From: a virus | Strand: one strand, 5' to 3' | DNA: 64,000 bases | Virus record (IMG/VR): IMGVR_UViG_3300042516_004943 | Coordinates: 1 to 64,000 of that record | In this document: positions 1-64,000 of the stretch, piece after piece | Layout: every line of letters begins with the position of its first letter | Numbering within the stretch: the stretch's first letter is position 1 | The notes under the pieces: model-generated | Databases searched by the model: none | Seen by the model: the letters and a program-made list of their open reading frames with translations, nothing else | Told to the model about the DNA's origin: nothing | Position numbers and translations under genes: made by a program

Positions 1-1927
1 CATTGACCAGTTTGCGAAGTTCACCGCGCAAGCATTGGTTCTTTCCAACGAAAGCAGTATAGATTTCGTCAGCATACAGAACCTCACCGAAGTTGGCGTT
101 GGATTCGATTTCCTTCAGCGCATTGGTGAAGTAAGTCTTGAAGTCCATCACCTTACTGGCTTGAGCTTTCTTGAGCGTAGGGCCGTTCTTGATGCCGATG
201 ATGGTAGGAGCAACGATGCCTTTGGTCTTGGTCAAGTCAGCAAGCGTCTTGATCTTGGCACAGCAAGACATGAGGGCAGTCGGAGAGACTTCGCAACCAT
301 TGATCTTGCCCATGAACCGCTCAATCTCAACGTAGCAGTATTTCGTAGGGTCGAGCTTGGAGAAGTCAACATCTTCTTCCTGCCAGTAGTCACTCTTGAC
401 TTTGTGATAGGACGAGAGATTTTTGGCGTTGGGATCAATCGAAAACACTTTGCTGGTGTGTTTGCTCCGATTGACCATGAGATTGTTACCATTGGCCTTA
501 CGAGTTGCGCGAGGCAGGAGAACCTTGGGCAACGTAGCCATGTCAACAATGTCAGCGTCGATCAGTCCGAGCGCATCCATCTGACGTTTGCGGTCAGCAG
601 CATTGAGAGGCGTGAACACAATCACCTTGCCGTCTTTTTGCAAGAAGGGGAAGATGTGGTTGATGATCTGATTCTGAATCTTCTTCGTGTTCTCAACGAT
701 AGTAATGTCATTGTCGAGCGTGACAAGGTGAGTCAGTTCTTCGACCTTGCCGCCTTTGACAATGTATGCCCCACCGATATAACCTTTGCGCGGAGTATAG
801 AGTCTGAATCCTTTGCTGTTGGCAAAGTTGATCGTGAAGTCTTTTATGGTCTTGCCGTTGTAATCGTAACCATTTTTGCCGCGCATAGCGTTGCACACAA
901 CATAGTATGGACTATTGAAGTTGTGCATTTCACCAAGCATACGCTTGAATGACCACAGGCTTTGTGCGCCCTTGAGTTGCTTGCTGATGTCAGCAACGAG
1001 GAAGTCACGAATAGCAAGGATGCGCTTTTTGAGATTCGCAATCGTGCGATCCGTGTATTGCAAGCCTTCACGCGAGGCAGCGATGTCGCAGTCGCCAATG
1101 GCAACGTCGAGTTCGATGTCGCAGTTAGTGAGCAAGCGTTCGATCACCGCTTCGTCGGCATTGTTCTCGTCGAGCTTGAGAGCGTCCGAGCTAATGCGAT
1201 AAGCGATATTACCCATGATAGCAAGGGCTTGACGACCATACGAGTTGCGGTCTGCTTTGAGCAAACGCCAATCGCTACCGCTATAAAGAGGATTGCGAGT
1301 CTCGTAGGTGAAGTCGGCAGCACCGCGCACAACAGGTTTGACCTTGAAGTGCTGGAACAAGTTGCGAGCAGTCGAGACGAAAGTTTCGCAGTCGGCAGGT
1401 TTTACTGGAATCACAATTTCAACACCATTTGCATCCTTGGTAGGAGCAGATGCGAGTTTAGCGATTTGACCGATCTGCGAGGGATCAATGTAAGCGTTGT
1501 AAGTAGTCTTAACGCCGTTGAGATAGCTATTGATGACAAAGTTATCACCATAAGCAAAAGCGGACTTACTGCCAAGACCTAACTGCCCGATGAGGGAGTT
1601 ACTTTTACGCTTCGTTGATTCACCATAAAAGGCATAAATCTCTTGGATGTCTTGTTCGGAAAGGCCAATGCCGTAGTCACGAATCTTGAGTTCAAGAGAG
1701 AGACGAGAAGGAAGCGTGACTTCAATCGGGCGATTGTGACCAGCTTCGGTATGTGCGTCCACAGCGTTGCAAGAATACTCGCGCAAGACTGCAAGAATCT
1801 TGTCGGAATACAACTGGTTGCGGAGGACGTTGAAGATGTGAGCAAGACCTTCTTGTTTGATGCCGAAAGAAACAGCACCTTGAATACCTTGCGTGACGAC
1901 ATTAGCTTTGGGTTGTGTGACGATCAT
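1..1927 (-). CDS. rIIA: rIIA-like GHKL-fold ATPase, partial (3' end beyond window)
   Basis: The reading frame is open from an ATG at 1927 to the window edge, giving 642 codons without a stop. The N-terminal 130 residues carry the GHKL/Bergerat ATP-binding signature: an N-box with N54 and D57 in SCNAVDAH, DYGIG at 84-88, and the glycine-rich lid GQLGLGSKS at 114-122. T4 rIIA is the family reference: a membrane-associated protein involved in lysis inhibition and exclusion by prophages. Its partner rIIB is encoded immediately upstream, so the order here is rIIB then rIIA, the reverse of T4. A promoter lies about 20 bases before the ATG and no Shine-Dalgarno sequence is seen. Three long plus-strand frames over this gene are shadows. 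Confidence 0.9.
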   Translation of the reverse strand, partial: MIVTQPKANVVTQGIQGAVSFGIKQEGLAHIFNVLRNQLYSDKILAVLREYSCNAVDAHTEAGHNRPIEVTLPSRLSLELKIRDYGIGLSEQDIQEIYAFYGESTKRKSNSLIGQLGLGSKSAFAYGDNFVINSYLNGVKTTYNAYIDPSQIGQIAKLASAPTKDANGVEIVIPVKPADCETFVSTARNLFQHFKVKPVVRGAADFTYETRNPLYSGSDWRLLKADRNSYGRQALAIMGNIAYRISSDALKLDENNADEAVIERLLTNCDIELDVAIGDCDIAASREGLQYTDRTIANLKKRILAIRDFLVADISKQLKGAQSLWSFKRMLGEMHNFNSPYYVVCNAMRGKNGYDYNGKTIKDFTINFANSKGFRLYTPRKGYIGGAYIVKGGKVEELTHLVTLDNDITIVENTKKIQNQIINHIFPFLQKDGKVIVFTPLNAADRKRQMDALGLIDADIVDMATLPKVLLPRATRKANGNNLMVNRSKHTSKVFSIDPNAKNLSSYHKVKSDYWQEEDVDFSKLDPTKYCYVEIERFMGKINGCEVSPTALMSCCAKIKTLADLTKTKGIVAPTIIGIKNGPTLKKAQASKVMDFKTYFTNALKEIESNANFGEVLYADEIYTAFVGKNQCLRGELRKLVN

Positions 1928-1949
1928 GTTAGTAGTAGGTTGAGTATTC

Positions 1950-1978
1950 AGAGTAGCGGTATTTGCACCGCATGGCAA
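1950..1978 (-). promoter_or_regulatory. RpoD-type promoter of rIIA
   Basis: On the minus strand the -35 box TTGCCA (1973-1978), a 17-base spacer and the -10 box TACTCT (1950-1955) precede the rIIA ATG by 22 bases. This leaves a leader of about 15 bases without a ribosome-binding site. Confidence 0.6.
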
Positions 1979-2003
1979 GCGATTTTTTTCACATAATCAT
2001 AAA

Positions 2004-2068
2004 GCATTGAGTGTCAACCACTTACGCCTGGCCCCCAGGCCTGGTTGTGTAAGTGCTTGTTAATCAAC
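2004..2068. repeat. Intermodule hairpin repeat, copy R1
   Basis: The 37-bp core (2019-2055) has outer arms CACTTAC and GTAAGTG and an inner stem GCCTGG/CCAGGC. It separates rIIB from the rIIA promoter. It is one of ten copies, all with the same core length. Confidence 0.9.
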
Positions 2069-2151
2069 TATTTATACAATTTTTTAATCCATATAAAAAG
2101 TGAGGGGTGAGGCCCACCACAAGCCCCACCCCTCTGTCGCACCACCGACGA

Positions 2152-3024
2152 CTACCGCTTCCGCATGAAGCGGCCCTTCGCATCCCTCACATTATGGTAG
2201 TTGCAGTTTTTATTCGTGCAACCAGAATCTTCGTAAATGTCCTCGTAGTCCTCATCATCGTAGTCCTCATCGTAGGAAGTGAACTCCGTGTTGAGAGGCT
2301 TGCGATAGACCTGTTCAAAGTCCTTGACAACCTCGTAGCGAGCAGTCCGCAACTTCTGGCAGTCACAATCTTTCGGAACAGAAACAACATCCGAAGGATT
2401 GATCTTGACGATCACAAGGCGAGAGTTGCCGCCACCGAAAGTGCTGGCATACTCATGGCTACCAGCATGGAATCCATAAGAACAACCAACATCAGCATCG
2501 TCGCAGACTGCGTTGCGAGGCATTTCCAAGACCTCACCAACACCATTGTAGAACTTGCCGCTATGGTGATCCATGTAGTCCTCGCGCACACTCTTGTAGG
2601 CCAAGAAGTCGCCATCCTCGCAGATCGGAAGATGCTTGTGTTCAAGGAACGTATAAAGCTCCGACACAGCGCGACGAGAAGGATTCTCCATGAGTTTTTC
2701 AAGGAACCTTGCAAGCGGTTGGAACGGCAAGCCTTCGTCCATGAAGTCGAAGATGCGATCAACGACATAGTTGTGGACAGGTTCGCCATTGTAGTAGATT
2801 ACACCATCGGTAATCTCCACACCGCCGACATTATCGGCGTTGAACTTGCGGGTGATAGACTCCGACACATCGAACAGGGAGTCGAGCGTGTCAATGTCTC
2901 CAGTAGCGAGGCAAGTAATAGCCTCGGTGAAAGACGGATGATTACAAGTCATCGTCTTGGGAACTCCATCAATAACTGCGGTGATGGACTCGTCGGTTTT
3001 GATTAGTGCGTTTAGTGCTTTCAT
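2152..3024 (-). CDS. rIIB: rIIB-like protein
   Basis: This 290-residue protein shows the conserved rIIB block DGDFLAYKSV (138-147), followed by MDHHSGKF and CSYGFHAGS (181-189). It ends in an acidic stretch and a Cys/His tail (CTNKNCNYH). rIIB acts with rIIA at the inner membrane in T4-like phages. It is the first of the two rII genes in the direction of transcription and has its own promoter 8 bases before the ATG. The opposite-strand 299-codon frame is a shadow of this gene. Confidence 0.88.
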   Translation of the reverse strand: MKALNALIKTDESITAVIDGVPKTMTCNHPSFTEAITCLATGDIDTLDSLFDVSESITRKFNADNVGGVEITDGVIYYNGEPVHNYVVDRIFDFMDEGLPFQPLARFLEKLMENPSRRAVSELYTFLEHKHLPICEDGDFLAYKSVREDYMDHHSGKFYNGVGEVLEMPRNAVCDDADVGCSYGFHAGSHEYASTFGGGNSRLVIVKINPSDVVSVPKDCDCQKLRTARYEVVKDFEQVYRKPLNTEFTSYDEDYDDEDYEDIYEDSGCTNKNCNYHNVRDAKGRFMRKR

Positions 3025-3032
3025 CGTTTATT

Positions 3033-3061
3033 AGATTACAGAGTTTTGAGGTTTGGGTCAA
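3033..3061 (-). promoter_or_regulatory. Leaderless-type promoter of rIIB
   Basis: The -35 box TTGACC (3056-3061), a 17-base spacer and the -10 box TAATCT (3033-3038) end 8 bases before the ATG at 3024. The transcript should begin at or next to the start codon. Confidence 0.75.
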
Positions 3062-3065
3062 GCGA

Positions 3066-3287
3066 TTATTTTCTTTTGCAACCAGTAACACAGCGAATAA
3101 TTTTATTGTTAACAAAAGTAGTGTCGCGCAGCACTTTCATGTATTTACTGAAAATTTGCTTGCGGTTAAGTCCAGCGTCAATCATTAAATCCCAAAGTTG
3201 ACGATGCATACCACTTCCGTATTGGGAAACAGCAAAGTGCAAATCTTCATAGGCTCCAGCTGAATAGGTGTCTTTCTGTAGTTTCAT
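3066..3287 (-). CDS. Hypothetical protein, 73 aa
   Basis: This is a small basic protein with no recognised domain. The frame is supported by its own strong promoter just before the ATG and by the snug fit between repeat R2 and the rIIB promoter (TAA at 3066, -35 of rIIB at 3061). The C-terminus is lysine/arginine rich. Confidence 0.7.
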   Translation of the reverse strand: MKLQKDTYSAGAYEDLHFAVSQYGSGMHRQLWDLMIDAGLNRKQIFSKYMKVLRDTTFVNNKIIRCVTGCKRK

Positions 3288-3293
3288 ACATTC

Positions 3294-3322
3294 AAGGTAT
3301 CGCGTTTTGCGATAGGTGTCAA
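3294..3322 (-). promoter_or_regulatory. Leaderless-type promoter of the 73-aa gene
   Basis: The boxes are TTGACA (3317-3322), a 17-base spacer and TACCTT (3294-3299), ending 6 bases before the ATG at 3287. There is no room for a Shine-Dalgarno sequence. Confidence 0.8.
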
Positions 3323-3330
3323 GTGTTTTT

Positions 3331-3402
3331 GTAAGTGCTTGAGCGCCAAATACTTACGCCTGGCGCCCAGCCCTGTATTTGTAACTGCCTGATTTCCAAA
3401 TA
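3331..3402. repeat. Intermodule hairpin repeat, copy R2 (degenerate)
   Basis: The core 3351-3387 has arms TACTTAC and GTAACTG and an inner GCCTGG/CCAG. The arms have drifted, but the 37-bp core length is kept. It lies between the tRNA(CAU) and the promoter at 3294-3322. Confidence 0.8.
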
Positions 3403-3406
3403 GATA

Positions 3407-3479
3407 TGGGGCGGGTCGGATTCGAACCGACAACCAATCGATTATGAGCCGACTGCTCTGACCATTGAGCTACCACCCC
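3407..3479 (-). tRNA. tRNA with CAU anticodon (Met elongator or Ile)
   Basis: The cloverleaf is complete: acceptor GGGGTGG/CCGCCCC, D-arm GCTC/GAGC, anticodon loop CTCATAA, T-arm GTCGG-TTCGAAT-CCGAC and discriminator A. G1-C72 pairing rules out the initiator. CCA is not encoded. A CAU anticodon could be elongator Met or the lysidine-modified Ile2 tRNA; the sequence alone does not decide. The 5' end overlaps the stop codon of the small peptide gene upstream. Confidence 0.95.
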
Positions 3480-3565
3480 GTAAAAAATGTTATTACTCCA
3501 TAAATAGCAAACGTCCAGACACAAATAGTGATAGGGAGAGCGACAAATAGCACGATAGGTTTCAT
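3470..3565 (-). CDS. Small membrane peptide, 31 aa
   Basis: The frame starts with an ATG that overlaps the stop of the upstream gene (ATGA), a usual sign of coupled translation. It encodes a single hydrophobic helix (residues about 3-28, rich in V, L, I, F and W) with a Lys at position 2. The stop TAG is supplied by bases 8-10 of the tRNA, so the gene overlaps the tRNA by ten bases. Function unknown. Confidence 0.6.
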   Translation of the reverse strand: MKPIVLFVALPITICVWTFAIYGVITFFTGW

Positions 3566-3807
3566 AGCTCAAATTGAAGTTGCCGACTACCAGTTCCTTC
3601 GACTTCGTAATCTGCCACCCATTTGTCCTCGCCCTCAAACGATCTGGGAGACAATAACAATATAGCGTGTTCTTCGTAATCGTCATCCCAATACTTGCCA
3701 GTCCCATCTTCATGGTTGATAATTTCCCATGTTTCGGAATCATATTTTACATAATCACCAATGGTGAGCATCTCGCCATCATAATCAGCAGGAATGATTG
3801 TTTTCAT
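3562..3807 (-). CDS. Hypothetical acidic protein, 81 aa
   Basis: This acidic protein (many D/E and W residues) has no recognised domain. It is the middle gene of a tightly overlapping trio: its ATG overlaps the stop of the metallopeptidase gene (3804-3807), and its stop overlaps the next ATG (3562-3565). Confidence 0.8.
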   Translation of the reverse strand: MKTIIPADYDGEMLTIGDYVKYDSETWEIINHEDGTGKYWDDDYEEHAILLLSPRSFEGEDKWVADYEVEGTGSRQLQFEL

Positions 3808-4130
3808 AGTTTGTATATTGACGTTGGATTAGGATAAACTTTTTTGCGCTGAATGTAAAGCCCCCAAAATTTTAATGCGCGATCTTCGACTTGACAAAAG
3901 AGTTTGCCGTGATCTAGCGTTCCTCCGTAGAAGTGACATACTTCATGCACAACGTAATAGATGACAAATTTTTCACCAAACTTAAAAGACCAGTCGGGAA
4001 TACTGAAGCGGCCTTGCGTAGTGTAGGCGCGGCCACGCTTGTTTGAAGTAATCTCCGCTTTTGGTTTGATAGGCAATCCCAAAAATTTTGCGGTGAGGTT
4101 AGCGATTGCTTGGATTTCAGATAGTTTCAT
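3804..4130 (-). CDS. SprT-like / HExxH zinc metallopeptidase
   Basis: This 108-residue protein contains VVHEVCHF with the zinc-ligand pattern H62-E63-x-x-H66 and a further His in LDHG about eight residues later. The arrangement resembles small SprT/WLM-type metallopeptidases found in phages. It lacks room for the C-terminal zinc ribbon of full SprT proteins. It is the first gene of a three-gene overlapping unit with a ~100-base leader. The fold assignment rests on the HExxH motif and size only; the substrate is unknown. Confidence 0.65.
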   Translation of the reverse strand: MKLSEIQAIANLTAKFLGLPIKPKAEITSNKRGRAYTTQGRFSIPDWSFKFGEKFVIYYVVHEVCHFYGGTLDHGKLFCQVEDRALKFWGLYIQRKKVYPNPTSIYKL

Positions 4131-4292
4131 GTGGTGTTGTGGGCGCCCTATTCGCTCAATACGTCTTCGGGCTACGATTTCGTCTGATGCTTACTCGTTT
4201 GTAAGACCATCGCGTTGAGATTCCTCGGATATGCTTACAATAGGACTTTTTGCGTGTGCGGTCAAGATATTTTTTACATTAAAATGCAAAGT
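4131..4292 (-). promoter_or_regulatory. Promoter and long leader of the metallopeptidase operon
   Basis: A minus-strand TTGACC, a 17-base spacer and TATTGT lie near 4233-4262. Unlike the other left-arm promoters this one leaves a ~100-base untranslated leader. The leader contains two copies of GTAAGCAT and a possible 12-codon frame. I see no convincing structured RNA in it. Confidence 0.4.
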
Positions 4293-4366
4293 GTTGAGCG
4301 TCAACCACTTACACCGGGCCACCAGGCCGGGCTACGTAACTGCTTGATTTAGAATGACTTATGTAA
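4293..4366. repeat. Intermodule hairpin repeat, copy R3
   Basis: The core 4306-4342 has arms CACTTAC and GTAACTG (one mismatch) around a G+C-rich centre that keeps the CCAGGC block. It is followed on the right by a terminator of the DUF932 gene. Confidence 0.85.
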
Positions 4367-4376
4367 ACTAATTTTT

Positions 4377-4414
4377 ATAAAAAAAAGAGCTTGACAGGTT
4401 GCCCTGCCAAGCCC
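4377..4414 (-). terminator. Rho-independent terminator of the DUF932 gene
   Basis: On the minus strand a 10-bp stem GCTTGGCAGG/CCTGTCAAGC (one G-U pair) closes a GCAA loop at 4389-4412 and is followed by a run of eight T. It lies just after the stop codon at 4432. Confidence 0.85.
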
Positions 4415-4431
4415 CTTGTGCGTCTCAGAGT

Positions 4432-5220
4432 TTACGCGGTCACCAGTTCAGCCTCCGCGACTTCCTCCTCACGGGAGAAGGCAACTCCCGCGAGAGGATC
4501 GAGCAACCCGTGCAGTGCGTCACTGCGTTTCGGAAGTGCCAGCACGTTGCCGCGCATGACGTTGGTGAACGAGTTGTGCAAGCCCCAGAGGTTGCGTTCC
4601 AGTTTCCACTCGCCGTGTTCGGGAGTGTGCCACTGGTCGAGAACGTCCGCCAGTGCAGTCTTGCTCACTGCGCCGCAGCGATAAGCGCGAGCAAGGATGT
4701 CGTGCGCTTCGTTATCCTTGAGCGTGTAGGCCTGATAGGCCTCGATGCGCTTGGCATTGTTGCCCCAAGTGTTGAGCAACTTACCGAAAGCACCCGCAAG
4801 GATGTTCGGAAGGTCACGCAAGATGAACTTGGTGTGCCGACGAGCGATCTTGATCTCGTTGTGAAAAGCGAGATTGTCGCAGACGAACGGAGCCGAGCCA
4901 GCGTTGATGCCAGCGGGGAACGACTTGTCGTGCGAGTTACGCAAGCCGATGACAGTCCCGATATTCTGCTCTTGCGAGAAGTTCGGGATGCCCGTCACTT
5001 GGAAGAGTCCGAAGTAACGGAGACCACCACGAGCGAGGGCGTGAGCCTCTTGCGTGATAGCGAGGCCAGCGTTGCCGACGATTTCACGCAGACGCTCGAC
5101 GAGTGTGAAGTGAGGGATCGGCATCCACGATTCCGTGGGCAACGGAGTCGGGGTCTTCTGGACTTCGGTGGATTCGACGGCGTGACCGCCACAGTGTAGT
5201 GTGAGTTTGAGGTTTTTCAT
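4432..5220 (-). CDS. DUF932-family phage/plasmid protein
   Basis: The 262-residue product contains GLRNSHDKSFPAGI followed by FVCDNLAF and a HNEIKIARRHT segment. This is the typical core of the DUF932 (phage/plasmid-like TIGR03299) family, which is common in phages and plasmids and of unknown biochemical role. The ATG at 5220 was chosen because it follows a promoter by 8 bases; an upstream in-frame start at 5319 would run through that promoter and repeat flank. A terminator follows, so this is a single-gene unit. Confidence 0.8.
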   Translation of the reverse strand: MKNLKLTLHCGGHAVESTEVQKTPTPLPTESWMPIPHFTLVERLREIVGNAGLAITQEAHALARGGLRYFGLFQVTGIPNFSQEQNIGTVIGLRNSHDKSFPAGINAGSAPFVCDNLAFHNEIKIARRHTKFILRDLPNILAGAFGKLLNTWGNNAKRIEAYQAYTLKDNEAHDILARAYRCGAVSKTALADVLDQWHTPEHGEWKLERNLWGLHNSFTNVMRGNVLALPKRSDALHGLLDPLAGVAFSREEEVAEAELVTA

Positions 5221-5228
5221 ACTCAAGC

Positions 5229-5257
5229 AGTATAGGGAGATTTGAACCGCACGCAAA
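5229..5257 (-). promoter_or_regulatory. Leaderless-type promoter of the DUF932 gene
   Basis: The boxes are TTTGCG (5252-5257), a 17-base spacer and TATACT (5229-5234), ending 8 bases before the ATG at 5220. A/T-rich tracts lie just upstream. Confidence 0.65.
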
Positions 5258-5296
5258 GACTTTTTTTCGATTTTTTTTATAAATCTTTTTTTAAAG

Positions 5297-5406
5297 TTGG
5301 CACAGTTCCTGAACTGCAATTTGTATAAGTCCTTGATTATCAGGCACTTACACCCGGCGGCCAGGCTGGCCCTCGTAACACTATGATTACGAGGGCCTTA
5401 CGTTTA
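5297..5406. repeat. Intermodule repeat, copy R4 (extended form)
   Basis: The core 5345-5381 has CACTTAC on the left. The right arm is rebuilt into a perfect 11-bp inverted repeat GGCCCTCGTAA/TTACGAGGGCC (5368-5378 and 5387-5397). The extended left part begins with TTGGCACAG at 5297, exactly 48 bp before the core, as in R7, R8 and R10. The TAA of the 56-aa gene lies at its right end. Confidence 0.85.
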
Positions 5407-5574
5407 AGCGAGGAATTTAGCGACTTGCTTTTGACTTGCCCTCTTCAAGAGATCGGTTCGTCCAACAAGAGATCCGCGCTTCTTGCGAGACAGCAAAGAG
5501 ACAACGCCAATCTGTTTACGGAAGCGAACAGCTTCTCCTTTGTAGTTATAGATAGCACCTTCGATTAGTTTCAT
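5404..5574 (-). CDS. Small basic protein, 56 aa
   Basis: The frame starts after a strong ribosome-binding site (AAGGAGG, 8 bases before ATG), one of the few in the left arm. This fits its place as second gene of a unit, 15 bases after the 74-aa gene. The product is lysine/arginine rich and begins with a YNYKGEAVRF stretch suggestive of a small beta-barrel. No firm family call. Confidence 0.7.
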   Translation of the reverse strand: MKLIEGAIYNYKGEAVRFRKQIGVVSLLSRKKRGSLVGRTDLLKRASQKQVAKFLA

Positions 5575-5589
5575 TATATTTCCTCCTTT

Positions 5590-5814
5590 CTATTCTTCGT
5601 CATCCCCAAACATGGCGTCCCACTCTTGGGGAGTGATGCCAGTTTTGATAAACTCGCGCTGACCAGCGTCGAGCATTGGGAAAGCGTTTTGAATGAGTTC
5701 CCCTGTTTGCCAGAGGATTTCGCGCTTGGCGAATTCTTCTGGAGAGATAGGAATCTCCATCTGATGGATGCGGCCAGTGAAGGGGGAACGACGAGTGATG
5801 ATGGTTTTGTTCAT
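5590..5814 (-). CDS. Conserved phage hypothetical protein, 74 aa
   Basis: The sequence pattern RRSPFTG near the N-terminus, then GELIQNAFP and REFIKTGITPQEWDAMFG, is a familiar small-protein family of large phages and has no known function. It begins from its own leaderless-type promoter and is followed by the 56-aa gene in the same unit. Confidence 0.8.
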   Translation of the reverse strand: MNKTIITRRSPFTGRIHQMEIPISPEEFAKREILWQTGELIQNAFPMLDAGQREFIKTGITPQEWDAMFGDDEE

Positions 5815-5820
5815 ATTGTT

Positions 5821-5849
5821 AATGTATGGGATTTTGATTATTTTTGCAA
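5821..5849 (-). promoter_or_regulatory. Leaderless-type promoter of the 74-aa gene
   Basis: The boxes are TTGCAA (5844-5849), a 17-base spacer and TACATT (5821-5826), ending 6 bases before the ATG at 5814. The upstream gene ends at 5853. Confidence 0.7.
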
Positions 5850-5852
5850 GGA

Positions 5853-6578
5853 TTATTTTTCAAAAACATACGACCAGTAGCGCGAATCCTGCTTGTCTTG
5901 AATCGCGTCCCAATAGAGGCAACGCGCAATGTAGCAGGGAACATCGTATGCACGGCACATAGCAATCCAATGGGCTTCGATGTTATCGTAATGTTTTTCG
6001 TCTTTGGTCTGGTCGAGGCCGTAGGCTTGGAACATATGAGTGTCCATACAAACAACCTCGCACTTGTCTGGATGCATCATCTCCAACGAGAACGAAACTT
6101 TTGCTTTGCCAAGACCAAGCACTTCGCTAACAAGCTCGTCACGATGACTGCGCCAATCAGCAGGAGCGTGAGAGTATTTCGGAATATCCTTCCAGAACTT
6201 TTGCTGGAACTGCCACACAAACTTTGTGCGGTTGTTGTGCAAGCCAACGCCGCTATGCTTGAGTTTGTTGAGAAGAACTTGCTGGTCATGCCACCAATCG
6301 AGAGACTTAATTGCATTGTAGCCATTGACGTTGGACTTCCAACTTGTATGGACTGACATAAAAGCAAACAGCCAGCGCAACATGGATTCTTGCGTAGTGT
6401 CTGGCGCAATCGAATTCCAGTAGTTGGTGTATGACACAATGCGCGAACGATCAAGTGAGTCAAAGAATTTTTCGACGCGAACATATTGAGGGTTGCGCGT
6501 AGGCTTGAGTTCCAATTCGGGTTGCACCAAAGCGTCAGATGAGCAACGCATGGGTAGAGGTAGTTGTGTGGTGATCAT
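5853..6578 (-). CDS. HhH-GPD-like DNA glycosylase-fold protein
   Basis: The 241-residue protein carries a helix-hairpin-helix-like LVSEVLGLGKAKVSFSL (149-165), followed 13 residues later by VVCMDTHM (175-182). The spacing matches the HhH and catalytic-Asp segments (VDTHV type) of the endonuclease III/OGG superfamily, so D179 would be the catalytic residue. No 4Fe-4S cysteine cluster is present. A base-excision role is inference, since only these two motifs support it. It starts from its own promoter, 6 bases before the ATG. Confidence 0.55.
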   Translation of the reverse strand: MITTQLPLPMRCSSDALVQPELELKPTRNPQYVRVEKFFDSLDRSRIVSYTNYWNSIAPDTTQESMLRWLFAFMSVHTSWKSNVNGYNAIKSLDWWHDQQVLLNKLKHSGVGLHNNRTKFVWQFQQKFWKDIPKYSHAPADWRSHRDELVSEVLGLGKAKVSFSLEMMHPDKCEVVCMDTHMFQAYGLDQTKDEKHYDNIEAHWIAMCRAYDVPCYIARCLYWDAIQDKQDSRYWSYVFEK

Positions 6579-6584
6579 GCTGTA

Positions 6585-6613
6585 AGAATAGCTGTATTTG
6601 AGTTTTGAGTCAA
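6585..6613 (-). promoter_or_regulatory. Leaderless-type promoter of the HhH-GPD-like gene
   Basis: The boxes are TTGACT (6608-6613), a 17-base spacer and TATTCT (6585-6590), ending 6 bases before the ATG at 6578. This is one of the clearest examples of the left-arm promoter class. Confidence 0.85.
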
Positions 6614-6638
6614 CTGGATTTTTATCATTTTATAAATC

Positions 6639-6700
6639 GTTGGTATTCAACCACTTACGCCCGGCGGCCAGGCGGCCTGCTGTAAGTGCTTGATAATGAG
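6639..6700. repeat. Intermodule hairpin repeat, copy R5
   Basis: The core 6652-6688 has perfect CACTTAC/GTAAGTG arms around a centre with GGCC AGGC GGCC. Its right flank directly abuts the 3' end of tRNA-Cys. Confidence 0.9.
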
Positions 6701-6770
6701 CACCTTGCTGGATTCGAACCAGCGTATAAGAGTTTTGCAGACTCTGGCCTTACCACTTGGCGAAAGGTGC
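6699..6770 (-). tRNA. tRNA-Cys (GCA)
   Basis: The acceptor is GCACCTT/AAGGTGC, the anticodon stem AGAGT/ACTCT with loop CTGCAAA (anticodon GCA), and the T-arm GCTGG-TTCGAAT-CCAGC. The discriminator is U73, the cysteine identity base. CCA is not encoded. Confidence 0.95.
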
Positions 6771-6780
6771 GAAATGTTCG

Positions 6781-7335
6781 GCTACCTCTTCTGTGCCGTC
6801 TTCTCCTTGCGGATCGGGCAGATTTGGTTAACGCGCACCGAACGCGGGTCATGGTCACCATCCCCCTTATTACAGTCAGCTATCTGCTTCTCATCATCAG
6901 TGGGTTCTGACTATCTTGGTAGCGAACCAAGAACGTGTGTTTAGATGGCCTTAGACTATAACGGCTTCAGCTTACGTTGCACAACTATCTTTCCGGACTA
7001 TGTTGAGCAAACCATCAAATTTTTTCAAAGAAAGTGGTGACAGGGAGGCCAGAACTCCCTGCCTATTATTCCGTGCCTTCTGGCGGCACCGACATCGAAT
7101 TACCTTGCGGTAACTAGCCCACAAGTTGAACGGAGAAATATCCGCCAGAGCTTGGGAGAATTGTTCCCTGTCTTACAAGTATCTGTATCTGGAATCTTTA
7201 CATGACGCCGCAGCGAACACAACCAGTTAGTTTCATGCATAGATGCAGGGAAATTTTTTATAGCCTCGGAGGGTTTTGTGTAGGACGACAGACCCTTACT
7301 TCTGTCCATCTTTTATTCCGATACTTCGTTCGGGC
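6781..7335 (-). ncRNA. Candidate large structured non-coding RNA next to tRNA-Cys
   Basis: About 560 bases have no credible gene but hold many perfect local hairpins. They are 6915-6931 (CTTGGT/ACCAAG), 7041-7061 (CAGGGAG/CTCCCTG), 7073-7089 (GTGCC/GGCAC), 7100-7113 (TTACC/GGTAA), 7131-7144 (CGGA/TCCG), 7154-7168, 7237-7246 (GCAT/ATGC), 7287-7306 (GACAGA/TCTGTC) and 7318-7333 (CCGA/TCGG). Giant ornate phage RNAs such as GOLLD and ROOL have this size and often lie beside phage tRNAs. A group I intron is the main alternative. A 69-codon minus-strand frame (7100-7309) lies inside, but it runs through five of the hairpins. The strand is assigned from the neighbouring tRNA only. Confidence 0.55.
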
Positions 7336-7357
7336 TTTGTTTCAAATTGTAAAAGAA

Positions 7358-7621
7358 CTATGCAACTGACTTGCCAAAGATGTTGACCACTTCACGATCA
7401 ACGATCTCATCGAAGCGGAACCTACGAACGCCCTTGCCGAAGCAGTAGGCGGTGAAGCCATTCGCAAACCCATCGAAGGGTCGGGAAACCAGATAGTCGT
7501 AGACCTCGTTGTTTCCTTGATCCGTGTAAGGCCGATACTTCAAGCGATACACAGGATTGGTGAACTGACCGATTTTGGAGTCAGCGATTGCGAGTTTGAG
7601 TTTGTTTAGTAGTGCTTTCAT
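7358..7621 (-). CDS. Hypothetical protein, 87 aa (WYL-like pattern)
   Basis: The ATG at 7621 is preferred because a near-consensus promoter ends 7 bases before it; the longer frame from 7657 would include that promoter. The sequence NEVYDYLVSRPF...GFTAYC...GVRRFRFDEI recalls the beta-strand pattern of WYL ligand-binding domains, without a WYL tripeptide. This is a tentative resemblance only. Function unknown. Confidence 0.7.
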   Translation of the reverse strand: MKALLNKLKLAIADSKIGQFTNPVYRLKYRPYTDQGNNEVYDYLVSRPFDGFANGFTAYCFGKGVRRFRFDEIVDREVVNIFGKSVA

Positions 7622-7628
7622 GGTTTTA

Positions 7629-7657
7629 AGAATAAATCTTTTTGATCTTTTTGTCAA
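7629..7657 (-). promoter_or_regulatory. Leaderless-type promoter of the 87-aa gene
   Basis: The boxes are TTGACA (7652-7657), a 17-base spacer and TATTCT (7629-7634), ending 7 bases before the ATG. The TGA stop of the upstream gene (7654-7656) lies inside the -35 box. Confidence 0.88.
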
Positions 7658-7794
7658 CGGGTTTTTTCAAGATTCTGCAAGATTTTTTGGATTTTTTTAA
7701 CGGCGCGTTTGGCACTTGCTTCATAGAGGGCAACCTTGGCGATTTCGACGAGAGCTTTTTCGAGAGTCTGTTCTTCAGCGGTTTTCTTTTTCAT
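7654..7794 (-). CDS. Small helical protein, 46 aa
   Basis: This Lys/Ala/Glu-rich peptide (begins MKKKTAEEQ) is predicted to be mostly helical. It is supported by a strong promoter 6 bases before its ATG and by its stop codon being embedded in the next promoter. No family recognised. Confidence 0.7.
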   Translation of the reverse strand: MKKKTAEEQTLEKALVEIAKVALYEASAKRAVKKIQKILQNLEKTR

Positions 7795-7800
7795 ACCTCT

Positions 7801-7828
7801 AATCTATCAGAAAAAATTGATTTGTCAA
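7801..7828 (-). promoter_or_regulatory. Leaderless-type promoter of the 46-aa gene
   Basis: The boxes are TTGACA (7823-7828), a 16-base spacer and TAGATT (7801-7806), ending 6 bases before the ATG at 7794. The spacer end and -10 (TCTGATAGATTA) also occur upstream of the gene starting at 11978. Confidence 0.85.
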
Positions 7829-7847
7829 TGGATTTTTTGAAATTAAA

Positions 7848-7921
7848 CGGAGTCTACGGGGCTCGAACCCGCAACCTCTGCCGTGACAGGGCAGCGCTCT
7901 GACCAATTGAGCTAAGACTCC
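7848..7921 (-). tRNA. tRNA-Asp (GTC)
   Basis: The acceptor is GGAGTCT/AGACTCC and the D-arm GCTC/GAGC. The anticodon stem CTGCC/GGCAG has loop CTGTCAC (anticodon GTC), and the T-arm is GCGGG-TTCGAGC-CCCGT with a terminal G-T pair. The discriminator is G73. CCA is not encoded. Confidence 0.95.
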
Positions 7922-7925
7922 TATG

Positions 7926-7997
7926 TGGGATGGGTGAGGATCGAACTCACAACCAACGCCTTAAAAGGGCGCTGCTCTACCTTTGAGCTACCATCCC
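7926..7997 (-). tRNA. tRNA-Lys (TTT)
   Basis: The acceptor is GGGATGG/CCATCCC. The anticodon stem GCGCC/GGCGT has loop CTTTTAA (anticodon TTT), the T-arm is GTGAG-TTCGATC-CTCAC and the discriminator is A73. It lies 4 bases from tRNA-Asp and 5 from tRNA-Trp, so the three form one transcript. Confidence 0.95.
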
Positions 7998-8002
7998 TAA
8001 AA

Positions 8003-8079
8003 TGGCACGAGGTGTCAGAATCGAACTGACCCAGATGGTTTTGGAGACCTTCTCGCCAAGCCTTGGAACATTACCTCGC
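8003..8079 (-). tRNA. tRNA-Trp (CCA), unusual D-arm
   Basis: The acceptor is GCGAGGT/ACCTCGT with G1-U72, the anticodon loop CTCCAAA (anticodon CCA), the T-arm GTCAG-TTCGATT-CTGAC and the discriminator G73, the Trp identity base. It is the only tRNA here with an encoded CCA end. The D-arm is weak (about three pairs) and the anticodon stem has one A-A mismatch. It could be a degenerate or specialised tRNA. Confidence 0.8.
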
Positions 8080-8086
8080 ATCTACT

Positions 8087-8114
8087 AATCTAGCATATCT
8101 TACAGGAAAGTCAA
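8087..8114 (-). promoter_or_regulatory. Promoter of the Trp-Lys-Asp tRNA cluster
   Basis: The boxes are TTGACT (8109-8114), a 16-base spacer and TAGATT (8087-8092). The predicted start falls at about 8080, one base before the tRNA-Trp 5' end, so little or no 5' leader would need removal. Confidence 0.8.
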
Positions 8115-8144
8115 GTGTTTTTCTCTCATGTCGATGCCTTAAAC

Positions 8145-8337
8145 ATATTAGCAAAATGTGTCGAAATTTTCTTAATAAATCGACAAATAGCGAAATATCA
8201 AATTGGAAAATAGCGAAATAGGAAATACAGAAATAGGAAATAGTTATCAGTCAAATAGTAGAATAAATAGATAATAATCAATGATCATTGAATAAAAATG
8301 AATTATTATTATTGTATTGTCTGCTATGCTTGTTATT
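8145..8337. other. A+T-rich non-coding tract with short direct repeats and a palindrome
   Basis: This gene-free stretch holds recurring GAAATA/AAATAG units (8195-8245) and a perfect 14-bp palindrome TCAATGATCATTGA. The palindrome is flanked by inverted AATAATAAT/ATTATTATT runs (8268-8320). It could be an origin or a regulatory site; nothing in the sequence decides this. Confidence 0.4.
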
Positions 8338-8414
8338 GTAAGTCTTTCATTATCAACCACTTACGCCTGGGGGCCAGGCCCGGTTCTGTAAGTGACTGAT
8401 TATCAAGGCTTTAC
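8338..8414. repeat. Intermodule hairpin repeat, copy R6
   Basis: The core 8358-8394 has perfect CACTTAC/GTAAGTG arms, inner stem GCCTGG/CCAGGC and flanks TTATCA and TGATTATCA. The 37-bp core is identical in sequence to that of R9. Confidence 0.92.
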
Positions 8415-8429
8415 ATATGTTAACATTTT

Positions 8430-8462
8430 TACAGAATGAAACGCCCGTTTAGAACGGACGCT
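8430..8462 (-). terminator. Possible terminator of the 164-aa gene
   Basis: An 8-bp stem (CGCCCGTT/AACGGACG on the plus strand, 8442-8460, one G-U pair) with a 3-base loop lies 25 bases after the stop codon. The following T-run is poor (TTTCATTCT), so it may only be a stabilising hairpin. Confidence 0.45.
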
Positions 8463-8487
8463 TCAAACTTTCAAACAAGCGTTTGAT

Positions 8488-8982
8488 TTAGTCCTCTGTC
8501 TCCTTCACCCAAGTAGGTGCGCCGCCATCGAGTTCGCGGTAGATGTAAGTCGGAGCTTTGTCATAGAGCATGAAGTTCTCACGCTCAAACGTGCTGTATT
8601 CGTCTTGTGCTGCGATGCTCGCGTGTTCGCGGAACACTTTGCCGGATTCTTTCTTGTGATTGCGAGGCTTTGCTTTGTATTGGTCAGCAACCTCTGTGTC
8701 TTGCCACTTTGTCATATTTTCGTATGTCAAAGCGCGGATCATATTTTCTTCCGTTGAGAGGAAGTAGGCAAACGTGTCGCCAATGTGGTGAAGGTAAGAA
8801 TCGCCAAGTTCACCGAGTTGCATTTCAGAGTCGCCACTTGTGCGCTCTATGTTTGCATTTGAACCAGCCGCGCCCCAGTTAAAGAAGCGGTTGTAAGTGC
8901 GTTCGATTTGTTCGCGTGTTCCGTCGAGGCCAACAGCGATGCCGTTGCCGTATAGACTGATTAGTATTTTTGCTTGTTCCAT
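8488..8982 (-). CDS. Hypothetical protein, 164 aa
   Basis: This soluble, acidic protein has no recognised family. The N-terminus reads ILISLYGNGIAVGLDG. It is a single-gene unit with a promoter 9 bases before the ATG, a hairpin after the stop and then repeat R6. Confidence 0.8.
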   Translation of the reverse strand: MEQAKILISLYGNGIAVGLDGTREQIERTYNRFFNWGAAGSNANIERTSGDSEMQLGELGDSYLHHIGDTFAYFLSTEENMIRALTYENMTKWQDTEVADQYKAKPRNHKKESGKVFREHASIAAQDEYSTFERENFMLYDKAPTYIYRELDGGAPTWVKETED

Positions 8983-8991
8983 AGTGTTGAA

Positions 8992-9020
8992 AGTTTAGAT
9001 GGTGAGTGTGTGCGCGTCAA
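8992..9020 (-). promoter_or_regulatory. Leaderless-type promoter of the 164-aa gene
   Basis: The boxes are TTGACG (9015-9020), a 17-base spacer and TAAACT (8992-8997), ending 9 bases before the ATG at 8982. Confidence 0.75.
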
Positions 9021-9024
9021 GCGA

Positions 9025-9159
9025 TTAATTTCCGCGAGCGTCGATTTCGCGCCAGTAATTTTTTTCCTGCTCGTCGAGATACGCCTCGTATTCAGAGGCA
9101 AACTCGTCGCTTTGGATTTGCGTGTTGAAGTCGTCGTTGATGATGGAGTTCGCTTGCAT
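9025..9159 (-). CDS. Small acidic protein, 44 aa (paralogue of 12916-13125)
   Basis: The ATG at 9159 follows its promoter by 6 bases; a longer frame from 9249 would run through the promoter. The N-terminus (INDDFNTQIQSDEFASE) closely matches that of the 69-aa protein at 12916-13125 (ITDDFNTQPQSDEMASE), so the two are paralogues with different C-termini. Function unknown. Confidence 0.75.
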   Translation of the reverse strand: MQANSIINDDFNTQIQSDEFASEYEAYLDEQEKNYWREIDARGN

Positions 9160-9165
9160 GGGTAA

Positions 9166-9193
9166 AGAATAGCACAGCCATAGCACCGCACAA
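9166..9193 (-). promoter_or_regulatory. Leaderless-type promoter of the 44-aa gene
   Basis: The boxes are TTGTGC (9188-9193), a 16-base spacer and TATTCT (9166-9171), ending 6 bases before the ATG. An A/T tract and extended repeat R7 lie upstream. Confidence 0.7.
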
Positions 9194-9242
9194 GGATTTT
9201 TTGCGAATAAAAATATATTTTTTTTCTGCTTGACATGATGAG

Positions 9243-9348
9243 TTGGCATGGTTTCTGCGCTGTGTATTGCATAAGTCCTTGATTTTCAGCCACTTACGCC
9301 CGGCGGCCAGGCCCGGCTCTGTAAGTGCCTTATTGTCAGCGCTTTACG
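9243..9348. repeat. Intermodule repeat, copy R7 (extended form)
   Basis: The core 9291-9327 has perfect arms. The extended left part starts with TTGGCATGG at 9243, 48 bp before the core, followed by ATAAGTCCTTGATTTTCAG. The right flank GCGCTTTAC ends just before the TGA at 9349. Confidence 0.92.
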
Positions 9349-9507
9349 TCATCGCAGTTTGTCGCGTGTGTCAAGACATTTTTGCCACCCCATAAAGAAA
9401 AGTTTTTGGAGTGTCATAACGCCAGCACGCTCCCACCATAGAGCCAAGCTGAAAAAGTATTCAGACAAGCGGAACAAGTTTTTTCGTGCGATCAGATTGA
9501 ATGTCAT
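9349..9507 (-). CDS. Hypothetical protein, 52 aa
   Basis: This basic peptide has an aromatic/hydrophobic stretch (LSEYFFSLALWWERAG) that may associate with the membrane. It begins 4 bases after the stop of the 21-aa peptide gene and is the last gene of its unit before R7. A short or peripheral protein of unknown role. Confidence 0.6.
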   Translation of the reverse strand: MTFNLIARKNLFRLSEYFFSLALWWERAGVMTLQKLFFMGWQKCLDTRDKLR

Positions 9508-9511
9508 AATT

Positions 9512-9577
9512 TTATTTTTTATAGATTGAAACAATAAAGGCCAACAATGAGCCAAAGGCGAGAAGAATTATTTCCAT
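9512..9577 (-). CDS. Very small membrane peptide, 21 aa
   Basis: The peptide is a single hydrophobic helix (IILLAFGSLLAFIVSI) with a lysine tail. It sits 15 bases after the Gp88-like gene and 4 bases before the next ATG, with no overlapping alternative. Too short for homology; support comes from operon spacing. Confidence 0.5.
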   Translation of the reverse strand: MEIILLAFGSLLAFIVSIYKK

Positions 9578-9592
9578 GATGGTGCATTGTAT

Positions 9593-10270
9593 TCAGATTT
9601 GCACCACGAAGCCAGACGAATCGCGGAGAGCTTTGCCCTTTGCTTTGAGTCCGACAATGACGTTTTGAGGATCAAGAAAACGCAAGTCGCTTTCGTCTCC
9701 ATTTATGACACGTTTGCCAAGGTAAGTCTCCGGCAATTCATTAAAGACAACCGCCACGTTGCCACCAGCGGAAAGAACAGCGTGGACGCGATGCTGATTG
9801 TCCTCTTTGCGTGAGAAAGTAAGATGGTAATTCTTCGGCAGTTCGCCATTGAGAAATTGCATCATGCGATTTAGGTTTGGCGTGTAGTCGTAAAACTGAA
9901 TTGACGGAAAGCGCGCCATGTCGATGAGCATATGCCAAGGAAGGTCAGACAAGACGTTAGGCCGACAAGCAACAGGCATATTATTTTTTGCGCTCCATTT
10001 TTCGGCATTGTGCAATTCTTTATTCATCTGCGCGAGAAACGTGTTGCGCTCGTCGATAAAGTAACGCGACTTGGCAAGGCGAGCATCTTGCACGTTTGAG
10101 AAAATGCCCATGCCGGAAGTGTCAAGACAAGCTGCCTCGCAACCGGACGAACGATGCGGACAGAATTGTTTGCCAGACTTACCAGCGGGAGAAAGTGACA
10201 AGCCGTAAGTGCGCCAACCGAGCTTTTCGCCCTTTTTGATTTTGGTGTTGTTAGTGGATAGGAGTTTCAT
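9593..10270 (-). CDS. Gp88-like phage protein
   Basis: This 225-residue protein has an N-terminal Cys-rich block (C37-P-H ... GC44-EAAC48), then NVQDARLAKSRYF, an RPNVLSDLPW segment and FPSIQFYDYT. The order matches the Gp88 domain family (named after a mycobacteriophage gene) found in many phages and of unknown activity. The clustered Cys suggest metal binding (inference). A TAGAAT-like -10 lies before the ATG, and the preceding gene ends 28 bases upstream. Confidence 0.75.
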   Translation of the reverse strand: MKLLSTNNTKIKKGEKLGWRTYGLSLSPAGKSGKQFCPHRSSGCEAACLDTSGMGIFSNVQDARLAKSRYFIDERNTFLAQMNKELHNAEKWSAKNNMPVACRPNVLSDLPWHMLIDMARFPSIQFYDYTPNLNRMMQFLNGELPKNYHLTFSRKEDNQHRVHAVLSAGGNVAVVFNELPETYLGKRVINGDESDLRFLDPQNVIVGLKAKGKALRDSSGFVVQI

Positions 10271-10297
10271 AGCGTGGTGATTCTATGAGGGTTTGCC

Positions 10298-10537
10298 TTA
10301 CTTGGCAAGAGCTTTTTTCACCCTTGCAAGGTCGCGCTTGCTGTGCGTGTAGAGTTTCGCGTCGATGCTTTCCAGATTGGAGAGCAAACGATAGGCTGCG
10401 ATTTTTTCGCGTGCGTTACGGCGAGCGAAAGTTCCGACGATGCTGTTGCGGTCGCGCAACGTGTTGGAGATGTCTTTTTGAAGTGCAACGCGCGCTTGGA
10501 TGAGGGCTTCGATGAGTTCGAGTTTGGTGATGTTCAT
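10298..10537 (-). CDS. Hypothetical helical protein, 79 aa
   Basis: This Arg/Lys/Ala-rich, mostly helical protein (begins MNITKLELIEALIQAR) may form a coiled coil. A TTGCAA box lies at promoter distance, but the -10 (GAAAAT) is poor. It forms one group with the Gp88-like gene downstream. Family not recognised. Confidence 0.75.
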   Translation of the reverse strand: MNITKLELIEALIQARVALQKDISNTLRDRNSIVGTFARRNAREKIAAYRLLSNLESIDAKLYTHSKRDLARVKKALAK

Positions 10538-10575
10538 ATTTTTATTTTCTCTGATTTTGAGTCCGGTTGCAAGAA

Positions 10576-10731
10576 TTATTCTGCGAGGAGAGCGTTTATT
10601 TTTTCGCGTGTCTTTCTCATCGCATGGAGTAAAACAGTCGTTTGATCGTCCAGCATGGGGTCGATCAAATCGTTTGCGATCTGTTCAAGTTTTTCGGTTA
10701 GGGCTTGGAGTTGGATTTCTTTCTCTGTCAT
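10576..10731 (-). CDS. Small helical protein, 51 aa
   Basis: This acidic heptad-like peptide (EIQLQALTEKLEQIANDLI) is likely a short coiled coil. The ATG at 10731 follows its promoter by 6 bases. It is the first gene of the module after repeat R8. Confidence 0.7.
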   Translation of the reverse strand: MTEKEIQLQALTEKLEQIANDLIDPMLDDQTTVLLHAMRKTREKINALLAE

Positions 10732-10737
10732 GCTTAC

Positions 10738-10765
10738 AAGATACCACAGCCGCGCAAAAATGCAA
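10738..10765 (-). promoter_or_regulatory. Leaderless-type promoter of the 51-aa gene
   Basis: The boxes are TTGCAT (10760-10765), a 16-base spacer GCGCGGCTGTGG-like, and TATCTT (10738-10743), then GTAAGC-ATG. The same GCGCGGCTGTGG spacer and GTAAGC leader recur at 14770. Confidence 0.75.
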
Positions 10766-10814
10766 GGGATTTTTTACGATTAAAAAAATATTTTTTTTCT
10801 ACTTGACAGCGCAC

Positions 10815-10919
10815 TTGGCACACTTCTTGAACAGTGTTTTCCGTAAGTTGTTCATTTTCAGGCACTTACACCCGGCGGCCAGGCGGCCTGCCGTAAGTGG
10901 TTGATTATCAACGCTTTAC
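10815..10919. repeat. Intermodule repeat, copy R8 (extended form)
   Basis: The core 10863-10899 has perfect arms. TTGGCACAC starts at 10815, 48 bp before the core. The right flank TTGATTATCAACGCTTTAC contains the TGA stop of the 47-aa gene (10908-10910). Confidence 0.93.
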
Positions 10920-11051
10920 GATATAGTCGCTGATTTGGCCGTTTGCTGCGATGCGCTCAAGCCATGTCGAGGTGTTGTAGTGCCACAGGCTCATGGCGAG
11001 CAGTGAAACAGGCGTTTGAATTCCGAGCAGTTGTTTTATCCAGTTTGTCAT
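10908..11051 (-). CDS. Hypothetical protein, 47 aa
   Basis: Its ATG overlaps the stop of the upstream 65-aa gene (ATGA at 11048-11051). The peptide contains WLERIAANGQISDYIVKR and a moderately hydrophobic N-terminal half. Its stop codon lies within repeat R8, so the repeat starts inside the gene. Confidence 0.65.
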   Translation of the reverse strand: MTNWIKQLLGIQTPVSLLAMSLWHYNTSTWLERIAANGQISDYIVKR

Positions 11052-11245
11052 AGTTCTTCAGCGTATTCGTTTTTGTTTTCTGTGCCAAGCATTTTTTCCA
11101 TGCGCTCTTTCAGTAGCGTATAGACAAGGTGCGCGTCATGCACAGCGTCAACACAGTCTTTCCGCATTCCTTCCATGAGAAAGTCTTTTGCGTAGAAGCG
11201 GACACCATTTGATTCAAGGGCTTTTTGTATGTTGGGCGTGATCAT
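11048..11245 (-). CDS. Hypothetical protein, 65 aa
   Basis: This small helical acidic protein lies in a chain of overlapping genes: its ATG overlaps the stop of the 64-aa membrane protein and its stop overlaps the next ATG. Unknown family. Confidence 0.75.
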   Translation of the reverse strand: MITPNIQKALESNGVRFYAKDFLMEGMRKDCVDAVHDAHLVYTLLKERMEKMLGTENKNEYAEEL

Positions 11246-11436
11246 GAGTTAGAATCATCGAGGAACATTCCATCAAACACAAGAGGTTTTTCCAGTTCAT
11301 CAAAAATGTTTTTGCTTTTCTGATGTGTGCGCTCATGCAACTGCATACAGGCAGAGCAGAGCATGGTTGCAACGAGAACAAACGTGAGAAGTGCCAAGGA
11401 ATAGGCCACGCTGTCGAATGTGATGTATTTTTTCAT
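11242..11436 (-). CDS. Small single-pass membrane protein, 64 aa
   Basis: The ATG at 11436 gives a short N-terminus, one membrane helix (SLALLTFVLVATMLCSACM, about residues 12-30) and an acidic tail. The longer frame from 11721 overlaps two other genes and is not credible. Spanin or holin-like roles are possible but unsupported. Confidence 0.65.
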   Translation of the reverse strand: MKKYITFDSVAYSLALLTFVLVATMLCSACMQLHERTHQKSKNIFDELEKPLVFDGMFLDDSNS

Positions 11437-11440
11437 GAGA

Positions 11441-11527
11441 TTATTTTCGGGAGTCGGCCCAGAGGATGAGGAAGGCGCAAGCAGATGGAAAGATGCCCAG
11501 CCAAAAGAGTGGAACCCAGATTGACAT
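11441..11527 (-). CDS. Very small membrane peptide, 28 aa
   Basis: The peptide is one Trp-rich hydrophobic helix (WVPLFWLGIFPSACAFLIL) ending in DSRK. It lies 3 bases after the 71-aa gene and 4 bases before the next ATG, so it fills an otherwise empty 90-base gap in the operon. Confidence 0.55.
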   Translation of the reverse strand: MSIWVPLFWLGIFPSACAFLILWADSRK

Positions 11528-11530
11528 AGT

Positions 11531-11746
11531 TTATTTATATGATCCAACAGGGATGTTGGGAGTTGAAACGTAAACCGCTTCCAGAAAGCGATCCTCATCG
11601 AAACGCGGATTTTGTTCGGCAAAGTATTTCGCAAAGTCCAAAGCGAGGACTTCAACAGCTTCGTATTCGCCAATCGGCGCGTGTTGTTTTTCAGCGAGAC
11701 GCTTGCCCAAGATTTTTGCAATGGCCTCGAATTGTTTTTTCGTCAT
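11531..11746 (-). CDS. Hypothetical protein, 71 aa
   Basis: This soluble helical protein starts MTKKQFEAIAKILGKRLAE and is the first gene of a five-gene overlapping unit that ends at R8. A TTGACC box (11776-11781) lies at the usual distance, but the -10 (CACAAT) is weak. That -35 contains the TGA of the gene upstream. Confidence 0.75.
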   Translation of the reverse strand: MTKKQFEAIAKILGKRLAEKQHAPIGEYEAVEVLALDFAKYFAEQNPRFDEDRFLEAVYVSTPNIPVGSYK

Positions 11747-11777
11747 GGTGTTATTGTGGTTTGTTTTGTGGTTAGGG

Positions 11778-11978
11778 TCAAGAGATTTTTTTCGGCTCCC
11801 GATAGCAGAGTCCGTGGCGGTTGTAACGTCCTTCGGCGCGGTTCATCCGTTCGATGTCGCGCTCGTAAGCTTCGGGGTTGCGCTGATAGGCAGGATCCCA
11901 AGGATCAATGCCGAGTGGGAGGTCGAGGGTTTGCAGACGCTCTTCGTCGCGCCAGCTTGTGGTGTATCCGTTTTTCAT
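11778..11978 (-). CDS. Hypothetical protein, 66 aa
   Basis: This charged protein has an Asp/Pro/Tyr/Arg-rich middle (DPWDPAYQRNPEAYERDIER). No family recognised. It has a consensus promoter 6 bases before the ATG, and its TGA lies inside the next -35 box. Confidence 0.75.
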   Translation of the reverse strand: MKNGYTTSWRDEERLQTLDLPLGIDPWDPAYQRNPEAYERDIERMNRAEGRYNRHGLCYREPKKIS

Positions 11979-11984
11979 ACTTTT

Positions 11985-12012
11985 AATCTATCAGAAAAAT
12001 CCGTTTTGTCAA
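11985..12012 (-). promoter_or_regulatory. Leaderless-type promoter of the 66-aa gene
   Basis: The boxes are TTGACA (12007-12012), a 16-base spacer and TAGATT (11985-11990), ending 6 bases before the ATG at 11978. The -35 contains the TGA stop (12009-12011) of the upstream gene. Confidence 0.88.
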
Positions 12013-12188
12013 GCGACTTTTTTCACGCTGACTTCCCAGTAGGGAAAGAACAGATGCATATAGCGAGCAGTCACTTGCACGCCATCCTTACGCCAGATGG
12101 TGCGCTTATTGCTCTGCGCAACGTAGTGACCGAAGTCTTTCATGGCGTTGAGGACGATTTCCTTTTTGTGGGTTCCTTTTGTTATCAT
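12009..12188 (-). CDS. Hypothetical protein, 59 aa
   Basis: The ATG at 12188 follows its promoter by 6 bases; the longer frame from 12245 would run through it. The product has a basic start (MITKGTHKKEIVLNAMKDF) and an aromatic C-terminus. It is the first gene of the module after R9. Confidence 0.72.
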   Translation of the reverse strand: MITKGTHKKEIVLNAMKDFGHYVAQSNKRTIWRKDGVQVTARYMHLFFPYWEVSVKKVA

Positions 12189-12194
12189 GCTTAC

Positions 12195-12222
12195 ACTATA
12201 CCACAGAACGCGCAAAAAGCAA
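12195..12222 (-). promoter_or_regulatory. Leaderless-type promoter of the 59-aa gene
   Basis: The boxes are TTGCTT (12217-12222), a 16-base spacer and TATAGT (12195-12200), followed by GTAAGC and the ATG. Confidence 0.8.
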
Positions 12223-12275
12223 GGATTTTTTTTGCGATTGTGCAATTTTTTTTATTATTTTTTTGCTTGACATTT

Positions 12276-12352
12276 GTAAACTGTTGAATATCAGGCACTT
12301 ACGCCTGGGGGCCAGGCCCGGTTCTGTAAGTGCTTGATTTGCAACGCTTTAC
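12276..12352. repeat. Intermodule hairpin repeat, copy R9
   Basis: The core 12296-12332 has perfect arms and is identical to the R6 core. The left extension is shortened (no TTGGCA block). The right end CTTTAC contains the TAA stop of the 51-aa basic protein. Confidence 0.93.
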
Positions 12353-12504
12353 GTATCTTGCCAACCACGAAAAAACTTTGCTTTGCGCGCGAATTTTTTC
12401 TTGACACGCATGGCAAACGAGGGCTTGCAAGTTGTCTTGCGAACGCTGCGCTCGATTGCGCGAGCAAGCGGTCGCGTGTCGATTGTCATAATGATTCTGC
12501 TCAT
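12349..12504 (-). CDS. Small basic protein, 51 aa
   Basis: This strongly basic peptide (many R and K, for example MRVKKKFARKAKFFRGW) may bind nucleic acid or ribosomes (inference from charge only). It starts 1 base after the stop of the 76-aa gene, and its TAA lies in repeat R9. Confidence 0.65.
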   Translation of the reverse strand: MSRIIMTIDTRPLARAIERSVRKTTCKPSFAMRVKKKFARKAKFFRGWQDT

Positions 12505-12505
12505 G

Positions 12506-12736
12506 TTAGTTGACCCCAAAAGAGAATTGCTGATTTTTTACTGCGTTCAACTCTACCGCGAGCGTAGTCGAAACGCCACACAAGAGATTGAGTTTGTGCT
12601 CGTGCATGGTGATCGTGCGCAAAGCCTTCTCCAACATATCTTGAAGATGGTGGATGTGCGCCTCCTGCGCTTGGATTGTTTTCTCATGCTTGATGAGAGT
12701 TTCCAGCGATTTGATGATGCCGTCTTGTTGTGTCAT
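12506..12736 (-). CDS. Coiled-coil protein, 76 aa
   Basis: The ATG at 12736 lies 4 bases after the preceding stop. The middle (SLETLIKHEKTIQAQEAHIHHLQDMLEKAL) has clear heptad spacing and is a likely coiled coil. Family not recognised. Confidence 0.72.
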   Translation of the reverse strand: MTQQDGIIKSLETLIKHEKTIQAQEAHIHHLQDMLEKALRTITMHEHKLNLLCGVSTTLAVELNAVKNQQFSFGVN

Positions 12737-12740
12737 AGTA

Positions 12741-12911
12741 TTAGTGTTTGGGTTTGGGTTTGGGTTCAGGACGAGCGCACGGATCGTTGCGGTGACGCTC
12801 CTCGGCATAGCCGAAAAGAATGTCAAATGCTTGTTCCGGCGTGATCCAATCGTCCTCTGGGAGGTCGAAGCGCCATTCAGTAGGCCATGCGCCTGTGGTG
12901 TTTTCTGTCAT
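12741..12911 (-). CDS. Hypothetical protein, 56 aa, PK-rich tail
   Basis: This small acidic protein ends in a PEPKPKPKH tail encoded by a tandem hexamer (CCCAAA on the minus strand). The ATG at 12911 is 4 bases after the upstream stop. Unknown function. Confidence 0.7.
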   Translation of the reverse strand: MTENTTGAWPTEWRFDLPEDDWITPEQAFDILFGYAEERHRNDPCARPEPKPKPKH

Positions 12912-12915
12912 AAAA

Positions 12916-13125
12916 TTAATTGTCCCAACCTTCCTGTTCGCCCCAGTCCGCGAGATCGTCCATGCCCGACCCGTCACCGGGCCATTGACCCTCATACCCA
13001 TCATAGGGTTGCGGCTCCTGCTCGACGGCAGGCTCGGCAGCAAACGTGCCGCGCATAGCCTCATGTTCAGAGGCCATCTCGTCGGATTGCGGTTGTGTGT
13101 TGAAGTCGTCAGTGATGTTGTTCAT
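12916..13125 (-). CDS. Small acidic protein, 69 aa (paralogue of 9025-9159)
   Basis: The ATG at 13125 follows its promoter by 6 bases. The N-terminal 20 residues match the 44-aa protein at 9025-9159. The rest is Glu/Asp/Gly/Trp rich (YEGQWPGDGSGMDDLADW). It is the first gene of a four-gene unit ending at R9. Confidence 0.75.
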   Translation of the reverse strand: MNNITDDFNTQPQSDEMASEHEAMRGTFAAEPAVEQEPQPYDGYEGQWPGDGSGMDDLADWGEQEGWDN

Positions 13126-13131
13126 GGTGTT

Positions 13132-13160
13132 AGGATATGGTGAGTTGAGGATTATTGCAA
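13132..13160 (-). promoter_or_regulatory. Leaderless-type promoter of the 69-aa gene
   Basis: The boxes are TTGCAA (13155-13160), a 17-base spacer and TATCCT (13132-13137), ending 6 bases before the ATG. Confidence 0.7.
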
Positions 13161-13168
13161 GCGTTTTT

Positions 13169-13519
13169 TTATGCGGCCAAAGCGGGACGCACACGGAACA
13201 CAAGCTCCAGCTTGCCAGCATCGGGGCGAGTCTCGCCAGCGAGGAAAGCGGCGAGCATCTTGCTGTCGAAGTTGAAGCGAGAGAGGGGGTGAGAGTTAGC
13301 CCAACGCAAGCCATCGGGCAAGCCAAGGTCGATGAGTTGCTCGACCTCTGCATCAGAGGGGCAGGAGTAAGGCGACCAGCCAAGGGTTGCGATAGTCTTG
13401 CCAGTCTCGACGCTGACGAGTTCGTGCCAGAGTTTCGTGCAGTCGCCATCGAAGTCCTCCGAGATGATGAGCGTGCAGAGGGTTCCGTTGACGTTGAATG
13501 TGGTGTCTTTATCTTTCAT
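13169..13519 (-). CDS. Hypothetical protein, 116 aa
   Basis: The ATG at 13519 follows its promoter by 6 bases. The start (MKDKDTTFNVNGTLCTLIIS) and the later segment SDAEVEQLIDLGLPDG do not match a family I know. It is the first gene after repeat R10. Confidence 0.75.
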   Translation of the reverse strand: MKDKDTTFNVNGTLCTLIISEDFDGDCTKLWHELVSVETGKTIATLGWSPYSCPSDAEVEQLIDLGLPDGLRWANSHPLSRFNFDSKMLAAFLAGETRPDAGKLELVFRVRPALAA

Positions 13520-13525
13520 GCTTAT

Positions 13526-13553
13526 AGCATAACACAGCGCACCGAAAAAGCAA
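13526..13553 (-). promoter_or_regulatory. Leaderless-type promoter of the 116-aa gene
   Basis: The boxes are TTGCTT (13548-13553), a 16-base spacer and TATGCT (13526-13531), then ATAAGC and the ATG. Confidence 0.78.
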
Positions 13554-13612
13554 GAGATTTTTTTGCAATTGTGAAAGTTTTTTTTATATCTTTTTTCGCT
13601 TGACAGGCTGAG

Positions 13613-13718
13613 TTGGCACACTTCTTGAACAGCTGTTTGCATAAGTCGTTGAATATGAGGCACTTACGCCCGGCGGCCAGGCGGCCCGCCGTAAGTGCTT
13701 GATTTAGAACAACTTACA
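13613..13718. repeat. Intermodule repeat, copy R10 (extended form)
   Basis: The core 13661-13697 has perfect arms. TTGGCACAC starts at 13613, 48 bp before the core. The right flank overlaps the TAA of the 33-aa peptide (13714-13716). It is the last copy; none is seen beyond 14 kb. Confidence 0.93.
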
Positions 13719-13815
13719 GAGAACAGATCGTGCGCCAAACGATCACCACAGCAAGGCCCACAAGTGCGCCCTCTATGACACAGATGATTGCCTTTGTCAT
13801 AGCGTGCTTTGTCAT
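13714..13815 (-). CDS. Small membrane peptide, 33 aa
   Basis: The frame starts 4 bases after the stop of the 76-aa gene. It encodes a basic N-terminus (MTKHAMTK) and one membrane helix (IEGALVGLAVVIVWRTI). The stop codon is in repeat R10. The 72-codon version of this frame overlaps the upstream gene and is rejected. Confidence 0.6.
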   Translation of the reverse strand: MTKHAMTKAIICVIEGALVGLAVVIVWRTICSL

Positions 13816-13819
13816 AGTA

Positions 13820-14050
13820 TTAGCAAGGCGCGCCGCCATAGCACGGCGCATCTTCGTTTGCGAGGATAGAGCAGACTTTGTCATAGAAGTCTTTATCTGC
13901 TTCGAAGTCATCTTGCGAGATGTCTTCACCATCTTCGTCAGTCAAGACAAAGCCAGAGAGTTGCAGTTGGTCAGCATGATCGAACGCATACTCTGTGCAG
14001 AGGTAGTATTCTTTTCCGTTGTGTGTGATGTAGTCTTCGTATGTATTCAT
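13820..14050 (-). CDS. Hypothetical acidic protein, 76 aa
   Basis: This acidic protein starts MNTYEDYITHNGKEYYLC and is rich in Asp, Glu and Tyr. It starts 8 bases after the stop of the 91-aa gene. Similar charge and small size are common among phage early proteins that bind host factors (inference). Confidence 0.75.
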   Translation of the reverse strand: MNTYEDYITHNGKEYYLCTEYAFDHADQLQLSGFVLTDEDGEDISQDDFEADKDFYDKVCSILANEDAPCYGGAPC

Positions 14051-14058
14051 GTTATGTC

Positions 14059-14334
14059 TTACAGGCTGAGTAGTGTATCGTGTTCGTGACCGCAGTCAAT
14101 GATGAGTTTTTCCATAGCGCGAAGTTGCTCATCCGTCAGAACATTTTGTTCAGAGTCTTCTGCCTTGGTGATCGAGACATCGTCCACAACGTAGCCTTCA
14201 TATTGGCTATCGTAAGAGGTGTCGATTCTGATGTCTTTGGGGTCGATGAAGTAGTCTTCTCCATCGATGCGGATTTCAAGGGTGTCACCATAGGCAGGTG
14301 TTCCGTAGCTCATAGCGTGATTGATTTTTTTCAT
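14059..14334 (-). CDS. Hypothetical protein, 91 aa
   Basis: This acidic protein has a beta-rich middle (GDTLEIRIDGEDYFIDPKDI). It starts from its own promoter 6 bases before the ATG and leads a three-gene unit ending at R10. No family recognised. Confidence 0.75.
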   Translation of the reverse strand: MKKINHAMSYGTPAYGDTLEIRIDGEDYFIDPKDIRIDTSYDSQYEGYVVDDVSITKAEDSEQNVLTDEQLRAMEKLIIDCGHEHDTLLSL

Positions 14335-14340
14335 ATATTT

Positions 14341-14368
14341 AAGATAGCAGAGGTGTGGGAAAAGTCAA
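14341..14368 (-). promoter_or_regulatory. Leaderless-type promoter of the 91-aa gene
   Basis: The boxes are TTGACT (14363-14368), a 16-base spacer and TATCTT (14341-14346). The TGA of the upstream gene (14365-14367) lies in the -35 box. Confidence 0.85.
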
Positions 14369-14550
14369 GCGATTTTTTCGATCTTTATGATCTCGCCGTC
14401 AGCAGGAAGATTCACCTTCAAGGCTTTTTCAACCTCATGGGAAACCCAAGTGATGCCATAGGCGGCAACCTCCAACGTAACGGGCAGAGGGTATGAGCCG
14501 ATTTCGGTGGAGACTGATGCGGTGACTTTGTAGGTGTTTTTCTTTTTCAT
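14365..14550 (-). CDS. Hypothetical protein, 61 aa
   Basis: This small, probably beta-rich protein starts MKKKNTYKVTASVSTEIGSY. It has its own promoter 6 bases before the ATG, and its stop is embedded in the next promoter. Unknown family. Confidence 0.72.
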   Translation of the reverse strand: MKKKNTYKVTASVSTEIGSYPLPVTLEVAAYGITWVSHEVEKALKVNLPADGEIIKIEKIA

Positions 14551-14556
14551 GCTTTT

Positions 14557-14584
14557 AGAGTATCAGAGATGTGGTGAAAGTCAA
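14557..14584 (-). promoter_or_regulatory. Leaderless-type promoter of the 61-aa gene
   Basis: The boxes are TTGACT (14579-14584), a 16-base spacer and TACTCT (14557-14562), followed by AAAAGC and the ATG. Confidence 0.8.
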
Positions 14585-14587
14585 GGG

Positions 14588-14770
14588 TTATTTGTGGATT
14601 TTTTTCATCCATACGCAAGGCTCGACCCTATGGAACGAAACCTTGCAAGACCGACCAACGCGGTTGGTGAAGGTGAACGAGCGGATAGCCAGCGAAGCAA
14701 AGGTGCAAGTGGCCTTGTTGAGGGTAGCGAACTCCACGATCTCGCTGCTGGTGTAGTATTTTCTTTTCAT
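14588..14770 (-). CDS. Hypothetical basic protein, 60 aa
   Basis: This Ser/Thr/Lys/Arg-rich protein is the first gene of the left arm in transcription order. Its TAA is 3 bases before the next -35 box, and it has a promoter 6 bases before its ATG. A CCxC-free, metal-poor sequence; no family recognised. Confidence 0.68.
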   Translation of the reverse strand: MKRKYYTSSEIVEFATLNKATCTFASLAIRSFTFTNRVGRSCKVSFHRVEPCVWMKKIHK

Positions 14771-14776
14771 GCTTAC

Positions 14777-14804
14777 ACTCTACCACAGCCGCGCAAAAAA
14801 GCAA
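14777..14804 (-). promoter_or_regulatory. Leaderless-type promoter of the 60-aa gene
   Basis: The boxes are TTGCTT (14799-14804), a 16-base spacer and TAGAGT (14777-14782), then GTAAGC and the ATG. It shares the GCGCGGCTGTGG spacer with the promoter at 10738-10765. Confidence 0.78.
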
Positions 14805-14809
14805 GGGAT

Positions 14810-15211
14810 TTTTTTATCTTTTTTGAAACTTTTTTTCTTGACAACCACCCCCCCATTTTTGAAAAAAATTCATACGAGCGTTTGAGGTTTAGGTCGCTGG
14901 GGCCTATTTTTAAAACTCTACAACCTATAAATCTATCTCTCTTTTACTTATCAAGGTATCCATAAACCAATAAAAACCACCTATATATAATAAAAATTAA
15001 TTAAAATAACGCGGGGCTATTTGTTTATATGCTTATATGGCTATGAATAATAGTATTAGAAGAATAATGACGAGGGGAAAAATAGAAAATAAATAAAAAA
15101 AATAAATAAAAAATAAACCCTATAGGTTATGGGTTATAGGTTCATATATCCTGTATAAGTACCACTGTTTTGTTATACAAACAATTCAGATTTAATAGTA
15201 ATATTACTTAG
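14810..15211. other. A+T-rich gene-free junction between left arm and fibre operon
   Basis: About 400 bases separate the G+C-richer left arm from the A+T-rich late region. I see no gene on either strand. It contains A-rich runs and a small repeat series around TATAGGTTATGGGTTATAGG (15120-15145). No repeat of the R family and no TGTAAT element is present. Confidence 0.5.
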
Positions 15212-15256
15212 AAAAAAAAATCGCGCCTGTTTTCGGATTGAAAATAGTGTTGCGCC
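15212..15256 (-). terminator. Probable terminator of the fibre operon
   Basis: Just after the stop at 15262 the minus strand has a two-part stem (GCGC/GCGC and TTTTC/GAAAA) followed by GA and nine T. The stem is imperfect, but the T-run and position at the operon end fit a rho-independent terminator. Confidence 0.55.
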
Positions 15257-15261
15257 GGGAT

Positions 15262-16563
15262 TTATCGTGATACAGTTTGCGTATAATTAAATCTTAATGC
15301 AAAGTTAATATCTTTGAATTGACCCCTCTTGTTACCAAGGGCATCATAAAAATTATACAACCAACCATGGCTAAATCCACGACCATTACCATCAAGACCA
15401 ATAGAAAATGGATCGGTTGGTATGTACGGATTACTGTTATATCTATTTATAGTTGGTGTAAAAAATAATCCACCAATCCATCTAGAAGTATTTGGGACAG
15501 TTGCAGGAAAGAATATAGCGGCACTTTTGCTAGCTGTATTGCTTCCAGCAGTATAGGCATTGTTTGTAACACTGCCACCAATATCAACATGCGTATACAG
15601 TCTTGTTGCACTTTTTGTAGTGCCAATTGTGTTTGGAAGCGCTGTATTTGGGGGATAATCGTTAATATTTAGAGCATTATTTCCAAACTCATCATCAGCC
15701 CCCAAAAGAGCGGCTGCTGCATATCCGTTATCGCCTTCTGTGCATGGTAATAGAGCCCATGGATTAATCCATGTAAAAGGCTGAAAGCTGCCGATTTGTG
15801 CATATTGTTTTTCTATATTAATTCCGTTTGCGCTCATTTCTCCTAAGAAGTCACGATAACGACCCATAGCTTTCATTTTTCCAAGAGTAGAGAAACTTCC
15901 GCTTGTAATGTTTGGTACTTCAATTGGCGTAACAAGAGCAGGTATAGAAACTTGCAATGTATATGTTAATCTTAGAAATTGGAATGTATCTAAAATAACA
16001 TTCGATGGTAAAACAAATCTACTAAAAAGTATAAAGCCGGTTGGCCTTCCATAGCCGCTTTCTTGAACTGGAAAGCCGCCACCAGAGGTTTCTTTCATGC
16101 CGATTGCTACCTCTCTAACGGTATGCTGTCCTGTTTGTACGGCGTTAAAATCCCAAACCTTTGTATACACACAGCCATCTGCAACATCTTGGCGAAGACA
16201 TGTACCAGTTGTATTTCTGCTTGACCATCCGCCATCTGCGCTTGGTGCAATTGTATTTCCTCTATAATTGGTTGCAGTTGGGTTTGCTGCGTTGCTTGAA
16301 TATACAGCATGAGAAATTACATCGGGTATTCCTCTTGCATGTCGTAAACCGCTAGCACCACCATCAAAAGAAAATGCACTTCTATCATGGCCAACTAAAA
16401 ATCTCAAACCAGTATCTTGTATTAGATTTGGCCTCATTTTGTCGCCAAAAGGCTGACTTACTTCACCATTAGGATGAACTATTTCTACTTTCCACTCTCC
16501 CTTGACAAGCATTTTGTTTTCAACAAATACTTCTTTGTATTTAGGTAAAATAATATTGGCCAT
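15262..16563 (-). CDS. Tail fibre / adhesin-like structural protein, 433 aa (family A)
   Basis: This is one of four paralogues in the operon. They share an N-terminal block (here GEWKVEIVHPNGEVSQPFG then PNLIQDTGLRFL), a middle block (VYTKVWDFN...VREVAIG...LFSRFVLP), an ITSL-like strand block (SIPALVTPIEV) and a C-terminal block (WIGGLFFTP, HGWLYNF, FALRFNYTQ). The architecture suggests a receptor-binding or decoration fibre; no enzymatic motif is seen. It has a TGTAAT element 23 bases before its ATG, so it can be made separately from the upstream genes. Confidence 0.6.
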   Translation of the reverse strand: MANIILPKYKEVFVENKMLVKGEWKVEIVHPNGEVSQPFGDKMRPNLIQDTGLRFLVGHDRSAFSFDGGASGLRHARGIPDVISHAVYSSNAANPTATNYRGNTIAPSADGGWSSRNTTGTCLRQDVADGCVYTKVWDFNAVQTGQHTVREVAIGMKETSGGGFPVQESGYGRPTGFILFSRFVLPSNVILDTFQFLRLTYTLQVSIPALVTPIEVPNITSGSFSTLGKMKAMGRYRDFLGEMSANGINIEKQYAQIGSFQPFTWINPWALLPCTEGDNGYAAAALLGADDEFGNNALNINDYPPNTALPNTIGTTKSATRLYTHVDIGGSVTNNAYTAGSNTASKSAAIFFPATVPNTSRWIGGLFFTPTINRYNSNPYIPTDPFSIGLDGNGRGFSHGWLYNFYDALGNKRGQFKDINFALRFNYTQTVSR

Positions 16564-16586
16564 ATATTGATTATATTAACATTACA
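16563..16586 (-). promoter_or_regulatory. Late promoter element TGTAAT before the 433-aa fibre gene
   Basis: On the minus strand TGTAATGTTAATATAATC begins at 16586, 23 bases before the ATG, and is preceded by TAC as at most other copies of this element. Confidence 0.6.
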
Positions 16587-16613
16587 GTAGTAATTATACT
16601 TTTTTTTAATTTT

Positions 16614-17687
16614 TTATCTATTAAAAATCCATCTGATTTTTACAGTTATTGGAGTATTTGCAGAAATAGTTTGTGCAGTATTGAATTTGTAATATATTGC
16701 TGTATTTGAATTAGTATCAGAATGGTGCCATAAATAAATTCCACCAACTGTTCTGCTTGATGTGTGCGAAGGAAATGAATAGATGGCATCTATACTACTG
16801 AAAGCGTCTGTTTGTTGTAGGTTTGAAAATGAAACTGTAGCTAACGGACCAGACGGAGTATAGGTTATTCTAGAATTAGAATAGTTTACTGGACTATGAG
16901 CACTATCAAAAAAGCCTATATTATTAACCCATGTAGCTGTGCCAAAAATATTTTGAAAAGCGCCATAAGTTGCTGGATCATTTGCAGTAACTATTGTACT
17001 CGTTGAATCAACCGTAAAATCTCTATAAGCATATCCATTTGTGTTGCCAAGCGTGATAATTGTATTATTTCCAGTAATAGTTGGCAAAAGACCGGTATTG
17101 TTTGTAGACATTCTAATATAGCCAGTAAAGTCCAAGCTGGCTCCGGTAAGGGCAATTGATAAATCGCTATTCAAATAATTTATAATTAAATTTAAAGAAT
17201 ATGTTATTTTTAATATATCTCCACTTTCTAAGTTGAGGGCACCTGGAAATACAAACCTACTTAATGTTATTGGGGTAGTATTTGCAATTGCGAAATTTCC
17301 AACACAAGCTTCAGAATAGCTGACCTGTGTGCCTGATGGCACAGCTGCAAATGTAAAATCACGGGTTAATATTATTTTATTATTAACGGAATCAATATTG
17401 GTTGTAAAAAATGTACTTCTGTGGGTTTGACCTAAAATTGTTCCTAGCAGGTTTGTTTGCGTTCTTGTTGGTGATGAGCCGTTTGAGCCAACCCTGCATG
17501 TTTGAATAAATGAGTGCAGTCCTTCGCTATAGCCTGTTAGAATTTTTTGATAAAACGTATCTAAAATTAGATTTTTATTTGGCTTTTTTCCAAACGGAAA
17601 TAATACTTTGCCATTTTTTTTATGTACAGAAACTAAGTATTCTCCAAATATTTTAGAAGTATTTTGTATGTCTATATCTGTTTGCAT
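16614..17687 (-). CDS. Tail fibre / adhesin-like structural protein, 357 aa (family A)
   Basis: This is a paralogue of the 433-aa protein. It has GEYLVSVHKKNGKVLFPFG then NKNLILDTFYQKIL at the N-terminus, then LTRDFTF and LSRFVFPGAL in the middle. VGGIYLWHH and ITVKIRWIFNR close the C-terminus. It is rich in Ser, Thr, Asn and Gly, as usual for beta-structured fibres. It starts 24 bases after the 1,203-aa gene. Confidence 0.6.
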   Translation of the reverse strand: MQTDIDIQNTSKIFGEYLVSVHKKNGKVLFPFGKKPNKNLILDTFYQKILTGYSEGLHSFIQTCRVGSNGSSPTRTQTNLLGTILGQTHRSTFFTTNIDSVNNKIILTRDFTFAAVPSGTQVSYSEACVGNFAIANTTPITLSRFVFPGALNLESGDILKITYSLNLIINYLNSDLSIALTGASLDFTGYIRMSTNNTGLLPTITGNNTIITLGNTNGYAYRDFTVDSTSTIVTANDPATYGAFQNIFGTATWVNNIGFFDSAHSPVNYSNSRITYTPSGPLATVSFSNLQQTDAFSSIDAIYSFPSHTSSRTVGGIYLWHHSDTNSNTAIYYKFNTAQTISANTPITVKIRWIFNR

Positions 17688-17711
17688 AAACTATATTATA
17701 ATAATAAAAAA

Positions 17712-20700
17712 TTAAAACATTTCTAATCCAGAAGCATAATAAGTTCCAGATTCATTTATATTTGGATAAATATAGGCCCCAATTCTGCCAAAACCAGAAG
17801 CTGTATAGTTTCCAGTATCTATTCCAGTGATATGGTCTAAAATATCCGTTTCATAAATCACGCTATCAATATTTCCACTTATTGTTCCGCTTTCAAGCGA
17901 CCCAGTAACGCCAACAAAGTATTCATAATAGGCAATGTTTATAATGTTACCGCTTGTTATTCCAGATGTTCCTTCGCCTAAGACAAGTGGATTTTCAGAA
18001 GATGCGAAAAATATATTATCAATTGATGCATTTAGGCCAGTATACATAATGTCTACGCCCGATAATCCACCAAAAAATCCACTTAATTCTAATGGTATTA
18101 TTCCTGTAATATATAATCCAGTATCTATATTTCCAGAAACTGTTTGTCCTGTCATGAAATCTCCGCTGATACCAGTCAAAGAAAATGGTCGCGTACTAGC
18201 AACATATTCAAATCCTGTAATATTTCCAGAAAGCATACCGGTTATAAATTCTTGACTTTCGAATATGCCAGATACATTTGCAAGCACAACTCCGCTCGTG
18301 TATAGTACTCCAGTGCCAATTCCCGTTCCTGTACCTAAAGAAAAATTACCTATTGGATATACAATATCTGTGATTGGAAATTGCCCAAGGCCTGTAGTTA
18401 TAAGTCCGCTTAAAAATCCTATACCAGTATTTTGATTTGATATTCCAGAAAAACCAGTACCGCTATAGAAATTAAATGTAATTCCAACTGCCCTTCTATA
18501 CACATCAGAAAAACCAAAGCCAGAAACTCCAGCATATTCGCCTGATTGTATTAATAAGCCGCGCAAGCCAAGCGTGCCAGTTAATATTCCAGAACCACTA
18601 TTGACTTCTATGTGACCTATAAATCCAGTCATCATTCCATTTCCAAAAACATTTGAAACTGTTCCAGAAAATCCAGACCCTTCCGTAAAAGAATATCCAG
18701 AATATACTAAATTTGGATATTTAAAATTTGAATTTTGAGAATAGAAACTAGAATGGCTTACCGAATTTTGAGAAAAGAAATACTGTTTATTATCTATAAA
18801 ATACCCACTTGATCCGGACGTACCATCGCCTGTAGAGGCATAATTTATAAACCTTAATGATTGATCTAAAACTCCACTAATAAAGCCTATCATTCTTTCT
18901 CTCGGAAGAGTATTTTCTGAAACAAAGCCGCTATTTGAAAAGTTAAATCCATAAACTGTATTTGTAAATCCTGGATCAAAACCAGATTCTCCATTAAATC
19001 CATTAAAATTTAATGCTATTGGTTTTTTGACAGTTCCTATAATTCCAGTTAAAATTCCACTACCAGTAGTTAACTGCTCTAGCGTAAAAGGATTAAACTG
19101 TATTCCAGAGAATCCAGTAAATTGACTATTAATCGTATAGCCCGAATATAAATTTCCATATCCATAATTTAATTGCTCAAATCCGCCAATTCCAGTAAAT
19201 TGTCCAGAATATTTTAAAATATTTTTATATCCAATATGTCCAGTCATTATTCCTGGTCCAAGAAACGGATCATTAAACCCGATAAAACCGCTTTGCTCTA
19301 TGAAAAATCCCGAAAATTCATAACCAAGATCTGGGTCAACAAAGCCTGGGGTTTTTTCAAAATTAATTGAGGCATTTACGCCAGTATCAAAATATATATC
19401 CTGCTCATAATTTTCATAGTAATATCCGCTATATTCACCAGTTATTACCGCGTCCTGATCTTTGCCTGAAAAAGTTCCGTCTCCGAGCATTGTGCCAAAT
19501 AAAAATCCAGTAATAAGAACTGGCTCTAGTATCGAATCTGGTAAAAATTTATACGACACATTATCTTTTATAAATCCGCTATTTTGAAAAATTCCCGTTG
19601 CCTGTAGAAAAAACCCATCTTCTTCTAAAATGCCGCTTATGTATCCGGTAATATATTCGTATACAAATCCAGTATATGGAAAATCTACTCTTGTATTATC
19701 TATAAAGTATCCGCTTTGTGCTAAAGCACCAGCAGATCTAACAAAATTAAAATTATTATCTATTGATCCGTTAATATACCCAATAACTTGCTCTGCGCCA
19801 GTTGTTCTGTAAGGGGGAAATTGTATTACATTTCTTTCTAGCAATGTTAGCCTTTGACCACTATAAGATCTACTGTATGGCCCAAATATTCCTATCCCAC
19901 TATTTATCCCAGAGTATCCTGTGTATATGCCACTGTAAAATCCGCTAAAACTTGATACAAGGTTTGGGGCAAATGGTTCAAAGGTTCCATTCGGATACAT
20001 TATTCCACTAATTTTACCATACAGGCCTTGATTGTATATATTTTCTATATCCAACAATCTGTAATTAACTACTCCTGTTATATAATCTGCGCCAGTAATT
20101 TGGCTTTGATTGCCGAATTCTAAATATTCCGTTGGCGAAAATGCATTCCACATATTGCCTTCTTGAACTATTGACCAGCTTCCAATATCTCTTAAAAAGA
20201 AACCAACAATATTTGCGCTCATTATATTAGATAATGATTCTGCGGCTTGAGCCGTTTTATTCTCTGAAGCGATATATGCCAAACTATTTATATTTCCACT
20301 TACTGTTGAAAATGAAATATCTGATACGTTTACTGCTATAGGTAATGGCGGCAAAATTATAGCTAAAGATTCTGCCATATTAATAGATATGTCATCAGCT
20401 ATTCTTCTATAATCTCCTCTTAAAACCAGAAATCCGCCGCAGTAATGATCAAGCGCTGCAGTATCATAAGTTTGTCTTCCCAAATTGCTCATTCCGGCCC
20501 CGATCACCATTCTTTTCGGCATCCAGTATTCTGGCTCTTGCACTGTTCCAGAGCGTGTAGTTATTCTGTAAGGCTGTGGGAATGTTCCGGTATATATGCC
20601 AGGATCTTTTCCAAAGAAAGATCTTATTTCGTAAGAATCAAGCTGAGAATAAACCATCAAACAAACAAATTTTTCAGTTCCATTATCTGACTCATAAAAA

Positions 20701-21323
20701 GAAAATGGGTCTCTTTCTACGACTTTTTTTACTTGATCTGCTGAATAGTCTACAGCAAATCCTTTTTTATCTCCTCCAAATATTTCATCATAAATATAAG
20801 TTGTACCTCGAGGTCTAAATTGGCTGGTTGAAAAACATGGCGCAACAACCCCATAGGTATCTACGGATTTATCAAAGCAAAAATAAGGAGGCTCTTCTAC
20901 GCTTGGTCTGTATAAGCTTGTTTCATATTTACCTCTTGCATGTTTAAAAAAATAAAAAACTGTTGTTGGGTCTTTTCTAAATTGAAAATTTGGATCGCTA
21001 GTTCCTGAAAATTCTAGCTCGCCACAATTATCAAGTGCATTTAAAAATATACCAGATTCATGCCAATTAACATTTTTGGGAAATTTTAAAGAAGTTCCCG
21101 AGCATAAATTGCCTATTCCAAACACTTCATTTCCAAAACCAATATTATTATGCTTTCTTAGTGGAAAGTATGCGAATTCCAAATCGTCTTTAATACTGCA
21201 CAAATAATCAGTAAAATCATTTATCTTTGATATTGCATCTGCAGAATAATATCCCCTGCCTTGGCCACTAATTTGCGCCAAGAACCTACTAACTAATGGG
21301 TTAATGATATCATAATGTAGCAT
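17712..21323 (-). CDS. Giant Gly/Ser-rich fibre or adhesin, 1203 aa
   Basis: The N-terminal ~330 residues look globular and unrelated to the rest. From about residue 400 to the end the protein is built of degenerate modules with SGY, SGF and TG at regular steps (for example GYISGILEEDGFF, FSGFSGIQF, SGTGILTG, GIMTGHIGYKN). The same module type occurs in the 597-aa and 1074-aa proteins. No catalytic motif is recognised. An extended beta-rich host-binding fibre is inferred from context and composition. Confidence 0.6.
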   Translation of the reverse strand: MLHYDIINPLVSRFLAQISGQGRGYYSADAISKINDFTDYLCSIKDDLEFAYFPLRKHNNIGFGNEVFGIGNLCSGTSLKFPKNVNWHESGIFLNALDNCGELEFSGTSDPNFQFRKDPTTVFYFFKHARGKYETSLYRPSVEEPPYFCFDKSVDTYGVVAPCFSTSQFRPRGTTYIYDEIFGGDKKGFAVDYSADQVKKVVERDPFSFYESDNGTEKFVCLMVYSQLDSYEIRSFFGKDPGIYTGTFPQPYRITTRSGTVQEPEYWMPKRMVIGAGMSNLGRQTYDTAALDHYCGGFLVLRGDYRRIADDISINMAESLAIILPPLPIAVNVSDISFSTVSGNINSLAYIASENKTAQAAESLSNIMSANIVGFFLRDIGSWSIVQEGNMWNAFSPTEYLEFGNQSQITGADYITGVVNYRLLDIENIYNQGLYGKISGIMYPNGTFEPFAPNLVSSFSGFYSGIYTGYSGINSGIGIFGPYSRSYSGQRLTLLERNVIQFPPYRTTGAEQVIGYINGSIDNNFNFVRSAGALAQSGYFIDNTRVDFPYTGFVYEYITGYISGILEEDGFFLQATGIFQNSGFIKDNVSYKFLPDSILEPVLITGFLFGTMLGDGTFSGKDQDAVITGEYSGYYYENYEQDIYFDTGVNASINFEKTPGFVDPDLGYEFSGFFIEQSGFIGFNDPFLGPGIMTGHIGYKNILKYSGQFTGIGGFEQLNYGYGNLYSGYTINSQFTGFSGIQFNPFTLEQLTTGSGILTGIIGTVKKPIALNFNGFNGESGFDPGFTNTVYGFNFSNSGFVSENTLPRERMIGFISGVLDQSLRFINYASTGDGTSGSSGYFIDNKQYFFSQNSVSHSSFYSQNSNFKYPNLVYSGYSFTEGSGFSGTVSNVFGNGMMTGFIGHIEVNSGSGILTGTLGLRGLLIQSGEYAGVSGFGFSDVYRRAVGITFNFYSGTGFSGISNQNTGIGFLSGLITTGLGQFPITDIVYPIGNFSLGTGTGIGTGVLYTSGVVLANVSGIFESQEFITGMLSGNITGFEYVASTRPFSLTGISGDFMTGQTVSGNIDTGLYITGIIPLELSGFFGGLSGVDIMYTGLNASIDNIFFASSENPLVLGEGTSGITSGNIINIAYYEYFVGVTGSLESGTISGNIDSVIYETDILDHITGIDTGNYTASGFGRIGAYIYPNINESGTYYASGLEMF

Positions 21324-21333
21324 ATACTAGCAT

Positions 21334-23127
21334 TTATTTATAAAACCCACCAAGCGCTATATTCACATCTGATATTCCAGATAAGGTTTTTAAAATATCA
21401 ATTCCTATTCTATCACCAGCAGTTACTTCAAAAGAAATTTTTGAATTTGCATCTGTTTCTGCATACATCATTCCAGAGCTTATACCAAAATCTATTAAAT
21501 ATTCTTTAACCCCATTTTTATTCTTCTTATAAAATTTTCCAGTTAATGGAGAAAAATCTGGAAGATTTCTATAGCCTATCAGCCCAGTCATTATTCCAAG
21601 TCCGGAATTTGAAAATTGAACTCCACTAAATCCACTTTTTGCTGGAAAAAATCCACTATATTCATATCCGTACTGTTTAATAAATCCGTTTTCAGATTCG
21701 AAGGCCTCAAATTGGTAAGTTCCGTTGCCACCCGTTACAAATCTTCTTTGCTCATATGGATATAAAAAGTATCCACTAAATCCATCAGTATTGGGTGGAT
21801 ATCCCGCACCAGTATGAATTGGTCTGAAATTTGGCAATACCTCAACTTCTAAAAATCCACTGATTATTTCCCCCCTTAGTTCTTCTCTTACCCCTATTGG
21901 CCCATATAAATATCCAGTAAATCCTCCAGACACATCTTGGTATAATCCAGTAAATTGGTTTTGATTTGTATTGCTAAATATTCCAGAATATATATAATTT
22001 ACGTTCTGAAATCCTGGCATGCCACTAAAGCCAGAAAATAAACCGCTTCCAGTAGGAAAATAGTATTGCTGCCCACTTAAAAAATATCCACTTGAATCGA
22101 TTATGAATCCGTTTCTTCCTGTTGGAAACCCACTTATTCTAAATCGAAATGATGATAGTGGATAAAAAATATTTGTTGAGCTTCTATATCCACTTAAAAA
22201 GCCAGTAATTACATTATCAAGCTTATATACATTTCTACTACCTATTGCTTGCGTATATACTGCTGGGCCAAAATTATCAGTATTAGCGGATCCTGTTAGC
22301 GCATTTATATTAAACCCAGTAAATGAATACCCTAAATTTTGATCAAAACCAGGCTCTCCATTAAAACCACTAAAGTTAGTATTTGAAAAATATTTAGCAT
22401 TGTTATTTATAATATATCCACTACCGCCATTAAATAAAAATGACCGTTGTCTTTCTAAAAATCCGCTAATATATCCGGTAATATAATTTGTAAATGTAGT
22501 TGGTCCAGCCCCAGAATTACCACAATATAATCCCCATCCAGTAAATTCAGCTGGATATTGAATATATTGTTCATATAAATTTTCTTTTATTTGCACATTA
22601 TTACCATAATAATTAAAAGCTACTGGTATTTTATCGAATGATGCGGCGGCAGAATAATAACCTAACAAGCTTATTGACAATGATCGCATTTCATTTGCTG
22701 ATGAATGAATATTTAGGCCTAATATATTATGTGGTGTTATTTTGTAATCTAAAGGTCCATTATTAGAGTATTGATATTTTCCTAAAGTAAATGCTCCAAC
22801 ATATTTAGTATCAATAACACTTTCTGGCTTTCTTGTATAAAAAGATCCTTCTAACTTATCATCTCCTGTTGCTGGGTGTGAGCATGTGACCAAAAATCCA
22901 GTGGCCATAAAAAAATCACTCATATATATTTCATTTAAATAATTTCCAACAACTGGCCATCTGCTATAAAATGATATTGGAGCATATCCTCTTAAAAAAA
23001 ATCTATCCGTTAATTGTATCCCAGATGTATTTTTAACTTGCATGCCATCAATAAATAAACGATTGTCATGGGCAGTTAAAATGGACCCATTTAAATTGAT
23101 AGATTCTATGGATAGTACGCTTGGCAT
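21334..23127 (-). CDS. Fibre protein with SGF/SGY modules, 597 aa
   Basis: The N-terminal ~190 residues (ATGFLVTCSHPATGDD...LGLNIHSSANEMRSLSISLLG) resemble two tandem segments in the plus-strand protein at 39046-40944 (ATGWSVS..., ATRWGIYAGTPG...LGLDIYYGLNDLKNLHIILGG). Residues about 210-520 are SGF/SGY modules. A short C-terminal domain (ISFEVTAGDRIGIDIL) follows. Probably a composite tail or capsid fibre. Confidence 0.6.
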   Translation of the reverse strand: MPSVLSIESINLNGSILTAHDNRLFIDGMQVKNTSGIQLTDRFFLRGYAPISFYSRWPVVGNYLNEIYMSDFFMATGFLVTCSHPATGDDKLEGSFYTRKPESVIDTKYVGAFTLGKYQYSNNGPLDYKITPHNILGLNIHSSANEMRSLSISLLGYYSAAASFDKIPVAFNYYGNNVQIKENLYEQYIQYPAEFTGWGLYCGNSGAGPTTFTNYITGYISGFLERQRSFLFNGGSGYIINNNAKYFSNTNFSGFNGEPGFDQNLGYSFTGFNINALTGSANTDNFGPAVYTQAIGSRNVYKLDNVITGFLSGYRSSTNIFYPLSSFRFRISGFPTGRNGFIIDSSGYFLSGQQYYFPTGSGLFSGFSGMPGFQNVNYIYSGIFSNTNQNQFTGLYQDVSGGFTGYLYGPIGVREELRGEIISGFLEVEVLPNFRPIHTGAGYPPNTDGFSGYFLYPYEQRRFVTGGNGTYQFEAFESENGFIKQYGYEYSGFFPAKSGFSGVQFSNSGLGIMTGLIGYRNLPDFSPLTGKFYKKNKNGVKEYLIDFGISSGMMYAETDANSKISFEVTAGDRIGIDILKTLSGISDVNIALGGFYK

Positions 23128-23135
23128 ATTTTTTA

Positions 23136-23969
23136 TTACATTACCGATCTGAACATTGCTTTCTGAAAATTATCTACTGCTATATTATAATTATAAATAT
23201 CATTTTCAGAAAATGCATAACCAACAGAAGCGAGCGCTATGTTCGCATCCAACGTTGATGTTACTTTGCTTAAGTAATTATTGCCAAAAAGTAACAATTT
23301 TAAATTATTTTTTAAATCTATATCTGTAGGTAATAACGGAAACCAATTTCCAAAAACTTGCCCATTCAAGTAGCACTTGGTAGTGTTGATGCCAATCATA
23401 AGTCCCGTTCCGCTAATATTAGAATTGATCATTTGATCGGCGGTATATCCAAATCCGCCTAAAGTATTAATTATATTATAAACATATCCAACAATGCCAT
23501 CATTTTTACTAAAATTTAACTCGAAGGCCCCAACGCCAGAAAGTTCTTGAATAAAATTTCTAGTATTTACTCCAATAAATCTTCCATCTTTTGTTATGTT
23601 TGAAAATGGCGTTCTATTGTATACTGATATATGAACGTTTTTAAATGATGCAAATAATGTTAATGGTATATCAGTATTTCCATAACCCGTTACTCCGGTT
23701 ACGCCATTTTTATTGTGGGTTTGCTGTCCAAACCAAGAGATTTTATACTTATTAGGATCTATAAGATTAAAGCTGTGCGAAGATGCGGTTCCTCCAATAA
23801 AAGGATAAAGGGCTATAAATTTATCTATTAAATTTAATTGCCACAATGCATCAGCAAATTCGGCAAGTGCGCCAACTTCATGATTTCTAAACACTTTAAA
23901 GCCACCGCAAGCATTAATGAATGGCATTACGGTTGTGTTAAAAGAATCGTTTACTCGCCTTTTATACAT
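23136..23969 (-). CDS. Structural protein, 277 aa (family B)
   Basis: It shares a core with the 401-aa protein at 28343-29548: a helix-rich start, then FIALYPFIGG, a SFNL...NPNKY strand and KNGVTGVTGYGNT, then a VHISVYNRT strand. The pattern resembles concanavalin-like jelly-roll attachments in phage fibres (inference). Its ATG overlaps the end of the 1074-aa gene (ATGTATAA). Confidence 0.55.
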   Translation of the reverse strand: MYKRRVNDSFNTTVMPFINACGGFKVFRNHEVGALAEFADALWQLNLIDKFIALYPFIGGTASSHSFNLIDPNKYKISWFGQQTHNKNGVTGVTGYGNTDIPLTLFASFKNVHISVYNRTPFSNITKDGRFIGVNTRNFIQELSGVGAFELNFSKNDGIVGYVYNIINTLGGFGYTADQMINSNISGTGLMIGINTTKCYLNGQVFGNWFPLLPTDIDLKNNLKLLLFGNNYLSKVTSTLDANIALASVGYAFSENDIYNYNIAVDNFQKAMFRSVM

Positions 23970-26900
23970 ATGTTTCTCTATTCATGGCCAGAGTAATATT
24001 TAGAGATATTAATTGATCTTCAAATTTTGTCTGATAGTTATCAAATCTGTAATACCAACCAACATATGGAATATTTATACCCTCAAGATAGTACGCAAAA
24101 TAATCTTCAAAAACAAAAGGTTTTGTTGGGTGCCAAAGGCGATTTGCGTTCCATTTTTCCATAGGGGCAAAAAAGAAGCCACCGATGCCCGTATCATTAT
24201 TTGGAAATTCTGCTTTGAATTGAAACCAATAATTAATTTCTTTTGGATATGAATTAGATGGGTAGTCTGTTGTTAGGCCTCCATATTCATACGTTGGCCA
24301 AGATGGAAATGGAGTATTTGCAAGATTAATACGGTATCTTTTTCCATAATAATCAGTATTATTAGGATATTTGCCTTGAATACCGATCTCTGTAACTTCA
24401 TCTCCGCCAGGTATTACAAACATAAATCTAGTATCGTTTTCAGGCGGAAATGGTGGCGGGTAGTTTGGATAGAATCCCAATCCACTTTCAGGCTCGTTTC
24501 CGATCATAACTGCTGATAGATAGATATTTGGGTTTATTTGATTTCCAAAAAACCATTTATTGTGCGCTGGCCACCAAAACCCGTACATTGGGCCTGCTTG
24601 CGAGCCAACAGCTGAAGCTATTCCGTTAGGAGTAATGGTTCCGAATATTCTACTATAATTTCCAATAAGTTTGATTGAGCCGCTTCCGTTAAAATCGCCA
24701 TAAACTACATTTTCTCCGGTTACAGGTATTGGAGTTATCATTGCCGGAATTCTTATAGCTGTATCATATCTTACTTTTACAAATTCTCCAGTTGTTAGTT
24801 CTATACCCGACAATTGCTTTCTAAAACCAAAGATGCCCGTCATAATTCCACTATTAGACCTAATAAAATAATCATTTCTTGAACCTATGAATCCGGTAAG
24901 TGATCCTGTAATGCTATTTGTTGGATATGTATAGAAAACTCTATGACCTATAAATCCAGAAAGAATACCTGTGCCAAAAGCTCCGGTTAGTCCAGAAAAT
25001 GTAGAGCCTTCTGGGAAATTGAAACCAGTATAAGCGAACCCGGTATCGATACTAAAACCGGGCATTCCATTAAAGCCAGAAAATGTATTTCCGGTTGGAA
25101 AATAATATTGTTGGTTATTTAAGAAATATCCGCTAGATCTTAGTTGTGGAAGTTCTGGATATAAATCTTGAAAGGTAAAAAATTGACCAAGATCGTTTCT
25201 AAATCCGCTTATAAAGCCATTAATTTTTTCATAGTTTATTTTTGGCCAACTCTCCCCAGAAAATCCACTCTGTGATGGGAAAAAGCCCGAGAAAGAAAAG
25301 CCTAATCCAGTATAAAAGCCTGGCATTCCGCTAAAACCAGAAAATGTATTTCCGGTTGGAAAATAATATTTTTTACCACTTAATATATATCCACTAAACC
25401 CTTGACTTCCAGGTATAGGAACAGTAAATGGAATGAATGTGCCAAATGCATTTGTTACACCGCTTCTGAAGCCAACAATGCGCTCTCTTTCAAGTACAGT
25501 ATTGTATATAAAACCGCTACCATATTGTAGATTGAACATTCTACCGCTCGGATTATATCTCCAGCCATATTCGAAAGATGGTATGTTATCGAATCCCTGC
25601 TCTTCAGTACCAAAAGATCTAAGAACGTTTCTGTTTCCAATAATACCGCTGGCGTAACCAGGGCCAGTATTTCCGTTAATTGTTTTTACTGTATAGCTAG
25701 GAAAATTTAAACCGCTAAATTGAAAACCTAAATAGCTATCAAATTCTGGCAGCCCTGAAAATCCGCTTAATGGTATATTTTCATATAAATTTCTATATCC
25801 TAATATTCCAGTCAAAATTCCAGTTCCAGAACTTGTATTATCAACACCGCTAAATCCGCTCCCAGTTATATATGGAAAACCGCTATATGCAAATCCAAGA
25901 TAAGCATCAAATTCATTTGGGTTTTCTCCAGCAAATCCAATAAATTCACCGCTTTTATAAAAAAAGTTTCTGCTGCCAATAAATCCAGTATAAATTCCAG
26001 TTCCAGAATTAGTAAATTCTATACCACTAAATCCGCTTGAAAATTGGAAAAAACCTGAGTATATAAATCCAGTTTCATTACTAAATCCTAATTGGCCAGA
26101 AAATCCAGAAAAAGATTGTCCGGTAGGAAATGCTCTTTGGGATCCTTCAAAAAAATATCCGCTAGATAACTTATCAATTTCACTAAATCCGCTAAAAATG
26201 GTACCGGATTGAAAACCACTTATATAACCTATAATTCTTTCCGTCCTTATTTCTTGTATTGGTGGAAATTGATATCTTTGATTATTTAAATAGTATCCAC
26301 TAGAACTATAAAGCAAATTCGATTCAAATCCAGAAAAATTACCAGTAGTATCACGAAATCCGCTAATATAGCCAGTTATTGGTTGAGAAATTACTTTGCG
26401 ATTTGCGAATGGAATTTGTTGTCCGTTAATAACGTATCCACTTAAATATGCATGTTTAAATTGAGGATCATTTTGATTATAAAATGTAAAATTATTAAAT
26501 TGGTCTAAATTTCCACTCCTGTAACCATATACAATTTGATATTCTTTTGTTTTAACAGGGGGTATATTATATAACTGACCAGAAACTATTATTCCGCTAC
26601 CTATATCTATTGGGTGATTGTGCAAGTTAAAATTGCCACTATTATCAATATATCCGCTTAAAAATCCGGTAGCAAGCTCTTCAGATGTAAATAAAAATCT
26701 AGACCATATACCTCGCCTACCGGCATTGTTAGATAAATCTGATGCATTTGGTTTGAAACCAGCTTCTGTATAGGTGACTCTTTCCGATTCAATAGGAAAA
26801 TCATATGTTCTAGAAAAAATAGCCATTCCTGATCCAGATATGTAAGTTCCTGTGGCTCTATTAAAATTTGGCCTAATATAGTTTGTTTGTTTATAAAATC

Positions 26901-27186
26901 TATGCAAAGCTGTATCTTTATCTGAAATTGGCTTTGTTCCTGTACCAAGCTGCATAGTTCCATCAGTAAGTCTTGAAAAAACAAGCCCCCCTCCAATACT
27001 TGAAGTTTTAGCATTGCCAGGGCTCATTAATTCTACCATTGATTCGAGCCATAAGTCTAATATTCTATTAGACTTCATTTCTTTTCCAAATGGAAACGAA
27101 GATTCAATGCCGGATTCTCCAGATCTACATATTTCGACATTCCATTTCGCCGATAAGTATGTGTTTATTTGTGCGTTTGCTTCCAT
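23962..27186 (-). CDS. Fibre protein, family A with inserted SGF/SGY array, 1074 aa
   Basis: Residues 1-172 match the N-terminal and middle blocks of family A (KWNVEICRSGESG...FPFG, RTYDFP, YTEAGF, WSRFLF). Residues about 800-1074 match the C-terminal blocks (RIPAMITPIPV, IGGFFFAP, VGWYYRFDNYQ, ISLNITLAMNR). Between them lie about 625 residues of SGF/SGY modules, placed in the loop that in the other three paralogues is only a few residues long. FPTGNTFSGFSGMPGF-type units recur. This is a domain insertion in a fibre, probably enlarging the distal binding part. Confidence 0.65.
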   Translation of the reverse strand: MEANAQINTYLSAKWNVEICRSGESGIESSFPFGKEMKSNRILDLWLESMVELMSPGNAKTSSIGGGLVFSRLTDGTMQLGTGTKPISDKDTALHRFYKQTNYIRPNFNRATGTYISGSGMAIFSRTYDFPIESERVTYTEAGFKPNASDLSNNAGRRGIWSRFLFTSEELATGFLSGYIDNSGNFNLHNHPIDIGSGIIVSGQLYNIPPVKTKEYQIVYGYRSGNLDQFNNFTFYNQNDPQFKHAYLSGYVINGQQIPFANRKVISQPITGYISGFRDTTGNFSGFESNLLYSSSGYYLNNQRYQFPPIQEIRTERIIGYISGFQSGTIFSGFSEIDKLSSGYFFEGSQRAFPTGQSFSGFSGQLGFSNETGFIYSGFFQFSSGFSGIEFTNSGTGIYTGFIGSRNFFYKSGEFIGFAGENPNEFDAYLGFAYSGFPYITGSGFSGVDNTSSGTGILTGILGYRNLYENIPLSGFSGLPEFDSYLGFQFSGLNFPSYTVKTINGNTGPGYASGIIGNRNVLRSFGTEEQGFDNIPSFEYGWRYNPSGRMFNLQYGSGFIYNTVLERERIVGFRSGVTNAFGTFIPFTVPIPGSQGFSGYILSGKKYYFPTGNTFSGFSGMPGFYTGLGFSFSGFFPSQSGFSGESWPKINYEKINGFISGFRNDLGQFFTFQDLYPELPQLRSSGYFLNNQQYYFPTGNTFSGFNGMPGFSIDTGFAYTGFNFPEGSTFSGLTGAFGTGILSGFIGHRVFYTYPTNSITGSLTGFIGSRNDYFIRSNSGIMTGIFGFRKQLSGIELTTGEFVKVRYDTAIRIPAMITPIPVTGENVVYGDFNGSGSIKLIGNYSRIFGTITPNGIASAVGSQAGPMYGFWWPAHNKWFFGNQINPNIYLSAVMIGNEPESGLGFYPNYPPPFPPENDTRFMFVIPGGDEVTEIGIQGKYPNNTDYYGKRYRINLANTPFPSWPTYEYGGLTTDYPSNSYPKEINYWFQFKAEFPNNDTGIGGFFFAPMEKWNANRLWHPTKPFVFEDYFAYYLEGINIPYVGWYYRFDNYQTKFEDQLISLNITLAMNRETYV

Positions 27187-27187
27187 T

Positions 27188-28300
27188 TTAAATTCTAGCC
27201 ATAGATTGCCTTAAATTAATTACAATTTTTTTATCAGATCTTTTTATTTGCGGGTTATTTAATTTCCACAACCATCCATCAACTGTATTTTGTCTATTTG
27301 TTTTTACAGTTGTAAATAAAAAACCTCCTATAGTTTCATTTGCTGTTGGATTATTTATATCAAATACATATTCAATATCTCTGTAAAAACTTCCTTGAGT
27401 ATAATTAGATGGGTTTATTGTTCCGTTGGCTACAGAAAGTCTGCTACCAAGCCAGTTAGTAAATAGGGTATTATTAATATTATTTTCATTCTCAAAAAAA
27501 TTTGTTAAAAGATAAGCTGTGCCAAAGCATTTATTTGTGCATGTTTCTATTTCTGCACAAAACTCTTCACAAAATGGCATAAAAGAAGATCTTGGCGAAT
27601 CGCCATTTCTGATAACTGGATTTCCATCTAAATCAAAGCTTCCGAATATATCATCAAATCTTCCAACTAATTTTAACCATCCATTAGCATTGAATGTTCC
27701 AGAAGATAAATTTATATTTATTGGATTGACAATAGCACTACACGAAATAGAAAAATTATAAAACAATCTTAACCACTGCCCTCTTGGTATAAGAATCGGG
27801 CTGTCTAAAAGAAATTTTGTAAATAATTCTCCGTTCCATCCGTTTTTAAGCCCTATTTCAGAAGCTGTATAAGACTTTGGAAACATTGGTAAGTTTTCTG
27901 GCTTTGGAAAATCATATACTTTTTTAAAAACTCTTTTTCCTAAACTATAAAAATCTTCAATTGAGCATGATTTATCGTTTATAACGTTTGTTTCTAATGT
28001 TTGATATGTTAAATTAGTATCGCTGGCTTGCGCTGGAGCTATTCCGGAGCCTAGCACAGCGTTTCCTTTCAAAAAAGATGGTATAGTATTCCAATTTAAA
28101 TTTAAATGGGGGCCATAGCCATTATTTGCAGATAGAATATCAAGGGCCTGATCTAGTATAAGGTTTTTTTTATATGAACTTCCAAATGGAAAAGTTTCTT
28201 TATTATTCTCATCAACTATAGCTACGTTCCAGGATCCACCAATTTCAAATGATGGGTTTATAGATACGCCTAAATGATTTTTTATATGCAAATTTAACAT
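27188..28300 (-). CDS. Tail fibre / adhesin-like structural protein, 370 aa (family A)
   Basis: This paralogue has GGSWNVAIVDENNKETFPFG and KKNLILDQALDIL, then FKKVYDFPKP, YTASEIGLK and FTKFLLDSPILI. It ends with IGGFLFTTV, DGWLWKLNNP and IVINLRQSMAR. It alone has a Cys-rich loop (FCEEFCAEIETCTNKCFG, about residues 246-263) that could form disulfides or bind metal. The next gene starts one base after its stop. Confidence 0.62.
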   Translation of the reverse strand: MLNLHIKNHLGVSINPSFEIGGSWNVAIVDENNKETFPFGSSYKKNLILDQALDILSANNGYGPHLNLNWNTIPSFLKGNAVLGSGIAPAQASDTNLTYQTLETNVINDKSCSIEDFYSLGKRVFKKVYDFPKPENLPMFPKSYTASEIGLKNGWNGELFTKFLLDSPILIPRGQWLRLFYNFSISCSAIVNPININLSSGTFNANGWLKLVGRFDDIFGSFDLDGNPVIRNGDSPRSSFMPFCEEFCAEIETCTNKCFGTAYLLTNFFENENNINNTLFTNWLGSRLSVANGTINPSNYTQGSFYRDIEYVFDINNPTANETIGGFLFTTVKTNRQNTVDGWLWKLNNPQIKRSDKKIVINLRQSMARI

Positions 28301-28342
28301 TTTTATTAATTATGATAATATATATTTTTATATTTTATAATT

Positions 28343-29548
28343 TTATATTTCCGTAAATTGCATAATATTAATGCTTGCAGCAGTTGAATCAGACAGGTAT
28401 AGTCTTCGTGGGCCAAAAACTTCTATTTTATTTATAGATAATGTTGGCGTAATACATTGATTTTCTTTTTTAAATCTATCATAAATTTCATCTTTTAATG
28501 GGTATAGGTGGCGACTTGTGAGTGTTGTAACTTTGTCAATTCTAATGCTTGGAGCAACCCTTGGATTCGTTTCATCAACGAGCATTTCGCTTTCGCCAAG
28601 CCTGAATGTACCAACGTTTCTTCTCAAGATGGTCTGGAATTCTTCAACTATATCATAAAATATTTTATTTTCATAATCATCAAGGGCTGTACCTATGGTG
28701 GCAAATCGTATATTTGCCTTGGCGGTTTGTTCCGTTTGTCCTTTAATAGTTTGGGCTACAGATCCAAAAGCTCTATGCGTTAACAATAAAAATGGATATT
28801 GGCTAAATGTTGGGATTGCTTCATTAAAAGAATTTAATTGCGTTGGGTTTATTCTGCTTGATACAGCATTTGATAATAGAGAATATGCGCCTAATTTTTC
28901 TCCGCCTGTATAGCAATAAATACCATTAACGCCAACTATTAGTCCCCAGGCCTGTGCATTTAATTGATCTCCTGCGTCAACACCAGCGCCTCTAAATGGT
29001 GGGAACGTTCCGCAGCTATAAGTAAAAATTGGTGCTTGAAGAATTCCTTTTGATGGATCATTATCTATAAAAGTTTGCGGTCTTCTGCGCAAACTAATTG
29101 TATGCATCCATGATGAAGAGTTAGGGTCGGGTGTCGATCCTATAAGGGCACATTCTGCAGATGTATCATACCATCTAGTAGCGTTATAAACAGAAACGTG
29201 TATATCATTATCGCTAAACCATGATGGCGCAACAAATGTATTTCCATATCCAGTTCCTGTATTTGTTACCCCATTTTTATCGAAAATTAATGAGTTGTAC
29301 CAAACAATAGTATGCCTATAAGGATTTTTTAAATTAATGCTCATTGATGGTCCAGATCTGCCAACCAGTGGATAAATAGCTCTAAATTTTGACCAAAGAT
29401 TTGTTGATATAAGAGCTGTGGTTAAAAAGTCCAAAGCTTTAATTTCATCCGAATTTGGCTGAACCGGAGACGTTTCAAACATTCTTTGTATGAATAGCAA
29501 GGATGCTGGATGAAGTGTATCTCTTAACTGCTTGCTGATTATTTGCAT
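28343..29548 (-). CDS. Structural protein, 401 aa (family B)
   Basis: This is the first gene of the fibre operon and a paralogue of the 277-aa protein. The shared core is FRAIYPLVGR, SINLKNPYRH, KNGVTNTGTGYGNT and IHVSVYNATR. It carries a C-terminal ~80-residue extension (IRIDKVTTLTSRHLYP ... FGPRRLYLSD). A late-type promoter element lies 23 bases upstream, divergent from the PhoH gene. Confidence 0.55.
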   Translation of the reverse strand: MQIISKQLRDTLHPASLLFIQRMFETSPVQPNSDEIKALDFLTTALISTNLWSKFRAIYPLVGRSGPSMSINLKNPYRHTIVWYNSLIFDKNGVTNTGTGYGNTFVAPSWFSDNDIHVSVYNATRWYDTSAECALIGSTPDPNSSSWMHTISLRRRPQTFIDNDPSKGILQAPIFTYSCGTFPPFRGAGVDAGDQLNAQAWGLIVGVNGIYCYTGGEKLGAYSLLSNAVSSRINPTQLNSFNEAIPTFSQYPFLLLTHRAFGSVAQTIKGQTEQTAKANIRFATIGTALDDYENKIFYDIVEEFQTILRRNVGTFRLGESEMLVDETNPRVAPSIRIDKVTTLTSRHLYPLKDEIYDRFKKENQCITPTLSINKIEVFGPRRLYLSDSTAASINIMQFTEI

Positions 29549-29571
29549 ATTATAAGCTTTATATTATTACA
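29549..29571 (-). promoter_or_regulatory. Late promoter element TGTAAT of the fibre operon
   Basis: On the minus strand TGTAATAATATAAAG begins at 29571, 23 bases before the ATG at 29548. Together with the plus-strand element at 29649 it forms a divergent late promoter region. Confidence 0.65.
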
Positions 29572-29648
29572 ATTAAATACACTTTATAGTAGAAGTATTA
29601 AAATAATAAGTATATTTTATTGTTATAAATAGATTTTTATATAAATAA

Positions 29649-29661
29649 TGTAATGTATAAT
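29649..29661 (+). promoter_or_regulatory. Late promoter element TGTAAT of the PhoH-terminase operon
   Basis: TGTAATGTATAA lies directly before the ATG at 29662. The ATG at 29653 overlaps the element, which is why the later start is preferred. Confidence 0.6.
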
Positions 29662-30513
29662 ATGCAAAGCAGTAAAAAAGCTAAAAACCAAAACAAGGCT
29701 AAAGATAATAGCCCAAAAGTATATCAAAGAGAAAAAATAGATTTTGAACTAAAAATAAGGGAGCTTAACTGGACAGAAAGACAAAAAGAATTCTTTGATT
29801 TAATTAGCAATAAGGATACGAGGATTGTTTTTGTAAGCGGCCCTGCTGGCTCTTCTAAAACTTTAGTAGCGGTTAGAGCGGCGCTACAAATGCTTAATGA
29901 TAAAAAAGCATCAGATATTATATGTGTTAGAGCAGCAGTTGAAAGTGCCGATTCTAAACTTGGTTATTTGCCGGGTGACTTGCAATCAAAATATGATGTT
30001 TATATGATGCCTTTTGCTGATAAGCTGGAAGAACTTCTGCCAATAGATCAGATTAAAAGACTAAAGGGAGATAATAGGATAACAAATCAGCCAATCAATT
30101 TTTGTCGTGGTTTAAGTTTTGCTGCCAAAGTTATATTGATGGACGAAATGCAAAATGCTACACTGTCAGAGTTTGGAACATTATTGACAAGAATTGGAAA
30201 ATTTACAAAAATGATTGTATGTGCAGATCCTTCACAGTCAGATCTTCCATTCAATAAGCAAGGGGCTTTTGAAAAAATCGTAGAATTATTTTCTTGCGAA
30301 GAATCAAAAAAGATGGGCGTACATCATTTTCATTTTACCGAAGATGATATTTTGCGCTCAGAGCTTTGCAAGTTTGTTGTAAGAAAAATTACAGAACATA
30401 AAAAAGAAGAGGCGATTCGGTTAGCGGAGAAAGAGAAAAAGAATAAGACCCAAAATAATCATAGTATATCACAAGTATATCAAGATAGCTGGTGTCCAAG
30501 TCAAAAATTATAA
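29662..30513 (+). CDS. phoH: PhoH-like P-loop ATPase
   Basis: The protein has the PhoH core: Walker A GPAGSSKT near residue 60, ICVRAAVE, GYLPGD and Walker B VILMDEMQN near residue 160, then ADPSQSDLP. PhoH-like proteins are widespread in phages; RNA-related or stress-related roles are proposed but unproven. A basic, Lys-rich N-terminus and tail are present. The in-frame ATG at 29653 would add three residues but overlaps the TGTAAT element. It is the first gene of the late plus-strand operon. Confidence 0.88.
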   Translation: MQSSKKAKNQNKAKDNSPKVYQREKIDFELKIRELNWTERQKEFFDLISNKDTRIVFVSGPAGSSKTLVAVRAALQMLNDKKASDIICVRAAVESADSKLGYLPGDLQSKYDVYMMPFADKLEELLPIDQIKRLKGDNRITNQPINFCRGLSFAAKVILMDEMQNATLSEFGTLLTRIGKFTKMIVCADPSQSDLPFNKQGAFEKIVELFSCEESKKMGVHHFHFTEDDILRSELCKFVVRKITEHKKEEAIRLAEKEKKNKTQNNHSISQVYQDSWCPSQKL

Positions 30514-30581
30514 AAATAAATTAAAATTAGATTTTTACTCTTTTATTGAGTAGAATATTACATAATAAATTTATTTTAATT

Positions 30582-31052
30582 ATGTTAAGTTATTTTTGCT
30601 CAAAATGTGGCGGTAAAAATCTTTACCAATTTCAAAAACCTAAATTTTGCTCTCATTGCGGTGCTAGTTTTTCTTTGGCATCAGCTCCAGCATCTACAAA
30701 TATTAAATCAAATCAATTTGAGGTTAATATAAACACAAACAAGATAATCAATACAAATATAGAAGATAAGCCTGAAATTTTTGAACCGTCCGCTCAAGAC
30801 TATAGTTCGATGAGTGGTCTAGATGTTCATATTGAAAAATTTGGTCAAGATAGTGGTATAAAACTTGGAGAGCTTGTTGCAGATGATCCCGTCAAAGCAA
30901 AAATAACTGCTAATAAAAAAAATAATAAACAGCGCAAAGGCAGAAAAAAAATAGCCAAATCTCTGCCAGAAAGTTTCGTTTCTGAAGCAAAAATGTCAGG
31001 GCGAAATTACCAAAACTATGAAGAGCTTAACATTATAGATAACGAAGAATAA
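30582..31052 (+). CDS. Zinc-ribbon protein
   Basis: The ATG at 30582 gives a protein that opens with a zinc ribbon: CSKCGG and CSHCGAS, separated by about 15 residues. A long low-complexity Asn/Lys-rich linker and a basic segment (KKNNKQRKGRKK) follow. The position between PhoH and the sigma factor and the nucleic-acid-type composition suggest a transcription accessory role (inference). The TTG-started longer version has no support. Confidence 0.7.
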   Translation: MLSYFCSKCGGKNLYQFQKPKFCSHCGASFSLASAPASTNIKSNQFEVNINTNKIINTNIEDKPEIFEPSAQDYSSMSGLDVHIEKFGQDSGIKLGELVADDPVKAKITANKKNNKQRKGRKKIAKSLPESFVSEAKMSGRNYQNYEELNIIDNEE

Positions 31053-31054
31053 AT

Positions 31055-31738
31055 ATGGAGCGTCCACCCTTTGAATCCTGTTTGGATGTAATAAATCAGG
31101 AGATAGCCAAAAGGCGCTCTCAATGGAAGCTCACATCTATAGCATGGATGGACTTTAATGACGTAGAGCAAAAGTTAAGGCTTCACATTTTTAAAAAATG
31201 GGAAAAGTGGAATCCTGAAATGCCGCTTTTGCCATGGCTTAATACAGTTATTACAAACCAAATCATCAATCTTGTTAGAAATAATTATTCTAATTATGCA
31301 AGGCCCTGCTTAAATTGTCCACATAATGCTGGAGGTAATAATTGTAAATTGTATGGAACACAAAATGGCAAATGTGCCGATTATGCAAAATGGGAAAAAA
31401 CAAAAAAACATGCCTATGATGTTAAATTGCCAGTAAGCGTTAACGACGAAAGAATTTTTGGAGAAGGCAATGAATTTGATGCTAAAGCTTCGGATGCTAG
31501 CGGATTTGACTTTGAACTTTTCGTGCCAAAAGTTCATGATGCAATGCTTAAATCATTAACCCCAATACAGCAAAAAGTGTATACGTATTTATTTATTGAT
31601 GGATGCCCAGAAACGGAAGTTATTGCAATGCTTGGTTATAAAAATGGATCAACTAAAACCGGTTATAAGTTTGTAAAAAAAATAAGAGCACAGATTGTTA
31701 TAAAAGCTAAAAAAATTGTCCGAGAAATGATAAGATAA
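31055..31738 (+). CDS. Phage RNA polymerase sigma factor (late sigma candidate)
   Basis: Residues 28-78 look like sigma region 2 (WMDFNDVEQKLRLHIFKKW then LPWLNTVITNQIINLVRN). Residues 167-212 look like region 4 with a helix-turn-helix (LTPIQQKVYTYLFIDGCPETEVIAMLGY). Between them sits a Cys cluster C85-x2-C88-x8-C97-x9-C107, which ordinary ECF sigmas lack and which may bind zinc. It would direct host RNA polymerase to late promoters; the TGTAAT elements in this window are the obvious targets. Two bases separate it from the zinc-ribbon gene. Confidence 0.75.
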   Translation: MERPPFESCLDVINQEIAKRRSQWKLTSIAWMDFNDVEQKLRLHIFKKWEKWNPEMPLLPWLNTVITNQIINLVRNNYSNYARPCLNCPHNAGGNNCKLYGTQNGKCADYAKWEKTKKHAYDVKLPVSVNDERIFGEGNEFDAKASDASGFDFELFVPKVHDAMLKSLTPIQQKVYTYLFIDGCPETEVIAMLGYKNGSTKTGYKFVKKIRAQIVIKAKKIVREMIR

Positions 31739-31739
31739 T

Positions 31740-32852
31740 ATGAGCGAACAGCCACAGTTTGAACTTTCTGAAGATCACAAAAAGAAGGTGTTAAATTTTT
31801 TTTCAGAAAATTTAGAACCGGAACTTTCTGGCTTAGTAAAGAGTGTTTTTGAAAATAATGAGCTTGATGGCAAAACGAAAGAAGCTAGAGCGATAAAAGC
31901 TTTTTGTAAAGAGCGGGGGTTAAAGTTCAAAACAAGAACTGTGATATTGAAAGGGCTTTTAGAATTAACAGAGGAACAAATTATCTATATTAATAATAAT
32001 TTTAGAGTTAAAAGTGCTTTAGAAATAGCAAAGGAGCTTTTTAACAATGATAATCTTACAAATTTAAGCCAAGAATATAGAACAATAAATTCAAAGATTG
32101 AAGAAATTAAAGATACAATAAAAAAAGATAATATTGCCCCGACCAAAGACGAACTAGAAATTGTTTCTATCAACTATAATCCAGAAGTGCTTGTTGAATC
32201 AGAATATAAGCCACCTAAAACTTTAAAACAAACTATTGAGCGGGTCAATCACTATTTAAATTATGGATACAATGAAGAAACATTAAAAAAGCAGCAACTT
32301 TTTGAAATGCAGCAGCTTAAAAAGTATCTTAATATTTTTAGATTTATATATCAAATCAATACTTATAAAATACAGGGTGATCGAGATCTTTTCGAAGATG
32401 CTTTTATACGATATACTCATGATAAGCCGGATTTAACACAGGAAGATCTTGATCAATTTATCACTCTTTGCAATCAAATTGTAAGAGCAGCTGAAATTCA
32501 AAGAAGAATAGAATCTCTTAGAGCGACTATGGCTGCTGGTGAAATTTCTATGAAAATGAATGAAGCGATTAACGTACTTCAAACAGAACTTAATTCATGT
32601 GAAAATATCAAAACAAAACTTTACAATGATTTAACAACTAAACGCAATAAACGACTCGAAGAAAAAACAGATGGTTTTGAAAAGCTTATAAATCTCGTCC
32701 AAGCATGGAAAGATGAAGAGTTTAGAAAAAAAACAATACATCTTGCAGAGCTTGAAAAAATGAAAGTAAAAGAAGAGGCTGAGCGCATTAATTCTATGAG
32801 TGAAATTAAAGCGTTGCTTCGTGGCGCCACATTAGAAGAATTGGTAGGATAA
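31740..32852 (+). CDS. Coiled-coil protein, 370 aa, upstream of terminase
   Basis: The N-terminus (ELDGKTKEARAIKAFCKERGLK, then LTEEQIIYINNNFRVKSALEIAKELF) looks like a DNA-binding helical bundle. Residues about 245-350 form a long coiled coil. Gene order (sigma, this, nuclease, large terminase) makes a small terminase or packaging-regulator role possible, but no motif proves it. Joined to its neighbours by TAATATG junctions. Confidence 0.6.
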   Translation: MSEQPQFELSEDHKKKVLNFFSENLEPELSGLVKSVFENNELDGKTKEARAIKAFCKERGLKFKTRTVILKGLLELTEEQIIYINNNFRVKSALEIAKELFNNDNLTNLSQEYRTINSKIEEIKDTIKKDNIAPTKDELEIVSINYNPEVLVESEYKPPKTLKQTIERVNHYLNYGYNEETLKKQQLFEMQQLKKYLNIFRFIYQINTYKIQGDRDLFEDAFIRYTHDKPDLTQEDLDQFITLCNQIVRAAEIQRRIESLRATMAAGEISMKMNEAINVLQTELNSCENIKTKLYNDLTTKRNKRLEEKTDGFEKLINLVQAWKDEEFRKKTIHLAELEKMKVKEEAERINSMSEIKALLRGATLEELVG

Positions 32853-32853
32853 T

Positions 32854-33774
32854 ATGGAAATTAAATGCGAATTTTGTGCTAAAAAATTTAGTGGCGTTAT
32901 TGATCTATCAAAACATATCAAAGAGCACAAAATGTCTCAAAAAAAATATTTTGAACAATTTTATCCAAGACATGATTTGTCTAATAAAAAAAAGATAGAT
33001 TTTAAATCAGTAGAGCAGTATTTTTTATCTGACTTTGTAGATAAAACTTCTATGAAATCTTGGCTGGCAAATATAGGCAAAGAAAAAGCCATAGAGTATT
33101 TGTCTGGAAAAATAAAAAAATATTGTGAAGTTAAAAATTTAAAAAATGCCCCACCTGAATTTTTTATTCAAACCGTTAGCTGCTTGCCATCAATAAGGTT
33201 TATAGAAAAATTATGTGGAAATGATTATAATAATATATCTATAAAAAGCGGAAAAGAATCAAAATATGATTATTCTAATTTAGATATTAGAGCAACCAAT
33301 TCAAAGCCAGCTAAGCAGATAGTTATAGATACCAGAGAAAAAAGACCACTGAAATTTGCTAAAGATTTAAGGAAAGTAAATGTTGCTCTTGATTATGGAG
33401 ATTATGCTCTTTCACCAGCATCTAGAATTGTAATTGAAAGAAAAAGTTTCAGTGATTTTTTTGGCACTTTTGGCGCAAATTTAGAGAGATTTGAAAAAGA
33501 ATTATTAAGGGCTCAAAATAATAATGGATACATTATCATAATGGTAGAAGCGTCTTATAGTTCATTAGCATATAACAAGAAGCGCTGGTTCGCAACAAGC
33601 CCAGAATATATATTTCATAGAGTCAGAGATTTATACAAAAAATATGAATGTTTTCAAATTGTTTTTTGCGATGGAAGAAAACATATGACTGACTTAATTT
33701 TAAAAATTTTAGGACTTGGCGAAGAAGTTAAAAAAATAGATTTGCAATATTGCATTGAAAAAGAAATAATATAA
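32854..33774 (+). CDS. ERCC4-type nuclease with N-terminal zinc finger
   Basis: A C2H2 finger (C5, C8, H21, H25) opens the protein. The C-terminal half is an ERCC4/Mus81-type nuclease: IDTREK (158-163), LDYGDY (179-184) and IERKS (194-198), the VERK-like metal-binding motif. Structure-specific cleavage of branched DNA is the family activity. Its place directly before the terminase suggests resolving branches before packaging, as T4 gp49 does with an unrelated fold (inference). Confidence 0.82.
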   Translation: MEIKCEFCAKKFSGVIDLSKHIKEHKMSQKKYFEQFYPRHDLSNKKKIDFKSVEQYFLSDFVDKTSMKSWLANIGKEKAIEYLSGKIKKYCEVKNLKNAPPEFFIQTVSCLPSIRFIEKLCGNDYNNISIKSGKESKYDYSNLDIRATNSKPAKQIVIDTREKRPLKFAKDLRKVNVALDYGDYALSPASRIVIERKSFSDFFGTFGANLERFEKELLRAQNNNGYIIIMVEASYSSLAYNKKRWFATSPEYIFHRVRDLYKKYECFQIVFCDGRKHMTDLILKILGLGEEVKKIDLQYCIEKEII

Positions 33775-33775
33775 T

Positions 33776-35680
33776 ATGGCTATTTGGGCAGGAAATCAAC
33801 CAGTAAAAGATATAGCGAATATAAATAAAGAGCTATTAAATCTTAATGGGGAGCTTGATGACAGAACGGCTAAAATAACATTGGCTAAATTTTTGCGTCA
33901 TAATATTGGATTTACTTCTCAATTAATACTTGGCATAAATATGGAGCCAATGCAGGTTATGCATATCAATGCAATGTTTGAGAAAAACAACTGCATGCTT
34001 ATTTTTAGTCGCGGTGGTGGAAAATCAACTTTGGCTGGTTGGTATTGCATATTAAAATGTATATTTGAACCTGGTACAAGGATAGTAATTGCTTCGGCAA
34101 ATTTTAGAACGAGTCGCAGAATATTTGAAGAAATTGTAAGATTACTAAATACTGAAGAAGCACAGCTAGCTAGATCTTGTTTTGATAAAAAGCCATATTT
34201 AAGAAATGATAAATTTCAATGGGATGTAAATGGTGGTTATATATGTGCTATTCCGCTCTCTGAAGATACTCGAGGCATGCGCTGTGATGTTCTTATTCTT
34301 GATGAGGTTTTATTATTGTCTCCACAAATGATTAATGATGTTTTGGCTCCATTTCTTTCCTCGCCACGAGATGCAGCATTTAGAATTAAAGTAAGAAAGC
34401 TGGAAGATGACTTAATAAAAAATGGGACTCTCCACCCGAATAATAAAATGATTTTTGAAAACGCTGCACAAATGATTTGCCTGTCATCTGCTTCTTATCA
34501 GTTTCAGCATTTATATAAAATGTATTCAGATTGGACTGATTTTGTTGAAAGACCAGATCTTTTAACTATGAATGGCAAAGAAGAGGAGCGTCCTACTTAT
34601 TTTATATCACAAATGGGGTGGGAATCAATACCAGCTACAATTTTAAACCGCGAATTCATCCAATCTCAAAGGGCTAGCATTTCAGAGGATTCATTTCAGC
34701 GAGAATATGGCGCACAATTTCGTGATGGTGGTGATGGATATTTTTCAATGCGAAAAATGAATGAATGTACGATTCCGGATGGTGAATATCCACACTCTAA
34801 AGTTGTTGGCGACCCGTTAAAAAAATATATACTATCAATAGATCCAAATTATTCTAAAAGCGCGTCATCTGACTTTTTTGCAATGTCAGTTATAGAGATT
34901 GACGAAGAAAAAGAGGAGGGCGTTTTAGTTCATGGCTACCAAAGGGTTGGAGCCGATCTTCAAGATCATATAAAATACATTTATTATATATTAACACATT
35001 TTAAAGTAGTACTAATCGTTGCAGATTCATCGAACTTAGATACTATAATAGATGCATGTAATGAAAGTGAATTTTTTAAAGGATCTAGTATAAAATTAAC
35101 ATATATAACTGAGTGGGATTCTACAAAAGACGGTCAGGATCAAGTTGATATGCTTATCGCCTCTAAAAAGCAGTATAGTCCAGATTTAGGCTGCATGTGT
35201 ATTAGGCAAACACCGACAACTGACTGGATTATGCGCGCAAACTCTTATTTACAATCATGCATTGATCATAAAAAAATATGGTTTGCCTCGCGCGCAAGCA
35301 ACCATCCAGAATATATGTCTTATATGTTTAATTTAAGAATACCATTAAAGCTTGTATTCCCACATGGTTCTGGGGTTTTAGAGGGAGACTCTAAAGAAGA
35401 TAATAGAAAATTATCAATTAGAGAATTTATTGAATTACAAGATGATATTATTTTATCAACAAAAGAACAATGTGCAAATATTGAAGTAACATCAACATCT
35501 AGAGGGCATCAGAGCTTTGACCTTCCAAGATCTGCAAGAACTTCTACTGCCAATAATAAACCTAGAAAAGATAACTACAGCACGCTATTATTAGGTAATT
35601 GGGGAATAAAGTGTTACTTTGAATTAGTTAAAACTCAGGTGCAAATCAAAAGAGAGCAATTTATACCAACGCTAATTTAA
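33776..35680 (+). CDS. terL: Terminase large subunit
   Basis: The ATPase part has Walker A SRGGGKST (78-85), Walker B VLILDEV (172-178) and coupling-type segments. The nuclease part starts at ILSIDPNYS (about 352-360) with a second acidic segment VLIVADSSN. 634 residues is normal for a large-phage terminase. It powers DNA packaging into the prohead. It is the fourth gene in a row joined through a TAATATG junction. Confidence 0.9.
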   Translation: MAIWAGNQPVKDIANINKELLNLNGELDDRTAKITLAKFLRHNIGFTSQLILGINMEPMQVMHINAMFEKNNCMLIFSRGGGKSTLAGWYCILKCIFEPGTRIVIASANFRTSRRIFEEIVRLLNTEEAQLARSCFDKKPYLRNDKFQWDVNGGYICAIPLSEDTRGMRCDVLILDEVLLLSPQMINDVLAPFLSSPRDAAFRIKVRKLEDDLIKNGTLHPNNKMIFENAAQMICLSSASYQFQHLYKMYSDWTDFVERPDLLTMNGKEEERPTYFISQMGWESIPATILNREFIQSQRASISEDSFQREYGAQFRDGGDGYFSMRKMNECTIPDGEYPHSKVVGDPLKKYILSIDPNYSKSASSDFFAMSVIEIDEEKEEGVLVHGYQRVGADLQDHIKYIYYILTHFKVVLIVADSSNLDTIIDACNESEFFKGSSIKLTYITEWDSTKDGQDQVDMLIASKKQYSPDLGCMCIRQTPTTDWIMRANSYLQSCIDHKKIWFASRASNHPEYMSYMFNLRIPLKLVFPHGSGVLEGDSKEDNRKLSIREFIELQDDIILSTKEQCANIEVTSTSRGHQSFDLPRSARTSTANNKPRKDNYSTLLLGNWGIKCYFELVKTQVQIKREQFIPTLI

Positions 35681-35718
35681 TTTAATTTTTAAATAAAATG
35701 AATTTCAGAATACATTAC

Positions 35719-35736
35719 TGTAATAAATAACTGCAT
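35719..35736 (+). promoter_or_regulatory. Late promoter element TGTAAT of the portal operon
   Basis: TGTAATAAATAACTG starts 18 bases before the portal ATG at 35737 and is preceded by ATTAC. Confidence 0.6.
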
Positions 35737-37632
35737 ATGATATCGAAAAAGGGCACAAGGTCTAAAAAAGTTAAAAAGGAAATTTCGGAGCCATTAACCG
35801 CAAGCTTGGATGATTATGATAAGCTTATAGGCTCTTGCGATACAACCCCAGAGCGCGGATCAAGATCCAATTCTGCAGGAAGTATTACTAGAGTCCAAAG
35901 GTTTGCAAATCTTGAGGCGGGTGTTGCTCCGTTTTTATATGAGAAAAATGGCAGTAGGTATGCTACTAATATTTCTTTACAGGATACAATTCTTTTATGT
36001 CAAAAGGCTTATTGGAACGTGCCTATTTTTAGAAACACAATTGATTTGATGACTGAATTTGCTATTTCTGATATTGTTTTTTCTGGAGGAAATAAAGAGT
36101 CAAGAAACTTTTTTAATGCATGGGCTGAAAAAATAAATCTATGGCAATTATCAGATATGTTTTTTCGTGAATATTTTAGGAGTGGAAATGTTTTTATTTA
36201 TAAATTATTCGGAGAATTTCCAAGAGAAAGCTTAAGAAAGCTTCAGCAAATGAATATAGCCGAAGCGGCTTTAAAAGTTCCTTTGAAATATATTATATTA
36301 AATCCTTATGATATACAAGTTTTGGCATCATCTAGTTTCACTGCCCCCATATATAAAAAACGACTTAACTCGTTTGAGATTGGCGCCTTGATTAGGCCAA
36401 CAAATGAAGAAGATAAAAAAATAGCGTCTACAATACCTGAGCTTAAAAATATTAAAAATGGCAACCAATCTTTAGAAATTTCTTTAGATTCTGATAGGCT
36501 TGTTAGTATTTTTTATAAAAAACAAGATTACGAACCATTAGCGGTACCAATGGGCTTTCCAGTTTTAGAAGATATAAATTGGAAATTAGAACTTAAAAAA
36601 GTTGATATGGCGATTTCAAGAACGATACAACAGGCTGTATTGCTTATCACTCAAGGCGATGAAGAATTGGGGCCACCAAGTCAAAAAAGCCAAGAGGTGC
36701 TTCGTAAAATTTTTGAAAATGGCAGCGTTGGGCGAGTTCTTATAGCTGATTATACGACAAAAGCGCAGTTTGTGATTCCTCAAATTGGAGATATTTTAGA
36801 TCCTAAAAAGTATGAAATCGTTGATAAAGATATAAGATTAGGTTTAAATAATATTATTTTTGGAGATGATAAGTACGCTAACGCAAGCGCAAAAATGGAT
36901 GCATTTTTTAAACGATTAGAATTTGCACGACAAGAATTTTTGACAAAATTTTTAGAACCTCAAGTTCGTGATATTGCAAAAACAATGAACTTCAAGTCGG
37001 TTCCGCTACCAAAATGGAAAACGCATAATTTTAGAAATGATTCTGCAGTGCTGTCTCGCGTTTATACTAGGCTGCTTGAGCTTGGCGCTATATCGCCAAA
37101 AGATGCTATATCGGCTATAAATACAAATGTATTGCCGGAGCCATATGAATTAGTTGAATCACAAAAAGAAATGATTTCGGAAAAAGAACAAGGATTCTAT
37201 GAGCCATTACTAAATCCAAAACAGCCTACTGGGCAAGCCGGTAGACCAGCAGCTACGCCAGCAAAGCAAACAACACAAAAAATAACGCCTGTTGGGCAAA
37301 AATCTGTAGCTACATATAAATTTAGCTCAAAATTAGTTGCTCAAACACTTAAAGACAAAGATATATTAGAAGACAATGTTTGTGATGCTTTAAAGAAAAA
37401 ATATAAAATAAAAAGACTAAATCAAGCCCAAAAAAATATAGCGGCAGATATAACTAATATTATTATTTCTTCTGAAAATAAAGAAGATTGGAAAAATAAA
37501 ATCAACACTTATATTGACAATCCGATTACTGATGTTACAGCAAATAATATAACAAAAGAAATTTTTGATATAGCAGCATATCATGAGGTTGGGCAAGATG
37601 AAGCTGCAATACTTTACCATTCTAAAAAATGA
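35737..37632 (+). CDS. Portal protein
   Basis: This 631-residue protein follows the large terminase. It contains the mid-protein helical segments typical of phage portals ([30 protein letters not shown] near residue 90; [19 protein letters not shown] near 285; [16 protein letters not shown] near 385). The last ~140 residues after a Pro/Gln/Thr-rich linker form a separate helical domain. Its stop overlaps the next ATG (ATGA). Confidence 0.8.
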
Positions 37633-39053
37633 GAACTTTAATCAGATCATCACAGCTTCATCCAGAAATTTCAGGATTAATAAAAAATTATAGCGATCCT
37701 AATTATCCAAATTATGCAGATATATTCGGAATATCTGGAGTTAATACTTTTAGAAGTGGCAATTATTTGCTAGTTACTGCAAATCAGGGGGTTAGATCAG
37801 TTAATAATTTGACTGGCTCAATAACAGTTACTGGAACCAGCGGTGTTCGCGCAACTGTACAAAATAATAATATTACAATATCATTAACTGGGGCAAGCTC
37901 TGTTACAACTCTAAATACATTAAACGGAAATATAAATTTAGTTCCAAGAGGCCTTATTGATGTTTGGCCCTTAAATTCCACACAAATAGCTATTAGCGGT
38001 GTTCAAATTACAGGTGAGGGTACTGTGTTTAGTTATTACTCTGGTGGAACAGTTTATTTGAGAGGCACTTCGATAGGAAGTTTAAATAATAAATCTGGAG
38101 CTTTAAACATTTTGGGCATTGGCGGCGTAAATGTTATCAATACGGGTCAAAATATTTTTATTGATGCATCTTTTGCCGCGCTATCAGGAGTTCAAAGAAT
38201 TAATGGAATCGGCGGCGTTCCAATCACTTTAAGCGAAGGGTCAGATATTGATATAAATACAGTAGGGTCTGATATATCAATAAATTATATAGGAAAAGGA
38301 TGGGGGCTTGGCAATTATTACTATGCAACCGGTGTTGGCGAAAATTATGTTGGCAATTACAATCTTTTTGAAAATAATACTGGCGTTTTGATTAATGGCA
38401 ATGCAAATGTAATAGAAAAAAATAATAATGTCACAGCTATAAATTCTCATAATACTAGAATTAAGGATTCGACAAAATCCACTTTTATTAATACCAATGG
38501 TGGTACACATTTTAATTTGACAGGATCTACTTTTGTTAATGGCGCCGTTGGTAGTGGTATATTTAGGCACCCATATGCTTTTGGTATAGGAATGGCAGCA
38601 ACAAATACATACGCAACAACAATGCAAATGAGTTGTAAGCTTCAAGGCATTGAAATGCTAAAAGCTCTTTATGTTCCTGGCACTAAATATTCTGGTATTT
38701 TTATTCCAACAGGAAGTGTTATTGTTGGTCACATAGATTATATTGGTACCAGATATGATATCACCGATTTTAACGCAAGTTTTAATTTGGTTAACGAAGG
38801 AATATACGGAAGAAAAGACTTTATTGTACAAAGAGGGTCCGAGCCGCAAGTGTATGTTCGTGATCAGTCAGATTTATTCGGTGGAAATAATAAATATTCT
38901 TTAATATTAAGTGGTAGCGAAGATCAAGTGTTTTATTTACTTGGAAGCGGCTATTCTGGTCAATTAGCAGAGGATAGCGTTGATAAGGTTCATGACGTAT
39001 TGTTCATGGCAAATGTAAGCTTTACAAATTTCAATTTACATACCAATGTATAA
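37629..39053 (+). CDS. Structural fibre protein, 474 aa
   Basis: The first ~230 residues are Gly/Thr/Ser/Asn-rich beta-type repeats ([43 protein letters not shown]), typical of head or tail fibre shafts. The rest is a mixed globular domain with a [13 protein letters not shown] segment. Location between portal and capsid genes suggests a head-attached fibre. Confidence 0.6.
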
Positions 39054-40944
39054 CAATAAAAAGCTCAGGTTTGTTCCATCTGATTCTTCTTTTAATATAA
39101 AAGAATTATATATGGACGGGTCGCAAGTTACACTTGACGACTGGAAGCAAACTATATTGATAGATGAAAAGCCTATTAGTATACCTGGCAGCAATGCGTA
39201 CGTAATGTTGCCTTCTGAAATTGGTCTTCCTTCGCCAAGCTATTTTGTTTCATACCCATATACTGGAGAATCTTTGTTTGAAGAATATCAAGCATCTTAT
39301 TATTTAGCTACCGGATGGTCGGTTTCATTAGGCAAGCCTGGAATATCTCCAGCACATTTAAATTCTACTGGCGGATTGATAATTGCGCCATTAAGCGGAA
39401 GATTGTATGGAAGGCCACTAAACAGTCCAATTAAAACTACAATAACTACTTTTTATATAGATTCAGGCGCTAATAGTTATTTTAATTTTGGCCAAATTCC
39501 AGAAACAGCTATTTCTGGAAATCAAATTATAGGATGGGATTTATTTTATTCTCTTTCAGGAGCAGAAGATCTTTCTGTCACTCTTCACGGAAGATATAAT
39601 GATATATATCAAGAAAATATAAGCGATGGCGTTATAATGACCAGCGGTGATGCTGCCGTATCATTCTTTTTAGAATATGGAGCATTAACTGGGGATGGAG
39701 TATTGGAGTATTATACAGCAAATGAATTTATAGCAACGCGATGGGGAATATATGCTGGTACGCCAGGAACAAGCACTCTTTCTTTAAATCCTCTTGCTAC
39801 TCAATATCCTTTAAGTGGAAGATTTTATTACAGAGATCCTAAAGATAATGTCAAAACAACAATATCACATTTTAGCTTAAGCACTGGAAGCATTGCTAAT
39901 TGGCAAAATATTGTTCCTGATTTTTACGTTCCGTTTAGAAAAATTATTGGACTTGATATTTATTATGGCCTGAATGATTTAAAAAATTTACATATAATAT
40001 TGGGTGGTCAGGGAATAGCTTCAGCAAACTATTTTAAAAGCGTCGTAACTAAGCAAATTTTTGATATATTTTCTGGAGATATTGAAACAAGATTTGGCCA
40101 ATTCTCTACCGGAACTGTTGGCGATTTTGGCGCATTTACTGGACTTGTTACAGCATCTGTAAATAATTTATCAGGATTTGTCACTGGATTTTCTGGGCAG
40201 TCTGTAGAAAATTTTAATAATCTTTCTGGCTATCTAACTGGCCTAATTCAGGCAAGTAGTGCTGGCGTAACAAGCTTGAATGGCTCTTATGGAGCAATTA
40301 GTTTAAATGGGATAAGCGGTATACAAATAAGTAGTCAGGGCTATCCATCACAAAATGTAACGGTAGAATATACAAGCGGTAATTTTAATAGTATTGATTT
40401 CTCTCCAAATATTGATGCAAATATTCCATATAAGGAAGGCAGGTTATATTATAGCGCAGATACAAAAACATTTAATGCATATTTAGACAAGCCAGATGTT
40501 ACTTTAAATATCGGTCAAGAAGAATATGTGAGGGCAGTCAATAGAACAAATTCAACTTTAATTAACGGATCAGTTGTATATATTTCTGGGGCGCACGGCA
40601 ATAGGCCTCAAGTTTGGCCAGCAATTGCTACAAACGATTATCATACATCGCACATCCTTGGAATTACAACGCATCAGGCATTAAATAATGATGAGGTGTT
40701 GGTAACCACATTTGGATCTGTTGGTGGATTAAATACATCTAGTTTTACTGCAGGAAGTATATTGTATTTGTCTAGCACTGTGCCTGGAGCCATAACAAAT
40801 ATTCCGCCAATAAATGGTAAAAGAATAAAAATTGGATATGTTTTAAGTTCAACCAATAATGGTAGAATACTTGTAATAAAGCCAGAAGAAGACATTGATA
40901 ATTATACTACAATAAGAAATTTAACTATATTAAGATATATTTAA
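39046..40944 (+). CDS. Structural fibre protein, 632 aa, duplicated domain
   Basis: Residues about 80-320 hold two copies of one domain (ATGWSVSLGKPG... and ATRWGIYAGTPG...). That domain is also seen once in the minus-strand 597-aa fibre. After a helical/shaft part the C-terminal ~150 residues contain NIGQEEYVRAVNRTNS and GSVVYISGAHGNRPQVWPA, a module common in phage head and tail fibre proteins. It overlaps the previous gene by eight bases. Confidence 0.6.
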   Translation: MYNNKKLRFVPSDSSFNIKELYMDGSQVTLDDWKQTILIDEKPISIPGSNAYVMLPSEIGLPSPSYFVSYPYTGESLFEEYQASYYLATGWSVSLGKPGISPAHLNSTGGLIIAPLSGRLYGRPLNSPIKTTITTFYIDSGANSYFNFGQIPETAISGNQIIGWDLFYSLSGAEDLSVTLHGRYNDIYQENISDGVIMTSGDAAVSFFLEYGALTGDGVLEYYTANEFIATRWGIYAGTPGTSTLSLNPLATQYPLSGRFYYRDPKDNVKTTISHFSLSTGSIANWQNIVPDFYVPFRKIIGLDIYYGLNDLKNLHIILGGQGIASANYFKSVVTKQIFDIFSGDIETRFGQFSTGTVGDFGAFTGLVTASVNNLSGFVTGFSGQSVENFNNLSGYLTGLIQASSAGVTSLNGSYGAISLNGISGIQISSQGYPSQNVTVEYTSGNFNSIDFSPNIDANIPYKEGRLYYSADTKTFNAYLDKPDVTLNIGQEEYVRAVNRTNSTLINGSVVYISGAHGNRPQVWPAIATNDYHTSHILGITTHQALNNDEVLVTTFGSVGGLNTSSFTAGSILYLSSTVPGAITNIPPINGKRIKIGYVLSSTNNGRILVIKPEEDIDNYTTIRNLTILRYI

Positions 40945-40959
40945 TGTAAAGGATACTAT
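40945..40959 (+). promoter_or_regulatory. Possible variant late promoter element
   Basis: TGTAAAGGATACTAT lies 15 bases before the ATG at 40960. It deviates from TGTAAT at the last base and is weaker evidence than the other copies. Confidence 0.35.
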
Positions 40960-41436
40960 ATGCCAAAACAAACATCATTATTTTTAACAAAAGAAATTAT
41001 AACAACTGGACAGTCATTCATGTTTGGAGAAACTGGGGTATTGAAACCAGTAGCAATTGCTGGAAATGATGATAGCATTGTCAAATCAATACATTTAATG
41101 AATACTACCATTACTGGTAATTTTCTTGCACTTTATGTTACTGTACCTACTGGAAATGGGCTAACAGCAAATTATCCATTTGTAAATATTCAAGTTCCGC
41201 CAAATGCTGGGTCTGGAATCGCGCCAGCCATAGATGTTTTTGCTACAAGTGGCATTCCATCACTTCCAATAGATAATGCTGGCAAAAGATATTTTCCTCT
41301 TGGTTCTGGATGCCAAATCAGGGCACAAGTGATGCATCAAGTTAGCCCATTTAATTCAAATAATGCATCGTATTTTCAGGGAACTTTTCCTCCAAGCGGA
41401 ATGATTTCTATAACTTCTATTATAGAAAACTATTAA
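40960..41436 (+). CDS. Hypothetical structural protein, 158 aa
   Basis: This beta-rich protein (SIHLMNTTITGNFLALYVTV, GSGCQIRAQVMHQVS) sits among fibre and head genes. It has no Cys pairs or enzymatic motifs. Likely a virion decoration or fibre accessory by context. Confidence 0.6.
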   Translation: MPKQTSLFLTKEIITTGQSFMFGETGVLKPVAIAGNDDSIVKSIHLMNTTITGNFLALYVTVPTGNGLTANYPFVNIQVPPNAGSGIAPAIDVFATSGIPSLPIDNAGKRYFPLGSGCQIRAQVMHQVSPFNSNNASYFQGTFPPSGMISITSIIENY

Positions 41437-41442
41437 TAAATT

Positions 41443-42246
41443 ATGGATGGGGATACTCGTAGCTCCTCATTAGGCGCGCCATTAGATAATGGATTGTGGA
41501 ATGGTCCTCTTGGTGCCGCAATGAGGCCAATATCCTTTTTAAGAACACGTTCTATAATTACAAATGGCTTGACGCTATATTTAGATGCGTTTGATTCGCG
41601 CTCATATTCTGGAGGATCTACATGGTTTGATTTGAGCGGCAATAATTTCCATTTTACAATAAACCCACTTGCATTTAGCAGGGCTGGCGATATACCGCAT
41701 ATGAATTTTAATGGATCTGCTGGTGCGGCAAAAAGAGTTGTTGGTGGAGCGAATGTTGATGTTCCAAATGCAATTAATGGAACTATAATGGTTTTTACTT
41801 CAATTTTAAATAGCACTGCTGATTGGAGAACTCTCACCAGAGGCGTATCGGGCGATCACCAAGGTATGATACAGCAAGGGTCTAACGTATTGGGCATGTA
41901 TGATAATAATAGTAATCAATTTGTAAGCGCTGGATTTGATATAACTTCTTTACCTAATCCATATACTCAATTTAATTGTTTAACTATTAGATTATCTCAA
42001 AATTCTCCATTTTATCAATTTCAATATAATAATGATCAAAGAATTTTTTCAATTACGAATGCTAACGCAACATTCAATAATGGATTTGGAATGATAGGCG
42101 CCGGGCCAAGTGGTAATAATGCTGATCCAAATAGCACTGTACAATTCTGGGGTAGAATTTCTGTTTTTATTTATTATCAAAGACATTTATTGCAAGAAGA
42201 AATAGCGCAAAATTTTAATGCACTTAGATCTAGATATGGAATTTGA
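41443..42246 (+). CDS. LamG/concanavalin-like structural protein, 267 aa
   Basis: The pattern LTLYLDAFDSRSYSGG...WFDLSGNNFHF followed by WGRISVFIYYQRHLLQEEI and FNALRSRYGI is the usual form of a concanavalin A-like lectin/glucanase jelly roll in phage virion proteins. It probably binds surface glycans. Confidence 0.68.
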   Translation: MDGDTRSSSLGAPLDNGLWNGPLGAAMRPISFLRTRSIITNGLTLYLDAFDSRSYSGGSTWFDLSGNNFHFTINPLAFSRAGDIPHMNFNGSAGAAKRVVGGANVDVPNAINGTIMVFTSILNSTADWRTLTRGVSGDHQGMIQQGSNVLGMYDNNSNQFVSAGFDITSLPNPYTQFNCLTIRLSQNSPFYQFQYNNDQRIFSITNANATFNNGFGMIGAGPSGNNADPNSTVQFWGRISVFIYYQRHLLQEEIAQNFNALRSRYGI

Positions 42247-42256
42247 TATCTAAAAG

Positions 42257-42272
42257 TGTAATAAATATATAA
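42257..42272 (+). promoter_or_regulatory. Late promoter element TGTAAT of the protease-scaffold gene
   Basis: TGTAATAAATATATAA starts 19 bases before the ATG at 42276 and is preceded by AAAAG. Confidence 0.65.
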
Positions 42273-42275
42273 TTC

Positions 42276-43859
42276 ATGAAAAAGAAAAGCCTTTTACAAG
42301 ATTATCCATTTCATGTACGATTTGATGGTATTGAAATCAAAGCCGTATCAATGGATAAAGAAGATCTGCAATACATTGCAAAAGCAAGCGCAGATAAATT
42401 AAAAAATTTATTGCCAAAAGATTTTGATTTTGAATCAAGCTATGATATTCTTGGCGTTGCCTTTAATGCTTATACCCCAAATCTTGGCAATAAAAATGGG
42501 CATATGATTTCTGGCGAAAAAGGTATTGCTATCGCTAAAAGTTTTAAAGGCAAATATATCAATATTGAGCATGAAAGGCAAAATGTAGTTGGCTGCATTA
42601 CTGATTATGCTTTTTCTTCTTTTCCTGATGATCAGCCAATAGCTGAAGCAACTGCTCGTGAGCTTGCATCTGAAGGAAAAGTATTCAATGTGGTTCTTTC
42701 TGGTATTATTTGGAGAGCAGTTAATCCTGATTTTGCCGATGCTGTTTCTGAGGCTGGGGATGCATCTTCTGACAAATTTGGATCAATATCTGCATCATGG
42801 GAGGTTGCATTTAAAGAATTTAATATTGCTAAAGGATCTAAATATCTTAAAGAGTGCGAAATAGTTGATGGCGAGGCTGTCAATGAATTAAAGGGTCGCC
42901 TTAAAACATTTGGGGGTAACGGAGCTGATGAAAGCGGAGAGCCTGTTTATTTAAATCTTACCGGAGAAACAATTTTAAGTCTGGGAATTGGCTTAACTGA
43001 AACTCCAGCAGCAGAAGTTAAAGGGATTATTACTACAGATAATACTAGCGAAGATCAGGTAGATCTCAAGCTAGTGAAGGTTGGAACAGAAGAAGATGAA
43101 AAAAAATGTGATAAAATTCAATCTGAAAATGTAATAGTAGAAGAAGCATCAATTAATTTAATTATGAAAATAACAGACATTAAAGACATCAATGAAAATT
43201 CCATGAAAGAACTTTCAGCTTCAGCAGTAACAGATTTTATTGCTGAAAAAATTGCCGAAAACTCAGAGGTATGGAAAAAACAAGTCGATGAAAAAGAATC
43301 GCTTGCAACAAATCTTAATGAGCAAATCGCTCAATTGCAAGCCCAATTAGACGAACTTAAAAAGTCTAAAGACGACTCAGAAGTAGCTCTTAATGAGCTC
43401 AAAAATCAAATTGCCGCCAAAGAAGCTGAAGAAGTATTTCAAGCACGTATGGCATCCATTGATTCAGAATACGATCTATCAGATGAAGATCGTGAAATTA
43501 TCGCTGAAGATCTAAAAGCTGTTGCAAGCGAAGAAGATTTTCAAAAATGGTTCAAGAAATTTTCAACATTGGCATCTGCCAAAAACAAAGCTGCTAAAAA
43601 AGCTATGGCTGAAAAAATGAAAGAAGAAGAAAAAATGAAAGAAGCCAAAGCTAGCGAAGAAAACGTAGCAGAAGAAACAGTCGTTGTAACCGAAGAAGTA
43701 AAAGAAGAAGTTAAAGCAGAAGAAGTTGCTGCCGAAGCTGTTTCTGAAGCTTCTGTAAAAAATGATGTTGCCAATGCTGCGGGTGCAGTAGAATCATTAA
43801 AAGATCGTATGGCTTCTGCATTTGGCGGAGACAACATCAAAATTAAATTAAATCGATAA
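42276..43859 (+). CDS. Capsid maturation protease fused to scaffold domain
   Basis: Residues 1-~200 resemble prohead proteases: INIEHERQNVVGCITDYAF (about 90-108), VLSGIIWRAVNPDFADAV, then FGSISASWEV (about 168), the Ser-containing block seen in phage serine prohead proteases. Residues about 300-527 are a Glu/Lys/Ala-rich coiled coil as in scaffolds. An internal in-frame ATG at 43164 (MKITDIKDIN) could yield scaffold alone, 231 residues, like lambda C/Nu3; no Shine-Dalgarno is seen there. Confidence 0.75.
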   Translation: MKKKSLLQDYPFHVRFDGIEIKAVSMDKEDLQYIAKASADKLKNLLPKDFDFESSYDILGVAFNAYTPNLGNKNGHMISGEKGIAIAKSFKGKYINIEHERQNVVGCITDYAFSSFPDDQPIAEATARELASEGKVFNVVLSGIIWRAVNPDFADAVSEAGDASSDKFGSISASWEVAFKEFNIAKGSKYLKECEIVDGEAVNELKGRLKTFGGNGADESGEPVYLNLTGETILSLGIGLTETPAAEVKGIITTDNTSEDQVDLKLVKVGTEEDEKKCDKIQSENVIVEEASINLIMKITDIKDINENSMKELSASAVTDFIAEKIAENSEVWKKQVDEKESLATNLNEQIAQLQAQLDELKKSKDDSEVALNELKNQIAAKEAEEVFQARMASIDSEYDLSDEDREIIAEDLKAVASEEDFQKWFKKFSTLASAKNKAAKKAMAEKMKEEEKMKEAKASEENVAEETVVVTEEVKEEVKAEEVAAEAVSEASVKNDVANAAGAVESLKDRMASAFGGDNIKIKLNR

Positions 43860-43889
43860 AAATTATTTAGGAAAAAAATAAATTTTAAC

Positions 43890-43905
43890 TGTAATATATA
43901 CTAAG
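43890..43905 (+). promoter_or_regulatory. Late promoter element TGTAAT of the capsid genes
   Basis: TGTAATATATACTAAG starts 30 bases before the ATG at 43920, preceded by TTTTAAC. It serves the two most codon-optimised genes in the window. Confidence 0.68.
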
Positions 43906-43919
43906 AAAAAATAAACACT

Positions 43920-44459
43920 ATGAATATCAAACCTCTACGTGCAGTCAATCAATACGACATTGTTCCGTTCTTCTCATACAACGGAGCAACAGCCAACAAA
44001 GGTACATTTGTTACCGCTGTTGGCCAAGGTCTAAACTTAAAAGACGAGCTAACGCTTGAAAATCTATCATCTGTTGATGGTACGCTTTCAGCAACATTCA
44101 ATGTTCCTTGGCTCGTAACAGCAGCCCCATCTGGCGCAGCAAAAGCAAGCGTTCTCGGAATGCTTCTTAAAGATGTTCGCACAGTTGACGAAAATGGCTA
44201 CCCACTAATTTACGATCCACGTAAAGCAGCCGAAATGGATGTAACAGTAAGCGGACAAGCCGCTCCAGTTGCAACAAAAGGATTTGTTCTTTACAGTGGA
44301 ATTGTTGGAACACCAGCATTTGGTTCTGGTGCAGCAATCGCAGACGCTGGTGACGGCTCTCTCAAAGTTGTAGCCGCAACAGATGCAAAATCAATCGGAC
44401 GTTTCCTAGGTCCTAAGAATGATCAAGGATATGCTCCTTTGGAATTCAATCTTAACTAA
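43920..44459 (+). CDS. Probable capsid decoration / head protein, 179 aa
   Basis: This small beta-rich protein (YDIVPFFSYNGATANKG, VLYSGIVGTPAFGSG) lies directly before the major capsid gene and shares its unusual C-ending codon use, a sign of high expression. Size and position fit a head decoration or stabilisation protein. No firm family match. Confidence 0.62.
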   Translation: MNIKPLRAVNQYDIVPFFSYNGATANKGTFVTAVGQGLNLKDELTLENLSSVDGTLSATFNVPWLVTAAPSGAAKASVLGMLLKDVRTVDENGYPLIYDPRKAAEMDVTVSGQAAPVATKGFVLYSGIVGTPAFGSGAAIADAGDGSLKVVAATDAKSIGRFLGPKNDQGYAPLEFNLN

Positions 44460-44490
44460 TTAATCAAGGAGAATATAAAATAACAAACAT

Positions 44491-45606
44491 ATGAAAATCG
44501 AATTCAAAAATACACCAGAGCAAGTAGCCCTAATCAAGGCCATGGCTTCTAACAATAAAGTCGAAGCCGCTGAAGCTCAAGAAGCATTCGCAGCCTTCTT
44601 AAGTCCAGTTGTTCAAGAGGTTTTGATGCATGCTGGATCAGCTGCTCAAATCTATCGTGATGAAGCATATAACGAAGATGATTCTCCTTCATTCCCAATC
44701 GACACACTTTTTGGACAAGGATATGGAGACATCTCCATCTGGTCACAAACTGTAGGTGGCGGTCTTCCAACAAACGAAGTTGCTGGAGCAAGCGAAATCA
44801 AACTTCGCACATATGACCTCGATAGCGCAATCAGCTTCGACAAGCGTTATGCTCGTAGAGCACGCCTAAACGTTGTAGCTCGCTATATCGAGTTCGCAGC
44901 TAACCAACTCTTAGTAAAACAAGAGCGTAATGCATGGGCTGTTATTATGAAGGTACTTGCTGATGCAAGCACGAATGGAAAAAATCACGTTTTCCGCTCT
45001 GCAGATGCTGGAGTTTTCGTTCCAGAAGATCTTAGCTCACTATGGACACTAGTAAGCCGCTTCAATAGCGACTACTTAGGCGGAACATCAACAGCCGCAG
45101 CAGCTGGTTTGACAGATCTGTACGTAAGCCCAGAAATCAAAGGACAAATTCGTTCTTTCGCTTACAATCCAGTCAACACTCGTAGCGGTGGCGGAACAAA
45201 TGCTGGTAACGTTGCTCTTCCTGATGAAGTTCGCAGCCAAATCTATCGCAGCGCTGGTACATCCGAAATTTTCGGAGTAACAATTCATGAATTGCTAGAG
45301 CTTGGAGAAGGCAAGAGATACAATGAACTCTTTGACTTCTTTGCTGGAGCCAAACAATTCACAGAAGCTGATGGTTCAAACACTGCCGAATTCAATGGCG
45401 CATCAAGCGAACTCCTAGTTGGTTTTGATTTAGCCCGTGGAGCATTCCTACGCCCAGTTGAAACATTCGATGATAATGGTGGACAAGTTCAAACACTAGT
45501 AGATGACCAATTCCAAGCTCGTGCAAACAAGATGGGATGGTACATGAAACTACGCGAAGGCCGTGTATGTCTTGACAGCAAAGCAGTTGTTGGCTTGATT
45601 GTCTAA
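44491..45606 (+). CDS. Major capsid protein (HK97-fold, by context and pattern)
   Basis: This 371-residue protein lies between the protease-scaffold gene and the head-tail genes. A helical start (residues 1-50) precedes segments such as RARLNVVARYIEFAANQLLV (spine-helix type) and VSPEIKGQIRSFAYNP. The last part has typical P-domain strands. A terminator follows. Codons are strongly biased to C-ending forms unlike neighbouring A+T-rich genes, as expected for the most abundant virion protein. Confidence 0.8.
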   Translation: MKIEFKNTPEQVALIKAMASNNKVEAAEAQEAFAAFLSPVVQEVLMHAGSAAQIYRDEAYNEDDSPSFPIDTLFGQGYGDISIWSQTVGGGLPTNEVAGASEIKLRTYDLDSAISFDKRYARRARLNVVARYIEFAANQLLVKQERNAWAVIMKVLADASTNGKNHVFRSADAGVFVPEDLSSLWTLVSRFNSDYLGGTSTAAAAGLTDLYVSPEIKGQIRSFAYNPVNTRSGGGTNAGNVALPDEVRSQIYRSAGTSEIFGVTIHELLELGEGKRYNELFDFFAGAKQFTEADGSNTAEFNGASSELLVGFDLARGAFLRPVETFDDNGGQVQTLVDDQFQARANKMGWYMKLREGRVCLDSKAVVGLIV

Positions 45607-45631
45607 TCAAAATCAAAAACTAATCAAAGAT

Positions 45632-45664
45632 AAGCCCTGAGAAATCAGGGCTTTTTCTTTTTTA
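45632..45664 (+). terminator. Rho-independent terminator after the major capsid gene
   Basis: A perfect 8-bp stem AGCCCTGA/TCAGGGCT with a GAAA tetraloop is followed by TTTTCTTTTTT. Confidence 0.92.
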
Positions 45665-45726
45665 TATTAAATATTAAATTAGAAATGTGGCATTATATAT
45701 TTATAATAAATTAAATAGATAATATT

Positions 45727-46092
45727 ATGCCAAGAAAAAAACGTACATCTAAAGAAGTATTAAACGAAAATACTGAAATTGACGGTAAAATTGCCTCTAA
45801 TAAGCCAACCGCTCTTGAGCAGATTTGGGGCTCTGATGGTTTATCAAAATATGGAACTATGGATGTTGATGTTTATACAGCAAAGCTAAACGATATGCTT
45901 CCTGTAGATCTTCAAAATCATGCCAGAGATGTTGGTTTGCGGCCAGATGCTGAGCCTCATCTTTTAAGAGAAAGATTAGTTAATGAATTTTTAAGACACG
46001 TTGCATCATTTAAATCTGGACAAGTTAATGTAGCTTCTGTGCCGTCATCTGTTCCGAAAAGTATTCATAAAATACTACGAGAAGGCGCTTAA
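45727..46092 (+). CDS. Head-tail region protein, 121 aa
   Basis: A basic N-terminus precedes a helical part (MLPVDLQNHARDVGLRPDAEPHLLRERLVNEF) that resembles a SAP-like helix-extended-helix motif. A small capsid-associated or connector role is inferred from position after the capsid gene. No start-proximal Shine-Dalgarno sequence. Confidence 0.6.
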   Translation: MPRKKRTSKEVLNENTEIDGKIASNKPTALEQIWGSDGLSKYGTMDVDVYTAKLNDMLPVDLQNHARDVGLRPDAEPHLLRERLVNEFLRHVASFKSGQVNVASVPSSVPKSIHKILREGA

Positions 46093-46121
46093 TTTTATAG
46101 ATTAATTAAGTGGTGATTGCG

Positions 46122-46134
46122 TGTAATTAATAGC
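46122..46134 (+). promoter_or_regulatory. Late promoter element TGTAAT before the 182-aa gene
   Basis: TGTAATTAATAGC ends exactly at the ATG at 46135. This argues against the in-frame TTG start at 46117, which would put the element inside the gene. Confidence 0.55.
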
Positions 46135-46683
46135 ATGCAATATCCTAAATGGTTAAATGATTTTGTAAAAAATGTAGCTTCTGATCTTGGTGACAGGGAT
46201 GATTATTCATCAACTTATCTAGTTGGGTGGTTCTTAGATCCTTCAAATCTTGGCTATCTAAATAATCAAATAGATGGCTGTTTTCAAGTGGTGCCATATT
46301 ATTCTAATGCTGGTAAGCTTACTGGAGTGGGCATAGAGCCTCCTTTAGAAAATCAAGAGCAAGCAATTTACAAAGCAAATTTTGATACGTTTTTTTATAA
46401 TAGAGAAGCTAAACTAGCCCTATCGGGCGCTTATAGTTTAGGCGCATGGACTACTCTTAAAGAGGGCGACTCTACAGTAACAAGAGTTAATAGATCTGAA
46501 CTTGCAAGAACATATCAAATATTTCGTAAAGATGCTCAAGATAATGTTAATAATTTAGTAAAACAATATTTAAAATCTAAATCCAAGCCACAATCAGTTG
46601 ATGGTACTGATACTACAGATGGTGGATATTGGGCAGAGGCAAACAGAAGCACTTACTATCCTAGAAGCGAACCCGGTTTATAA
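46135..46683 (+). CDS. Head-tail connector-type protein, 182 aa
   Basis: The product starts MQYPKWLNDFVKNVASDLGDRDDYSS and continues with LVGWFLDPSNLGYLNNQIDGCF. By order after the capsid it is a likely head completion or adaptor protein. The family is not recognised from sequence alone. Confidence 0.6.
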   Translation: MQYPKWLNDFVKNVASDLGDRDDYSSTYLVGWFLDPSNLGYLNNQIDGCFQVVPYYSNAGKLTGVGIEPPLENQEQAIYKANFDTFFYNREAKLALSGAYSLGAWTTLKEGDSTVTRVNRSELARTYQIFRKDAQDNVNNLVKQYLKSKSKPQSVDGTDTTDGGYWAEANRSTYYPRSEPGL

Positions 46684-46686
46684 AAT

Positions 46687-47133
46687 ATGCCTTCTTTTTT
46701 ATCAGCAGAAGAAAAAGCAGAAATGTCTCAGCAATTTAATAATTTGCATGATACATTTGGCAGAGATGTTATAATTTTTAAGGATCCTGAACGAGTTGAT
46801 ATCATATCTAATGATGATTATATTTCTATTTATAGGGACTATAGGCAGGGTGATAATTTTCAGTTTCAATCTGAACCTGTGTCAGGAGTATTTTCGATGA
46901 GAATTAAATGGGAAAAAGCCGATAAAGAAGAGAATAAAAATATGCTTGAAACTCCTCTTCCTGGCGAAGTTTGTAGGCTAAAAATGAAAATAGATGCATT
47001 CGAATTTTTAAAAGAATGCAAATCGTTTTATGTTGATGGCATTTCATGTGAAAAAATAGGATTTGAAAAGCCACATGGCTTATTCAATATAGATTTCTAT
47101 ACAGTATATGCTAAAAGGAGAGAAATGCAATGA
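46687..47133 (+). CDS. Head-tail completion-type protein, 148 aa
   Basis: The start (MPSFLSAEEKAEMSQQFNNLHDTFGRDVIIFKDPE) and small beta-rich body fit head-closure or stopper proteins of long-tailed phages in size and position. Its stop overlaps the next ATG (ATGA). Confidence 0.6.
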   Translation: MPSFLSAEEKAEMSQQFNNLHDTFGRDVIIFKDPERVDIISNDDYISIYRDYRQGDNFQFQSEPVSGVFSMRIKWEKADKEENKNMLETPLPGEVCRLKMKIDAFEFLKECKSFYVDGISCEKIGFEKPHGLFNIDFYTVYAKRREMQ

Positions 47134-47726
47134 GATTTTCTAAAACTGTAGATTTTAAAAAAATAAATGCATATATTGCTAAAAACCAAAGCGTAAGAAG
47201 GGCATGCACTAATGCTGTAAATAAAAAAGTACAATTAGCTAAAAATCAACTAATTTTAGAATTTTCTTCGCATCCGGTTTCTAATGAAATACAATCTGGG
47301 CCAAGCGCTTCAAATTCTAGTGGAACTTTAAATGGTTATGGAAACCTTTTTTCGTTTATAGGATTTGCTGCTGGTCAAAATCCTGTAGATCAATGGGTAA
47401 ATTTTTTAAAAAGACACATTGTTTTAAAAGAAACACAAAGGTCTGATGCTAAAATAGATTCATTTACTATCTCTTTTGAGATACCAAATATTTCGAGCAT
47501 TGAACTTGTTAATTATGCTTCAATGCCTTGGGAACCAGGCCGTTCTTGGATTATGGGTATAGAGAAGGGTATTTCTGGGTTTTCTAGTTATATTTCAAAA
47601 TCTATGGGAAGATCCGGCGGCGGTATTCAATCTAAATATAATGTTAGGGGCGGACAATTCTCTCGCAGATCTTATTGGACAAAAATGTGGAATAATTTTA
47701 CAAAAGATATTTCTAAACAAATATGA
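47130..47726 (+). CDS. Neck / tail completion-type protein, 198 aa
   Basis: A helical N-terminus (VRRACTNAVNKKVQLAKNQLILEF) and a later GISGFSSYISKSMGRSGGG segment are found in a basic protein of neck-protein size. The role is inferred from gene order between connector and tail tube genes. Confidence 0.55.
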   Translation: MRFSKTVDFKKINAYIAKNQSVRRACTNAVNKKVQLAKNQLILEFSSHPVSNEIQSGPSASNSSGTLNGYGNLFSFIGFAAGQNPVDQWVNFLKRHIVLKETQRSDAKIDSFTISFEIPNISSIELVNYASMPWEPGRSWIMGIEKGISGFSSYISKSMGRSGGGIQSKYNVRGGQFSRRSYWTKMWNNFTKDISKQI

Positions 47727-48592
47727 TGCAACCACAAATACTTAATAGAATAGCGCCAAGCTTTGTATATTTTATTGACCACAAAATGCTTGCAAGGGGC
47801 AATGCGTTTATAAACGTGCAAAGCGGTTCGCTATTTTCCTCTTCGGATCCAAATTATCCAAACAAAAAAATATATGCTAGTCCGTATAGACAATTTGTAG
47901 CAGATAATTCAATTAATGGTGCAAATATTCCATCAGGCGTTTTAGTTGGAAATTCTTTTAATTCAAAGGGATCAAATGGGCTTGCCGTAGATTATGATAA
48001 GGGCAGAATATTATTTAATAATAATTATAACCCAGTATCAGTAAAATGCTCTTATGCTTATAAAGAGTATAATGTTTATTATAATGAGTCTCAGGATGAG
48101 CAATTAGTATTTGAAGCAAAATATCCCGTAAGGCCTACTGACTATAGCTCTGAAGCATCAAACAAAGGGCTTTTGTATGATCAGCTAACATATCCTGCAA
48201 TTTTTGTAAAAACACAATATAATGAAAATTTTCCATTTGCATTTGGTGGCCTCGATGAGACACAGGTGGATATTAGATGCATCTTTTTAGCAGATTCTAC
48301 ATACTTATTGGATGCTGGCGTGTCTATAGCTTCAGATTTAGCAAGAACATATTTTCCAATACTTCATCCAAAGGATATGCCATTTAACATGTATGGTGAT
48401 TATAAAAATAATATTAATTATAATTATTTAAATTTATGCTCTCAATATTCTCAAACTGGTAGCCTAATGGCGCTGGTTGATACGGTGTCTATTTCGAAGT
48501 TTGCGCCATCTGTAAATAAGATGATTGGTAATAACTCTTTTGGGGCATTTGCTGATTTTACTGTAAAATTCATAAGAGAGCCTAGGATTTAA
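47723..48592 (+). CDS. Tail-region structural protein, 289 aa
   Basis: The sequence PSFVYFIDHKMLARGNAFINV then YDKGRILF and KCSYAYKEYNVYY suggests a beta-rich virion protein. In this position, before the tail tube gene, a tail terminator or neck role is likely. It overlaps the upstream gene by four bases. Confidence 0.55.
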   Translation: MMQPQILNRIAPSFVYFIDHKMLARGNAFINVQSGSLFSSSDPNYPNKKIYASPYRQFVADNSINGANIPSGVLVGNSFNSKGSNGLAVDYDKGRILFNNNYNPVSVKCSYAYKEYNVYYNESQDEQLVFEAKYPVRPTDYSSEASNKGLLYDQLTYPAIFVKTQYNENFPFAFGGLDETQVDIRCIFLADSTYLLDAGVSIASDLARTYFPILHPKDMPFNMYGDYKNNINYNYLNLCSQYSQTGSLMALVDTVSISKFAPSVNKMIGNNSFGAFADFTVKFIREPRI

Positions 48593-48627
48593 CCATAAAA
48601 AAATAGAGAGTTTTTATGAATTTAAAG

Positions 48628-48642
48628 TGTAATTAGTATAAG
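48628..48642 (+). promoter_or_regulatory. Late promoter element TGTAAT of the tail tube gene
   Basis: TGTAATTAGTATAAG lies 49 bases before the ATG at 48677, the longest spacing in the set, preceded by TTTAAAG. Confidence 0.58.
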
Positions 48643-48676
48643 AATATTTTCTATAAAACTATAAAACCATAAAATT

Positions 48677-49765
48677 ATGAGCAGAAATCGTATTATATAC
48701 CAATCGCTGGGCGTATTTGCTAGCCAAGTAGCCGCTGACCAAAATCAAAATTCAGCTGGGAAAGTTGCACAGCTAACGCGTGTTCAATCTTTTGATTCTT
48801 CTTTTGAAAGAAATCTAGAAGATATTAACCAATTCGGAAACTTAGCAGCCATTGATCGTTTGGACACAGAAGCTCCAACCGTCAGCGCAAGTTTAGAGTA
48901 TTATTTAACTGATGGTCTTAATGAGAGGCTTTTAGGACTTACTGTAACAACAGGAAATCAGGCTGGAACATCATGTATCTCTGGCATCTTGAAGAAAGAA
49001 ACAGACGAAAAGAATCTTTATTTGATGATTGCTACTGAAGGTAGCGATGCGTCTAGCTATGCTGGAACAACAGGTGTTGTTGGTTTAGGTAATACATATA
49101 TTACATCTTATACTTTAGATGTTGCTGTAGGTGAAATTCCATCAGCAACTGTTGAGTTTGAAGCATTAAATGCAAGAATGTACGCAAGTGCATCAGCTAG
49201 CAACAATGAAGTTCCGGCTGTTAATCCAGCAAATGGTCAGCCAGTTTCAAACGTGTATTTCGCACTTCCGCAGCATAAAACAAACTCATATGCATCACAA
49301 CCAACAGCTCTTCTACCAGGCGATGCTACAATAGATATTACTGGAGTTGTAGGCTGGGCAGCATCTGATTTAAAAGTTCAAAGCGCTTCAATGAGTGTTG
49401 CTCTTGACAGAACACCGCTTAATAAACTTGGCAGCCGTTTCTCGTTTGCTCGTGAAATTGACTTTCCAGCAACAGCTACCCTAGATATCGAAGCAGAGGT
49501 TGGGGATCTTGCAAATGGAGACTTTGCTGATGTTCTTTGTGAAACAGGCACATATGACTTGACATTAAAGCTAAGAAAGCTAGATTGTGAAGGCGATGGA
49601 GACTTTGCTATGGTTGCTACATTAAAGGGCGCAAAACTAGTAAGCCAAGACATCACAACTGCTATCGGAGACAATGCAACAATGTCTGCCTCATTTGAAG
49701 TACCAATTGGCGGACCAGAAGATAACCTTCGCGGAATCTTCTTGTCAGGAAGCTATACGCTCTAA
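48677..49765 (+). CDS. Major tail tube protein, 362 aa
   Basis: This codon-optimised Ala/Ser/Thr-rich beta protein has EAPTVSASLEYYLTDGLNERL, YTLDVAVGEIPSATVEFEALNARMY and a matching second set of strands. That is the usual layout of tail tube proteins in siphoviruses and related phages. It has its own late promoter element and terminator, consistent with the high copy number of tube subunits. Confidence 0.75.
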   Translation: MSRNRIIYQSLGVFASQVAADQNQNSAGKVAQLTRVQSFDSSFERNLEDINQFGNLAAIDRLDTEAPTVSASLEYYLTDGLNERLLGLTVTTGNQAGTSCISGILKKETDEKNLYLMIATEGSDASSYAGTTGVVGLGNTYITSYTLDVAVGEIPSATVEFEALNARMYASASASNNEVPAVNPANGQPVSNVYFALPQHKTNSYASQPTALLPGDATIDITGVVGWAASDLKVQSASMSVALDRTPLNKLGSRFSFAREIDFPATATLDIEAEVGDLANGDFADVLCETGTYDLTLKLRKLDCEGDGDFAMVATLKGAKLVSQDITTAIGDNATMSASFEVPIGGPEDNLRGIFLSGSYTL

Positions 49766-49785
49766 TAGTTAAAGAAAATTAAATC

Positions 49786-49819
49786 AAAAGAGGCCATATT
49801 TTATGGCCTCTTTTTTTTT
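49786..49819 (+). terminator. Rho-independent terminator after the tail tube gene
   Basis: A stem AGAGGCCATA/TATGGCCTCT closes a short T-rich loop and is followed by nine T. Confidence 0.92.
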
Positions 49820-49824
49820 CTGCG

Positions 49825-49840
49825 TGTAATACTTTGTAGG
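49825..49840 (+). promoter_or_regulatory. Late promoter element TGTAAT of the tail assembly genes
   Basis: TGTAATACTTTGTAGG starts 36 bases before the ATG at 49861, right after the terminator. The second half differs most from the consensus. Confidence 0.5.
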
Positions 49841-49860
49841 TAAAAGGTTAGTAAAGGTTA

Positions 49861-50109
49861 ATGAATTTTAATATTCAAAATTTTATTAAAGGATTTATAA
49901 AAAGGTCTGTAACAAGATTATTTTTATCTTTTATATATAACCTAGAAGACCTATTGTCTGAGGGTAAAATTTCCCAAGATGATTTTCAAAAATTAAGAAA
50001 AAGAATTTTAGATAAAGGAAATAATTGTATAAGAGATATTTATTTAGAATTAGATAATTTTGATTTTTTATTTAAAAATGATATTATAAATAATAAAGAC
50101 CATGACTGA
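49861..50109 (+). CDS. Hypothetical protein, 82 aa
   Basis: This small helical protein (LSFIYNLEDLLSEGKISQDDFQKLRKRIL) starts after an AAAGG ribosome-binding site. Its stop overlaps the next gene. Position between tube and tape measure suggests tail assembly. Confidence 0.65.
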   Translation: MNFNIQNFIKGFIKRSVTRLFLSFIYNLEDLLSEGKISQDDFQKLRKRILDKGNNCIRDIYLELDNFDFLFKNDIINNKDHD

Positions 50110-50914
50110 AGAAACTAATATTCAACCAGAAATCGCACAGCCAGTATCAGAAGTAAAAATAGAAACAGTTGAAGCTACTGTTTCGGCAACAGAGGTTGTA
50201 GATGAAACCCTCAATAAAGATGCTGTTATTGACAAAAATCAACAAGATTTGAATGTCCCAGATTTTGATACTAAAAAATGGCTATATTCATTTAAGGCCA
50301 AAGATGAAGCCGGTACTGATAAAAGATTTTTTATACTAAAACCAAATAGACACTTAAGACAAGATGGGGAAATAGAGTATGCAAAACAGTTGGCAAAGTT
50401 TGTAAAAGCTGGTTTGTTGCCAAAAGCTGCATGGAAAACCATTTTAGAAAATTTAGGAGGAACAATTTCTGATCCAGAAGCATCTGAGTATGCACAAAAC
50501 AGAGCAAAATATTTTGAAGCAAGCATAAGGCTCGGTAGAATTGAGCAAAAAGATAGTAAAACTCCGGAAGATGTACAAGAGATAGTGAAAATAAAAAATG
50601 AAATTTCACTATACGAAGGCAAAATACAATCTTTTGAAATGGAGCAAATATATATATTCGAAAATACTGCGGAAGCAAAAGCCAGAAATGCTACAGTGCT
50701 ATGGTGGCTTTTAAATTTATCTTTTGATGAAGATGGTAATAAATTTTTTAAAGGCAAAACGTTCGATGAGCAAGTGGATTGGTATGATTCATTAGATCCT
50801 GAAAAAGATGCATTTAATTTAAAAGTTGCACAACGTTTTAATTTGTTGATTACGCTATGGTTTTTGAATAGGCTATCTGACTGGAAGGATTTTAAAAACA
50901 ACGATAGTTTTTAA
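50102..50914 (+). CDS. Tail assembly chaperone-type protein, 270 aa
   Basis: An acidic low-complexity N-terminus (~55 residues) precedes a conserved-looking helical domain (LKPNRHLRQDGEIEYAKQLAKFVKAGLLPKAAW, residues ~80-115). Two such genes between tube and tape measure are usual for tail assembly chaperones. No frameshift link to the next gene: the next frame has a stop directly before its ATG. Confidence 0.58.
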   Translation: MTEETNIQPEIAQPVSEVKIETVEATVSATEVVDETLNKDAVIDKNQQDLNVPDFDTKKWLYSFKAKDEAGTDKRFFILKPNRHLRQDGEIEYAKQLAKFVKAGLLPKAAWKTILENLGGTISDPEASEYAQNRAKYFEASIRLGRIEQKDSKTPEDVQEIVKIKNEISLYEGKIQSFEMEQIYIFENTAEAKARNATVLWWLLNLSFDEDGNKFFKGKTFDEQVDWYDSLDPEKDAFNLKVAQRFNLLITLWFLNRLSDWKDFKNNDSF

Positions 50915-50924
50915 AAAATGATAC

Positions 50925-51941
50925 ATGAAAAGCCAGAAAAAAGGGTTTTTGGCTCTATTCAAAGAGATATCTCAGGGATATAGTAAATATTTTATTGAAT
51001 CATTGCAAGAGGAAGTTTTTCTAAAACATCCATCTCAAAATGATTTTTTTGAAATGCTTGAAATGTATGAAGAGCATTTATCGAATTTAAAAAGCATTGG
51101 TATACTTTCTGAAAAAGAACAGATTGAAAATGCGTCAAAAAACGGATGGTGGTCTAATGAAAAAGAAAATGAAATATTGTTTCTAGAGAAATTAATAGAC
51201 AGATTAAATACCACCAAAAAGAAATTAGTTTATCGAGCAGACAAATCAAGAATTGATGAGCAGATTTTCGACGCAGAGAAAAAGATTCGAAGTCTGCAAG
51301 ATGAGCGAAATTCTTATATAGTATCTACCAGCGAAAATATTGCGAGCCAGAAGTATTCTGATTTTTTTATTAAAAATTTCTTTTTTAAAGACAAAGAATG
51401 TATAAGTAAGTTTTTAGATACAAGAATAGTTACCACAGATCCTGCGCTATATGACCGTATTTTTAATGATTGTTTAGAAGCATATTTTTTATATAATCAA
51501 CAATATAACAGTTTAGAAATTAAAAAGTTAGCAATCTCTGTTTTGATTCAAAATATAATGTTTGTATCAAATTCGATATCTGACATTTTTGGACTTCCGA
51601 TATCAAAGATGTCAAAAAATCAATACGATCTGATTTTGTGGGCAAAGTATTACCAGCAAGGCATAAAAAATGTTGGCTCAGAGGTTCCAGAAAGCGTTTA
51701 TGAGAATCCAGATACTTTTGCGGACTGGGCGGAATCAATTAGTAAAAGAAATAAAACAAAAAATAGCAGCGCATCAAAAAGACGAGGCAAAAATTCTAAT
51801 TTTGCTAAAAAATCTGAATTTTTGTTTGGAGATAGGGATGAGATAGAGAGCTTTACAAATTCAAAAATTACAGGAGATGAAGTGCTGCAAAAAGCTACTG
51901 AATCTGGGGGGATGACATTTAAACAATTATTAGATAGTTAA
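50925..51941 (+). CDS. Tail assembly-region helical protein, 338 aa
   Basis: This is a mostly helical protein with a coiled-coil middle (DRLNTTKKKLVYRADKSRI...). The C-terminal low-complexity part includes Arg/Lys-rich SASKRRGKNSN. It occupies the slot of the second chaperone gene before the tape measure. Confidence 0.55.
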   Translation: MKSQKKGFLALFKEISQGYSKYFIESLQEEVFLKHPSQNDFFEMLEMYEEHLSNLKSIGILSEKEQIENASKNGWWSNEKENEILFLEKLIDRLNTTKKKLVYRADKSRIDEQIFDAEKKIRSLQDERNSYIVSTSENIASQKYSDFFIKNFFFKDKECISKFLDTRIVTTDPALYDRIFNDCLEAYFLYNQQYNSLEIKKLAISVLIQNIMFVSNSISDIFGLPISKMSKNQYDLILWAKYYQQGIKNVGSEVPESVYENPDTFADWAESISKRNKTKNSSASKRRGKNSNFAKKSEFLFGDRDEIESFTNSKITGDEVLQKATESGGMTFKQLLDS

Positions 51942-51975
51942 TTTTTTATAAAAATAGATTTTTGAAATTTAATAC

Positions 51976-51994
51976 TGTAATTATACTGTAAGGA
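51976..51994 (+). promoter_or_regulatory. Late promoter element TGTAAT of the tape measure gene
   Basis: TGTAATTATACTGTAAGG starts 31 bases before the ATG at 52007 and is followed by an AAGGATAA ribosome-binding site. Confidence 0.62.
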
Positions 51995-52006
51995 AAAAGG
52001 ATAATT

Positions 52007-55000
52007 ATGGCTATTGCTTCGTTACCACTTGATGTAGTAGGAAATACGGCACAATTGCGCCGTCAAATTGAGCAAATTCAAAAAACCCCTATTATTCTTG
52101 ACGTTAAAGCGAATACAAGGGGCGCTGCGCCATTGGGCAGAATAAGCGGAGAAATATCTGAAATAGATAAATCTCTAGCTGCAGCCAATGCTCGCGTTAT
52201 AGCCTTCGGTGCCTCTGTGGGAGCCATTTATGCTTTAGAAAGAGCAGTGCAGGGCTTATTTCAATCATTTGTAAATACAGAGAAGAAATTAGCTGATATT
52301 AATGCGGTATTGAATTTGGATGGTGGCGGCATAGCGGCTTTTGGAGATAGACTATTTGATGTAGCAGCAAATACTGCCCAATCATTCGATACGGTTGCAA
52401 CTGCAGCTACAGAGCTTGCAAGGCAGGGCTTGGGCGTAGATGAGACGCTTAGAAGAACAAACGATGCGCTTATACTTACAAGATTAAGTGGGTTGGATGC
52501 AGCTGCAAGCGTTGAGGCTTTGACGGCCGCTATAAATTCTTTTAGCACGCAGGCTTTAAATTCTGGCGAGATTGTAAATAAATTAGCAAATGTTGACGCA
52601 GCTTTTGCTGTAAGCTCCGCTGATTTAGCCGAGGCTTTAAGTCGCGTTGGCTCTAGCGCCTCAGATGCTGGTGTTTCTTTTGATGAATTAATTGCTTTAG
52701 TTACTACAGCGCAACAGGTTACTTCAAGAGGCGGTTCGGTAATTGGTAACTCATTAAAAACAATTTTTACAAGACTTAATAGACAAGACACGCTTGACTT
52801 ACTTGGTGGGTTAGGCATAGAAACAACTGATGCGGAAGGCAAGTTAAAAAATCAAGTTCAATTATTAAGAGAACTTGCTGTTGTTTATGATGATCTAAAT
52901 CAAGTTCAAAAAGGAGAAGTTGCAGAAAAGGTTGGCGGCGTTTTTCAAATAAATATTTTAAGAGCAGCTTTGTCAGATTTGGGAAAAGAGTATTCTATTT
53001 ATGATAGAGCATTGCAAACTTCTATATCTAGCACAGACGAAGCTATACAAAGAAATGCCCAGCTTAATCAAACCATTGCAGCTTTAGGAGCGCAAACACT
53101 TGCTAACGTACAAAAATCTGCATCTAAAATAGGCGAAGGATTGTTTGGGCCAGCAGCAAATAACATATTAAATGCTGTAAATTATATTGCCCAAGCAGCA
53201 AACCAGATTGATTCTGATGGTATTGGTGCTAAAGTTGGAAAGGGAATTATTGATGGTATTGGTAAATTTCTTGGCGGACCTGGCCTTGCAATTCTTGGAG
53301 CAGTACTAACAAAGCTTGGACTGTCTTTTGCTAAATATTTAGGAGAAGCAAGTAAAAGCATATTAGGTACAAATCAGGCCGCAAAAAATCAAGCAGTAAT
53401 TCAGCAAGCTGTTGGTAGTTTTTTAGCAAAAAATTCTAGTTTATATCAATCTATATTGAAAGGACAAACAACAGCTACGCAAGCTGCCCAATTATTTTTA
53501 AAACAAATCCAAGCGCAAACCGTAGAGTTACAAAGACAAGTTGGCGTTGCTAATGCAGTTGCTGCCGCCGTTGCTAAAGCAGCTAACGCATCGAGAACAG
53601 CAGCTGCTGCGACTGCGGCTGTTCCTGTTAGAAGTGGTGGTGGCAAAGTTAGAGCAATGGGTCATGTTCCAAACTTTAGCGCTTCTGCTGCAGATGCTTA
53701 TTTAGCAAAGAAAAAGGGGGGATATGAGCCCGGCTCTCCGCAGCAAACAAAAATTGGTGGCCAAGTTATAAACTGGAATGGTGCCGAAAGTTTAGTTCAA
53801 TATCCAGGCGCAAAAACTCCAGCGATTGTTCCGCCAGAAAATAGCAGAGCCGGAAAATCTTATAGAAAAGATTTTATAAAAGCATCTGGCGGAATGGATC
53901 CTTATGATTCTGCTAAGGCAATGGGTTTTGTGCCAAATTTTGCATTTACAATTGGCGGCAAACAGTACAGAACAAATGCTGCTGTAGCGCAAAATATAAG
54001 ATCAGGCAATATAACAGAATCGCAAGCTGCTGCTGCTGGGTATAAACCAAGCCGAAATTCTCCAGCTGGAAGAGCCGCTGCTAATAAGCAAAGCCAAAAA
54101 AAACCAGACATTACTGTTGGTGGGCCAAGATATGCATACCTTTATGCATCTGGTGGAGATAAAGGCTTAGTTGCGAGTACTGCATATTTACCAGATAACA
54201 GAAAAGTAAATTTTAGTTTTTCAAAAGCTGGTATTAAAAAACCATTCAATTTTAAGGATGAGGTAAATCAGCACATAACGCCTGGATTTAATCAAATTGC
54301 TAAAAAAATATATCCAAGCGCCTTGGGTGGTCCAGGGTATATGATGCAATATTTTGATAAATCGGGAACTAATCAAACACTTGGTAGGCTTTTTGAAGCA
54401 GCTGTTCTTCGCGCTGTTAGGCCAAAAGCAGACGTATCTGGGGCATCTGGCGGTTCAAATTTTGATATACCAAGTCTTGCTGCTAGCGACAGAAGGGCTT
54501 TTGCTGAAATATTTTCTGGCGCACCAACGTACAGAAATGCAGATTTTAAATATAGTGCACCAGGCGGAACAGCTGCCGATGGAAATGTAAAAAGTTTTGT
54601 TGCAAAATTATTAACTGCGAAAGGAGTATCGGCAACTAAAAAAGATATTTTTACTACACCTAGAAGTACCCAATCATCTGGCAAAAAAGCTGCTTTGGGT
54701 TTTATTCCTAATTTTGCAGCAGTATCAGAAGCAGTAAACAGAGAAATTCAAGCTGGAGCAAAGCCAAATCAAATTGGTATTGATACAAATAATAAGTTAA
54801 AATCTTCAAGCAATAAAATGGGGGTTGGTGTTTGGAGCACTGCTTTTGAATCTTCTTTAGCTGAAGGTATTTCCATGGCTAAGAAGTCAGGTATAAATCC
54901 AAAAACAAAGGGGCAACCTGCTGCCAGTGGATACATACCGAATTTTGCTGAAGGCGATAGCGGAGATATTGGGGCTGGATTAACTGCTACTGCAATCAAT

Positions 55001-58000
55001 GCTGCTATTTTATCTTCTTTATTTATAGGTCAAAGAGGAGAACAAAGCGAATTAAAAAGAGCAATAAATGAAGAGGTTCAAGCCAGAAGAGATGCAATAA
55101 AACAGCAGAGACTGGCTGAAGCTGAAAAGGAGCTATTAGATAAACAGGAGCAACAAAGAAAATATAAAGCAATACAGAATGAAAAAACTGGGGCTACAGA
55201 ATATGTCTCTAAAAAAACTGGAAGATATGTTGACCCTTCTTTAGGTCGAAAAGAGCTTGAAAGAATAGATAAAAATTTACAATCTGAAAGGCGAGATATA
55301 GGAAAAGCAATTGATCAGCAAACTAAAAATTTAAAACCCAATGCTATAGATAGAATTAAAGGAGGGGTTAGAACTCCTGGTATTGGCCTTGGAGCAGCTA
55401 TTGCAGCACCAATATTAACGTCAATGATTGAAGACATGATTCCGCAAGATACGCAAGCTGGAAGAACTGCCGCATCTGCTGTTTCTGGAATAGGTGATGT
55501 TATTAGCATGGCTGGTACAGGAGCAACAATTGGTATGGCAGGGGGTCCAAAGGGCGCAGCTATCGGGGCAATTATAGGTGCCGGTGTAGGATTATGGCAG
55601 GCATTTTCAGGAACTGTTAAAGAAGCATCTACTGATATGCCAGAGCTAGCTGCTGCTGCTGAAGCTGCCACGACAGATTTTCAAACATTTCAGGATGCAA
55701 CTACTACGGCATCTACAGCATTGCAAAAATATCAAGATATAGTAGATTCTGGAGGTTCTGAAATAGAAAAGCAAAAAGCGCTTGGGGAATACGAACAAGC
55801 GTTACTGAATATAGATCCAAAAGATATGGCTGAACTAGATCGGCTAATGTCTATGGGCGATAATTTTAATGAGGCTGCTGAAAAGATAGCGAGATTAAAA
55901 ATACCAGATGTTGCTAGACAACAAGCTACTAGTGATATTGCCGAGTTAATACCAAAAATTAAAGATTTGATTGGCAAACAGCAAGTACCAACAAAAGATA
56001 TTGAAAAAGCATTAGCCGATCAAATATCTAAAGGTATTTTTGCTGGGTTAAATCCAAAAGAAATATTAGACAAGGCTGGATTTGCTTTAGATCCTGATTT
56101 ATTAAACAAAGCATTTGATCCTAGAGCTATAGCTCAAACTTTAGAAAAATTACTGCCTGGCACAGATGAAAGCTCAAAAGATTTGAGAGATAGAATTCAA
56201 CAAGCATTAAAAGATGAAAATATTGCAGGGTATATACAATCTGTTTTAAAAGAAGCTGTTCAAGATAAAGCTAAACAAGCACAAATTGTTGCTAATACAC
56301 AAAAAACAGCTGATGCTGTTATTGATCTAAATAAATCAATGTATGGCGGCGCGGCTGGATTGGTAGCAAATCAACCAAAATTAGAACCATCAGCCGATCA
56401 ACAAACAGTACAAAGCCTTCTGGATTGGGTTCCAACAATGACTGGATATGACCCAAGACAAGGTGGCACTGGTGGATATAAGCCATATGATCTTGCTTAC
56501 TTTAATGACAACAAGGATGTTCAAGAAGCTCAACAGGCAATAAAAGATGCTGCTGCTCGAATGGCTTATGGTCTTGAACCTACTGCTCAGCAAATTTCAG
56601 ATGTTTTTGAGGGTGTTTTATTAAAACAAACAGCTGCCCTACAAATGATTGGCGGCGATGTAGATCAAGCAGCTGTTATAGCAGCTGGCAGGGTCAGGGA
56701 AATGTTTGATCTAGATAATCAAGCAGTAGGAAATATGCCAGCCATTGGCGATTTGTTGCATGAATGGCTGGCCAAAGCTTTAGATAGATTAAAAGCAGAT
56801 CCGCAAAATCCACAGTTGCAAAAAAATGCCAAAGATGCGCAAGAGGCATATGATAATTTTGCAAGAAGTACCATGCCAAAGCCTCAGTCAACTCAAACAG
56901 AGCAAATGCTGGCTAAGATGAGAGAAGATGCTGTTAAGCTTGCCGCTGAAGAGACAAAAATGCGAAGAGAAATTTTAGAAAATACAATTAAAAGTCTTGG
57001 CAAAGCACCAGAAAAATATGAATATATTAGTGAAACTGCAGAAGAAATAAATAAAAAACTTAAAGAGGCTAGAGAGGCTTTTGAGCGTGACTCATACTGG
57101 CTACAGGGGCCAAATAGAGAAAAGAGACAGAATGAAATTAGTGATTTAGAAAGCCAGCTTGCTGCTGAAATTGATGCTGCTATACAGCTTAGCGAAACAT
57201 CTAAGCAAGCCGCTGATAGTATTCAGCAAATGTCTGATTGTGCTGTTGCCGCATGTGATTCTGCAATAACCAGACCTTTAAAAGAAAATGCAGCTGCAAA
57301 CGGAACTCCAAGCATTATTGCTGAACCAGCTGCCGCAGAAGTTCCCGTTGTAGTTCCGGTTGCTAAGCCCACTGTATCAGAAACAGAAAGAAATCCATTC
57401 GCTGGTTCTGGCGTGCAATCAGTTACAGATAAGATAACTTCAGTTGATCAAAAAGTTGCATACTTACAAAATTCTCTAGATGGAATTTTACAAGCTAATC
57501 AGGGATCTCAATCACATCTAGAAGAATTAATAACTCCAGTTAGTTCTATACTAGATAATACTTCTGCGCTTTCTTCTAAAATGGATTTTACATTAAAGCC
57601 AGAGCAAATAAATCAGATGTTTAAAACATCATCTGCTTTGGCACAGCGCTCCATAATTGATCTTGGAAATTCTATAACTAATGATGTTATAAAGGTTGAT
57701 AGTAATCTGGAATCTGCATTAAAACTTCTTCAAAGCCTAGAAGATGTTAACGATTTGTTGACCGAATCTAAGTCAATCGATAAACATTCTGAAAATTTAG
57801 ATAAAAGTGTTGCTGCCGGTAATGAAACTAGAGAAGATGTGCTAGCTAAAGTTAAAGAATTAACTGGTATTTTACCAATTATCAAACAAATATCAAATGC
57901 AAAAATATTAAAAGGCGGATGCTTAGACATTTGCGAAATGCCTTTAACGCAAAAACTTGACGGAAAAACAAAAGATCAATTAATCAAGGAAGCGGAAGGC

Positions 58001-59764
58001 AGAATGCCAACAGGAAAAACTCTTGATGGCGTGTCATCTATTTTAGATCCAAATCAAATAAAAGCTGCTATAAGAATGTGGCAAGGACAAGGGGGTGCTG
58101 CCCCTGTTTCTACACAGCAGGGAATAGACCCTTCCAGCTTTCAAGATGTAAAATCTTATATCGACGCTTTAGCATCAAGATCTGGTCCTTATGGCTATAT
58201 GTCCAGAGAAACTTCTCAAGGCGGAACAGACGTTGTCGATGCTGCAACAGGAACAAGAAGTTGGTGGGGGCCAGGCGCAAAACAGCCAGAAATGTTGCCA
58301 AACTTTTTCTCATCTACAAAAGACCAAAAAATAGAGGCAGATAGGGTAATAATAGACGCAAGTGGCGGATCTGTAGAGTGGAGTGGGGTATCTGCATCTT
58401 CTGGAATTATGCCTGCAGATTATGGTGATAACGAAAAAAATCAACAGCTCCAAAATATGCGCGATGTTGTTTCAAAAGCTTTTCAAGATGCCGTGCTTGA
58501 TCGTATGCAGGCTCAAAATGGAGGAGGTTTTAGACTCAATGCGCAAGACGCTTTTGGTGGCGCTTGGGCTGGACAGTTGCCAGAAGAAACTCGACAAAAG
58601 ATAAATGAATGGCAAGGACCTGGTGAAGCTAAGACCGTAGAAGAGGCAGCCGCTCGCATAATGACTGAATTGTTGACTGGAAATATTCCAGAACAATTTT
58701 TTGAAGGTGGAGAAATGACAGAGGCAGCCGGTCAGTTTTTAAATGATTTTGCAAAGTATATGATACCTGTTAATCCTGCGGGAGAAACAGGAACACCTTT
58801 AGAAAGTCTTCCGCCAAATCCGGTTAGACTTCCTGGCGAACCAGGATATGAAGAATATATGCAGCAATATCAGCCAAAAGAACCAGCTGATCCTTTTGCT
58901 GGGTATGTTCCGCCAAATCAGCTACCAAATTTTGCTCCGGCCACAACGCCTACTCCAACACCTACCCCAACACCAGCGCCAGCAGCAACTCCTACGCCAA
59001 CACCAACTCAAGAAACGGGCTGCCTTAATAATGAAAGCGTAAGAAAGCTCTGTTCTGGATCTGTAGATAGTGCAATTGGAAGCCCTGTCGGTGCTGCTTC
59101 TGGCGGATTAAATAGTCAGCAAGTGGGAACTGCTAATATCGAAGCTCAGCAAGCAAATGTCTCTGCAACTTCAACTACTGGCACTGACAGTGGGGGAACA
59201 AGCAGCGCAGGACTTTCACAAGCCGCTGATTCTTTAAAAACATCTTTTTCTACACTCTCTCAATCAGCTGCGTCTGCAGCTACAGCATTTAGCTCTTTAA
59301 ATACGGCGGTTCCGGCAGCCGCACAAGCATTGGGTGGATTATCGGCAACGCTTCCATCAGTCACTCAAGGATTTGGACAGCTATCTTCTCAAGTTCCATC
59401 TGTAAATGCTGAATTTGGATCTTTGGAAGGGGCTCTTGGCGGATTTTCGTCACGAGTGAATGAAATTAATTTTGATGCATTTAATGAAGGAATAAGGTCA
59501 ATTGGAGATTCGGCATCTTCTTTAAAACAAGTGTTAGGTACGCCAATAAGAGTTGATATTAGTGGAAAAATTGATGCGCCATCTATAACTACTACTGTTA
59601 ATGTAGATTCATCATCAGTAACAAATGCAGTACAATCTACGGCGGCTCAAATTTCGCAACAAATAACAGCTTGGACAAGAAGAATAGAATCTCAATTGCA
59701 AAGATTGGCAAGTCAGGTAGCCGCAGCTACTTCGACCGCTCAAGCTGCTAATAGAAGAGGTTAA
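52007..59764 (+). CDS. Tail tape measure protein, 2585 aa
   Basis: The length, helical Ala-rich N-terminal third (IDKSLAAANARVIAFGAS, ATELARQGLGVDETLRR) and hydrophobic segments (about 425-445, 1130-1150, 1170-1205) identify the tape measure. A short motif G-[YFH]-[VI]-PNF[AS] recurs near residues 550, 640, 898 and 978, with relatives LPNF near 2095 and 2305. A Thr/Pro linker lies near 2312-2335. Three short Cys-pair loops (CAVAAC, CLDIC, CLNNESVRKLC) are spaced along the C-terminal half. No lysozyme or peptidase domain is evident to me. Confidence 0.9.
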   Translation: MAIASLPLDVVGNTAQLRRQIEQIQKTPIILDVKANTRGAAPLGRISGEISEIDKSLAAANARVIAFGASVGAIYALERAVQGLFQSFVNTEKKLADINAVLNLDGGGIAAFGDRLFDVAANTAQSFDTVATAATELARQGLGVDETLRRTNDALILTRLSGLDAAASVEALTAAINSFSTQALNSGEIVNKLANVDAAFAVSSADLAEALSRVGSSASDAGVSFDELIALVTTAQQVTSRGGSVIGNSLKTIFTRLNRQDTLDLLGGLGIETTDAEGKLKNQVQLLRELAVVYDDLNQVQKGEVAEKVGGVFQINILRAALSDLGKEYSIYDRALQTSISSTDEAIQRNAQLNQTIAALGAQTLANVQKSASKIGEGLFGPAANNILNAVNYIAQAANQIDSDGIGAKVGKGIIDGIGKFLGGPGLAILGAVLTKLGLSFAKYLGEASKSILGTNQAAKNQAVIQQAVGSFLAKNSSLYQSILKGQTTATQAAQLFLKQIQAQTVELQRQVGVANAVAAAVAKAANASRTAAAATAAVPVRSGGGKVRAMGHVPNFSASAADAYLAKKKGGYEPGSPQQTKIGGQVINWNGAESLVQYPGAKTPAIVPPENSRAGKSYRKDFIKASGGMDPYDSAKAMGFVPNFAFTIGGKQYRTNAAVAQNIRSGNITESQAAAAGYKPSRNSPAGRAAANKQSQKKPDITVGGPRYAYLYASGGDKGLVASTAYLPDNRKVNFSFSKAGIKKPFNFKDEVNQHITPGFNQIAKKIYPSALGGPGYMMQYFDKSGTNQTLGRLFEAAVLRAVRPKADVSGASGGSNFDIPSLAASDRRAFAEIFSGAPTYRNADFKYSAPGGTAADGNVKSFVAKLLTAKGVSATKKDIFTTPRSTQSSGKKAALGFIPNFAAVSEAVNREIQAGAKPNQIGIDTNNKLKSSSNKMGVGVWSTAFESSLAEGISMAKKSGINPKTKGQPAASGYIPNFAEGDSGDIGAGLTATAINAAILSSLFIGQRGEQSELKRAINEEVQARRDAIKQQRLAEAEKELLDKQEQQRKYKAIQNEKTGATEYVSKKTGRYVDPSLGRKELERIDKNLQSERRDIGKAIDQQTKNLKPNAIDRIKGGVRTPGIGLGAAIAAPILTSMIEDMIPQDTQAGRTAASAVSGIGDVISMAGTGATIGMAGGPKGAAIGAIIGAGVGLWQAFSGTVKEASTDMPELAAAAEAATTDFQTFQDATTTASTALQKYQDIVDSGGSEIEKQKALGEYEQALLNIDPKDMAELDRLMSMGDNFNEAAEKIARLKIPDVARQQATSDIAELIPKIKDLIGKQQVPTKDIEKALADQISKGIFAGLNPKEILDKAGFALDPDLLNKAFDPRAIAQTLEKLLPGTDESSKDLRDRIQQALKDENIAGYIQSVLKEAVQDKAKQAQIVANTQKTADAVIDLNKSMYGGAAGLVANQPKLEPSADQQTVQSLLDWVPTMTGYDPRQGGTGGYKPYDLAYFNDNKDVQEAQQAIKDAAARMAYGLEPTAQQISDVFEGVLLKQTAALQMIGGDVDQAAVIAAGRVREMFDLDNQAVGNMPAIGDLLHEWLAKALDRLKADPQNPQLQKNAKDAQEAYDNFARSTMPKPQSTQTEQMLAKMREDAVKLAAEETKMRREILENTIKSLGKAPEKYEYISETAEEINKKLKEAREAFERDSYWLQGPNREKRQNEISDLESQLAAEIDAAIQLSETSKQAADSIQQMSDCAVAACDSAITRPLKENAAANGTPSIIAEPAAAEVPVVVPVAKPTVSETERNPFAGSGVQSVTDKITSVDQKVAYLQNSLDGILQANQGSQSHLEELITPVSSILDNTSALSSKMDFTLKPEQINQMFKTSSALAQRSIIDLGNSITNDVIKVDSNLESALKLLQSLEDVNDLLTESKSIDKHSENLDKSVAAGNETREDVLAKVKELTGILPIIKQISNAKILKGGCLDICEMPLTQKLDGKTKDQLIKEAEGRMPTGKTLDGVSSILDPNQIKAAIRMWQGQGGAAPVSTQQGIDPSSFQDVKSYIDALASRSGPYGYMSRETSQGGTDVVDAATGTRSWWGPGAKQPEMLPNFFSSTKDQKIEADRVIIDASGGSVEWSGVSASSGIMPADYGDNEKNQQLQNMRDVVSKAFQDAVLDRMQAQNGGGFRLNAQDAFGGAWAGQLPEETRQKINEWQGPGEAKTVEEAAARIMTELLTGNIPEQFFEGGEMTEAAGQFLNDFAKYMIPVNPAGETGTPLESLPPNPVRLPGEPGYEEYMQQYQPKEPADPFAGYVPPNQLPNFAPATTPTPTPTPTPAPAATPTPTPTQETGCLNNESVRKLCSGSVDSAIGSPVGAASGGLNSQQVGTANIEAQQANVSATSTTGTDSGGTSSAGLSQAADSLKTSFSTLSQSAASAATAFSSLNTAVPAAAQALGGLSATLPSVTQGFGQLSSQVPSVNAEFGSLEGALGGFSSRVNEINFDAFNEGIRSIGDSASSLKQVLGTPIRVDISGKIDAPSITTTVNVDSSSVTNAVQSTAAQISQQITAWTRRIESQLQRLASQVAAATSTAQAANRRG

Positions 59765-59769
59765 TTAAA

Positions 59770-61326
59770 ATGATTTTTGATAATGTTTCTTTACTAAATT
59801 ACTCATACAACAACCTATCTTTAGATGATAGTTTTACTTACGGTGTAGAAAAAAATATTTCTATTAATGGGCATTTGCTTGATTTGGAAAACAGCAATGG
59901 GGTTAGTGGAGTTTTCAGCGGAATATATGATTTGCAGAAAAAAACCAAAACTCCAGAAAGTATATTTATTAACGGAGTAAATTTTGGTAGCGGATATATT
60001 ACTAAAATTAATATTGATGGTGATAAGTGGGTTAGAACAGCAAAATACACTGCTGATATAACAGTTATATCAAGCGGCAATTTATATAACATGACCGGAT
60101 CCTTCTTTACTGGAGATATGTCATACATCAAAAATAATTTATATAAAATTGGACAGTCATTTTCTGAAGAGTTTGACTTTTCTGCGTCAGAAAATGTTTC
60201 CAATTACAGTCATGATGTTAGTTTTAAATTTGATTCGCCAATAGATTATAATTCAGCTGTAGCTTTAAGTAAACAATTTGCAAATCAAATACTGGGGAAA
60301 GAAGTATTATTTGCATTAACTTCTGGCAAAAGCAACTATCTTAATGGTAAAAAAATATACGAAGAAAAATATGATATAATAAATAAATCTTTTTCTTTTT
60401 CAGAAAATTTTACAAAAAGTTTTTCTGGTACTAATGCCGATATTGCTTATGTATATAATATCAATATTAATACTGATGGCATTACTCAAGTTTCAGAAAA
60501 AGCCGATATTGTTGGGTTAGTTGATAATAGGCTGGACAGTGCTATTGCATCATTTAACTCAAATGCTATTCAATCATATAGTCGGTGCCAAAATATATAT
60601 TCAAAATATTGCACTGGATTTTTAGTAACAAAGCCATTTAGTTCTGGTATAGTTTATAATAGATTCCGGCCCAGTTTTGGTTTTGAAATAGTATTTACCA
60701 ATGATCCTAATGAATTAGATGGGTATTCTTGGCAAGTTATAGTAGAGCCAACATATTCCTCTGTTGAGGAAATAGTGTTGAATGCGTCTATCAATATCGA
60801 AGGCGACGGAAAAGTCGGTACCAGTGAAAAATATCAAAATGCAGTTTTAGGTTTCAATGAAAAAAATCAAATTATCGGCTCAAAAATTACTGGAGCTTAT
60901 ACTGATTTTTATCAAAATAGAGTGAATTCAATAAATAATTTATTTGATAATAAAACATTAAAATTAAAAAATAGACAAATTAGCTCATCCAAATTTCAGG
61001 GAACTATAAACTATGATTTAGTTTATACTACAAAAAATATTACAGGGTTTGTATCTGAAACAACCATGAGAGATGTTCCGAAATATTCAGATTATTTTAT
61101 AAATAATTCTGTAGTTAGGCAGAAACATGAGCAAAATGAAATAAAAACTAAAACAATATCTGTTACTAAAAAATTTGATAGAAATTATGGAATTTATGAT
61201 TGGAGCGATGTTAAAACATCGCAATGCGATACATGTACTGTAAACAGAATTCAAATAGATACTTCTAATAATACTGTCACGGAATCTAAAACGATTTATG
61301 ATGAAATTTTCCAAACCTTAACATGA
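59770..61326 (+). CDS. Distal tail-type structural protein, 518 aa
   Basis: The first gene after the tape measure. Its N-terminal half is beta-rich (VRTAKYTADITVISSGNLYNMTGSFF) and followed by a domain with paired strands; QCDTC lies near the C-terminus. The layout parallels the next protein (INF...Y...FSINIDCYDYNNFSGAFF), suggesting an ancient duplication. A distal tail or baseplate hub role is inferred from order. Its stop overlaps the next ATG. Confidence 0.6.
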   Translation: MIFDNVSLLNYSYNNLSLDDSFTYGVEKNISINGHLLDLENSNGVSGVFSGIYDLQKKTKTPESIFINGVNFGSGYITKINIDGDKWVRTAKYTADITVISSGNLYNMTGSFFTGDMSYIKNNLYKIGQSFSEEFDFSASENVSNYSHDVSFKFDSPIDYNSAVALSKQFANQILGKEVLFALTSGKSNYLNGKKIYEEKYDIINKSFSFSENFTKSFSGTNADIAYVYNININTDGITQVSEKADIVGLVDNRLDSAIASFNSNAIQSYSRCQNIYSKYCTGFLVTKPFSSGIVYNRFRPSFGFEIVFTNDPNELDGYSWQVIVEPTYSSVEEIVLNASINIEGDGKVGTSEKYQNAVLGFNEKNQIIGSKITGAYTDFYQNRVNSINNLFDNKTLKLKNRQISSSKFQGTINYDLVYTTKNITGFVSETTMRDVPKYSDYFINNSVVRQKHEQNEIKTKTISVTKKFDRNYGIYDWSDVKTSQCDTCTVNRIQIDTSNNTVTESKTIYDEIFQTLT

Positions 61327-62870
61327 ACACTATTCATTATAATAATAAAGATTTATTTAGTGGTATTTGTTTAACGCCCTATGTTGCGTATAGGTACGAA
61401 ACAGATGGGGTAATATACGGGAATACGTCATTAACTTTAGAAGGTTTAATAGTTTCAGATAATTCTTGTAATGATCCTTTTCTTTCTATAAATACAAAGC
61501 AAGATTTGTTAATTAGCAGGCTTTCTGAAAATTATAAAAAACTACAAATAAAAGAAAATAATAGTATTGTTTTTTCTTCTGATTATGCAAATATTCAAGA
61601 GATTAATTTTGAAAGATCTCAATATGTTTATGGAGTTCCGTTTTCTATAAATATAGATTGTTACGATTATAATAATTTTAGTGGTGCATTTTTTATTAAA
61701 GATCCGAGGGATGTTTTTACTATTAGAGAATCAGATAATAATAACACTGTTTCTGTTGTTCACTCCATAGAAGCTAAAGCTGTAAATAGTGATAATTTGG
61801 CAATTCAAAATGCAAAAAATTGGGTTTATGGACAAAGTGGATTAAAAAACTTCGTTACGCCGACAAAATTTCAAACAGTAAAGAATAATTTAATTTTAAC
61901 ATCAGTCAAAGAAAATATCAATAGATTTGATGGAAGTTATAAGCTTGATGAAACATATATTTATGATAAAAATTTTAACGAAAATATGTTTGTTTTGAGA
62001 TATAATACAGACACAAATATTTCTAAAAATAATTTTAATACTGTTACGTTACGTGGTGAATTATTTGGAGGCTTGGCTTCTGATATTAATTTATTAAGAA
62101 ATAGGTTTAAACAGTTAAATTTTTATGATATTGCTGCTGATGGCTATTTTTTATCAACGAATTTAAGAGATCTTAGCAGATTTTATTTATCTTCTGGGGT
62201 CAATGAAAATAGCAATGAAAAGAAAATAGATTTTAATATACAATTTGATAATAATAATACAAATCTTGTAAATGTAGATTCTACGGCCGCTATATCTGAA
62301 GGTTTTTCATATGACTCTCAGCAAGCATCCGCAACTTTACGCAGTATTATCTCTTGTAGGTTTGGAAATTTAGATGAAAGACTATCGCAAGTTTATAATT
62401 ACTATAAAAACGTTTTTAACAGAGATGGAGAATTTTTAAATAATATTGCATCAATGTTTGACTACAATTTTTCTTGGTTTAGATTGGGAAGCGAAAACGT
62501 ATCCATAGATGAGAGAAAGGGAACTATTACATACAATTGCTCTTGGAATATACATAAAAATTATAATATACTAAATAATAGAATTAAAAATACAAATCTT
62601 AGAATTTCTGAAGAAGGCAAAAAGCAAGTTTATAGCTTTAGGCAGCCACTTTGTTCGGATTGGTTTGCGCAAAAATCATATATAACAAAAAAATTATGCT
62701 CTATCGAAGGCACAATAGAAATGTATGATACAGCCACAAGTGTACCAGCATTCTACAAAGATATTATAAATAGCAGAATACCAAATAGAATTATTAGACA
62801 GGATACTGTTGAATTAAAGGATAGGGAAAAAAATGTGTATAACGTTGTATATCAAATAGAAGAATTATAA
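61323..62870 (+). CDS. Distal tail-type structural protein, 515 aa
   Basis: This is an Asn/Tyr/Ser-rich beta-type protein with a layout similar to the preceding one. Likely a tail tip or baseplate component. No enzymatic motif is recognised. Confidence 0.58.
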   Translation: MNTIHYNNKDLFSGICLTPYVAYRYETDGVIYGNTSLTLEGLIVSDNSCNDPFLSINTKQDLLISRLSENYKKLQIKENNSIVFSSDYANIQEINFERSQYVYGVPFSINIDCYDYNNFSGAFFIKDPRDVFTIRESDNNNTVSVVHSIEAKAVNSDNLAIQNAKNWVYGQSGLKNFVTPTKFQTVKNNLILTSVKENINRFDGSYKLDETYIYDKNFNENMFVLRYNTDTNISKNNFNTVTLRGELFGGLASDINLLRNRFKQLNFYDIAADGYFLSTNLRDLSRFYLSSGVNENSNEKKIDFNIQFDNNNTNLVNVDSTAAISEGFSYDSQQASATLRSIISCRFGNLDERLSQVYNYYKNVFNRDGEFLNNIASMFDYNFSWFRLGSENVSIDERKGTITYNCSWNIHKNYNILNNRIKNTNLRISEEGKKQVYSFRQPLCSDWFAQKSYITKKLCSIEGTIEMYDTATSVPAFYKDIINSRIPNRIIRQDTVELKDREKNVYNVVYQIEEL

Positions 62871-62873
62871 ATT

Positions 62874-64000
62874 ATGTCAGCCAATTCAATAGAATATTTT
62901 CATAAATTGTACGGTGTAAACCCAAATTCAGTTTTTGGATATTTTGATTTTGCATATTCAGGTTACAGTGGAAAAAATCAACTGACCGGTTTGCAAAGTG
63001 GGAACAGTAGCAAGCTTATAATTACAGATCCAAATAGTTCTATTTGGAAAAACTCTGGATCTTTATCGCTGGATGCCAGCTCTTATTTAAAATATGAAGG
63101 ACTATTAGTTAATCCTTATGCTGCCGCTATATCTTTTTCGAGAGATGCAGAGAAAGAATACCTATTATTTTCATCTATGGGGCAAACTAATGGCGTGTAT
63201 TCTGGGTTTAATGTTGGAATAAGCGCTTATGGCTATCCATATGTTGAATATATAGATAACATATATGGTCGGGTTACATTGCTTAATACAAGCAATAGAT
63301 ATCCAAAAACAGGAATTTTATTTATTGAAGTAGATAATAATTCATGCTCTTTGGGCACTTTTACAGACCCAGATAATTTCAATATTGAAAAATGTAAATT
63401 TTTCCAAAATGGATATGCGCAATCTAATAGTATATATATTGGTGGAAATCCTAATTTAAATAATAATAATTTTTCTGGTAAAATTTTTGAATTTATTTTG
63501 CAATCAAAAGATTTTTTATCATACGATCCAAATTTAATTTTGAGTGGATTTCTTTACGATGTACAGTCAATAAAAACTACAGGCTATATAAGTGGGCAAA
63601 CTGGTGTTTTGTATGGCGATATAATATCTGTAAGTGGATGTCAATTTTTTGTTTCAGACACTAGAACAGAATCTGTTGTAGTAAATGTTTATACAGGAAT
63701 TACTGAATATTTTTCCAATGAACAAGAATTTAGAGATTTTAATAACGATATATACTATTCTTTTACAACGTCTTTTTTGACTGGAGTTGTTAATGCTGGA
63801 CTATTAGAATCTGCACCAGAAAGATCTTTTTCTTGTTTTAGCAATACAGACTATTCAAGTTTATTTCAGTACAGTTCTGGATATGTAATAAATTATAGTA
63901 TTACTAATTATTACTCTATTCCAAAATTTGAAGAATTCTTTTTAAGATATTCAAGTGGAATTTCGTATAACTTTACAAATACCGGAGATAGTATATTTAA
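62874..64000 (+). CDS. Tail protein with LamG-like part, partial (3' end beyond window)
   Basis: The ATG at 62874 follows the previous stop by 3 bases. The frame is open to the edge for 375 codons. Residues about 25-210 (GSLSLDASSYLKYEGLL, NNFSGKIFEFIL) look like a LamG/concanavalin jelly roll. The following part has SGY/TGY steps (TTGYISGQTGVLYGDI) similar in style to the fibre modules on the minus strand. Confidence 0.65.
   Translation, partial: MSANSIEYFHKLYGVNPNSVFGYFDFAYSGYSGKNQLTGLQSGNSSKLIITDPNSSIWKNSGSLSLDASSYLKYEGLLVNPYAAAISFSRDAEKEYLLFSSMGQTNGVYSGFNVGISAYGYPYVEYIDNIYGRVTLLNTSNRYPKTGILFIEVDNNSCSLGTFTDPDNFNIEKCKFFQNGYAQSNSIYIGGNPNLNNNNFSGKIFEFILQSKDFLSYDPNLILSGFLYDVQSIKTTGYISGQTGVLYGDIISVSGCQFFVSDTRTESVVVNVYTGITEYFSNEQEFRDFNNDIYYSFTTSFLTGVVNAGLLESAPERSFSCFSNTDYSSLFQYSSGYVINYSITNYYSIPKFEEFFLRYSSGISYNFTNTGDSIF

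What the first reader, a model, noticed from the sequence alone, without database searches (positions are those of the whole stretch)
2004..13718. Ten-copy hairpin repeat with an invariant 37-bp core marks module boundaries of the left arm
Cores at 2019, 3351, 4306, 5345, 6652, 8358, 9291, 10863, 12296 and 13661 all run from CACTTAC to GTAAGTG (or close variants) and are all exactly 37 bp. The 23-base centre is variable but keeps RCCYGG and CCAGGC blocks that can form an inner stem. Flanking TTGATTATCA units add alternative pairings: GTAAG on the left pairs with CTTAC, and the right arm pairs with CTTTAC. The copies occur only between transcription units of the minus-strand left arm and never in the late region. 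Phage analogues are mycobacteriophage L5 stoperators and cluster K SAS/ESAS elements, but sequence and structure differ. A phage regulator site, an RNA-processing hairpin or a recombination boundary are all possible.
Basis: seen in the sequence. Interest (0 to 1): 0.85.

Follow-up and report, generated by a model that had tools for sequence, protein, structure and literature searches.

The report
Repeated DNA joint between phage modules
A group of uncultured large phages carries the same roughly 80-bp DNA element at nearly every join between small early genes and the next promoter; it looks like a protein-binding control site that also marks where gene modules are swapped, and no cultured phage is known to have it.

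Summary
The ten copies are real, all exactly 37 bp, and confined to the left arm of a 73.8-kb virus fragment. The full element is larger, about 77 bp. Four 12-bp half-sites (GTAA-N4-TTGA and its reverse) form two imperfect palindromes around a GC-rich centre. A scan of 14 virus records (the window's own plus relatives) gave 134 copies; shuffled sequence gave none. In three long genomes that were read whole they lie in one 14-17 kb arm.

Each copy starts at the stop codon (or tRNA 3' end) of one unit and lies upstream of the next unit's promoter, usually a leaderless-type one. It is not an intrinsic terminator: no copy has a T-tract, and 23 of 111 have a separate terminator just upstream. RNA pairing is not supported. 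There are no compensatory changes, and adjacent inverted half-sites are almost never fully complementary (3 of 402 pairs), far below chance for the two pairs involving R2. The centre is lineage-specific and homogenised within a genome. Gene order breaks about twice as often at the element.

Best reading: a DNA control site at early-module boundaries, comparable to T4 PeSL cassettes in position and effect, but without the terminator and with new anatomy. The binding protein, the host and any activity are unknown.

The parts
1995..2079 (-). element copy 1 (R1-F1-core-R2-F2; core 2019-2055)
   Evidence: follows an intrinsic terminator (2102-2134)
3327..3411 (-). element copy 2 (core 3351-3387), directly after the tRNA-Met 3' end
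4282..4366 (-). element copy 3 (core 4306-4342), after an intrinsic terminator (4384-4417)
5321..5405 (-). element copy 4 (core 5345-5381), upstream of the DUF932 gene
6628..6712 (-). element copy 5 (core 6652-6688), directly after the tRNA-Cys 3' end
8334..8418 (-). element copy 6 (core 8358-8394)
9267..9351 (-). element copy 7 (core 9291-9327)
10839..10923 (-). element copy 8 (core 10863-10899); the upstream ORF ends VKR-stop, its TGA inside the R1 half-site
   Evidence: read
12272..12356 (-). element copy 9 (core 12296-12332)
13637..13721 (-). element copy 10 (core 13661-13697)
5297..5311 (+). TTGGCAC-N5-YTG motif (sigma54-like -24/-12 shape), antisense to the genes, fixed spacing from the element
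9243..9257 (+). same motif
10815..10829 (+). same motif
13613..13627 (+). same motif
13520..13553 (-). leaderless-type promoter TTGCTT-N16-TATGCT-N6-ATG downstream of copy 10
   Evidence: sequence; class statistics
12189..12222 (-). leaderless-type promoter TTGCTT-N16-TATAGT-N6-ATG downstream of copy 9
   Evidence: sequence
10732..10765 (-). leaderless-type promoter TTGCAT-N16-TATCTT-N6-ATG downstream of copy 8
   Evidence: sequence

Best explanation
The repeat is a double-stranded DNA control element that forms the standard joint between early transcription modules in a group of large uncultured tailed phages. Shown: each copy runs from the stop codon or tRNA 3' end of one unit, through two imperfectly palindromic units around a GC-rich centre, towards the next unit's promoter, usually of leaderless type; bases rather than pairings are conserved, with dyad symmetry; gene order breaks preferentially at it; the centre is homogenised within genomes. 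Inferred: a dimeric protein, probably phage-encoded, binds the two GTAA-N4-TTGA-N3-TCAA-N4-TTAC units. Bound protein would separate neighbouring units (blocking read-through) and/or set the activity of the promoter just downstream. Because the same cassette lies at every boundary, recombination between copies exchanges whole modules and makes copies within one genome alike.
For: 134 copies in 14 records against 0 in shuffled sequence, fixed geometry (centre value 21 or 13 in every copy, no other length), none outside the arm of three long genomes. No compensatory change in the three possible stems (z -0.1, -6.0, -4.9). Across 338 distinct palindromic units paired box positions covary no more than chance. 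The G-T versus A-C bias reverses between the left and right unit, a mirror pattern rather than a strand-specific one. Leaderless-type promoter within 220 bp downstream of 72 of 111 elements (random 23 +/- 4.4), and upstream stop codons end in register at element positions 2-3, 8 and 16. A separate intrinsic terminator lies upstream of 23 elements (expected 3.1); none has its own T-tract. Adjacent genes stay adjacent in 35% of comparisons across an element against 66% without one. Alignment ends fall inside elements 144 times against 62 +/- 7.5. The 15-bp centre is more alike within a genome (0.75) than at orthologous sites of other core lineages (0.64), while R1 follows the upstream gene.
Against: No binding protein was identified, and no sigma54-activator or other regulator could be tied to the element. 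A plain dimer site does not explain why adjacent half-sites must differ, why the centre is GC-rich, or why it is lineage-specific. About a third of elements had no promoter found by the simple pattern. The break-point statistics are not phylogenetically independent and rest on my own gene calls.
Confidence: 0.5

Rival explanations
1. RNA hairpin: the transcribed element folds and terminates, protects or processes the 3' end of each early transcript (or of a tRNA precursor).
For: It lies right after stop codons and tRNA 3' ends. The inner GC hairpin of the window copies is 97% pairable on the sense strand, with changes only to G-U or U-A. The centre keeps one polarity relative to transcription in most genomes of the large group and in G010.
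Against: No two-sided change in the window hairpin and no covariation over 91 distinct large-core copies. Sense and antisense folds are equally stable (p 0.10); the order of centre bases is barely more stable than shuffled, except in G008 and G010. No T-tract; canonical terminators sit separately upstream. Full stem complementarity is avoided.
Confidence: 0.17
2. Mostly a recombination patch: a repeated homology cassette maintained because it lets modules shuffle (or a non-coding repeat spread by recombination), with no protein of its own.
For: Doubled adjacency breaks and alignment ends at elements; centres homogenised per genome; gene-less tandem copies 170 bp apart in L113 and L119 and double-core arrays in L122 and L125.
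Against: Half-site bases are conserved across lineages whose centres differ completely, which homology alone does not require. The position is rigid relative to stop codon and promoter. Copies do not spread into the other 150 kb.
Confidence: 0.18
3. A site read as a folded single strand, comparable to integron attC sites: two paired boxes separated by a stretch that must stay unpaired, a variable GC tip, one site per gene cassette, acted on by an unknown recombinase or hairpin-binding protein.
For: Mismatch between adjacent half-sites is enforced within genomes: F1/R2 fully complementary 2 times against 17.2 expected, R2/F2 0 against 10.9, while the non-adjacent control R1/F2 is 5 against 4.8. 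Box-spacer-box layout, variable tip, cassette-like gene-plus-site units with the stop codon inside the site.
Against: No tyrosine recombinase (PF00589) in 13 records. Each module carries its own promoter, unlike typical integron cassettes. Mismatch may simply avoid unstable perfect palindromes or RNase III substrates. Not an attC by sequence.
Confidence: 0.1

Closest known systems
PeSL cassettes (promoter early stem-loop) of T4-type phages (Arbiol 2010, Comeau 2014; cited through PMC4503421 and PMC3950731, the originals were not held)
   Same: A repeated composite of a stem-loop-like element plus early promoter at boundaries of small accessory genes, with gene order breaking at the cassette.
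   Different: In PeSLs the stem-loop is a terminator. Here the element lacks a T-tract and coexists with separate terminators; it has sequence-conserved half-sites, enforced mismatches and a lineage-specific centre. Phages unrelated at the sequence level.
Left-arm motif of haloarchaeal myovirus HGTV-1 (TATA-like box plus inverted repeat before most left-hand ORFs; PMC3950731)
   Same: Inverted repeat plus promoter repeated before many ORFs of one genome arm, with shuffling suggested.
   Different: Archaeal virus and promoter; no described four-half-site layout or GC centre. Sequence not compared here.
Stoperators of cluster A mycobacteriophages (PMC6550527, PMC9283540)
   Same: Tens of dispersed sites in one genome, motif varying with lineage, a fixed orientation relative to transcription.
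   Different: Stoperators are 13-bp asymmetric sites of a monomeric repressor in temperate phages; here about 77 bp, dyad-symmetric, no integrase found, no repressor known.
Integron attC sites (compared from memory)
   Same: Two boxes separated by an enforced unpaired stretch, variable tip, one site per gene, stop codon within the site.
   Different: No IntI-type recombinase found, promoters present in each module, different box sequences.

Membership tests
T4-type PeSL cassette | Repeated composite of stem-loop-like element and early promoter between genes | tested here: met
   72 of 111 elements have a leaderless-type promoter within 220 bp downstream, random 23; that these genes are early is inferred
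T4-type PeSL cassette | The stem-loop is a transcription terminator | tested here: not met
   0 of 111 have a T-tract (expected 1.8); separate terminators upstream of 23
T4-type PeSL cassette | Gene modules exchanged at the cassette | tested here: met
   Adjacency 35% across against 66% without an element; alignment ends 144 against 62
Mycobacteriophage stoperator | Short asymmetric repressor-binding site | tested here: not met
   Element is about 77 bp and dyad-symmetric
Mycobacteriophage stoperator | Bound by the immunity repressor and blocks elongation | not testable with these tools
   No repressor candidate identified; needs binding and expression assays
Integron attC site | Substrate of an IntI tyrosine recombinase encoded nearby | tested here: not met
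   PF00589: 0 of 13 records
Integron attC site | Paired boxes separated by a stretch that stays unpaired | tested here: met
   Adjacent half-sites avoid full complementarity: 2 against 17.2 and 0 against 10.9; whether it folds is unknown
Intrinsic terminator | GC hairpin followed by a T-tract | tested here: not met
Bacterial REP sequence | Palindrome scattered in bacterial chromosomes | tested here: not met
   One match in 257 billion bases of bacterial and archaeal genomes, about chance level
Bacterial REP sequence | Linked to a RAYT (Y1) transposase | not tested
   No search for PF01797 was made
Known Rfam RNA family | Matches a covariance model | tested here: not met
   Only tRNAs and weak overlapping hits in window 1-16000

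The most novel reading that the evidence does not exclude
The element is a gene-cassette junction recognised with built-in mismatches (as a folded strand, or by an asymmetric pair of subunits), which turns one arm of these phage genomes into an integron-like array without an integron integrase: a new kind of site for exchanging self-promoted phage gene modules.
Probability: 0.12. Interest if true: 0.9.

Novelty: new variant of a known kind. Interest (0 to 1): 0.62.

Why it matters
It gives a concrete, testable joint by which a widespread group of uncultured large phages could keep many small accessory genes as independent, exchangeable expression modules. The enforced mismatch between inverted half-sites is an unusual evolutionary signature that standard palindrome or RNA-hairpin models do not predict. 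It suggests that PeSL-like modular arms arose independently in unrelated phages.

Tried and rejected
Intrinsic terminator (no T-tract). RNA structure by covariation and by fold energy. Site of a tyrosine recombinase (PF00589 absent). Sigma54 promoters driven by a phage activator: only weak AAA matches to PF00158; the Pfam scan of one relative shows a RuvB-like ATPase that could explain them. Host-derived repeat: not in bacterial genomes or plasmids. Known element of cultured phages: no credible match. First automatic gene calls in the arm were unreliable, because the arm differs in composition from the late genes, so transcription direction was set from the GP88 gene and conserved ORFs instead. 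The original PeSL papers were not in the library.

Full report
What is there. The ten cores are exact in place and length. The window is part of a 73,821-base virus record. On the minus strand, the coding strand of the left arm, each boundary reads: end of a gene; half-site R1 (GTAA-N4-TTGA); three bases; half-site F1 (TCAA-N4-TTAC); GC-rich centre; R2; three bases; F2; then the promoter region of the next unit. The TTGATTATCA units are the middles of the two R-F palindromes.

Distribution. A GP88 search in IMG/VR returned relatives on contigs up to 178 kb. A position-weight scan of the collected records found 134 copies in 14 records and none in shuffled sequence. In G001, G003 and G004, read whole in pieces, copies occupy one 14-17 kb arm and are absent elsewhere. 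G003 has matching ends, so it is probably complete. A generic half-site pattern hit 49 stretches in IMG/VR but only one in 257 billion bases of bacterial and archaeal genomes, about chance level by my estimate. Cultured phages and plasmids gave no credible match. By their matches to known phages these phages have no close cultured relative (terminase below 32% identity; portal 25%).

Anatomy across lineages. The half-site boxes persist while the centre changes: GCCYGG-NNN-CCAGGC type in the window, GGCGCGCCCCGCCGC in G001, G003 and others, GGGCCC-A/T-GGGCCC in G008, GGGCCCCCGGGCC in G010. Its length is fixed within a lineage (111 copies of one length, 23 of a length 8 bp shorter). In the window the extra 8 bp lie 5' of a 15-bp imperfect GC palindrome. 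Centres within one genome resemble each other (15-bp identity 0.75) more than centres at orthologous sites in other core lineages do (0.64, n = 14). The R1 half-site does the reverse: 0.58 within a genome, 0.81 at orthologous sites. This is concerted evolution of the centre, with R1 travelling with the upstream gene.

RNA or DNA. The stems show no compensatory changes: pair counts equal shuffled ones in the left unit and fall below them in the inner stem and the right unit. In 338 distinct palindromic units, box pairs covary no more than chance. In the ten window copies the inner GC hairpin is 97% pairable on the sense strand, but with no two-sided change, and one position of the right unit is unpaired in all ten. 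Sense and antisense fold energies do not differ (p 0.10) and the order of centre bases is hardly better than shuffled, except in G008 and G010. The degeneracy is mirror-symmetric: A-C exceeds G-T in the left unit and the reverse in the right unit. I read this as conservation of a duplex DNA site.

Enforced mismatch. Adjacent inverted half-sites share boxes but differ in the four bases between them. With partners shuffled inside each genome, full complementarity of F1 with R2 occurs 2 times against 17.2 expected and of R2 with F2 0 against 10.9, both below all 2000 shuffles. The non-adjacent control R1 with F2 is at expectation (5 against 4.8), and R1 with F1 is not significant (1 against 3.2). 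So perfect palindromes are avoided in two of the three adjacent pairs. Instability of perfect palindromes, RNase III avoidance, unlike protein subunits, or a folded-strand site could each cause this; the data do not choose.

Context. ORF stops end in register at element columns 2-3, 8 and 16 (28, 19 and 10 cases); for copy 10863 the upstream ORF ends V-K-R-stop inside R1. Two copies follow tRNA 3' ends directly. Leaderless-type promoters (TTGnnn, 16-18, TAnnnT, 3-8, ATG) number 166 in sense, 23 antisense and 16 in shuffled arms; 72 of 111 elements have one within 220 bp downstream against 23 expected. No element is followed by a T-tract and 23 have a separate intrinsic terminator upstream. A TTGGCAC-N5-YTG motif lies antisense, nearly always 9-10 bp beyond the element end, in the large-core group (52 of 53 antisense cases in one distance bin), and in sense in G008 and G010; it is nine times denser in arms than elsewhere. 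It resembles a sigma54 -24/-12 promoter, but no activator was found, so its role is open.

Module exchange. Where both genes are present elsewhere, neighbours remain neighbours in 66% of comparisons inside modules and 35% across an element. Ends of DNA alignments between arms fall inside elements 144 times against 62 +/- 7.5 and cluster at the two edges. This is what replacement of whole modules at a shared joint would give. Pairs of genomes are not independent, so these figures describe a tendency.

Comparison. In layout and effect it works like the PeSL cassettes of T4-type phages (named and described in PMC4503421 and PMC3950731, with an HGTV-1 parallel in the latter). It fails their terminator criterion, so I do not file it as a PeSL. 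It is not a stoperator by size and symmetry (PMC6550527), not an attC by recombinase, and not a known Rfam family.

Limits. Transcription has not been measured; 'early' is inferred from arm position and small accessory genes. The host is unknown; the single bacterial match is in a Verrucomicrobia bin but is at chance level. Records are metagenomic and may be fragments. Gene calls in the arms are mine.

Noticed in passing
window 5297-5311, 9243-9257, 10815-10829, 13613-13627 (+): TTGGCAC-N5-YTG motif of sigma54 -24/-12 shape at a rigid distance from the element, pointing against the genes here and with them in G008 and G010; its predicted start would fall at the element edge.
   Followed up: partly
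window 7787-7838, 10724-10774, 11971-12021, 13512-13562, 14327-14377, 14543-14593, 14763-14813 (-): A family of leaderless-type promoters whose -10 hexamer ends about six bases before ATG, repeated through the arm with or without the element.
   Followed up: partly
L024 / G008 372-8998: The central base of the otherwise palindromic GGGCCC-N-GGGCCC centre alternates A, T, A, T through nine successive copies (by my count about 0.4% by chance).
   Followed up: no
L113 12259-12645; L119 2699-3085: Three copies exactly 170 bp apart, apparently cassettes without a gene.
   Followed up: no
L122 8630-8732; L125 9092-9178: Tandem R-F-core-R-F-core arrays, two centres 45 bp apart sharing a palindromic unit.
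   Followed up: no
window 5368-5397: At the DUF932 boundary the left half-site is replaced by a separate inverted repeat (CCCTCGTAA/TTACGAGGG) that is kept in several relatives.
   Followed up: no
G003 (L066-L070): The relative encodes RuvB-like, DNA polymerase III alpha, DnaB, UvdE, Thy1, IMPDH and RNA ligase proteins, an unusual set for a phage with so few cultured relatives.
   Followed up: no
L095 346-386: Single bacterial match to the half-site pattern, in an uncultured Verrucomicrobia bin; a perfect hairpin, at chance level but a possible host hint.
   Followed up: no

Follow-up and report, generated by a model that had tools for sequence, protein, structure and literature searches.

The heptamer GTGTAAT that precedes structural genes of this virus is probably a late promoter made of a -10 element only, which in a large family of uncultured tailed phages would be read by the host RNA polymerase equipped with a phage-encoded sigma factor. 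The motif, its enrichment, orientation, spacing and conservation, the missing -35 element and a sigma gene with a predicted fold are all present at the level of the sequence; from them we infer the recognition of the box by this sigma factor, its late timing, the exact start site, the use of the host core enzyme and leaderless translation. In the proposed scheme, the host primary sigma would read the early genes from TTGACA-N17-TATAAT promoters. The phage sigma, whose own operon opens at a TGTAAT site (position 29649), would then associate with the host core RNA polymerase to recognise and melt GTGTAAT before the structural genes without the help of a -35 element. Transcription would begin 7-8 nt downstream of the box, leaving the mRNA leaderless or nearly so when the start codon lies 7-8 nt past the box, and a Shine-Dalgarno (SD) sequence is more often present when it lies at least 20 nt past it.

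The window, i.e. the whole stretch of DNA that was analysed, covers 64 kb of the 73,821-base IMG/VR virus record IMGVR_UViG_3300042516_004943 and has no DNA-level match to cultured phages by megablast. It encodes a PhoH-like protein, a sigma factor, an ERCC4-type nuclease, the terminase large subunit, the portal and a tape-measure protein of 2,585 residues. The GC content of the left 15 kb is 47%, against ~34% in the remainder; this step is real since the left arm is homologous to the initial 15 kb of a relative 170 kb long (G004) that displays the same step, and the possibility of an assembly chimera was rejected on this basis. Counted over the whole window, TGTAAT occurs at chance level (54 copies versus 55.5 in shuffles), so that any claim on this hexamer depends on position. 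In the 22 small same-strand gaps upstream of genes (1,048 bp), ten copies were found, a number that was never reached in 2,000 dinucleotide shuffles of these gaps (mean 1.14, maximum 6). The original prediction had named an equal frequency inside genes as an observation that would speak against it; the density is 9.5 copies per kb in upstream gaps versus 0.25 per kb on the sense strand and 0.51 per kb on the antisense strand of coding sequences. The sites considered here are the following:

16581..16586, minus strand: TGTAAT, 17 nt upstream of the start codon at 16563, not kept in relatives
23135..23140, minus strand: TGTAAT, 7 nt upstream of the start codon at 23127, kept by the orthologous gene in relatives G002, G004 and G005
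29566..29571, minus strand: TGTAAT, 17 nt upstream of the start codon at 29548, half of a putative divergent promoter pair, kept in relatives
29649..29654, plus strand: TGTAAT, 7 nt before the start of the PhoH-like gene at 29662
35719..35724, plus strand: TGTAAT, 12 nt before the start of the portal gene at 35737, identical in three relatives
40945..40950, plus strand: TGTAAA before the start at 40960, judged to be a stop codon plus SD and no promoter copy
42257..42262, plus strand: GTGTAAT, 13 nt upstream of the start codon at 42276, kept in relatives despite a diverged upstream flank
43890..43895, plus strand: TGTAAT, 24 nt upstream of the start codon at 43920
46122..46127, plus strand: GTGTAAT, 7 nt upstream of the start codon at 46135
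48628..48633, plus strand: GTGTAAT, 43 nt upstream of the start codon at 48677
49825..49830, plus strand: GTGTAAT, 30 nt upstream of the start codon at 49861, with a terminator-like hairpin (49786-49814) immediately 5'
51976..51981, plus strand: TGTAAT, 25 nt before the start of the tape-measure gene at 52007

TGTAAT is indeed found before all ten starts originally listed, the hexamer beginning 13-49 nt upstream; the minus-strand site at 23135-23140, the eleventh, had been missed. The weaker TGTAAAGG copy proposed before 40960 has to be abandoned, as it consists of the TAA of the upstream gene and an SD, and two relatives read TAATGTAAGGAT at this place. Three relatives retain ten of the eleven sites at the orthologous genes; the one before 16563 is the sole exception, and those at 42276, 48677 and 52007 are maintained within flanks that have otherwise diverged. 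The location of sites after terminators, also part of the initial description, is clear at the hairpin 49786-49814. The PhoH-like gene (start 29662) heads an operon that contains both the sigma factor and the terminase. At 23135-23140, the hexamer overlaps the stop codon of the upstream gene. SD-like blocks lie downstream of the sites at 49825-49830 and 51976-51981, the latter block reading aaggaaaaagg.

Relatives were gathered by means of the sigma gene, with 43 contigs found by the gene and at least 557 by sigma alignment, 80 of the latter being kept. The resulting dataset comprises 103 related contigs (1.95 Mb), among them four records that derive from bacterial bins and may be mis-binned phage, and yields 1,087 non-redundant upstream regions. 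Among all 7-mers, GTGTAAT shows the most significant enrichment in these regions (159 copies for 34.7 expected, with 53 on the opposite strand), and 126 copies for 2.7 expected are located 6-20 nt before start codons. The consensus derived from substitution counts is GT[G>A]TAA[T>A,C], where T2, T4 and A5 are nearly fixed and the first base is G, less often A or C. The nnnTA tail first attached to the element is weak; the conserved flank of TGTAAT is a G (or C) on its 5' side and a purine ~8 nt on its 3' side. In the same vein, the statement that most copies follow AC or AG applies to six of the ten, C or G standing before eight of the ten. Gene starts were taken from a simple caller, and this is mitigated by a test that is independent of gene calling: an ATG opening at least 45 codons follows within 40 nt in 65% of 368 GTGTAAT copies, versus 7-13% for the controls (reverse complement, backward copy and two permuted 7-mers). 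Values in between were obtained for GTGTATA and TGTGTAA, variants that overlap the box or differ from it by one base, and GTATAAT reached 17%. With respect to gene class, the box precedes 4 of 1,039 operon-internal genes, 72 of 276 genes behind gaps of 9-24 nt and 147 of 1,038 genes behind gaps of at least 25 nt. In the most remote group of relatives (G011) the motif is weak, and about 487 of the 708 gaps of at least 40 nt carry neither the late nor the early element as searched. The same pipeline revealed no GTGTAAT enrichment in the control phages T4, phiEco32 and 7-11, and recovered TATAAATA in T4 (10 versus 0.2) and AATGTAT in phiEco32 (4 versus 0.3) as positive controls; the absence of the box in phages devoid of this sigma gene is judged from these three controls.

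The candidate reader of the box is encoded in the operon mentioned above:

31055..31738, plus strand: gene of the phage sigma factor, 227 aa, with region 2, a four-cysteine insert and a region 4-like HTH

Region 2 extends over residues 2-83 and the region 4-like HTH over residues 152-227 (both approximate), with a low-confidence linker at 118-149. Four invariant cysteines (C85, C88, C97 and C107) are positioned between the two sigma domains and possibly form a metal site. Pfam recognises Sigma70_r2 in 25 of 25 aligned sigma members and, weakly, Sigma70_r4_2 in 9 of 25. Confidence in the structure model is intermediate (pLDDT 73, pTM 0.37), and matches were evaluated at the domain level because the free placement of the two domains gives a high whole-chain rmsd. 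Its region 2 superimposes on sigma-E bound to -10 DNA (4lup; Z 7.9, rmsd 2.4, 78 aligned) and its region 4 on region 4 of sigma-E bound to -35 DNA (2h27; Z 9.4, rmsd 2.5, 69 aligned). All records used contain the sigma gene, and no relative was detected in cultured phages by tblastn at E 0.01 (50,697 phage records). Since the relatives were collected through this gene, the link between sigma and motif consists of their shared presence and of a weak correlation between one sigma residue and the use of TGTAC versus TGTAA (p = 4e-5, not ancestry-corrected), which we do not take as proof because ancestry is uncorrected. Regarding its classification, the protein has regions 2 and 4 only, as ECF (group 4) sigmas do, plus the extra four-cysteine insert, and the bipartite -35/-10 promoter of this group is not observed.

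The alignment of 179 sites on the box displayed no informative column from -60 to the box, in line with the original report of no visible -35. This counts against our preferred explanation, as a sigma factor with a region 4-like domain would be expected to use such an element. Early genes carry TTGACA-N17-TATAAT promoters, in which the end of TTGACA peaks 28-30 nt before the ATG; together with a 17-nt spacer and the -10 element, this distance places the ATG at about +1, so that early messages would be leaderless by spacing. Early (TTGACA) and late (GTGTAAT) sites are mostly found in separate blocks. In the window, the early elements are:

1..15200, minus strand: left (early) arm, 47% GC, homologous to G004, with TTGAC(A)-type promoters instead of GTGTAAT
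Starts 1978, 3024, 3287, 6578, 7621 and 8982, minus strand: genes of the left arm behind TTGAC(A)-type promoters

The claim that TGTAAT is absent from left-arm promoters needs a correction, two copies being found before called ORFs there. One of them (3024) serves as the -10 element in a host-type promoter, TTGACC-N16, and the other (6861) precedes an ORF overlapping a tRNA gene.

The distance between the end of the box and the start codon is 0-6 nt for 7 sites, exactly 7 nt for 30 sites and 7-13 nt for 113 sites, with a tail that extends beyond 40 nt. Such a hard edge at 7 nt combined with a long tail points to a promoter box, since the start codon is unable to precede the transcription start. 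The purine preference ~8 nt past the box is also seen in sites whose ATG is 15-60 nt away, and is therefore not merely the trace of the ATG. SD-like blocks occur at 8 of 137 sites with a spacing of 7-19 nt versus 14 of 40 with a spacing of at least 20 nt (Fisher p = 1e-5). By comparison, the late boxes of T4 and phiEco32 are located at least 14 and at least 34 nt before starts, respectively, with SD use of 68-77%. The spacing fits transcripts that begin at or beside the ATG for many late genes, and late and early spacing together with the rarity of SD suggest leaderless or near-leaderless mRNA for many genes of this phage family.

Two traits of phage sigma-dependent late promoters are observed here, an oriented and enriched element before late/structural genes and a phage sigma-family protein. 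The phage-specific single-box promoter of late type proposed at the outset is supported by enrichment, position before structural genes, separation from the TTGACA early promoters, lack of a -35, conservation and co-presence of the sigma gene. Alternatively, the box could be the -10 element of a host primary or alternative sigma acting without -35, the phage sigma serving another purpose. GTGTAAT resembles TATAAT with a G at the second position, and GTATAAT itself is found at starts (30 versus 1.8 expected at 6-20 nt), but the latter lacks the sharp 7-nt onset and precedes ORFs in 17% of cases versus 65% for GTGTAAT. As early genes are served by TTGACA/TATAAT in mostly other blocks and all these phages possess the same dedicated sigma gene, we regard this alternative as unlikely. 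Still less probable is the recognition of the box by a phage-encoded RNA polymerase, either T7-like or divergent multisubunit. Phage polymerases typically use short late promoters with a single box, such as AACA-N6-TA/G in AR9 (PMC5312081). However, the RNA_pol_Rpb2_6 (beta) profile had no match in nine records while its control was positive in 14 of 14 genomes, and every record used has the sigma gene; a search for T7-type RNA polymerase gave no match, its control being silent as well. It is very improbable that the box is a non-SD translation-initiation signal of the mRNA rather than a promoter. Its usual location 7-15 nt before the start codon and the rarity of SD at nearby genes would suit such a role, which is excluded by its near absence from operon-internal genes (4/1,039), and the hard lower edge of the spacing with its tail past 40 nt and the return of SD at 20 nt or more also disagree with it. 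Finally, a chance effect of AT-rich intergenic composition, compatible with the whole-window count, has next to no credibility in view of the gap shuffles, the opposite-strand and permuted controls and the conservation at orthologous genes.

For a phage sigma directing host RNA polymerase to GTGTAAT, the nearer functional parallel would be gp36 of phiEco32 rather than T4, without being a detectable homologue (hhalign probability 0.1%). The gp36 sigma reads middle/late promoters of sequence tAATGTAtA with a start site 6-8 bp downstream (PMC8948821). Both systems would share a sigma that redirects the host RNA polymerase, encoded by a gene of similar size, and a single TGTA-containing box without -35. 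They differ by the sequence and register of this box, by its distance to the starts (at least 34 nt and 77% SD in phiEco32, from 7 nt and few SD here), by the predicted region 4-like domain that gp36 lacks, and by the four-cysteine insert, none being described for gp36. In T4, the late promoter TATAAATA works with gp55 (and gp33, gp45). The likeness to it drawn in the original prediction is apt for the single-box logic, i.e. a -10-like box before structural genes and a phage sigma-family protein. The T4 box differs in sequence and is found at least 14 nt before starts, and the window sigma has its own region 4-like domain. A bacterial-type clamp gene (PF00712) was not found in nine records. 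Cellular ECF sigmas recognise both a -35 and a -10 element. Among them, E. coli sigma-E shares the two-domain fold of region 2 and region 4, whereas the window sigma adds the four-cysteine insert and has no visible -35. Phage 7-11 also encodes an ECF-type sigma with region 4 (gp47), which is weakly similar in this region to the window sigma (hhalign E 0.0028), but its late promoters are bipartite, GTAAtg-(16)-aCTA (PMC8948821).

Late promoters of GTGTAAT/TGTAAT sequence associated with such a sigma were not encountered in the open-access literature searched, which forms a part of the published record. That these phages are a widespread lineage that defines a new ECF-like sigma class, with a cysteine-rich insert and region 4, reading GTGTAAT only, and that their early and late mRNAs are predominantly leaderless in a mostly leaderless host, is a tenable though slightly doubtful proposal. 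A sigma with region 4 and apparently no -35 offers a clean test of initiation from a -10 element alone, and the combination of early TTGACA/TATAAT and late GTGTAAT constitutes a testable transcription code for at least 557 sigma-carrying IMG/VR contigs. Mycobacteria possess leaderless promoters with the -10 just upstream of the ATG (PMC4633059), a spacing that likewise places the start site at the start codon; here, a phage sigma-type box and early host-type promoters are both so arranged. Genome bins were rejected as a guide to the host of these phages, as the labels of four MAG contigs (Halobacteriovorax, Flavobacteriales, Flavobacteriaceae and uncultured) conflict and the contigs may be mis-binned viral ones. 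The spacing, which predicts leaderless early and late mRNAs unlike those of T4 or phiEco32, may itself help to find this host.

The left, early arm of the genome holds repeated blocks (family D3) which, on the minus strand, present TTGAC, then a -10 box and an ATG about 6 nt further on. From their sequence, these blocks are read as early promoters:

7787-7837, 11971-12021, 14327-14377, 14543-14593, 14763-14813, minus strand: D3 blocks

Given the short spacing between -10 and ATG, the early genes, like the late ones, look leaderless. The same arm carries five tRNA genes and about ten copies of one intergenic element, each of roughly 100 nt:

1976-2059, 3308-3391, 4263-4346, 5297-5401, 6604-6708: element copies 1-5
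8310-8414, 9243-9347, 10815-10919, 12248-12352, 13613-13717: element copies 6-10
within 3407-8079, minus strand: tRNA genes for Met, Cys, Asp, Lys and Trp

The element comprises two dyad-symmetric units of the type CGTAAGTCGTTGAT-ATCAACGACTTACG around a GC-rich core. Its palindrome recurs, with a core that differs by lineage, in four distantly related uncultured phage contigs (G004, G009, G011 and G013). Operator, two-way terminator and segregation site are candidate roles.

In the region 30546-33774, the phage sigma factor gene is flanked by two genes (30546-31052 and 31740-32852) whose products may be sigma partners or anti-sigma factors. Neither has a family match; both hold their position beside sigma in many relatives.

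Finally, two regions encode large, rapidly diverging proteins, probably tail fibres or adhesins:

15262-29548: large diverging proteins
59770-71232: large diverging proteins

These are about 20-55% identical to their relatives, whereas sigma and terminase exceed 90% identity in the same relatives.
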